Below the pieces are notes generated by a model, which worked only from the letters and a program-made list of their open reading frames with translations, ran no database searches and had not been told where the DNA came from. A stretch of DNA of 32,500 nt from Chrysochromulina tobinii. Taxonomy: Eukaryota > Haptophyta > Prymnesiales > Chrysochromulinaceae. The position numbers and the translations under genes are program-made. Below are positions 1 through 32,500 of this stretch, in pieces. The first letter of the stretch is position 1, and every line of letters begins with the position of its first letter. The stretch spans positions 1 to 32,500 of the forward strand of contig JWZX01003298.1 in the NCBI GenBank assembly GCA_001275005.1, written 5' to 3'.

Positions 1-465
1 CGCCCCAGCGCGCCTCGCGTAGCACAAGGCCGCCTCTTCCGGCGTCGCGAAGGTGCCGAGATGGATCCCCACGCCATTCTCCTTGACTTTCACCGCGTAC
101 TTGCCATAACTCTTGTACACGCCCTTGAAGCCCGACTCATTAGTCAACGACGGCACCAGCTCGAGCCCCTCTGCCGTCGCGGCCTCTTTGACCTCATCCG
201 CCGAGAGCGGCTGCGGTCCTTCGCCCCTCGCCTGCGCCGCCTCTGCCGCCGCTCGCTCCGCCCCTATGTACCTCGCATAGCACAAGGCCGCCTCCTCCGG
301 CGTCGTGAACACGCCGAGATGGCGCAGCTTGCGATTGTCGCGACTCTGCACCTTGTACCCGCCTCGATGCTTGGCCACGCCTTTAAAGCCCGTCTCACGG
401 CTCGAGGATGGCACCAGCACGAGGCCCTCGGCCGCCGCCACCTCCCTGGCCTGGTCCGGCAGCAT
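1..465 (-). CDS. AP2-like repeat protein, N-terminal part (runs off left edge)
   Basis: The reverse strand reads ATG CTG CCG GAC CAG from 465 and stays open to base 1, giving 155 codons. After a 25-residue leader comes one complete AP2-like unit (GFKGVAKH at residue 26, then RHLGVFTTPEEAALCYAR). A linker ending in GLELVPS follows, then most of a second unit starting near residue 112. AP2 domains are three-strand/one-helix DNA-binding folds. Here the plant YRG and WLG elements are replaced by GFKGV and HLG, so DNA binding is inferred. The start is supported by the AP2-RING paralogue at 5606, which begins MLPEE in the same position relative to its first domain and has a similar GTCGCGA upstream. 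A TTACAG before GAGGAGG near 536-542 (reverse strand) could be a 5'UTR splice acceptor. The 3' end and any further domains lie outside the window. Confidence 0.8.
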   Translation of the reverse strand, partial: MLPDQAREVAAAEGLVLVPSSSRETGFKGVAKHRGGYKVQSRDNRKLRHLGVFTTPEEAALCYARYIGAERAAAEAAQARGEGPQPLSADEVKEAATAEGLELVPSLTNESGFKGVYKSYGKYAVKVKENGVGIHLGTFATPEEAALCYARRAGA

Positions 466-638
466 CTCGCGACACAAGGAAAGAGAAGTTCGCGAAGGTG
501 TGAATGACAAATTTCCCCTGAGCAATGACCCTTCCTCCTCCTGTAAGAAGACACCGGAGTTAGTAGAGATCCTGCGCGCTCAAGGTGACTTTCGGAGATT
601 TTTGGGTTTGGGGAAATCACAGGCCAGGACGCGCTCGA

Positions 639-888
639 GAGTGCCATCTGAGTGCCATCTGAGTGCCCTCTGAGTGCCTCTTGAGATTGCCATCTGAGTG
701 CCATCTTAGTGCCTCTGAGTGCCTCTTGAGATTGCCATCTGAATGCCATCTGAGTGCCCTCTGAGTGCCTCTTGAGATTGCCATCTGAGTGCCATCTGAG
801 TGCCCTCTGAGTGTCCCCGACCGGAGATTGAACTTGATTGCACTGGATTGCACTTGATTGCTCATCGCTTGATTGCCCTTGATGGCAG
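639..888 (+). repeat. 11-bp tandem array, probable repeat-built intron ending at AG 887-888
   Basis: From 639 to about 813 the plus strand consists of units of the type GAGTGCCATCT or GAGTGCCCTCT (11 bp). Every third or fourth unit is a 13-bp variant, GAGATTGCCATCT, so there is a higher-order period. From about 830 to 880 the units change to GATTGCACTTG-like forms, ending TTGATGGCAG before GTGCTCGCC at 889. The final AG followed by an open coiled-coil frame suggests an intron read on the plus strand. A donor could be CAAG/GTGACT near 583 or a GTG within the array; neither is certain. The unit resembles those in the introns at 3847-3930, 21560-21880 and 25956-26033. Confidence 0.75.
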
Positions 889-1382
889 GTGCTCGCCGAG
901 CGGCGCGCCGCGCTCAAGAGGGAGGAGGGCGCGCGCCGTCGTGGCGAGGCGCGGCTGGCGCAGGAGCTCGCGTTCCGAGATCGTCTCCTCGCCAATCTCG
1001 CCAATCTCGCGGTGGGCAAGCAGGAGGAGGAGCTCTCGAGGGCCGTTGCAATCCAGGGCCATCAAGTGCAATCAAGCGCAATCAAGGAGCTCTCAAGGGC
1101 CGTTGCAATCCAGGGCCATCCCGCCGGCGCTCCGTTCGGCGCTCGACACGACGCCTCCGAGGGGAAGGCATGGAGGGCGCTGATGGAAGGCATCGCGGTC
1201 AAGGTGCGCCGGCCGCTGATGACCCTCGTTGATGAGCCTCGCTGATGAGCCTGATTGCAACGCGTCGTGCTGAGCAGGCTGATGCCGAGGCGCGCCGCTA
1301 TCACGCGGAGCTGCTCGCCGCCCTCGCGGATGCAGAGAACGAGAGGGTGGTGCGGTGGTGCGCCTCAAAAACAAGGCGATGA
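889..1382 (+). CDS. C-terminal exons of an unidentified coiled-coil protein (possible relic)
   Basis: After the AG at 887-888 an open frame runs VLAERRAALKREEGARRR and on, a highly charged, heptad-like helix. It continues to LMTL at 1227. A GT at 1228 and an AG at 1276-1277 bound a 50-nt candidate intron containing two GCTGATGAGCCT-like units. Splicing keeps phase 0 and continues ADAEARRYHAELLAALADAE to a TGA at 1380-1382. The reading rests on coiled-coil composition and frame continuity; no family was recognised. The 5' part is not identified and would have to lie close to, or overlap, the start of the minus-strand AP2 gene. A 34-bp internal duplication (1030-1063 and 1087-1120) repeats ELSRAVAIQGH in the product. 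It could be a live gene end or a decaying fragment. Confidence 0.4.
1030..1120. repeat. 34-bp direct duplication flanking GCAATCAAG units
   Basis: Positions 1030-1063 and 1087-1120 are identical except for one base (CTCGAGG against CTCAAGG). The 23 bp between them is AAGTGCAATCAAGCGCAATC plus AAG, two 10-bp units. These are the reverse complement of the CTTGATTGC units found at 850-880. The arrangement looks like a small insertion flanked by a duplicated target, or a tandem duplication with later expansion of the unit. Confidence 0.85.
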
Positions 1383-1913
1383 GCGCCTTTGGGTAGCCAC
1401 CTCGTTGGTAGCCGTAGGGGGGGAGGCGGCCACATGGCACCGCCTTTGGGGCCACAAGGATGGGTTTGGCGTGGCCTGGAGACGCAAGAGGGGGCCGAGG
1501 CGACGAGTGAGCACACCTCCGTACAGTCGACAGTAACGCTAACGGCAGATGAGCTCAGTCGACAGTCGTCAGCCACGACAGCACTCGACTCTCGACTCGG
1601 GCTGGTGATACTGATAGAACGGAACCGAGCGTCGTAAATTTTGCTTTTTCTGTGCGGTGCGTCCGGTCGGTACAGTAGCACAGGTCCACCGTTCAGCTGT
1701 GAGCCGTCTCGTCAGAGCTGTGGCTAAACGACCGCACCACCGCTTCGCACTTGATGCGTTGAACACTACCGACGTACGAACTCCGTACGTACGGTACTAG
1801 ACAACTTCAACCGCCGCGTTCAAAGCATCAAGGCTGGGCCTGGGTTGGAAAACATGCGCCGGACGGTCGGCACCTCGTATGCTCTGCGGAACGATCACCA
1901 GCTTTAGCAACCG
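1383..1913. other. Intergenic stretch without a supported gene
   Basis: It lies between the end of the plus-strand coiled-coil fragment and the stop of the minus-strand AP2-RING gene, so it should hold both 3'UTRs. Open frames here are short and lack domain-like composition. A palindromic CGTACGTACG element lies near 1785-1795, and GTCGACAGT-type short repeats near 1525-1570. Neither has a known role. Confidence 0.6.
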
Positions 1914-4900
1914 TCATTTGCAAAGGCGCTGGGGACACGGCCCAGGGACGAGCGTGCGAGCCACCAGCTGCTCCCGTCTGCACGTTGGGCACTTTTTCTC
2001 GAGTCTCTCGATGGGCAGTGGGTCATTGTCTGATTGCCCGGAGCCTTGCAGCCACTGGCTCAAGCAGCGCTTGTGGTAGTAGTTGCCGCAGCAAGGAGTG
2101 TGCCCGCACGCGGCCTCGCCTCGAGAGCTTGCCGCGCTCAAGTCCAGGGCTTCAAGGCAGATGACGCAACGAGCTGCGCCAGGGTCATCGCCGCTCTCGG
2201 CCGTGAGCTGTGGCTGGAAGGGAATCGCTCCCTGCAAGACCACCTCTGCAAAGGCCACTGCAACTGCTAGTCGCTTGCGCGAGGCGTGCTCGGTCGTGGC
2301 AGCTGGTAACGACGAGGGCGAGCCTTGCTGCTTGCGCTGGTCCTCGCGCATCGATGTAAACGCCTCCGCCTGCTCGACTTCGCTTCGAGTGGGCGGGGCG
2401 GGGACTGGCGCCTGGCTTGGAGGACGGTGGGGGGGTCGGGGTCCCGGAATCAGCCAGCCGTCGACGAGGTCGCGAACGTGCCTCGCGTAGCACAAGGCCG
2501 CCTCCTCTGGTGTCGCGAAGGAGCCGAGGTAGTGCGTCCTGCCATTCTCCCAGGTCTCCGTCGTGTACCTTCCAGACCTGTTACACACGGCCTTGAAGCC
2601 CGTCTCACTGCTCGAGGACGGCACCAGCTCGAGCCCCTCGGCCGCTGCGGCCGCCCTGGCCTCGTCCGCTGTGAGCGGCCGCGGCCTTTCGACCCTCGCC
2701 TCAGCCGCCTCAGCAGCCGCTCGCTCCGCCCCAATATGCCTCGCGTAGCATAAGGCCGCCTCCTCCGGCGTCGCGAAGGTGCCGAGGTGGCGCATCTTGC
2801 CATTCTCGGTGGTGTGCGCTTTGTACTTGTAATAAGTCTTGGTCACGCCCTTGAAGCCTGACTCACAGGTCCACGACGGCACGAGCTCGAGCCCCTCGGC
2901 CGCAGCGACTGCCCTGACCTCATCGGCCTCGTCCGCCGTGAGCGGCTGCAAACCTTCGCCTCTCGCCACCGACGCCTCCGCCGCTGCTCGCTTCGCCCCA
3001 GCGTGCCTCGCGTAGCACAAAGCCGCCTCCTCCGGCGTCGCAAAAAAGCCGAGGTGGCGCGCCTTGCCATTCTCCTTGATCCGCCCCATGTACTTGCCAT
3101 GATGCTTGCACACGCCCTTAAAGCCCGTCTCACCGTATGACGACAGCACCAGCTCGAGCCCCTCAGCCGCCGCGGCCGCCCTGGCCTCGTCTGCCGTCAG
3201 CGGCTGCGGCAGTGTGACCCTCACCTCAGCCGCCTGAGCCGCCGCTCGCTCCGCCCCAATGTGCCTCGCGTAGCACAAGGCCGCCTCCTCCGGTGTCGTG
3301 AAGCTGCCCAGGTGACGCTGCATACCCCTCTCCAGAACCCGCGCCTTGTACATGCCATACTTCTTGGTCACGCCCCTGAAACCCGTCTCACTGCTCGAGG
3401 ACGGCACCAGCACGAGCCCCTCGGCCGCCGCGGCCACCCTGGCCTCGTCCGCTGTGAGCGGCCGCGGCCTTTTGCCCCTTGCCTCCGCTGCCTCTGCCAC
3501 CGCTCGCTCCGCCCCAGCGTGCCTCGCGTAGCACAAGGCCGCCTCCTCTGGGGTCGCGAAGGTGCCCAGGTGGCGCAAATTGCCTTTTTCCTCAATCCGC
3601 GCCTGGTACTTGCCATAATGCATGACCACGCCCTTGAAGCCCGACTCGCCGCTCGACGATGGCAATAGCTCGAGCCCCTCGGCTGCCGCGGCTACCCTGG
3701 CCTCATCCGGCGTGAGCTGCTGCGGTCCTTCGACCCTGGCATGTGCCGCCTCTGCCATCGATCGCTCCGCCCCGATGTACCTCGCATAGCGTAAGGCCGC
3801 CTCCTCCGGCGTCGCGAAGGTGCCCAGGTGGCGCTGGCCATTCTCCCTGATGGGCCGAGAGTTGGCATACTCGCTGTCATCAGAGGTCATCAGAGGTCAT
3901 CAGAGGTCATCAGAGGCCATCAGGCTGCACCTGATATGGGCCGAGTACTTGCCACGATGCTTGGTCACTCCTTTGAAGCCCGTCTCATTGCTCGAGGACG
4001 GCACCAGGTCGAGGCCCTCGGCCGCCGCCGCCGCCCTGGCCTCGTCCGCCGTGAGCGGCCTTGGGCCTTCGCCCCTCGCCTGCGCCGCCTCCGCCGCCGC
4101 TCGCTCCGCCCCGATGTACCTTGCGTAGCACAAGGCCGCCTCCTCCGGCGTCGAGAACACGCCGAGGTAGCGATGCTTGCCTTTCTCCTTGATGTGAGCC
4201 TTGTACCTGCCAGAGTGCTTGCGCACGCCCTTGAAGCCCGTCTCACCGCTCGAGGATGGCACTAGCTCGAGGCCCTCGGCCGCCGCGGCCGCCCTGGCCT
4301 CATCCGCCGTGAGCGGCTGCGGTCCTTCGCCCCTCGCCTCCGCCGCCTCCGCCGCCGCTCGCTCCGCCCCAGCGTGCCTCGCGTAGCACAAGGCTGCCTC
4401 CTCTGGCGTCGCAAACATTCCGAGGTTGCGCAGCGGGCCATTCTCCGTGATGCTTGCATTGTACTTGCTACCGTTCCTTGTCACGCCCCTAAACCCCGTC
4501 TCACTGCTCGAGGACGGCACCAGCTCGAGCCTTTCAGTCGCGGCCGCCGCCCTGGCCTCATCCGCTGTGAGTGGCCGCGGACCTTCGCCCCTTGCCTCCG
4601 CCGCCTCCGCCGCCGCTCGCTCCGCCCCAATGCGCCTCGCGTAACACAAGGCCGCCTCCTCTGGGGTCGCGAAGGAGCCGACGTAACGCCGCTTGCCATT
4701 CTCCCAGATCTGCCCCTGATACCTGCCATAATGCTCGGCCACGCCCTTGAAGCCCGTCTCATTGCTCGAGGACGGCACCAGCTCGAGCCCCTCGGCCGCC
4801 GCGGCCGCCCTGGCCTCGTCCGCCGTGAGCGGCCTTGGGCCTTCGCCCCTCGCCTCGGCCGACCCTGCCGCCGCTCGCTTCGCCCCAATGTGCCTCGCAT

Positions 4901-5606
4901 AGCACAATGCCGCCTCTTCCGACGTCGCGAAGGTGCCGAGGTAGCGCTGCGTGCCATTCTCCCTGATGTTTGCGATGTACTTGCTACCGTTCCTTGTTAC
5001 GCCCCTGAAGCCCGTCTCACTATATGACGACGGCACCAGCTCGAGCCCCTCGGCCGCAGCTGCCGCCCTGGCCTCATCCGGCGTGAGTGGCCGCGGCACT
5101 GGGACCCTCGCCTCGGCCGCCTCTGCCGCCGCTCGCTCCGCCCCAGCGCGCCGCGCGTAGGACAAGGCCGCCTCTTCCGGCGTCGCGAAGGTGCCGAGGT
5201 GGATCTGCATGCCATTCTCGGTGATCTGAGCCTTGTACTTGCCTTGATTCATCCGCACGCCCCTGAAGCCTATTTCACCGATTGCAGACGGCACCAGCTC
5301 GAGCCCCTCGGCCGCCGCGGCCGCCCTGGCCTCGTCTGCCGTGAGCGGCCGCGGCGCTGCGACCCTCGCCTCGGCCGCCTCAGCCGCCGCTCGCCCCGCC
5401 CCAATGTGCCTCGCATAGCACAAGGCCGCCTCCTCCGGCGATGGAAACTTGCCGAGGTGGAGCTTCATTCCATTCTCTCGGATCTGCGCCTCGTAGTACT
5501 TGCCATGTTTCTTGCACACGCCCTTGAATCCGGTCTCATTGCTCGACGAGGGCACCAGCTCGAGCCCCTCGGCCGCCGCGGCCGCCCTGACTTCCTCCGG
5601 TAGCAT
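1914..5606 (-). CDS. Twelve-AP2-domain protein with C-terminal RING finger, two exons
   Basis: Exon 1 is 5606-3931 and exon 2 is 3846-1914, giving about 1,202 residues. Twelve AP2-like units of about 86 residues start near residue 26. Each has GF(K/R)GV, a basic strand such as KYKAHI, ENGK-RHLGTF, PEEAALCYAR and an Ala-rich linker ending GLELVPSS. The seventh is split by the intron and becomes continuous only after splicing (KYSAHIR/ENGQRHLG). The last about 85 residues form a RING: C1119-VI-C1122, C1139-G-H1141, H1150-KR-C1153, C1178-PT-C1181, with extra residues including two Cys between H1141 and H1150. RING domains recruit ubiquitin-conjugating enzymes and AP2 domains bind DNA. A sequence-anchored E3 ligase is therefore plausible but inferred. 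An upstream TTG at 5624 is open in frame, but the ATG at 5606 is conserved with the paralogue at 465. Confidence 0.88.
2470..5590. repeat. About 258-bp tandem coding repeat array (AP2 units)
   Basis: The AP2-RING gene is made of about twelve direct DNA repeats of near 258 bp. Each is recognisable on the plus strand by GCGTAGCACAAGGCCGCCTC followed about 80-100 bp later by CACGCCC(T/C)TGAAGCC. The repeats are similar at DNA level, so unequal crossing-over and assembly collapse or expansion are both likely. The array is interrupted once, by the intron at 3847-3930. The same unit recurs at 1-465. Confidence 0.85.
3847..3930 (-). other. 84-nt GT-AG intron built of CTCTGATGAC repeats
   Basis: On the reverse strand the donor is ATCAG/GTGCAGCC and the acceptor is GGCCCATCAG/GGAGAAT. 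The core contains four exact copies of CTCTGATGAC (10 bp). Unspliced, the frame hits TGA TGA within the array. Spliced, the seventh AP2 domain reads HIRENGQRHLGTF, matching its neighbours exactly. The intron end repeats the end of exon 1: CTCGGCCCATCAGG in the intron against CTCGGCCCATATCAGG at the exon border. Confidence 0.88.
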
Positions 5607-6139
5607 CGTGTCGCGACAACGCAAAGGATGATGCGCCCTTGCTCGAGAGACGAGCGCTGCGAGCGTCCGTTACTCGAAAACTTTTCTAAAAAAAGGTCAG
5701 CAAATCCGCTCTGAAAGTGTGGAGTCCTGTCTGTTACGCGATTCTGTACACTCTGCCATTTCGATCCAGAACAACGTCTGAGCGCGGTCCTCGAGTGTAT
5801 AGGTTCCCAATACGGCTCTAGTTTCCGGCGTTGAGTTGGCAGTTGTTATTTAGGGTACGAAGGCTTCCTTCTCCTACACCGACCCGGTCCGGTGTCCCCT
5901 GGTGTGCGCTTTGCACGCTCATCGACGAACAAATACAGAAATACCTTGTCGTGCTTCGGCGTGCACCGACCTGCGACCACCCGGACACTCCGCTCTCCGG
6001 ACGGCGGGCGGGGAGCGTGCTCGGTGCTGTGCGCTCTGGCTCTCTCCATGATACCGTTCTGCGCACTGCTCTCATGCGACCATCCATTCGATCCATTCAC
6101 GTTCTCCAATCACACTCTCGCAATGCCCATTCATCCAGA
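5607..6139. other. Promoter side of AP2-RING gene and 3' side of RCC1 gene
   Basis: This 533-bp gap separates two minus-strand genes. It should hold the AP2-RING promoter and 5'UTR and the RCC1 gene 3'UTR. It is less GC-rich than its neighbours, with an A-run (CTAAAAAAAGG near 5685-5695). No clear TATA element or gene was seen. The open frames present show no domain. Confidence 0.55.
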
Positions 6140-9100
6140 TCAATTGCCTAATTTGGGTGCAAGGAGTAGCCAGCCAGCTCGCCACTCATCAAGATCGATC
6201 ACGCCGTTACCATCAGTATCGAGAGAGGTCACCATGTCCTCGATCACCTCTGTGGGTACGTCGCCTCGGCCGCGCAGGAAGTCGCCCATCGCAGCCAAAG
6301 GGATCGTGTCACTTCCTGCGGCGACCATGTTGAACAGGGAATCTGCCACGATGGTGTCGTAGTGCGCCGTCGGCAGCGGCGCCTTGGGCGACGTTGGCAG
6401 CGGAGCCTCCTGTGGAACCTCCTTTGCTGTTGCTTCGACCTGTGCTGCTGCTTCAACCTGTGCTACTGCTGCAGCGATGGCGGAGCGTACGAGCCGAATG
6501 GCATCCGCCATCATCGCATCCGCATCACGAGCCGCCTGCACCGCGGCTGCCGCTTCAACGGCCGCCTCGACGGCCGCCGCGGCCACCGCCGCGCCTTGGG
6601 CGAGGGCCTGCTGTGAACACAGCTGGGCCGCCCTTGACTTCCTCTCCGCGCGCCCGCGCATCAGGGCCTGCATCAACGCCGCCGCATGCGCCTCCACACG
6701 CAGCTGCTTGGCCGCTGCGGATCGGCCGGTGTGCCCACGGTAGGAGGCCTGCATGATCGTGGCGGCCGCGCGGCGCGCCTTGAGCTCGTTGCGATAGCCG
6801 TTGGCGACGAAGCTCGAGCGCACGCGCGCCTGGATGGCAATCGTGGCCTTCTCGGCCGCTTCTTGCTCCGCCTTCGCCGCCGCCTCATCCTCCTCCGATG
6901 CCGCCGGTGAGGCTTTGGACGCCACGATTGCCTGCGCTGACTCAACCTCGGGCTCGACCTCGGGCAATACCTCGGGCTCGACCTTCGGCATGACCTTCGG
7001 CTCGACGGCAGCGATGCGCGCGTGCCTGCCAGACCTGCCATCCTGTTGTTGCCCTCGCTGCTCGGCAAGCTCGGAGCTCAACTCATCAATGAGCTTCTGT
7101 AGCTCGTGCGGATCGTGCGGGACCACGACAGCACGATCCGAGCCGCGAGCCGATGCCGCCACCGCGAGCCTTGACGTGCGAGATCGAGCGCCGCCCCGAG
7201 CGTGTGGGCCCTCCTTGGATGCGCCCGGTACGGCGCCGCCGATCGGAGGCAAACGAGTAGACGATTCCAAATTTGGTCGTGCAGCTGAGGAGCCGCGTGC
7301 TGCGGCCCGGCGGATACCCTTCCGCGTCAGCTCTGGGGCCGAGGTGGAGACGGACAGCGCTGACTGCCTTGTATGAGCGACTGCCACAGCCAGAGTTGGC
7401 ACCTTCTCCTCCTCGCCCGCCTCGCCCAGCGCACCCGCCTCGCCAACTGAGGCCACCTTGCCGGTCATCAGGAATGTGTTGAGCAAAGGATGGTGCGCAA
7501 GGCGTACAAGGAGCCACCGGGCGCCCGAGCCCCCCTCAGCCGCCAGCGAGTCGTCGCTGCCGTCCCCCTCCGTCGCCTCCGAGACCTCTGCCGGCTCCAT
7601 CTCTGTCTCGACTCGCCGGGTGCGACCTCCTTTGGCGGCGCCTCTGTTGGCGCCCCTGCCGCCCGATGGCACTCCTTCCACAACGGCCGTTGGCGCCCAG
7701 CTGGAACCGGAGGCTGTTTGCGCAGTGCGCTCGCTGGCAGGGGGGATCAGCGGCAGAGAGCCACGTGAACCAGTCGGCGGAGCGCCCGACGTCGCAAACT
7801 CCTCTCCTTCCCACGTCGGCACTTTCGAAGGCACCTTTGTCGGCACCGTTGTCGGCGGCTCATCATCCCAAGGATTCTCAATAGGATTCTCGAGCGCGAC
7901 TCTTCGTCGTCGATTCGAGGCGGCAGGATTCGAGGCGGCAGCGTCGTGCGTAGCGGCGGCTGTGCCCTCGCCCGGCACCTCCGGACTCGCACCAACAATG
8001 CCGCCCGCACCGACGGGCGCACTCACCGGCGCGCCAACGGCTGCAAAGGCCATCCCGGCGACGGCCCCCTCGGCGGCCGTCTTGCGTCCTCCTGCCTTGC
8101 GATGAGGCGCCGACGGCTCCGGAGGCGGTTGCACGGCCGCCAAGCGCGCGAGCGCGCGCGGCGACCGATCGAAGATGTCGCGTAGCAGCCGCGTGACCTT
8201 TGACTGTGTCGGGATAGGCTTTAGAGGCGGTAGTACAAGGGCCGACCTGGATGAGGCGAGGGTGCCGCTGCCGGGGGCTGAGGGGCCCACGATCACATCC
8301 GACGGCGACGGCAACGCGCTGGCTGTTGGGCCTGGCACCAAGACCGATGCCAAGAGCAGCGACGTGGCGGTGGTGGCGGTGACGTGTGCGCGTGATGGGG
8401 ACGCTATTCCAGAAGCAGCTGCCGATGCCGACGCCACCTCGCTGTCAATGTTGTCATCGGCAACCGATGTCGCGCCACCGCTCCCCACCGCCACCGCCGC
8501 GTGCGCATGTGCGGCGCCATCGGTGTGTACATGTCGCGGCTCGAGCTCCCCGCGCTGCAGCCGCGCATTCAAGCGCTGGGCTTCCAGCTGCCTTGCGCGC
8601 AGCTTGTCGCGCGCCTCCCGATCTTTTTCGAGCTCAGCCGAGATCGAGAATGACGAAGCCGGTGAGTCCTTGAGCCAAATGGCGGAGCCCGAGGCGGCGA
8701 GCAGCTGCTTACGCCTCTCGACCGACGCAAGCGAGCGCACCGGCGGCATGATCGCCGCTGCGTGGTGCGAGCCTGCGGCCACGAGAAGGGCGGGTCCGCC
8801 GAGGGCTACTGGTACAGCCTCCGCCATCGAGGGTACATGGGGGCCCTGACCGCACTGGCCGTCGCCATTGTCGCCCATGCAAAGCACCATACCGCCTAGC
8901 GTCTGCACCACCGTGTAGCTCTCACCGCACCCGATCCAGACCACGGGACGTGCCGGTAGGCACAGCGATGGGCAGCGGAGCGGCGTGCTCACGGCGCGTA
9001 CGGCGCTCGCTCCACCGCCGAGGCCGAGCTGTCCGTGACCGTTCGCACCCCATACGAAGACGTCGGAGCAAGCGCCACGCACTGCGAGGGCCGCGGAGTG

Positions 9101-9992
9101 TGCACCGCCCGCCGCCACCATCACCACAGCTTGCCCGTGCAAAGCGCCCATGACGACGCGCGGCTCGGAGCAACGGAAATCGTCGAGGCTCGGCAGCGCG
9201 CTCGGGACGACGCCGAGCCTGCCGCTGGCTACTAGGCCAAAGGCGAGCACGGTGTGATCTGCGAGCAGCACGAGCACATGCCTGGAGCTCGACGCCAGCT
9301 GCACGCACCCAGCGGAGCGCGCCCGCAGCGCCGCCACCTCCGTCGGCGTGAACCTATCGAGCTTGCCCGCCAGCCGTCCCCTCTTCGGCGTCGCGTCACC
9401 GTGACCGAGGCAGCCGCCGGCGCCCTCGCCCCAGCTGTAGACGTGCGCACGCTCATCACCCGCGCGCCGAAAGCTGCCCAGCGAGTGCGCCGCACCCGCC
9501 GCCGCGTCCAGCCACTCACCCTCGTCCGACGGGCGAGGCACCTCGGCAGGCTTGGTGACGGCGCTCGTGTGGCCGAGCCCGAGCTGACCGCTGCTGTTGC
9601 GGCCCCATGCAAAGGCGGCGCCCGCCGCGGAGAGTGCGATTGCATGGCGCGCGCCGCAAGCCACGCGCAGAATGTCGTGCTTTAGCAGCGCCCGGTGCGG
9701 CCTGGAGCACTCGCCGAGGCGTGGAGCCATCCGTGTTCCTCGCGTCGGCGAGCTCGCCATCCCCGTTGCTGCCGCACACGTACGTGGCGCCACGCGACGT
9801 GACCAGGACCGTAAACGTCTCGCCGGTGGCAATCAATACCGCGCGCTCGGCTGGAGGCAAGCCAAGGGCCGGTTGAGGCACCGTCTGCAGTGCCGGCTGT
9901 GGCTTGATCTCCTCGCCGTCAGCGTCGATCCGAATGCCCAGCTGGCTGTGAACGCCGCGGCCCCAGGCCATGGCTGTGGCATTGGTCGGCAT
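6140..9992 (-). CDS. RCC1-repeat / IQ-motif / EF-hand protein, with one apparent +1 frame break
   Basis: Translation starts at ATG 9992 (MPTNATAMAWGRGVHSQLG). RCC1-like blades follow over about residues 8-370: YVCGSNGDGELADARNTDG, AFAWGRNSSGQLGLG, VYSWGEGAGG, VFVWGANGHGQLGLG, LCMGDNGDGQCGQG. A long Pro/Ser/Ala-rich linker carries a KVEPEVLPEVEPEV repeat. Three IQ-like helices lie near residues 1050-1117 (IQARVRSSF, IMQASYRG, LMQALMRG). The C-terminus has a degenerate then a canonical EF-hand, DTDGNGVIDLDE, at about 1258-1269. RCC1 propellers bind proteins or small GTPases, IQ motifs bind calmodulin and EF-hands bind calcium, so calcium-regulated scaffolding is inferred. The frame changes near 9700-9715 inside the second RCC1 blade. 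Removing one G from CCGGG gives 1,283 residues. No intron fits the gap. Confidence 0.83.
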
Positions 9993-10089
9993 GGCCAAGT
10001 GGCAAACCCCAGCCGCTCAGCTGCGTGCGCGTCTTGGTGTTGGTCGAACCGCATGAAACGCGAGAAAAGCGACCTGTGAACTTCCTGTG

Positions 10090-10133
10090 AACAGGGTGAC
10101 ATAAAGAGAACTTTGTAACAGGGTGACATAAAG
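10090..10133. repeat. 17-bp direct repeat upstream of RCC1 gene
   Basis: AACAGGGTGACATAAAG occurs at 10090-10106 and again at 10117-10133, 27 bp apart. It lies about 100 bp upstream of the RCC1-gene start on the reverse strand and just past the stop of the ankyrin gene. It could be a regulatory element or a remnant of a local duplication. Confidence 0.75.
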
Positions 10134-10184
10134 CCCGGTGTAATGATATGGCTTTTATGGGACACCAACCATGAAAAGAGGTGT

Positions 10185-11288
10185 TCACGAGGTGCTGCGC
10201 GGGCGCAGACCCGCGCTGCCGGTTCCCGTCTCGGCCGCGCGCCGCTCGAGATGCAAGCGCATCATACGCGCCGTACCCATATGGCGGCCAGCCTCCGCGA
10301 GGGCTAGGCAGCTGCGGCCGGCGCCGTCCCTGCTCTCAGGATCCGCGCCCGCATCGAGCAGTGCCTTGACGCACAGGCTGCGCACAGGGCGAGGAGCGAG
10401 GTGGCGGCGGCAGTGAGTACGCAGGGAGGAGAGGCGGGGAGGAGAGGAGAGGGTCGCAAGGGCACCATCACCACAGGGCGCACACGCAGGGCGGACGACG
10501 CGCCGAGCGGAGCCGAGGAAGCGCGGGGCATCGACGATGTCGTCTCTCTGTGCGACTCGCGGGGCTTGCCACACACGACTCGCGGGGCTTGCCACGCACC
10601 CATGGCCGAGGGCCGCGACGTGATGCAGCGGCGTGCGCAGCTCAGAGTCGACGACGAGAGAATCGGCGCCGTGGTCGAGAAGCAGACGGACGATGTTCGC
10701 GTGGCCGGCGCGCGCGGCATGATGCAGCGCCGTCGAGCCATCCACCGCGAGCGCAGCGTCTACGACGCATCGATCGGTCGCGAGCCACGTGCGCAGTGTC
10801 GCCACGTCGGCATTGGCCGCCGCGGTCGAGATGCTCGGATGAAGCACCCTCTCGTTGCCATTGCCGTGACTGGTGCTGCTGCCACCCTCCACGTCGAATA
10901 CTGGCATTAAATTGCGACTATTCTTCGTTCGTTTGCTCGGACTGGAGTACGTTTTCGAGGAGCGGCGCACACACAAGCAGTAAATGAGCACGAGCAGAAC
11001 GATGACCGCGCCGCCGGCCACAGCATAGACCACATGCGGATTCGAGTACGACAAGCCGGCGGACGAGGTTCCCTTGATGGCGGCCAGGTGCTGTTCGGCC
11101 AAGCGGCCAACGTGCTTTACGTGCTCGCTGCTCTTCTTCACCACCTCCTGCAGGCCCTCGCGAGCCCGCTCCACGTGCTCGCTGCTCTTCTTCACCACCT
11201 CCTGCAGGCCCTCGCGAGCCCGCTCCACGTGCTCGCTACTCTTCTTCACCACCTCCTCCAGGCCCACGCGCGCCCGCTCCGACGCCAT
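10185..11288 (-). CDS. Coiled-coil, single-pass membrane, ankyrin-repeat protein
   Basis: Start is ATG 11288 (MASERARVGLEEVVKKSSEH). Residues 2-56 hold three 18-residue amphipathic repeats (VERAREGLQEVVKKSSEH). Near residues 85-110 is a transmembrane helix (VVYAVAGGAVIVLLVLIYCL), followed by a Ser/Lys-rich juxtamembrane stretch. Ankyrin repeats come next: DGSTALHHAARAGHANIVRL, then TPLHHVAALGHG. An apparent in-frame insertion without homology follows, then LCVKALLDAGADPESRDGAG. The insertion is bounded by CATGG/GTGCGT and GCGCAG/CCTG. Removing it as a 222-nt intron (10378-10599) restores ankyrin continuity (HG-LCVKALLDAGAD) and gives 293 residues; without splicing the protein is 367. The role is unknown; ankyrins mediate protein contacts. 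The start faces that of the MSRB gene 163 bp away. Confidence 0.82.
   Translation of the reverse strand: MASERARVGLEEVVKKSSEHVERAREGLQEVVKKSSEHVERAREGLQEVVKKSSEHVKHVGRLAEQHLAAIKGTSSAGLSYSNPHVVYAVAGGAVIVLLVLIYCLCVRRSSKTYSSPSKRTKNSRNLMPVFDVEGGSSTSHGNGNERVLHPSISTAAANADVATLRTWLATDRCVVDAALAVDGSTALHHAARAGHANIVRLLLDHGADSLVVDSELRTPLHHVAALGHGCVASPASRVWQAPRVAQRDDIVDAPRFLGSARRVVRPACAPCGDGALATLSSPPRLSSLRTHCRRHLAPRPVRSLCVKALLDAGADPESRDGAGRSCLALAEAGRHMGTARMMRLHLERRAAETGTGSAGLRPRSTS
10378..10599 (-). other. 222-nt stop-free intron in the ankyrin gene
   Basis: The donor is CATGG/GTGCGTGG and the acceptor is CTGTGCGCAG/CCTGTGCG, with a C/T-rich tract upstream of the acceptor. Length is 3n with no in-frame stop, so retention would insert 74 residues into an ankyrin repeat. 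Its 5' end carries a 21-bp direct duplication around GCAAGCCCCGCGAGTCG. Confidence 0.75.
11119..11280. repeat. Three 54-bp tandem coding repeats
   Basis: Three direct 54-bp units, recognisable by CTCTTCTTCACCACCTCCT on the plus strand, encode the three 18-residue coiled-coil repeats at the N-terminus of the ankyrin protein. The units are nearly identical, which suggests recent expansion. Confidence 0.88.
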
Positions 11289-11451
11289 GAAAATGCAAGT
11301 TTGAGCGAATCACAGAAGGTGATAAGGGACGAGGTGTTGGGGGTGCCTCGGCAGAGTGGGATCTTCGAACTGTAGTACTCCGAAACTGCGGAAAGTAACG
11401 CATTCCCTGTGAATGAGCTGACCTTCACGAAGGACGTGCATCTTTCCGATC

Positions 11452-12108
11452 ATGGCGAGATCCTCGATGGTGCGCCGCTCCGTCATGACGCTCGTCATCG
11501 CGTGCACGCGGCCAGCGCTGAGTTTGCAGGTCGGCGCGCGCCCGGGAGTGCTCGGCTCACGAGCGCGCTCCATGGCCATGAGCGGGATGTCGAAGCTCAA
11601 TGACCAAGGCGTCACGTACAAGGTTACCAAGTCGGATGCGGAGTGGCAGAAGGAGCTCTCACGCGAGGAGTTTTACATCCTGCGTGAAAAGGGCACCGAG
11701 CGGCCCCGGACCGGCCAGTACGACAAATTCTATCCGAAGGAGGGCCACTTTGTCTGCGCCGGCTGCGGCACGCCGCTGTACTCCGCGGCTGCGAAATTCG
11801 ACTCTGGCTGCGGCTGGCCGGCGTTCGACAAGATCGTCGAGGGTGCAGTGGTGACGCAGACGGACCGGTCGATGGGCATGGTGCGCGTCGAGATCATGTG
11901 TGGCAACTGCGGCGGCCACCTCGGCCACGTCTTCGAGGGCGAGCGCATGACGCCCACGAACGAGCGGCACTGCGTTAACTCGATCTCCGTCAAGTACGTC
12001 GACGAGCCGCTGCCCGAGGGTAAGCGCGAGGCCAAAGTGCTGCCCAAGTCGGAGCCTGCCACAAGGCAGAGCCTTCTCGCAGAGCTCCTCGGCAAGAAGG
12101 ACGCCTGA
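11452..12108 (+). CDS. MSRB: Peptide-methionine (R)-S-oxide reductase (MsrB), organelle-targeted
   Basis: The product of 218 residues reduces methionine-R-sulfoxide in proteins back to methionine. The SelR/MsrB domain spans about residues 55-185. Zinc ligands are C102-AG-C105 and C150-GN-C153. The SGCGWPAF motif (C120) is at the usual position of the resolving Cys. The catalytic Cys is C174 in RHCVNS, followed by the C-terminal strand SVKY. The first about 45 residues are rich in Arg, Ser, Ala and Leu with almost no acidic residues, as in a mitochondrial or plastid transit peptide; three further Met residues at 41-46 could serve as alternative starts for a cytosolic form. The gene is intronless. 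It diverges from the ankyrin gene across 163 bp and converges with the methyltransferase gene. Confidence 0.95.
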   Translation: MARSSMVRRSVMTLVIACTRPALSLQVGARPGVLGSRARSMAMSGMSKLNDQGVTYKVTKSDAEWQKELSREEFYILREKGTERPRTGQYDKFYPKEGHFVCAGCGTPLYSAAAKFDSGCGWPAFDKIVEGAVVTQTDRSMGMVRVEIMCGNCGGHLGHVFEGERMTPTNERHCVNSISVKYVDEPLPEGKREAKVLPKSEPATRQSLLAELLGKKDA

Positions 12109-12477
12109 GGGAGTGCAGAGAGATGTGAGACGAGTAGGACGGAAGCGACGAAAGACGTTCTGTAGGACTGGCAGCGTTGTGACTTTTTGTCGTCTTGTCA
12201 CTTGTGTCGAGTGTGCAGAGAGACGAGAGAGTATGTGTCACTGTGACGCAGACCGAGTATCAAATTTCTGATGCGATCTGTGAGGCGTCAAATTTCTACT
12301 GTCGATGCACTTTCTCCCCCGGCGCTGCCCCCGCGTACCTAATAAAACGCGCACGCGTACCCGGCCGCACGTTACAACAGTTGTGGGTCCGCGCAAAGAC
12401 TACGATCCACCCGCCCTGAGACATGTACTAGCCCCTATACTCGGCCAGCAGGGCCCCTTGGCATTCCGTATGATCAT
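12109..12477. other. Convergent 3' region of MSRB and TPMT-like genes
   Basis: This 369-bp gap holds the 3'UTRs of two genes running towards each other. The only recognisable element is AATAAA at 12341-12346 on the plus strand. No open frame with domain-like content is present. Confidence 0.6.
12341..12346 (+). terminator. AATAAA polyadenylation-signal candidate for MSRB
   Basis: AATAAA lies 233 bp past the MSRB stop on the coding strand. Polyadenylation signals in algae are variable, so this single match is only suggestive. Confidence 0.4.
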
Positions 12478-13449
12478 TTACTCGGCCGGCAGGGCTCCGC
12501 CCTTGCGCGTGCACATGTATGCGACCTCATCGAAGCGCTTGACGCCCTTCGCTTTCCAGGGCTCTTTGTCCTTCTCGTCGACCACGCTGAGCTTCTGGAT
12601 CTCGAAGGCGCTGCCGAGGAGGCGGCGGACCTCGGACTCGTCGACTGAGTGCGGCGGACCAAAGGCGGGCTCGTGCTCCACCACCACGAGCAGCAGCTTG
12701 CCTCCCGGTCTCAGCTGCTCGCTCAGCACCGCGGCGTACCGGGGCCGATCGCTGGGAGCGACCGCTACGAGGCCACCGCGGTCGAAGGCGCAGTCGAACT
12801 CCGGGAAGCCCCATTGACTGGCGGCGGGCCGGTCAAAGGCGAGGAAGTCGCCCTGCACCGCGAATAGAAAGGGCGCGGGTTGGTACGTCATCGATCGTTT
12901 CTCCGACTTGCTAAGCTGCTCCGCCGCCACTTTCTGCATCCAGTTAGGCTGGCCCACGCGCAGCCAGAGTCTCGCGTCGGGTGGGCGGCCACCCTCGATC
13001 TCCTCGCCGTACTCGCTCAGCAGTCGGTCGATGGCCTCGGGCACCGCCTCGACGCCAACCACCTGGTGGCCGCGCCGTGCGATGCACCCGAGGTCGACGC
13101 TGGCGCCGCACAGCGGAAACAGAATGCTCCGCTGCGTCTCGCCGTCGTCACCGAGCCAATCGTTGAGGTGCGTCATCAGCACTGGGTGCGGGTTCTCAAG
13201 GTGCCAGCCCAGCATTTTGTTCAACCAGCGATCGCGCCAGTAGGCAAATTTTTCGTCCACAGGAAAATCAAGGCTGTTCTTGTTCATCGGCTCTGTCCCG
13301 ATCAAATAGTTCTTTTGTTGAGGCTCTCGATGATCGCTCGTAGGTGGCGGCATGCCGACGGTGCGACGCGCCAAATACTGGCCTGCAAAGTAGCTGCCGC
13401 CACCAACGGCAAGGAGTGCAGCAGCATTTCGAGCGGTGGCGACGGCCAT
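12478..13449 (-). CDS. Thiopurine S-methyltransferase-like SAM-dependent methyltransferase
   Basis: The frame is open upstream to 13701, but the first ATG is at 13449, giving 323 residues. Residues 1-30 form a hydrophobic segment with basic residues (AALLAVGGGSYFAGQYLARR), likely a membrane anchor or organelle signal. The TPMT domain begins at FAYWRDRW (about 68-75). The SAM-binding motif ILFPLCGASVDL is at about 109-120, followed by GHQVVGVE. DFLAFD is at about 191, FDCAFDRGGLVAV at about 208-220, and RPGGKLLLVVVEHEP then GPPHSV at about 247-268. These match the family signature of TPMT and its protist and bacterial thiol/halide methyltransferase relatives. The family transfers methyl from SAM to thiols, halides or chalcogens. 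The substrate cannot be told; an algal halide or sulfide methyltransferase is as likely as a thiopurine-type enzyme. Confidence 0.9.
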   Translation of the reverse strand: MAVATARNAAALLAVGGGSYFAGQYLARRTVGMPPPTSDHREPQQKNYLIGTEPMNKNSLDFPVDEKFAYWRDRWLNKMLGWHLENPHPVLMTHLNDWLGDDGETQRSILFPLCGASVDLGCIARRGHQVVGVEAVPEAIDRLLSEYGEEIEGGRPPDARLWLRVGQPNWMQKVAAEQLSKSEKRSMTYQPAPFLFAVQGDFLAFDRPAASQWGFPEFDCAFDRGGLVAVAPSDRPRYAAVLSEQLRPGGKLLLVVVEHEPAFGPPHSVDESEVRRLLGSAFEIQKLSVVDEKDKEPWKAKGVKRFDEVAYMCTRKGGALPAE

Positions 13450-13971
13450 TCCTCGTGGTTCGGCTCGCTCACGCGTCGCGCCGCGGACAGCCCAAGACTT
13501 CTTGCGAGCTATGAAACCAGCATGCAAAGGGGAAAGGGGGGAGGGGGAATTTTGAGGAAGGTGCGAGATCGATCCGTATGAGCCCACGCACCGAAAAGGG
13601 ATCAGCCCCTCCGCCCCCTGAGCATCTATGGGGGAACTCGGGATTGTGGTGCACTCACTACACGATGCGGTTACGAGTGGTACCTTGCTCGACTCACGCA
13701 CACTGCGTGTATCACATACACTGTACCTGTTCTTGCTGCAGCCACCTTGGACACAACATATGACGCTACAAGTACCATGCGCGGTGTGGCTGCCGTCAAG
13801 GGCCAGCTGCGACCTTTTCCACAGCCTTCGCCCCTGCTCCCCTGTCGCAGCCGCCGCCCTCGCAGCCGCCTCTGGGTGGCGGCCTTGTGTCAGACTTCAG
13901 GCTTTGGTTCACAGCTGCTGCACATAGCCTTTCTTCTCCTGCATGGCGAGCCCTGGATCGTCTTGATCTGC
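13450..13971. other. Intergenic stretch upstream of the TPMT-like gene
   Basis: It contains the promoter side of the methyltransferase gene and the first copy of a 43-bp repeat (13707-13749). The remainder is GC-rich and lacks a convincing frame. Reverse-strand CAAGGTGGCTGCAGCAAG inside the repeat could be coding or could carry splice signals, but no family was recognised. Confidence 0.5.
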
Positions 13972-14669
13972 TCACACCGGTCGCCCACCTGAACCGGGGG
14001 CATTGGGCACAGTAGGATGGTACGCACAGGGCGTGGGCTTGGAGAGGGGAACCCAGAAGCTAAGGACCTTCGACATCAGGGATTTGGCCGCGGACAACAT
14101 GTCCGGCCTCTGCGTGAAGTCTTTGCACGCCGACGGGCTCGGGGAGGGCAAGGTGCGCCTCGTCGACGGCGATGGTGGTGCAGCCGCGCCGGGCGCACGC
14201 CCAGCGCAGCAGCGGCACGTCGCGCACGAGGCTCTCGGGCGCGACGAAGAGCAGCTGCGCTATGCCGCGCGATGGTGGTGCAGTCGCGCCAGGCGCACGC
14301 CCAGCGCAGCAGCGGCACGTTGCGCACGAGGCTCTCGGGCGCGACGAAGAGCAGCTGCGCCGCGCCCGCGGCATAGCGCATCGCCACGTGCGGCCGCACG
14401 CCAAAGAGCAGATGCTGCATGGGCGACGACTCGCTCGGAAGCGTGGTTGTGACCGCGGCGTCAACAATGCAAGCTTCCGAGCCGATACGCTCTTCAACGT
14501 AGAGGACGACCTCCGGGATGGCCAACACCTGTAACAGTGAGGGGATTGTCTTACTGCAAGCAGGGACAAGGAGGTAAGGGAGATAGATATGAGTGGCGTA
14601 CCTGATGTTTCACTTGACACCAAACCAAAACCTTGTCAAGCACAAAGTCCTTGCGTCCATTGACAGGCC
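13972..14669 (-). pseudogene. Broken SF2 (RecQ-like) helicase fragment with internal 100-bp duplication
   Basis: On the reverse strand an exon beginning near 14669 reads VNGRKDFVLDKVLVWCQ. It appears to splice across a 73-nt intron (14601-14529, ATCAG/GTACGC to GTTACAG/GTG) into VLAIPEVVLYVEERIGSEA and on to LLFVAPESLVRNVPLLRW. The same peptide recurs one frame over as LLFVAPESLVRDVPLLRW, then CTTIAVDEAHLALP. A third frame gives CKDFTQRPDML and ends at 13972. LLFVAPE followed by VDEAH about 25 residues later, then DF-RP, matches RecQ-type motifs around Walker B. The duplication of 100 bp (not a multiple of three) breaks the frame, and neither Walker A nor the C-terminal helicase domain was seen. 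Most probably a relic; unrecognised introns remain possible. Confidence 0.5.
14171..14370. repeat. 100-bp tandem duplication
   Basis: Copy one (14171-14270) and copy two (14271-14370) both start GATGGTGGTGCAG and contain CGAGGCTCTCGGGCGCGACG. They differ at a few positions (for example GCCGCGCCGG against GTCGCGCCAG). The copies are adjacent. The unit length shifts the reading frame of the helicase-like fragment. Confidence 0.9.
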
Positions 14670-15303
14670 CTGATGTTTATGGCGTGGCTTCTTCTTCACC
14701 ATCTTATCGACGTGCTCACGCAATGCTGGTGAAATACTGAGAGCTGGCAAGGGCATCGGCGACGGAGCCGGCAAGGGCATCGGCGACGGCGAATTGAATT
14801 CAAACTCTTCTTGGTGTATCACATAGTGACTGTACCTGTTCTTGCTGCAGCCACCTTGAACCACGCCAGGAATTTTTTCCAGAATCCTCATAACCTGATT
14901 TCGGGTTGAGTGCAGTGACCTTTCATGGTCTCAGAGCGTCTTGATCCTTCCTTTTCGTGGAGTGCCCCGAGTGCTGAGAGCAGTTCAGAGAATTTGTTCA
15001 TTGCGTCGGTAGCCATCGCTACAGTATCGTGGCAGCTACAGTATTGTGTTCTTCGTCGCACGAATTGCACGGATCTCCTGTCGCGCACATGCCAGAGCGT
15101 ATCTATCTCGTGAATGTTCACACCTGGTGTGGCGAGCGCGGGGGACCGACGACCGCGACGAAACTGACTTACTGACCACAAGTGAACCGGGGGGTATTCA
15201 TACGCTTTTTTGGTCGACACACGATGTAGACGCTTGTGCAGACGCTTGGAGACGCACCCACCTCCCTCGACAGCCCTCCCGTGGTGCTGTTTCCTCCCTT
15301 GCG
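14670..15303. other. Region upstream of helicase relic and of the 147-residue gene
   Basis: It contains a duplicated GGCAAGGGCATCGGCGACGG (near 14746 and 14770) and the right copy of the 43-bp repeat. Two imperfect TACAGTAT elements lie at 15020-15045. A reverse-strand frame reads NKFSELLSALGALHEKE around 14950-15000. This may be a short upstream exon but it has no recognisable domain. No gene is called. Confidence 0.45.
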
Positions 15304-15747
15304 ATGCACCAACCTCCAGCGCTGCCGATGCCGCGCATGGAAGTGGGTGACGGTGAGCTGATGCGCTCGAAAAAGGGCCACATGGTGCACGAGTTCATGA
15401 ATGACCCATCGTCGCCCGAGGCATCCGATGTGCGCCGGACGGCTGCGTCACGGGCAATGCTCTCCGTGCGTGAAAAGTCCTCGCACCAGCTTTCTGACTG
15501 CATCGCCGCGCCCGAAGGAGCCTCATTAGATGTGCCCCGAACGAACGAGGAGGGCCGTCCCACGACACGAACAGCGATGCTCGCAATGCGCAAGGAGCAG
15601 GGCATCGCCCATAATGCAGAGGTTTTCCAAAATATGAAGTCTATCTTGCCAGTTGGCGTGCAGCCGGGCGCTCCGGGAAAGAACCCTGAGATGCGCAAGT
15701 TCAACGCCGACGACGTGCACCGTAACATAGGCCACCCTCCGAAGTGA
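15304..15747 (+). CDS. Small hydrophilic orphan protein (147 residues)
   Basis: The frame is open further upstream, but the first ATG is at 15304 (MHQPPALPMPRMEVGDGELM). The product has no signal peptide or membrane segment. It is rich in charged residues and Met and contains SKKGHMVHEFMN, TRTAMLAMRKEQGIAHNAE and a Pro/Gly-rich C-terminus ending HRNIGHPPK. Codon use is strongly G/C in third positions, as in the neighbouring genes, which supports coding. No family was recognised. Short Met/Arg/Asn-rich proteins of this look occur among flagellar microtubule-associated proteins, but that is only a guess. Conserved ends and a lack of low complexity suggest a real gene. Confidence 0.65.
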   Translation: MHQPPALPMPRMEVGDGELMRSKKGHMVHEFMNDPSSPEASDVRRTAASRAMLSVREKSSHQLSDCIAAPEGASLDVPRTNEEGRPTTRTAMLAMRKEQGIAHNAEVFQNMKSILPVGVQPGAPGKNPEMRKFNADDVHRNIGHPPK

Positions 15748-16078
15748 TGTATGCCCCACCACATTGGACATGGAGACGCGCATGTTTTGCTCTGGTCTAT
15801 AAGCAATGGTTTGAAGGAGTTGCATGAGAACGATGTGTCTTGTTTCTCATAACTTCAGCTTTATTCTACGGAGCATTCGAATCGGAGTCTCGAGGTTCGT
15901 ATGCGGTATGGTTCTACCATTGGTCGACAATGCAGACGAAATTGCGCTGCGACGCGGAGGTAATCACCTCGCGGCGCACGTGTGCGGACCCGTCGCGCAG
16001 CCCACCCATGGCGCAGCCGCAGCCTCCGGCGGCCGTCCCCGCTCAACGCGGAAGCCATCGCAACACGCCCTCGTCGGT
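15748..16078. other. Convergent 3' region
   Basis: This 331-bp gap lies between the plus-strand orphan gene and the 3' end of the minus-strand DA1-like gene. It should hold both 3'UTRs. An A/T-richer patch (CAGCTTTATTCTACGG near 15855-15870) is the only compositional feature. No gene is seen. Confidence 0.55.
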
Positions 16079-17045
16079 TCACTCGTCGGCCACCGCGGCA
16101 CCAGCAGACCACTTCGAGGACGCCGTCGTGACAGCATCGGCGTCAAGGCCCCGTTGCGGCTGCGGTAGGCGGCCGTGCTCACGCACGTATCCCAGCAACT
16201 CGTGCAGCGCGCGGCCTCGCGGCGCCTCGACGCACTCGCGGAAGCCCGTCGCGTACTCGGGGTGCGCGTTCGCCTCCATCGTCAGGATCTGTCGGCGTAG
16301 CGGCCACCTCATCATGGACGAGAGGCGCCCCTTCACCCGGGGGCGTGTGAAGACAGCTGAGCAGGAAAAGGTAGGCGACGAGCTCGCATAAGCCCTCCTC
16401 GAGGCGCGCATCGAGCGCCGGGAAGCCCTGCAGCCACAGCCAGCAGTGCGCGTACTCGTGCGCGAGCACCTGCGCCGCATGCACTGCTGTGAGTCCCGGC
16501 TTGAGACCGACAGACTCGACCCCACGAAGCGCCGGCGGCGGTCGCAGCACGCGGTGTGTGGTGCCCTCGACCCGGCCGCGCACGTCGAGCGAGTGGATTT
16601 CGTCCTCACGCAACAGCCGCACTCGCAATGGCACCTGGCCGAGCCCCAGCCCGTGCCGACCGAGCACGAGCCGAACCTGCGATAGCAGGCACTCAATGTC
16701 GCGCTGATCTTGAACGATGTGATGCGCCTGCAGCAAGCGCAGCTCGTCGGCGTACGCATCCGCCTCGGTCCAGCCCTTGCGCGGACGATTCTGCGCGTAC
16801 CACCACGCAAACGCAGCCATCCCAACCACGCCGCTGGCGAGGATCTTGACGACTGGCATGCCAAAACGGCGACGCTCGGCAGCGCGGGTGCGCTGCACCG
16901 ATCGCGCCTCGGGCGTCATCAGCGCATCGCCGCGTGTATCGCCGCTCTCGCCGCGGCGAACGAGTCCACGCGAGTATGCGAGCGAGCGATGCGGCGACAC
17001 AATGGCAGATCGCGGCCGCACGATGGCCAAGCGGGATCGGAGCAT
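16079..17045 (-). CDS. DA1-like HExxH zinc metallopeptidase, membrane-anchored, with one +1 frame break
   Basis: Start is ATG 17045. Residues 1-60 are basic. A hydrophobic segment (VKILASGVVGMAAFAWWYA) lies near 65-84. The catalytic helix is LAHEYAHCWLWLQGFPAL, with H196, E197 and H200, and LEEGLCELVAYLFLL at about 215-229 supplies the downstream Glu. This matches the C-terminal peptidase region of DA1/DAR proteins (HExxHxWL followed by EEGxC). A one-base frame change near 16337-16343 follows; removing one G from CCGGG joins it to RRQILTMEANAHPEYATGFR and GYVREHGRLP. That segment corresponds to the YGxGFR and tail region of DA1. The joined product is 321 residues. DA1 cleaves regulators of growth in plants. 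This copy has no visible LIM or UIM domains, so its partners are unknown. Confidence 0.8.
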
Positions 17046-17201
17046 AATTATTTTTGGTGGCCACGTGTGAACGTTAACACGACAGACGCGACAACCGGTG
17101 CTACGGTACTGTTACTGTGTGTGTATAAAGTGTGAGAGCGGTTGGCCTGGGGACCTCAAGGAACCACGATTTGCTCCAAGTGGATGCTTCTTCTCGTGTG
17201 A
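17046..17201. promoter_or_regulatory. Divergent promoter of DA1-like and GT90 genes
   Basis: Only 156 bp separate the two start codons. On the plus strand TATAAA lies at 17124-17129, 73 bp before the GT90 ATG, at a plausible TATA position. No matching element was seen on the other strand. Confidence 0.5.
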
Positions 17202-18578
17202 ATGGCCGACCCAAGCACCCCGAACGCCACCCTCGGCGCGCTCGCCGCACACTATCTGGCTCCTTGGCGCACCGCCGGAGTGTCCCAGGAGCAGGTTGAC
17301 GCGGCGCACCTGCACTGGGCCGATTATCGAGACGCGCAGTGGGGCGGAGCCGTGCCACTGGGCACGTCGAGGAATCGGCTGCTCCGGGTCAACATCCTTG
17401 GCGGCCGGCTCTACTACGTGAGCTGTGTGGGCCAGCGCTCGACGGCGCGCAAGGTGCGGCAGCGAGCCATCCTAGCGCTGATCCGGGCCACCCTCGCCGT
17501 CCACGAGCTACCCGACGTAGACCTGGTGCTCAGCCTGTCGGACCGGCCGACGGTGCCGCGCCACGCCGTCATGGACGGCTCGCCGCCGCTGGTATTTGGC
17601 TACGTGACGACGGCCTGGCACTGGTCAGTGCCCTTTCCGTACGCTACGTTTGAGCCGCAGCGCTGGGCGCCGCTCTACCGGCAGATCGGCCACCACCCAG
17701 CCCTCGAGGTACGAAAGCCGCAGGCGGTCTGGCGCGGCTCGTGCAACTCGCTGTGCGACATGCTGAAGGGAATGAGGACTGGCGGGGGCGGGGGCGCGAG
17801 CGGCGCTGATCAAAGCGGCGGCACCGGCGCCGGCGGCGCCAGCGGCGGCCGCGGCGGCGGCTGCTCGATTGATCTACTTGACCGGCTGCGCTTGCTGCGA
17901 CACGCGGCACGCTGCCCAGAGCTGACCGACGTCGCGCTCACGAAGGAGCACGTGCACTGCCGCGGCTTCCCCGCGCGTGCCCCTCTGACGCTGCGCGAGC
18001 ACGCGCAGTTCGCGTATCTGATCCACGTCGATGGCAACGGCTTCTCGGGCCGTTTGGAGGAATTGCTCTCCTTAGGAGGCGTGGTGCTCAAAGAGGAGTC
18101 GCCTTTTGAGAGCTGGTACTACCCGCTATTGAGGGCGCATGAGCACGTGGTGCCGCTCGCACGCAACCTGAGCACCCTGTGCGACTCGCTGCGTGCATTG
18201 CGCGAGGAGCCTCGCCGCACCGCCGCGCTCGCTGCCGCCGCCCAGCGCTTCGCAACTGCCTTTCTCGCGCCGGAGAGCGTGATAGGGTACGTAGCTGCGT
18301 TGGTGCGAGGGTATGCCACGCTGCAGCGCTTCCGGCCGCGGCGTCACCCAATGGCCAAGGAGTGGGCAGACGCAGAGACCATGGTCAGCAGGCCGACGGC
18401 GGCCGCGACGACGGACGCCACGCTGCATTCCGCCTCCTTCGGCCATGCCTCCGGCTTCCCCTTCTCCGTCGCCCTGCACACCGGAGGGAGCAATAGTGGG
18501 CACTTTTGCCCGCCGGCGGACGTGTCGTGCTGCAAGCGCCATCCACGGGCGTGCCGACGGCGACGAGGGACGCGTTAA
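17202..18578 (+). CDS. GT90 (CAP10/POGLUT-type) glycosyltransferase
   Basis: The product is 458 residues and transfers sugars (xylose or glucose in known members) to proteins or glycans. Signature elements are DLVLSLSDRPTVPRHA (about 107-122), VWRGS at 176-180, LTKEHVHCRGFP, and the block AYLIHVDGNGFSGRLEELLS (about 271-290). GGVVLKEESPFESWYYPLL and HEHVVPLARNLSTL follow. This order is diagnostic of the CAP10 domain: acidic nucleotide-sugar site, then R/LL and lysine-rich strand, then HYVPV-like segment. A 28-residue Gly/Ser-rich insertion (about 193-220) sits inside the domain. No N-terminal signal peptide or C-terminal KDEL-type signal is visible. Golgi/ER placement is therefore uncertain, or an upstream exon is missing. 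The C-terminal 60 residues, ending in Arg-rich sequence, are unlike the family. Confidence 0.87.
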   Translation: MADPSTPNATLGALAAHYLAPWRTAGVSQEQVDAAHLHWADYRDAQWGGAVPLGTSRNRLLRVNILGGRLYYVSCVGQRSTARKVRQRAILALIRATLAVHELPDVDLVLSLSDRPTVPRHAVMDGSPPLVFGYVTTAWHWSVPFPYATFEPQRWAPLYRQIGHHPALEVRKPQAVWRGSCNSLCDMLKGMRTGGGGGASGADQSGGTGAGGASGGRGGGCSIDLLDRLRLLRHAARCPELTDVALTKEHVHCRGFPARAPLTLREHAQFAYLIHVDGNGFSGRLEELLSLGGVVLKEESPFESWYYPLLRAHEHVVPLARNLSTLCDSLRALREEPRRTAALAAAAQRFATAFLAPESVIGYVAALVRGYATLQRFRPRRHPMAKEWADAETMVSRPTAAATTDATLHSASFGHASGFPFSVALHTGGSNSGHFCPPADVSCCKRHPRACRRRRGTR

Positions 18579-18955
18579 TGTGTGACAACAAAACCCGGGG
18601 TAAGAGGATTTGTTAGAAAGACCCGCCGACTTGGCCGTTTTTGAGGTTAATCTCGGCGCCTCCGGTTCGCGAGAATTCCTACTTGTGAAGAAGAATCGGT
18701 CGGATGCAGCGATCCTTCTCCTCCCTCTCGGCGGCGAAGCCGATCCATTGCGCTCTCGACTCGGGCGCGTGCCCGGGCTCTCCTGTGTCGAGCTATGCGG
18801 CCTGCTCGGTCACAGCCAGCTTTCAGATGAAGTGACGTCACCATGTGCGATCGAACCTCCGCACCGCCTGTTTAAGCCGGACGCCTGCGACGACGTCGCG
18901 TCGTTCTTGACGCCCGCACGCCCGACTCGACACCGCTGCTGATCCCGCATGTGCC
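18579..18955. other. Region between GT90 gene and Cys-rich frame
   Basis: It contains the perfect palindrome TGACGTCA (18833-18840), a CRE/bZIP-type site. A plus-strand frame without ATG (18610-18942, including AAILLLPLGGEA) could hold an upstream exon of the Cys-rich protein. No clear splice pairing was found, so no gene is called. Confidence 0.45.
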
Positions 18956-19393
18956 GTGCTCGTGTGCAGCTGCTCCACCGTCAAGACGGAGATCGAGGCG
19001 CGCATCGCCCGCGGCTATGATCGCAAGTCGCACCCTGGCCACTACGATCTGATGGTCTCGGAGGAGCAGTGCACCAAGGCTAGCCGCACGACGGGCGCCG
19101 GTGCCAAGCCAGGCCCGTACACGGACCTTATCGGATTCGATTACGCCGAGGTCTCGGGCCATCCCACGCAAATGTGCCGCGTGGTCGCGTGCAGCGAGAG
19201 CCAAGTATCGTCCAAGTGCGACTTCTCGACCAACTTTTGCAACATGTATAACCTGTTCTGCCCGGCATCCGACGGCTGCACGCCCGTGACCGTCGACATT
19301 GGCAAGAACCTCACGTGGACCGACGGCGCCTCCTGCAACCACGGCTTCCAGTGCGGCGGCCAGGAGGCGGACATCACGCAGTGCACGCGGTGA
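18956..19393 (+). CDS. Cysteine-rich, probably extracellular protein, 3' exon only
   Basis: The open frame reads CSCSTVKTEIEARIARGYD through KCDFSTNFCNMYNLFCPASD and GASCNHGFQCGGQEADITQC before TGA at 19391-19393. It has about thirteen Cys in 145 codons, NLT and similar glycosylation-like sites, and strong G/C third-position bias on this strand. There is no usable ATG at its 5' end (the frame begins after a TGA at 18909, with GTG at 18956). A splice acceptor GTGTGCAG near 18968 is likely, and the signal peptide should be in an earlier exon. The spaced Cys pattern suggests disulphide-bonded secreted domains. No family was recognised. Confidence 0.5.
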   Translation: MLVCSCSTVKTEIEARIARGYDRKSHPGHYDLMVSEEQCTKASRTTGAGAKPGPYTDLIGFDYAEVSGHPTQMCRVVACSESQVSSKCDFSTNFCNMYNLFCPASDGCTPVTVDIGKNLTWTDGASCNHGFQCGGQEADITQCTR

Positions 19394-19797
19394 GAGCTCA
19401 ACAGTCCGAATGACCAAATCTCTGAGTCAGGGTCGTCGGAGGGTGTCCCAAGGCATCATCAGTTACACCGGTGTCCATCACGTGTATGCCCAAGCGCATA
19501 GAGATCTGTCTTACTTTGAATTGACCTCGTGTGCCGGTCAACTTTTCCTCCTTGGCACATTGCCTTGGGCCCTTGGCATTTAAACCTTGCAAAAACCTTG
19601 GGTTCCTTGGTAGGCTTTCGTGCTGGGCCCCCAAAATTTTCATTTGTCGTGGGGCCTCTCGGCAAAAAGCGTCGGACGCTTTTCGATTCACGAAACAGAG
19701 TCAGCGCGTTCACAGCCAAGGAAACCCCTTCCCGCGAGCTGCACCCGCGAGCCCTCTTCAAGTCGATGGGCACGAACGACTCTGCACGGAAGTGATC
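19394..19797 (+). other. Upstream region of the RanBP2-zinc-finger gene, with a short uORF
   Basis: An in-frame upstream extension exists but starts only at GTG 19531. A 9-codon upstream ORF (ATG 19766, stop 19793-19795) ends two bases before the main ATG at 19798, so it could lower translation of the main frame. A/T-rich repeats of the type CCTTGG occur near 19555-19610. No other gene is seen. Confidence 0.5.
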
Positions 19798-20736
19798 ATG
19801 CTGACGATCCTCATGAAGCAGTCGCAGCTGCTCGAGAAGGAACTCTTCGAGGATCGGGCACAGATGGAGGTGTTGAAACGTAGGCAGGCAGAGCATGACG
19901 CGGTAGTCAAGGAAAAGGATGAGAAGATAGCCGAGCTCGAGGAGGAGCTTAGCAAGCGAAGGCCGCTGAACCAGAGAGTCTTGTGCATTGCTTGCGGTAG
20001 AGTCGCGGGCGAGGTGGAGGAGGAGGAAGCGGTGCCGGAGCCAAAGAAGGAGCCGGAGATCGACACCGCCGAGATACTCGCCAAGCTCGAGCTGCTCAAG
20101 AAAAAGCTCATGTCGACAGAGACGAAGCTCACCTCGGCAGAGCTCCAAAAGGCGATACTCGAGCTGCAGCTCGAGACGAGGACGAGCAAGATCCGTCGCG
20201 AGCTCACGCGCGACCTCGAGAACATCCAGGCCAGGGCACGCGAGGCGCTCGCCACCGTCGCGAAGACGAAGGAGCAGGCGCAGGCGGCGGAGCGCAAGCT
20301 CAGCGACGAGATCGCAACCAAAGGTGTCCAGATTAGGGAGCTACAGGACGGCCTCAAGCGGCGCGACGAGCAGATCGAGTTCTTGATGCAGGTGCACGAC
20401 GCCTCCAAGGAGTGTGAATGGGTACCGGTCTTGGGTGTGGTCTCGGGCGCTCCCAGTCATGATCCCAGCGCCTCGCCAGCAGGCACGAGCGTCGTACCGG
20501 GCGCTGTTCGGGGCGCCGGTGGCTCACCCTATGCGGCAGCGCGACACATCAACAGCGGACTGGGCAGCGGCGGCGGCGGCGCTGGTCGCAACGGTGCAGT
20601 GGGCGCTGCTGTTGCGGAGCTGACCTTTGGCCAAGCCGTCGCCGCCCTCGGACCTTGGCAATGTCGCGTGTGTACACTGCGTAACGAGGCGGCGAGGACG
20701 CTGTGCGAGGCGTGCGGCAGCGACCGCTTTCAGTGA
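19798..20736 (+). CDS. Coiled-coil protein with C-terminal RanBP2-type zinc finger
   Basis: The 312-residue product starts MLTILMKQSQLLEKELF. Residues 8-55 and about 90-215 form long charged heptads (KEKDEKIAELEEELSKR; AELQKAILELQLETRTSK). A lone CxxC (C63, C66; LCIACG) lies between them. A Gly/Ser/Pro-rich linker follows (about 225-280). The last 28 residues are GPWQCRVCTLRNEAARTLCE and ACGSDRFQ, with W287, C289, C292, N296, C303 and C306. That is the RanBP2/NZF consensus W-x-C-x2-C-x3-N-x6-C-x2-C. Such fingers bind ubiquitin or single-stranded RNA. The residues after the first Cys pair (TLRN) fit the ubiquitin-binding NZF type better, but this is inferred. Coiled coils suggest dimerisation. 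Confidence 0.82.
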   Translation: MLTILMKQSQLLEKELFEDRAQMEVLKRRQAEHDAVVKEKDEKIAELEEELSKRRPLNQRVLCIACGRVAGEVEEEEAVPEPKKEPEIDTAEILAKLELLKKKLMSTETKLTSAELQKAILELQLETRTSKIRRELTRDLENIQARAREALATVAKTKEQAQAAERKLSDEIATKGVQIRELQDGLKRRDEQIEFLMQVHDASKECEWVPVLGVVSGAPSHDPSASPAGTSVVPGAVRGAGGSPYAAARHINSGLGSGGGGAGRNGAVGAAVAELTFGQAVAALGPWQCRVCTLRNEAARTLCEACGSDRFQ

Positions 20737-21319
20737 CCCGGTGCCCTGTGCTTGTCGCGCGGCCTCACCGCCTCATCTTGGAGAGCGTTTGAATGTGATC
20801 GGAACGCACCGCACTTTGGCAGACCGCTCGCGTTTCATCGTGGCCGGGAGCGCAAATGGCCTGAAGCCTTTTAGAACAAGCTGAACGAAGCCTAAATAGC
20901 TGAACCGTAGTCATTAGACGCGTCCACGTTAGAATTTTCCTTTCACTCGTAAGTTTTCTTTAAAACGTATGAAGATTGTTCAATGAAGAACACCCTACAT
21001 GTACAACGTCTTAGGACTAGCGGCAAGTACCGTACATATCGATCATCACGAGATATCCGGATGTAGTACCATGTACGAAAGCGAGGAGGGCGAGACTGGT
21101 ATCCATGGTGGTATCGCGTGGGGGTAGGCTGACATGGAGCCAGCGCTGGCATCGCTGAGGCCACCGACCGGACACGCTGCCTCGTCGTGCCTGCCGTGTC
21201 GACAGGACCGCACCGGAGTCGCGTGCACAAATAAAAGTCAAATTGGTGCCGTCACAGGCCGCTCTCCTGTCTCCCCACAGGCCGCAACGCCGGCGTGGCA
21301 CCATCCAGACGACGTAGTT
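20737..21319. other. Convergent 3' region, 583 bp
   Basis: It lies between the RanBP2-finger gene (plus) and the 3' end of the helical-protein gene (minus). AATAAA occurs at about 21230 (CACAAATAAAAGTC) on the plus strand, some 490 bp past the stop. The middle is A/T-richer (TTCTTTAAAACG near 20955). Reverse-strand frames here lack domain character. No gene is called. Confidence 0.5.
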
Positions 21320-22568
21320 TCAGAGCGTATCCTCGAGGTCATCAATTTCCCTCTGGATGGCATCGATCTCTTCGTCCGTCTTGCTGACGCCTTCTGCCTG
21401 CCACGCGCTCAGTATGCCGTCCGCCAAAGCAACCTCGCCGCTCGCCTCGCCGCTCCACTTGCCGCTCCCCGCGCCGCCTTTGCCGCCCTCGGGGCCTCCC
21501 TTTTTGAGCCTGCCTTGCAGCGCCATCTCCGCAGCGAGATTCTTCGGTAAAGCGAGCACCTGTGCGGAGCGGTGTGTAAGCACGAAGGTCAAACTAGGTA
21601 CGGAGCTATCGTACAAGTCGTGATGGCATCTGATGGCATTTGATTGCCCTCTGATGGCATTTGATGATATGTGACTTGGCACGTAGCCGCGGCCATCTCA
21701 TCAGAGGGCAATCAAATGCCATCAGAAGCCATCAGAGGGTAATCAAATGCCATCAGAGGGTAATCAAATGCCATCAGCGGCCCTTTAGAGAGCTTTCAGA
21801 GGGGTGCGGGCACTTCGACCTCCTCGATGGCATCGGGTTAGGGTTAGCATGCAATCGGGTTCGGGCGCAGGCACTCCGACCTCCTCGATGGCATCGGGAT
21901 CGATGCCGAGCGCCTCGGCCTTCTTCTTCTGCTTCGTGAGCTCGAGCAGCTTCTTCATACGCACGAGCTTCGCCACGCGCTGCGCACGCTCCGCCTCCGC
22001 GCGGATGGCCGCGTACAGATTACCCATCACACCTTCGCGCTCGCGCTCGACGTCGCTGCCCGCACGTCGAAAGCCAGCCCGCGCCTCCTCAAGGAGTTCG
22101 AGTGACCGGCTGAAACGGTCTGCGCTCGCCTTGTCGCCGAACACGGACACCGATTCCATCAGTGCCTTGTCGCCGCGCGCCTTCGCCGCCGCACGCAGCT
22201 CGAGCTCCTCTTTGGTTGGTGGTGGCGGACGTGTCGCAGTCTTCCTCACGCCGGGGACGAGAGCGGCGTCGACGCGCGCTGCGACCATTGCGAGCAGCTG
22301 CTGCTGTTCCTCCGTGGCGCCGCCGGCCGCGTCATACGCATCGCGCGTCTCCACGATCAGCATGCGCGCGCGCTCTGCCTGCTTCTGTTTGAGCGCATCC
22401 AAAGCTGCCAGCAGCAGAGCATCAGGCGATCCGCGAGCGTCGCCTGGACCACTGTCAGCGCACATCGTGCACATATCAGCACGGCATGCTACCACCGAAC
22501 ACGTCCAGCAGTTGCACCAGCTGCATGCTGGCTGGCAGCTCAGCAGGATCGCCGCCACAGCCACGCAT
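21320..22568 (-). CDS. Helical, charged protein of unknown function, three exons
   Basis: The preferred model has exon 1 at 22568-22493 (MRGCGGDPAELPASMQLVQL), exon 2 at 22443-21881 and exon 3 at 21559-21320, together 292 residues. Splicing is GGTG/GTAGCA to GTCCAG/GCGAC, then GAGGAG/GTCGGA to GCACAG/GTGCTC. The joins read DVFGG-DARGSPDALLLAAL and DPDAIEE-VLALPKNLAAEM. The protein is mostly alpha-helical: ALDALKQKQAERARMLIVE, LLEEARAGFRRAGSDVERER, AKLVRMKKLLELTKQKKKAE. It ends with an acidic helix, TDEEIDAIQREIDDLEDTL. An alternative start at 22582 without the first intron would give a signal-like but unusually Cys-rich N-terminus; this is judged less likely. No family was recognised. Confidence 0.7.
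21560..21880 (-). other. 321-nt repeat-built intron with long hairpin
   Basis: The donor is GAGGAG/GTCGGAGTG and the acceptor is CTCCGCACAG/GTGCTCGC, preceded by a pyrimidine-rich tract. The body is a tandem array of CTGATGGCATT and TGATTACCCTC or TGATTGCCCTC units in sense orientation. It then continues as an inverted array, so 21622-21656 pairs with 21699-21733. The 5' end contains a second copy of the exon/donor border. Confidence 0.85.
21622..21733. repeat. Inverted repeat, 35-bp arms with 42-bp loop
   Basis: 21622-21656 (GATGGCATCTGATGGCATTT and on) is the reverse complement of 21699-21733 (CATCAGAGGGCAATCAAATG and on), with one mismatch. Both arms are made of the 10-11 bp intron units in opposite orientation. 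In the transcript this would form a near-perfect stem. Confidence 0.9.
21803..21898. repeat. 35-bp direct duplication spanning the exon 2 donor, with TTAGGG-like spacer
   Basis: 21803-21837 and 21864-21898 share GACCTCCTCGATGGCATCGG and flanking bases, with three mismatches and an offset of 61 bp. The right copy holds the real exon end and donor. The left copy lies inside the intron. The 26-bp spacer begins with TTAGGGTTAG. Confidence 0.85.
22444..22492 (-). other. 49-nt candidate intron
   Basis: GGTG/GTAGCATG to GTGGTCCAG/GCGACG. It contains GCTGAT and GCTGAC as branch-like sequences. Removal joins two helical frames (DVFGG-DARGS) and replaces a Cys-rich, non-domain-like reading. The size resembles the 50-nt candidate at 1228-1277. 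Confidence 0.6.
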
Positions 22569-22987
22569 TTCGTCGTGCGCATATTCACGGCGTCGTCGTG
22601 AGCGCGTCGTATTCCCGCTCAGATACGGCCCCCCAAAAGGGCACTTCTGGTGCCATTTCTGTGCGCAATCTACTAGAGAGTTCACACCCACGCAATCGCC
22701 TTTTCCTTCTCGCTAGCAACAACACTCATCCCGTCGGGACTCCACGGAACCCAAATGCAAATCCTCAGCGCCAAGCGCATGGCCAAGCGCTGGCGTTGGG
22801 GTTGAGGGTGTCGTGTGGTTTTGAGATTCGGGCAGCGGCCAAGCCCTCTGCCCGTCTGCCGTCTGCCCTCTGTGAAAGGGAGTGGGAGGGAGTGAAGGGA
22901 CGAGAGTGGGAAGAGCCACAGAGAGTGCTGCAATGCCGCACAAGCTATTTGTCTTCCGCCCCTGTGCGTATGAAAGGCCTGGTGTCT
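22569..22987. other. Promoter side of the helical-protein gene and 3' side of the oxygenase gene
   Basis: This stretch lies between two minus-strand genes. It holds short direct repeats (CCAAGCGCATGGCCAAGCGC near 22775, and GTCTGCCGTCTGCCCTCTG near 22855). No supported gene or clear promoter element was seen. Confidence 0.5.
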
Positions 22988-24247
22988 CTAGTAGCTTGGT
23001 GGTGCCTTGGAAGGATCTGCGAGGTTGATCTTTCGGAGCACGCTGAGCACCTGCTCGCCCGCGGTCATCGGTGGGTAGAGGCGCAGCGCCTCATCGGTCG
23101 CAAAGTCGCCAAGGGGCCGCAGTTCTTTTGTGGACGCGACGTGGGCGAAGAGGGTCGATGAGATGCGCCAGGGGGGGCGGCCAGCCGCTGCCCGCCGCTC
23201 GGCCACCTCGACCGTCTCCGGCAGCACAACGACCTCGTGCATGCCCGCAATCACCTGGCCGCCCGTCAGCCGCTCCATTTGCATGCCAGCCTGCACGAGC
23301 AGGCAGCCGTTGGGGATGGCCACACGCCGCTTGGTACCGTCTCGCAGCCAAACGTGCAGGCCGGGGTAGCGCGACTTGCCGTGGATCGTGAGCAGGTTGA
23401 GGTCGTTGTGGAATCCTGCGAGGATCGTATTGACCTCGTGGTGCTTGCCCAGGTCCGAGCCCGTCGGTGCGAGCAGGTGCGGCCCGTGCTCCATCAGAGA
23501 GGTGATCGCGCTCGAGGGCAGTCCAAACCCCACAGCCGCCATCTCGGCGCACGTGCTCACCGACGCGAGCATCAGATGGCCCCACCGGTCCATCGTCTCT
23601 CCCCAGCGCGGGAAGGCGGCCGGGTGCACGGGCGCCGCATTCAGGTCCTCGTAGCCGGACACTTCCTTCGGACGCTCGCCAATTCGCCAGAAGAAGCGCC
23701 ATTTGGGGTCGGGACCGGAGATCGGCAGCGGCTTGTGCTCGGACGGCATACCCTCGATGCGCTCGATGCACTCGGCGTCGGTCTTGCAGATCGGGATCTC
23801 GACCATGCTGGGCGTCGCGCCTACCTGGTAATGGAACTCCTTGCGCACGTCGGCCATCTTGAGCTCGTCGGGCTGGGCAAAGTAGTCCTCCATCAGGTCG
23901 AGGAAGGCGACCTCGTCCGCCTCGGACACGCGCGAGTCGCGGAGCAGCGCAATGCCCGTCGCCTTGAGCGACTCGGCGAGCGCCTTGCATGCCGTCTGTG
24001 CCTCGACGGACGACGGGTCGTTGAGCCAGCTCGACACGTCGATGACAGGCGCGATGGTGGAGACGGGCGGCAGCTTCATGGGCTCTTCGGGCGGCACGGC
24101 CATCTTGGCGCTTGACTTGGACGCCTCCATGGCAAGCAAAATGTCGCGGATGCCCAGGATGGGATCGGCGGGGCGGGTGCGCAGCACCTCGCACACCGCC
24201 GCGGCCAAAGCCTCCTGCACGCCATGCGCCGCGATGTATTCGGACAT
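22988..24247 (-). CDS. DPY30-like docking segment fused to 2-oxoglutarate/Fe(II) oxygenase (isopenicillin N synthase-like)
   Basis: The product is 419 residues from ATG 24247. Residues 3-40 (EYIAAHGVQEALAAAVCEVL, then RPADPILGIRDILL) match the DPY30/RIIa dimerisation-docking pattern with its RP-x-DP-I signature. Residues 65-400 form an isopenicillin N synthase-type oxygenase: N-terminal VIDVSSWL and ATGIALLRDS, then the jelly-roll iron site H280-N-D282 (FHNDLN) and distal H337 (AGMHEVV). R361-I-S363 binds 2-oxoglutarate. SRYPGLHVWLRDG is the family strand before NGCLLVQAG. The enzyme class couples 2-oxoglutarate decarboxylation to hydroxylation or ring chemistry; the substrate is unknown. DPY30/RIIa domains bind amphipathic helices, often in cilia or chromatin complexes, so targeting of the oxygenase to such a complex is inferred. 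Confidence 0.88.
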   Translation of the reverse strand: MSEYIAAHGVQEALAAAVCEVLRTRPADPILGIRDILLAMEASKSSAKMAVPPEEPMKLPPVSTIAPVIDVSSWLNDPSSVEAQTACKALAESLKATGIALLRDSRVSEADEVAFLDLMEDYFAQPDELKMADVRKEFHYQVGATPSMVEIPICKTDAECIERIEGMPSEHKPLPISGPDPKWRFFWRIGERPKEVSGYEDLNAAPVHPAAFPRWGETMDRWGHLMLASVSTCAEMAAVGFGLPSSAITSLMEHGPHLLAPTGSDLGKHHEVNTILAGFHNDLNLLTIHGKSRYPGLHVWLRDGTKRRVAIPNGCLLVQAGMQMERLTGGQVIAGMHEVVVLPETVEVAERRAAAGRPPWRISSTLFAHVASTKELRPLGDFATDEALRLYPPMTAGEQVLSVLRKINLADPSKAPPSY

Positions 24248-24383
24248 CGAGGGCGGCGCTACCGGTACCGGTACACAGGGGGCGTTAAAGTGTGAAGCTT
24301 CGGTGTCGGTGTGAATTCATACTTAATGATAATAAGATCGTGCACACCCCGTTTTCGTGCTCGGTCTTCATTCACATGACGCA

Positions 24384-27300
24384 TCAACGTCCATTCACAG
24401 AGGACCGCAACATGACGGCGAGGACATCAAGCACAATCCACCCCCACAGCAAGGAGAATCCTAGCGCCTCGCCCCAGGCATCCGCCAGCGTCGCGTCGTC
24501 GCCGAATCGCGATTGACCTATCCACAGGGACAAGACGCCGCAGGCAAAGAGGATCGTTGTGGCGACAACCCAGGGAAAGACCCTCCAGAAGCGCACGGAG
24601 CTCGACCAGACGCGTGCCCACGCGCGCCACCCATGCCAACCTCGACCGCACCTCGAGCGTCGCTCAGGTGCGCGGGCGGCGCCCCCGATGATGACCTCGG
24701 CCTCTGGCGATCGTCGTGGCCACCGGGGAGAGATGCACAGAGTCGAACGGAGGCCATTGTAAGTCAGCAGGCAACAGACTGCCCCCAGCAACGACGCACA
24801 AGCGCATAGAGACTGGAGCCAAGACGGCACGACCAGCCATCGACGCCACCGAGGATGTGCTCGAGATGAGGCAGCAGGCTTCGCTGAGGTGGGCTCGGCC
24901 CCACCGTCGCCTGCGCCCGCACTCATCAAGGCGCCCAGGAGGGCACTCCGTGTTTCGTCAGACACGCTGCCGAGGAATTCGATGAGGTGACACACGTCCT
25001 CTTCGTGAGCGTAGTCCCGCCAGTCAAAGAACGCTCGGGAGATGGCACAGATGGTCTGAAAGGACGAGGCCGTCGGGTCGGGCTCGTCGATGAGCACAAG
25101 CTGTGTCGACGGCACATGCGTGCCTGCGATCCCTTGTGCACGGATCGGAGCCTGATGGTGCTCACGCTTGTGAGGACCTATGCGCGCATGGCCCAGCCAA
25201 CCAGCTGTTGGTGGTGAGGGCGGGGGAGAGAGCGGCGGGGCAGAGGGTGGCGGGGTAGAGGTCAGCGCGGCAGAGGGCGGCGGTTGCGCGGCGGCGAGGG
25301 CAGCTGAAGGTGGTCGCCGTTTCAAAGGTGGAATTTCGTCAACCGTGTCCGCGCGGCCATCGTTGCGGCCATCCCCGCGGCTCGAACGCCCGCGCGCCCG
25401 CGATTGCAGACGCGTCGCCGCTGCCTCCTTCTCGTCCATCCCCGCGCCACCCTCATCCGCCTGATTGCCACCCTCATCCGCCTGATTGCCACCCTCATCC
25501 GCCTGATTTGGGGCGTCATCCGCCTGATTTGGGGCGTCAACCGCCTGATTGCCACCCTCATCCGCCTGATTTGGGGCGGCGGTCCTCGCATCTCTGCTAC
25601 TGGCAAGCCGATGCGCGTCGGCAAAGTGTTGCGCGTCGGCAAAGTGCTGCACGTTGGCAAGGCAGCCGCGCGCAAACGGATCAAGTCTCGGGTCGTTGAG
25701 CTCGATGATCGCCTGCAGCCGCTCGAGCCCACCACAGCGCTCTAGCTGCTCGACACACGTGATCTCGGTGCACAGGTTCTGAAGGGCACCTAGGGCGTAC
25801 ACGAGGGTCAGCCGGTCCTGATCATCAGCGAAGAGGTGCGGCAACACGAGGCTGAAGGCGCCCGCCGCCCTGAGTAGCGCCTTCGTCTCCTCTGCGTGCG
25901 GGTCGACAGCCTCGCATGCAAGGTCGGCCACGAGCATGAGGGCCATCCGATGCACCTGATGAAGGAGGCAATCGTGAGTCATCAGTGATCATCAGAGGTC
26001 ATCAGCCACGAGCATGAGGGCCATTCGATGCACCTCGGCCGAGGGGCTTCCAAGCAGCCCGACGATGAGCTCGACGCCGCCCGTGGCGCGCAGGCCCTCG
26101 CACAGCGCGATCGCATGGTCGCCGTAGCTGCCGTTGGCAAGCAGAGCGAGCTGGTGCAGCGCCTTGCCCTTGTCCGCCTCGCTGCTGCTGCTCAGCCGAA
26201 GAACTCCGACGAGACCCATCAGCTCCCGCGCGGGCGTCAGCACGGGGGGTAGCTCACGCTTGTGAGGACCTATGCGCGCATGGCCCAGCCAACCAGCTGT
26301 TGATGGTGAGGGCGGGAGAGAGAGCGGCGGGGCAGAGGGTGGCGGGGTAGAGGGCAGCGCGGCAGAGGGCGGCGGTTGCGCGGCGGCGAGGGCAGCTGAA
26401 GGTGGTCGCCGTTTCAAAGTCGCGAGCTGCTCGAGTGCGGACCATGGTCGATTGCGGACCAAAGACGCACGAATTCGTGCCGACCAGGGTCGCACCGCAG
26501 CCGCAGTGGTCTCAGGCTCTAGGGGGGTTCGTGGTCGAGAAGTGGGGGGGCTGTTCCGTGAAGGGAAGGTAGCCGGAGGATTGAGAGGGCTGGGCGTCTC
26601 GGACTCGCTCAGCCCCACAGGGTGCAGCTCCTCGATCTGGGGGTAGCTCGATCTGGGTGTAGCTCGATCTGGGTGTAGCTCCTCGATCTGGCCTGCGTCC
26701 TCTTGATCTTGCGACTCTTCGAGCCGCTTGAGAGGAGTGCGAGGGACGCCCCCTCCACCATCTCCATCCGCATGCAATGGCATCATGCCTGATGCCGATG
26801 CCTGGTCCTTCGCCCAAGCCACTGACCTGGCAGCATCCTGCTTGATCAACTGCGTTGGCGCTTGATCGACGACGAGCGATGCGTGCTCCCGTTCGGCCTC
26901 CTCAACATGTACTAAGGCAAGCGGCCTTGCCTGATCAGGATACCGTTCGGCCTCCTCCCGTACGGCCTGCAGCCGCGTGATGCCGAGCATCCGAGGGCGC
27001 ATGGCGAGCAGTGCCGCACGGACGTGCTCGACAAGCAGGTCCTCGACGACCTGCCGCCAATCGGAGAGCGCCGCGAGCACACTGGCGTGGTCAAAGGCCA
27101 GGTGCAGCGCGGCCGTTGCCCTCAGCTGCGAACCCTTGTGCTTCTCCACGCTGTCCATGACTGCTACAGCCGCCATGTGGCTGATCCGCCTCTCTCGCCC
27201 AAAGAGCTCATCGAGGACTCTTGCCATCAGCAGCGCAATGGACGCTGAGATGAGCCCAGAGAGCATCGTTTGGAGCGTCGTGATGCTTTCGTGTGTGAGA

Positions 27301-30300
27301 TCGGATCGCGCCCATACAAGGCAGCTGAGCACTGCCATCTGGACCTGCAGCATGCATGCTGTCGCTGTCGCCTTCTGCATTCGGCTGAGCTTGCTTGAGG
27401 GGTCCCTTACAACCAGCGGGGAGGGGAGCAGGCGCAGCAGCATGTGCTGCTCACACAGCTCCTTCGACGTGCGATTACGCCACGCCTGCCAACGCTTGGT
27501 CGGGTTGAGGCTGAGCACTCGGATCCTGTGCGCGCGGAGCAGTTCGTTGTGATGGTCCGCATACTGCTTGAGGGGACCCTCCTTGGCGCACAGTTTGGAC
27601 ACGAGGACGAAGAGCAGCCAAGCTAAGTTCACGACCAGAATGAGTGTGAATTGGAGAGGGTGCTTGATGTAGATGCCAGAGTCGATGCTGAGCGGCAGCG
27701 GGGCGATGTCGTCGTCGACAAAGTCCCAGCTCGGCCCCGAGCTCTCGATTGCGACCACCTCCATCGTGCCAAGCACCGAGCACACGCACACGGCCACGTT
27801 GGGTGAGGTCGCCTCCGTGTCCAGCAGGCACGCCCGGTTCGACCAGCCCGAAGTGCTCGGTGAGGAGGGGCTCAGATGGGCCGCGCAGCTGGTGAGTTGT
27901 TTGCAGCCCTCGCCAGCCCACGGCTCTGGACAAAGGCACTGCCCCCCAAGGCACTGGCCGCTGAGGGGCTGTGCTAGCCAAGCAGGGCCGCGACATTGCC
28001 TGTCATGCTCGCATGAGCCCCTGCTGCTCACACGCGCCAGGCTGAGAGTGACGGTTGCTCTCGATACATACGCCTCACCTGTGGAAGCTTGTCTCGTGTA
28101 GCGGAGAGAATCGAGCCATGCCATCGAGCTCGAGGGCACCCCATCAGCTGCGGACTCCTGCTCAGCCAGCTCGTGGGCGGCGTCGTGGGCGGCTGAGAGC
28201 TGCCCGAGACGATCCGCTGTGACGTGCACCCACGCCGTCACGGATGCGACCGCGGGGATGTCAAAGGACGGATGCACGCGGGGAGGGCGTAGCTCGGCAG
28301 GCGCAGGCAGAGAAGCGAGGCCAATCTGCAACTGGTCGGACGGAACGAGCCCATGCGTTCCGACACTGCTTGCGAGCGCTCGCAAACTGATAGTGAGCGT
28401 GAGAGATAGAGCTTCGAGCACAACGGTGAGATTCGAATTCGCTGGCAGCCCAAGCTGTCGCACCGACGGCAGCTTCACGACACTGAGGGCGACCCCCGTG
28501 GCATATGGGAGCACCGACGCAGGCCGCTCCCCGCCGACGAGGGAGCGGCCGAGATGGTCAAATAGGAGCCCGAGCTGCGCCTTGATGACCCTTCCCCGCT
28601 CTCCGGGTCTCGCGAGCGCCCAGGAGGAGGACGTGGGTGCGGAGATGGAGAGGCTCTGAAGCTCACGACGGGACGATCCACCGGACGGTGGCAGCGTGGG
28701 TGGCGCTGGCTGTGAAGGTGACGCAGGTGGCGACCGCGGCGGCGGAGGCGGCAGCGCCGGCCGTGCCGAGTAGTCTGCGATCATCACCGAGCCCATACTC
28801 GTCAACAGGTGACTCATCGTAGCTGTGGAGTCTTCGGCAGCATCGATAGAGATCACGGAGACGAGCTGCGCGATGAGATCGAGGACCGTCACCACGGTGA
28901 CGTGGTCCAGCTCAGAGGGCTCGCGTGACAGTACGTCGAGGGACGCCGCGAACTGCAGCGGACTTGTGCTTCGAAGCGGCGGTGCCACAGCTAGCAGCCC
29001 GCTCACCTGCCGCCGCATCGCCATGCGCTGTAGCACGTTGTAGGCGTCGATGGCTGGCGGCTGAGACGGTGGCGGAGACGGCGGCGGTTGCGTGGGTGGC
29101 ACCAGCGGGGGAGGAGGCGACGGAGGCGGTGGCAGAGGTAACGGAGGCGACGGAGGTGGCGGTGCCGGCGGTGGTGGCGAGGGCGGAGGAGGCAAGGGCG
29201 GGGGTGGCACGGGCGGTGGCGGCAGTGGTGGGGGTGGCAAGGGCGGCGGTGGCATTGGCGGGGGCGGCCTGGGCGATGGCGGTGGCGGTGACAAGCTCGA
29301 GCTGGCTGCGTTGGCCGCGCTGTTGAAGACAGAAACGCCCGCCGACACGCCCGCCATTGCGTTGGTCGAGTTCGTTGCATTCCTTTGGGTTCGTGTGGCG
29401 TGAGGCGGACTCATCTGTTCGAGTACTCGTATCTGATTGAGCAGCGTCGCCACAAGGAGTGCTCGGGAGACGCGCCGGCTGGCGGACTCATACACAGCGG
29501 GGCTGACCGTTCGAACGCCACGCGCCACCGCGTCAGGTGCCTCACTGATCGTCGCCCATGCGAGCTCGGCGAGGAGCTGCATCGCGTCAGTGCTCTGTGG
29601 AAGCGTCACATTGAGGCGCGTGTACGTACAGCCGCGTGAGCCGAGCATGTCAATGGCCACGCCTCGTATTTGCACCAGACCAGGCCCGAGGAAGCGGTCG
29701 GTCACAAAGGGCGAGGCGGTGCGTCCGCTGAAAGGTACCCAGCGCGACCCCATCAAGTACGCGCACGAGCTGCTGTGCGAATCGGAGGTGGCGTCCGACG
29801 TGGCGTCGTCGTCGTCGTCGTCGAGCTGGGCCCGTGCATCGAACATGAACGCGAGCGGCATCCACGCCTCGTCAGCATACCAGCCTTGCTGCTCGAAGGC
29901 GACGCTAGTCGAGAGGAGCTCCGCGGTGGTGGGTGTGGCTGTGATGGAGCCGCCCAAAGGAGGTACGCGGCTCTGCACCGTGAGCTGTGCACTGCCACTG
30001 GTGCTGCCAAACGCCGCCCCGCTCACTGTGAGCTCGAAGGTGTACGAGTCTCCCGGGCGAAGTGAATAGGGAAGCAGGATGAGCGAAGAGGCTGCGCCAG
30101 CACCCGAGATGCTGTCCACGTGGCTCGCCTGTATCGCCTCGTGCAAAGCCCACGTATACGTGCACTCGTCGGCCGCCATGCCGGCCGATGCGCAAGCAGA
30201 GCCGCTGCCAGACGCCTGAAGCCGTCGGTGCCGCCTGCTCCGCGCTCGTCCTGGCGTCGGCGCAGGCACGAAGGCGTCGCCGTCGAGCACAAGCTTATGA

Positions 30301-32312
30301 CCGACGTCCACGTGGAGCACTCCGCCTTCCATGGTGGGCGGTGTGGAGCCCGCCGGCATGGCCACAGCCATCACGCTGACCAAGACCTGCGGGCCCGCGG
30401 CCACTTCGATGACAGAACTGCAGCTGGCCGAGCGACTGCCCCGACGTACGATGGTGCTGATCCGGGAGACCGATCCCGATGCAAGGGCGCCCGGCGTGAG
30501 CACGAGCAGCCCACTCCGAGCGCTCCCACTGCTCCGTGCGCTGCCCCAGCCACTCACGGGGCAAGGCAGCGTCGGCGAGTTCTCATTCGCGCCGTACATG
30601 GAGGCCGCCTCGGCCTGCACGTCGACGCAGGCCCACTCGAATGATAAGAGAGCCTCGGGTTCGTCTGGGTCGAAGCTGCCGGTGGCGTCGAGAGTGAGCG
30701 CCGAGGTGCGTCTGACAGTCCGTCTCGTACCCCCGGCGAGCATGCACGCGAGCGGCGAGGCGTGGACGTGCACCACCAGAGACGCGTGGCCAGCATGCCA
30801 GCTGGAGAAGCCCGTGGTGTCATTCGCGTGAACGTGGATTGCATAGCTCGAGCCCGCTACCAAGACGCCAGCCGCGATAGAGAAGGTCCACCCGCTGCCC
30901 GAGACCACGATGTTCGTGCTGTTCACCGAAGGAGCCCCCGCCGTCAGCGAGCTCAGACTCCAACTGGCGACGATGGTTGGCGTTCCCGAGGCCGAGGCCT
31001 CGTTCAGAGCGTTCGTACCAAGGCAGTCGAGCGGCGGAAGCGAAGCGTGGGCTTGCAGTACGAGCGGCCTCGTGCGTGTCGTGTGCACCTCGCCACCATT
31101 CGGCCCTTGAGCAAAGCCCACGTCGATGGTGGGAAGCGCAGCTCGGGTCACGTTCAGCGACACCGGTGCACTTACAGCGCCCCAGGCCGTGCGAACCCGC
31201 AGTCCGAGCCGCGCCCGCTCCCCCCGAGGCAGCAACGCCGCCGCGAGTTCCACAGACTCGCCCGCTTGCGAGAGGGCAGCCGCGAGCCGGGCCGTATAGC
31301 TCCACCACGGCGCGTCCTCGGCGCCCAGCACGCTCCATTCAAACGAGAGTGGGAAGGCGCCACCGCCCGAGGAGCGACGCGCCGACAAGCTGAGTGCCTC
31401 GCAGGGGGATAGGAGCGACGTCGCTTGGAGCGAGGCCGTCGGCACGCGCAGAGCCGAGGGGAGACGAACCCACACGGAGCCACTCGCGCACTTGCTCAGG
31501 CCGTCTCCGCCGATGCAGTGTGTGAGAGTGATGATGCCGCCGTAGCTCACGATACGCTGCGGATACACCGCGTTCGGTCGGACTGCGATGCGTGTACTGC
31601 TACTGGCAGCGCTGACGCTCACGCCAGTGCCCTGGGGGCTGGTGGGCAGTTGCAGCCCGCTGCCGCGTGGGAGGTACACATAGAGGGTCGAGTCGTCGAC
31701 CCACCTACAGCGCGGCCACGCCGCGCTCAAGCCGCGCAGCTCGAGGATCGTCTCGTCGGAGAGGACGGACGCGCAGTCGGCGGGGCGACCGAGCCGTGGC
31801 ATACCCGCTCTGTTGGTCGGCCTCGCGTCAAAACGCACGACCACCAGCCAGCCGCTCTGATCGAGCGTCGCGGACAGTAGCTGCGTGGGCAACGAGAGAG
31901 GCACAGGCGGCGGCGGCGAGGGCGGTGGTGCGGGAGGCAGCGAGGGCGGTGGCGATGGAGGTGGCGGCCTTGGGGGTAGCCTGGGTGGCGGCCGGGGAGG
32001 TGGCGAAGGGCGAGGGGGAGGAGGTGGCAGCATGGGAGGCGGCCAAGGTGGCGGCGGCAGGGGAGGCAGCCAAGGTGGCGGTGAGGCTGGAGGTGACGGA
32101 GGTGACGGTGGCGACGGTGGTGAGGCTGGTGGTGGGGGCGATGGTGGAGGTGGAGATGGAGGTGGAGATGGAGGTGGAGATGGCGGTCGGATGGAAGGGC
32201 CATGGACCGCAAGCAGCGCAGGAAGCGTGAGAATCACGAGCAGGGCGACTAGCATTGTTCTCAAACAACGACAACAACCGCCGGAAAAAGTTGGCAAAGT
32301 TTTCGTAAGCAT
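24384..32312 (-). CDS. Polycystin-1-like receptor with REJ, GPS, EGF-like and armadillo-like segments
   Basis: Exon 1 is 32312-26034 and exon 2 is 25955-24384, about 2,616 residues. A signal peptide (MLVALLVILTLPALLAVHG) is followed by an SPPPP-rich stretch. A large ectodomain includes a REJ-like segment (LTLDATGSFDPDEP, FEWACVD, about 545-568) and a second Pro-rich block (near 29080-29290). An EGF-like module (CEHDRQC, GQCLGGQCLCPEPWAGEGC, about 1431-1475) and a GPS-like site (GWSNRACLLD, VAVCVCSVLGT, about 1488-1525) follow. Membrane helices lie near 1551-1575, 1651-1671, 1676-1700, 2466-2495, 2551-2573 and 2589-2614. LSRMQKATATACMLQVQM and the C-terminal FSLLWGWIVLDVLAVMLR resemble the polycystin-1 membrane core. 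An armadillo-like helical segment (near 2025-2180) and an IQ-like helix lie between helices 3 and 4; no PLAT domain is seen. The frame is open to the edge; ATG 32255 is an alternative start. Adhesion or calcium-linked sensing is inferred. Confidence 0.82.
25446..25571. repeat. Six 21-bp coding repeats (NQADEGG / NQADDAP)
   Basis: Units alternate GCCACCCTCATCCGCCTGAT plus T and TGGGGCGTCATCCGCCTGAT plus T. On the coding strand they give seven-residue repeats, NQADEGG or NQADDAP/NQAVDAP, forming an acidic linker after the armadillo-like segment. Confidence 0.9.
25956..26033 (-). other. 78-nt intron whose 5' end duplicates the following exon
   Basis: Donor GCCGAG/GTGCATCG, acceptor CTTCATCAG/GTGCATCG. 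The first about 31 nt of the intron repeat the first 31 nt of exon 2 (two mismatches). The rest is GCTGATGACCTCTGATGATC-type repeat. Unspliced, the frame stops at TGA after VADDL. Spliced, it reads SAE-VHRMALMLVADLACE, completing an armadillo-like helix. Confidence 0.85.
29080..29290. repeat. Low-complexity CCACC/GGTGG tract encoding a Pro-rich linker
   Basis: On the coding strand this encodes PPPPLPPPP and PPPPSPPPP repeats inside the polycystin-like ectodomain, typical of hydroxyproline-rich algal wall proteins. The tandem GGCGGTGGC units are prone to length variation. Confidence 0.85.
31895..32195. repeat. Low-complexity Pro-rich tract after the signal peptide
   Basis: On the coding strand it encodes SPPPSPPPSPPPP and related repeats directly after the signal peptide. 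Near 32145-32180 the DNA is a 12-bp GGTGGAGATGGA tandem repeat. Confidence 0.85.
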
Positions 32313-32500
32313 GTATGCATGCAATGACAAAACCCCGCTTGAGACTGTTCGGGTTGTGATGGTCGTCGCGTGTAGGTGCGGGGCGACATGGACAGCGCGG
32401 ATATACTTACTCACCCAAGCACTACCCTTGCTACCCGACACCGGCACCAGGGGAGGGCGAGCCGGGACAGACACGGTCACACCGCCACGCACGTCCCCCT

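Follow-up and report, generated by a model that had tools for sequence, protein, structure and literature searches.

Predicted array introns in the window

Four introns or candidate introns in unrelated genes of the window (the whole 32,500-nt stretch of DNA analysed here) had been noted to consist largely of short tandem units that each resemble a branch site, which raises the question of whether a mobile intron-generating element or expansion of the units gave rise to them. Tandem Repeats Finder (TRF) detects an array at all four places. Three of the four (3847-3930, 21560-21880 and 25956-26033) are supported as introns by excision. Intron status of the fourth (639-888) is not supported: no plus-strand coding label lies there and the downstream frame has no Pfam match. 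The features of the window are as follows.

25956..26033, minus strand: 78-bp intron predicted for an Arm-repeat-like gene; once it is excised, the open frame reads AE|VHRMALMLVADLACEA
26005..26034, minus strand: upstream copy of a 30-bp target duplication, comprising the last exon base and the first 29 intron bases; one mismatch between copies
25957..26004, minus strand: inserted stretch, comprising the array (TRF 25974-26005, period 10) and the 3' end CTTCATCA
25927..25956, minus strand: downstream duplication copy, comprising the G of the 3' splice site and the exon start
3847..3930, minus strand: 84-bp intron predicted within a single repeat of an AP2-repeat gene; excision restores the repeat
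3876..3923, minus strand: array of CTCTGATGAC, 4.8 copies, period 10 (TRF)
3931..3945, minus strand: exon side CTCGGCCCATATCAG of a possible duplication with intron-end partner CTCGGCCCATCAG at 3847-3859 (by eye)
21560..21880, minus strand: predicted 321-bp intron; the frame is open to the stop after excision
21711..21776, minus strand: sense array of CTGATGGCATT-type units, period 10 (TRF)
21621..21666, plus strand: antisense array of CTGATGGCATT-type units, period 10, forming an inverted repeat with 21711-21776
21801..21898, minus strand: direct duplication with GAG|GT inside, about 37 bp long (21861-21898 and 21801-21837; by eye)
639..813, plus strand: array of TGAGTGCCATC, period 11, 15.5 copies (TRF)
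826..861, plus strand: array of GATTGCACTT, period 10 (TRF)

Excision of 3847-3930 yields GKYSAHI|RENGQRHLG, which resembles the sister AP2 repeats, and the adjoining AP2 repeats are without this intron. The same 30-bp duplication as in the 25956-26033 intron is present in a paralogous locus (L019). Pfam backing for the window's own introns is weak, with AP2 across the 3847-3930 junction at 23.8 bits (cut-off 33.3), ARM_ARMC5 across the 25956-26033 junction at 19.2 bits (cut-off 79.9), both below their cut-offs, and no Pfam family found across the 21560-21880 junction. Likeness of the units to branch sites holds for those with CTGAT but not for the unit of 639-813, which reads CTGAG. A telomere-like CTAACCCTAACCC sits between the copies 21801-21837 and 21861-21898, as judged by eye.

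Branch-site arrays in a wider genome sample

We identified 197 TRF arrays with 9-12 bp units in 226,951 bp of genome sequence. Each half of this sample included ten 10-kb stretches, all chosen for carrying the seed 18-mer; by comparison with these, an unselected 40 kb held just three CTRAY arrays. CTRAY occurred on exactly one strand in 103 of the 197 arrays, compared with about 14 expected from shuffled units, an excess more marked than originally claimed. The other 94 arrays were without CTRAY, and many of these were GC-rich units of coding type. The commonest period was 10 bp (99 TRF rows with at least 3 copies, overlapping rows kept), with 14, 23 and 47 such rows for periods of 9, 11 and 12 bp, respectively, and array copy number ranged from 1.9 to 33.8. 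The excess of 10-bp periods is compatible with a possible relation of unit length to one helical turn.

Relative to genes predicted with the arrays masked, 97 CTRAY arrays were sense, two antisense and four neither (n = 103); leaving out arrays that hold the seed 18-mer gave 70, two and three, respectively (n = 75). Sixty-two of 63 neighbouring pairs of CTRAY arrays shared a strand. The sense bias is strong in the wider sample, but the sense orientation that the initial annotation had assigned to every array is wrong for 21621-21666 inside 21560-21880, which reads antisense. Genes were predicted with a home-made finder trained on the very stretches analysed, and its intron ends disagree with our own junctions at all three supported window introns. 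A stop trinucleotide is present in every CTRAY unit on the sense strand (103/103), because the motif itself entails it, and in 12/103 on the antisense strand. CTRAY-bearing arrays of 10-12 bp units occupy predicted introns in sense orientation, and the genes concerned encode unrelated domain families.

Common 3' end and flanking direct duplications

A common form of the array element ends TGATTGCCTCCCTCATCA|G and has 973 exact copies in the genome, of which 590 then read GGT; the GGT form with up to three mismatches has 3,972 copies. The reversed sequence, used as the control, gave 0 matches every time. This 18-bp 3' end is common to unrelated genes, and its fixed character is partly an effect of ascertainment, since its copies were searched for. 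The last unit of an array stands 16 nt ahead of the intron end.

A long direct target duplication lies beside 40 of the 103 CTRAY arrays, compared with 3 of 1030 mispaired controls. In our reading of these 40 cases, the duplication contains AG|GT in some, and copy 2 is preceded by TCA or CAG in just eight. A scan anchored on copies ending TGATTGCCTCCCTCATCA detected a duplication of 12-56 bp (median 24 bp) in 47 of 82 testable copies and in 6 of 820 controls, leaving 35 testable copies with no anchored duplication. Twenty-nine of the 47 duplications start with GGT. One period, equal to the predicted intron, has a median of 78 bp, and the non-exonic insert between the duplication copies has a median of 51 bp. 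The copies are still near-identical (16 of 35 duplications without mismatch, 3.4% mismatch on average), which suggests recent gain. Duplication length and insert length are anticorrelated (r = -0.385), with a sum as narrow in 11 of 5000 permutations; for this reason a minimum intron length seems to us, short of proof, a better basis of the narrow sum than an intrinsic period fixed near 78 bp.

Two further scans were less informative. An unanchored duplication scan (60/100 versus 35/400 at a score of at least 18) was superseded by the anchored one because the shared end of the element inflates scores. An in-register scan of the finder's own introns, limited by wrong intron ends, gave 4/48 array introns and 4/72 others at a score of at least 10 (controls 0/960 and 0/1440). 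The direct duplications and the common 3' end are additions to what the initial annotation had observed.

Effect of excision on coding sequence

Ten of 30 segments were picked by eye for a Pfam check, and a conserved domain spans the junction after excision in seven of them and in three it does not. The PRP16 alignment is gapless over two excision junctions, and the P0145 protein (85% identity) is continuous through both sites in a comparison at the protein level. Excision joins coding frames at 23 of 35 insertions and at 15 of the 18 with a positive upstream coding score; for 17 of the 35, the coding score of the upstream 150 nt is not positive. When a single duplication period is removed, reading frames are restored, as are conserved protein cores in those cases that were tested. 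By computation, the insertions are predicted to be removable by splicing with the coding sequence left intact.

Probable origin of the array introns

Similar sequence forms predicted introns in many unrelated genes, as in introners in the broad sense. We consider that the arrays probably represent an introner-like family of intron-generating insertions, with predicted splicing, in a haptophyte-like nuclear genome. Both origins proposed at the outset may have a part in this: the shared 3' end and the flanking duplications point to an inserting family, and unit expansion fits as well because copy number varies so widely. Both processes may act.

Plain minisatellite expansion would have old introns whose own branch site grew in 10-bp steps, with no insertion, and whose flanks came from a later tandem duplication of intron end and exon start. 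The wide variation in copy number is in line with this, as are 12 of the 47 anchored duplications, which lie behind an existing ATCA end; five of them show the identity expected of tandem amplification, at least 82% over the 40 nt before. The other seven nested cases have preceding sequence just 40-70% identical, 35 of the 47 duplications are not behind an existing end, and the 18-bp 3' end recurs exactly across unrelated genes, which together make this origin unlikely. We give slightly less credence to a standard introner derived from a DNA transposon of the cut-and-paste type, with inverted ends and short duplications of fixed length. In its favour, the insertions form a family, are removable, have duplicated targets and co-opt 5' splice sites like published introners as far as described in PMC9860276, and our earliest examples appeared to have TGATGA/TCATCA ends. 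This pair, the sole terminal inverted repeat tested, was not enriched among 35 inserts and was discarded: TGATGA stands at the 5' end of 8/35, with about 7/35 estimated from its density in the inserts (30 in 1057 positions). Only 3 of 595 insert pairs have their first 8 nt in common, and the duplications are long and variable compared with the 3-9 bp described there for characterised families.

Had an exon segment holding AGGT simply been duplicated in tandem, this would explain exon sequence doubled at both ends and AG|GT inside the duplication in some cases, but the copies are separated by a non-exonic insert that carries the shared array and 3' end. This origin is refuted wherever unrelated genes share the insert, the usual case here, and is very improbable overall. 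It is just as improbable that coding or intergenic repeats were misread as introns. The 94 arrays without CTRAY and the crudeness of the gene finder leave some room for such an error; against it stand the strand bias of 97 to 2, the stop trinucleotides of the sense units (a consequence of the motif) and their scarcity in antisense, and the rejoining of conserved domains, including PRP16, by excision. Viral carriage of the arrays was also considered and set aside, two array patterns having no match in viral_contigs, a collection that may omit records of this genome.

For the introner-like family, we propose that array-bearing DNA would enter a staggered break and that fill-in of the stagger would duplicate the target. 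In cases where G|GT opens the duplicated target, the first target copy would serve as the 5' splice site; otherwise the duplication would span the junction or lie upstream of it. Branch sites and a pyrimidine tract would come with the insert, which would often bring the 3' splice site too, so that, together with the 5' site of the target, the spliceosome would excise exactly one period and leave the mRNA unchanged. Antisense or too-short insertions would stay unspliced and be lost. The duplicated flanks would permit later tandem amplification, and the 10-bp units could slip in number afterwards. Neither duplication length nor 5' end is constant, and this variability is more in keeping with target-primed reverse transcription, or with copying during break repair, than with a cut-and-paste transposase. 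A search for enzymes that covered reverse transcriptases gave 26 RVT_1 matches, 22 of them above the cut-off, and these showed no link to the insertions. More tentatively, and with less than even confidence, we suggest a self-propagating intron family without a cut-and-paste transposase, in which array-bearing tails would be copied, via RNA or break repair, into staggered exon breaks, the tandem branch-site cassette would immediately allow splicing at nearly any duplicated G|GT target, and a lower limit of about 65-70 nt on intron length would balance duplication length against repeat number.

Comparison with known intron gains

In the available text of Gozashti et al. 2022 (PMC9860276), introners form families whose members resemble one another and occur in many genes, with a duplicated target that gives the 5' or 3' splice site and an mRNA that is usually unchanged. 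The introns described here are like them in forming families across genes, in their target duplications and in drawing a splice site from the duplicated target, but differ in duplication length (12-56 bp, theirs 3-9 bp) and in that the insert usually carries the 3' site. The paper also reports a family from Chrysochromulina sp., with an example duplication of 4 bp carrying its 5' site; our comparison rests on this description. The word 'tandem' is absent from the main text of that paper. Introner elements of Amoebophrya, as far as given in PMC7789003, likewise comprise many family-like introns with terminal repeats in a protist host, but have 8-20 nt inverted and 3-5 nt direct repeats, whereas the direct repeats found here are long and inverted ends of that kind were not found.

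Intron gains in Daphnia have been tied to double-strand-break repair, with direct repeats suggesting repair of staggered breaks (PMC3488318, available text). They share with our introns the direct repeats at intron ends (here 40/103 versus 3/1030), but those repeats are short and the new introns are without obvious source, whereas one many-copy family with shared units and a shared 3' end is present here. Intron gain via tandem genomic duplication in potato RdRp, according to the available text of PMC4974935, is similar in that duplicated gene sequence led to a new intron, and differs from our case, in which an array-bearing insert separates the copies. No report of tandem branch-site arrays in introns was found in the accessible open-licence literature, including PMC9860276, PMC12730881, PMC7789003, PMC3488318 and PMC12768974.

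Implications for intron gain

Among introners, those described best resemble DNA transposons with short duplications, and the bulk origin of introns is an open question. If our reading is correct, such a family, present in hundreds to thousands of copies and combining long variable duplications with a repeated branch-site cassette, would point to another route. Three ingredients of a new intron would then be separate: the target would give the 5' site, the insert the branch site, and both together the length. Because the near-identical duplications suggest recent gain, presence or absence between strains should be directly testable. Many introns appear to have been born by the insertion of repeated splicing signals and the copying of part of the gene on either side, which points to intron gain in bulk.

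Branch-site-like arrays and their orientation

Tandem Repeats Finder confirmed arrays of short units at all four places that the initial annotation had proposed as introns, of which the one at 639–888 is not supported as an intron.

639–888, plus strand: array
3847–3930, minus strand: predicted array intron, flanking duplication identified by eye only
21560–21880, minus strand: predicted array intron, flanking 37-bp duplication identified by eye only
25956–26033, minus strand: predicted array intron, 30-bp flanking duplication with one mismatch
1031–1120: 33-bp direct repeat with one mismatch (1031–1063 and 1088–1120) around 24 bp of antisense-reading units; possibly an unspliced insertion of the array kind, where no gene is supported
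22991–24247, minus strand: uninterrupted 2OG-oxygenase-like frame
about 25190–25345 and 26270–26430: direct repeat of about 150 bp (CCACCTTCAGCTGCCCTCGCC...), seen by eye, on either side of the array intron in an Arm-repeat-like gene

In the genome (53.15 Mb, 2,253 contigs), CTGATGACCTCTGATGAC, which consists of two joined units, occurred 1,009 + 987 times and its backwards control once. Arrays (non-overlapping, period 9–12, score ≥50) were collected from 20 stretches of about 10 kb, on contigs chosen for this 18-mer, and from the window, a total of 226,951 bp once two overlapping stretches were merged. The branch-site consensus CTRAY was present on exactly one strand in 103 of 197 arrays versus about 14 with shuffled units, and in 75 of 168 versus 10.8 in shuffles after removal of the 29 arrays with the seed 18-mer. 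The repeat-unit arrays are real, and more strongly so than was claimed. Period 10 is the commonest (99 Tandem Repeats Finder rows with at least three copies, versus 14 for period 9, 23 for period 11, and 47 for period 12). An unselected sample of 40 kb, made up of 20 stretches that were each 2 kb long (score limit 40), contained three CTRAY arrays, two sense, none antisense, and one outside predicted genes, as well as element-like CTCATCA ends in two stretches. Because this sample is much sparser, the array-dense stretches are atypical of the genome.

A periodic coding model was trained on long frames with arrays masked, and an exon–intron model then parsed both strands; this gene model is crude, merges genes, and disagrees with manual reading on the intron ends of all three supported window introns. 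In the masked parse, 97 of the 103 CTRAY arrays were sense in a predicted gene (75 in introns, 22 read through as exon because of the masking), two were antisense, and four neither; without seed arrays the counts were 70, two, and three (n = 75). The unmasked parse gave 87 sense introns, three exons, one antisense intron, and 12 neither. Strands agreed in 62 of 63 pairs of neighboring arrays up to 1.5 kb apart. The initial claim that every array reads in sense does not hold, as antisense arrays exist. Because antisense arrays would supply no CTRAY, the strand bias could be due entirely to selection.

Target duplications and a common 3' end

Exon sequence is repeated at both ends of the inspected introns, as at locus L012 of the same genome (gag/GTGGCGGAGTCGTTGTT-GATGACC...CCTCATCAG/gtggcggagtcgttgtt). 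In a boundary-free test, a flanking direct repeat with a score of at least 12 was detected at 40 of 103 CTRAY arrays versus 3 of 1030 mispaired pairs, and at 11 of 93 other arrays versus 3 of 930. By manual reading, the downstream copy immediately follows TCA or CAG in eight of the 40 duplications; the remaining 32 span the splice site, sit elsewhere relative to it, or have an unclear site. A paralogous locus (L019, near 7864, minus strand) has the same array intron and 30-bp duplication as 25956–26033, its two copies being identical.

Many inspected introns terminate in TCATCAG. The genome contains 973 exact copies of TGATTGCCTCCCTCATCA (control, 0), 590 of them followed by GGT, and the 21-mer including GGT is present 3,972 times with up to three mismatches (control, 0). 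Small windows were taken at the first 100 further listed TGATTGCCTCCCTCATCA sites, minus one at a contig end, and all DNA examined contained 100 distinct elements (63 followed by GGT), of which 82 had enough unique flank to be testable. Of these, 47 carried an anchored duplication, beginning where the element ends, versus 6 of 820 mispaired, and 35 carried none. Anchored duplications are 12–56 bp long (median 24) and start with GGT in 29 of 47 cases; the inserts have a median of 51 bp and the predicted introns, duplication plus insert, of 78 bp (quartiles 73–96). Longer duplications tend to accompany shorter inserts (r = -0.385; 11 of 5000 permutations equally narrow), which a minimum intron length would produce. 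Period lengths show no bias toward multiples of three (18, 12, and 17). The upstream copy lies behind an existing ATCA in 12 of 47 elements; judged by the preceding 40 nt, five of these nested cases (at least 82% identity) may resemble tandem amplification and seven (40–70%) further insertion at the same boundary. At locus L025 (2521–2590 and 6620–6683), whole element ends are themselves repeated in tandem, as short higher-order arrays with periods of 21–23 bp containing CATCAGG.

Splicing signals and homology

Interpreted by the usual features of splice signals, the fixed 3' end would comprise a branch site (CTGAT, with the A lying 16 nt before the intron end), a pyrimidine-rich tract, and the 3' splice site. 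The 35 non-nested inserts contain 97 sense CTRAY, up to 27 of them belonging to the fixed 3' end itself, versus five antisense; four inserts have none. When one period is excised, the best coding frames join up in 23 of 35 cases. The upstream coding score is positive in 18 of the 35, and frames join in 15 of those; it is not positive in the other 17. The joined sequence reads open in 17 of 35 cases versus four unspliced. The insert would thus supply what the exon lacks, the duplicated target supplying the predicted 5' splice site.

In seven of 10 segments, picked by eye from 30 spliced segments, a Pfam domain extends across the junction (DEAD helicase, with two introns in one segment, ANAPC8, leucine-rich repeats, SNF2, ion channel, Tudor-knot, and HEAT); in three no Pfam domain did so. 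The clearest case is the splicing helicase PRP16 (L017), whose core is interrupted by two array introns, 159 and 162 bp long. Its spliced protein aligns gap-free over both intron sites with human PRP16 (PDB 5yzg). An environmental relative (P0145, 85% identical) is continuous through both sites, and if it is a raw DNA translation, both introns are absent in its source. Among the best relatives of a single window gene are a 98% identical environmental-assembly match (79 member sequences), mmetsp transcriptome entries, and Prymnesium parvum (66% identity), with chytrid fungi next (about 55%); the source is read as a Prymnesium- or Chrysochromulina-type haptophyte. The 98% identical environmental relative is that of the 2OG-oxygenase-like frame, so that close strains are present in public assemblies.

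Mechanism and relation to introners

Characterized introners have duplications of 3–9 bp, and in an introner survey 72 of 177 assessable families have inverted ends (PMC9860276). The array insertions, in contrast, have long, variable duplications; the one inverted-end pair tested was found in 8 of 35 inserts, no more often than expected, and 5' ends are rarely common to inserts (3 of 595 pairs). Neither of the two DNA-transposon features tested, a short fixed duplication and inverted ends (one pair), was found. This pattern, we infer, fits cut-and-paste less well than it fits either target-primed reverse transcription or the copying of sequence into a staggered break. Reverse transcriptases are present in the genome (26 RVT_1 matches, 22 above the cut-off). 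A telomere-like CTAACCCTAACCC at 21838–21860, between the copies of the 37-bp duplication in the 21560–21880 intron, would suit break repair as a single case, this CCCTAACCC being the only one in 260,636 bp examined. The array insertions behave like an introner, and we file the family as a variant of the introner kind.
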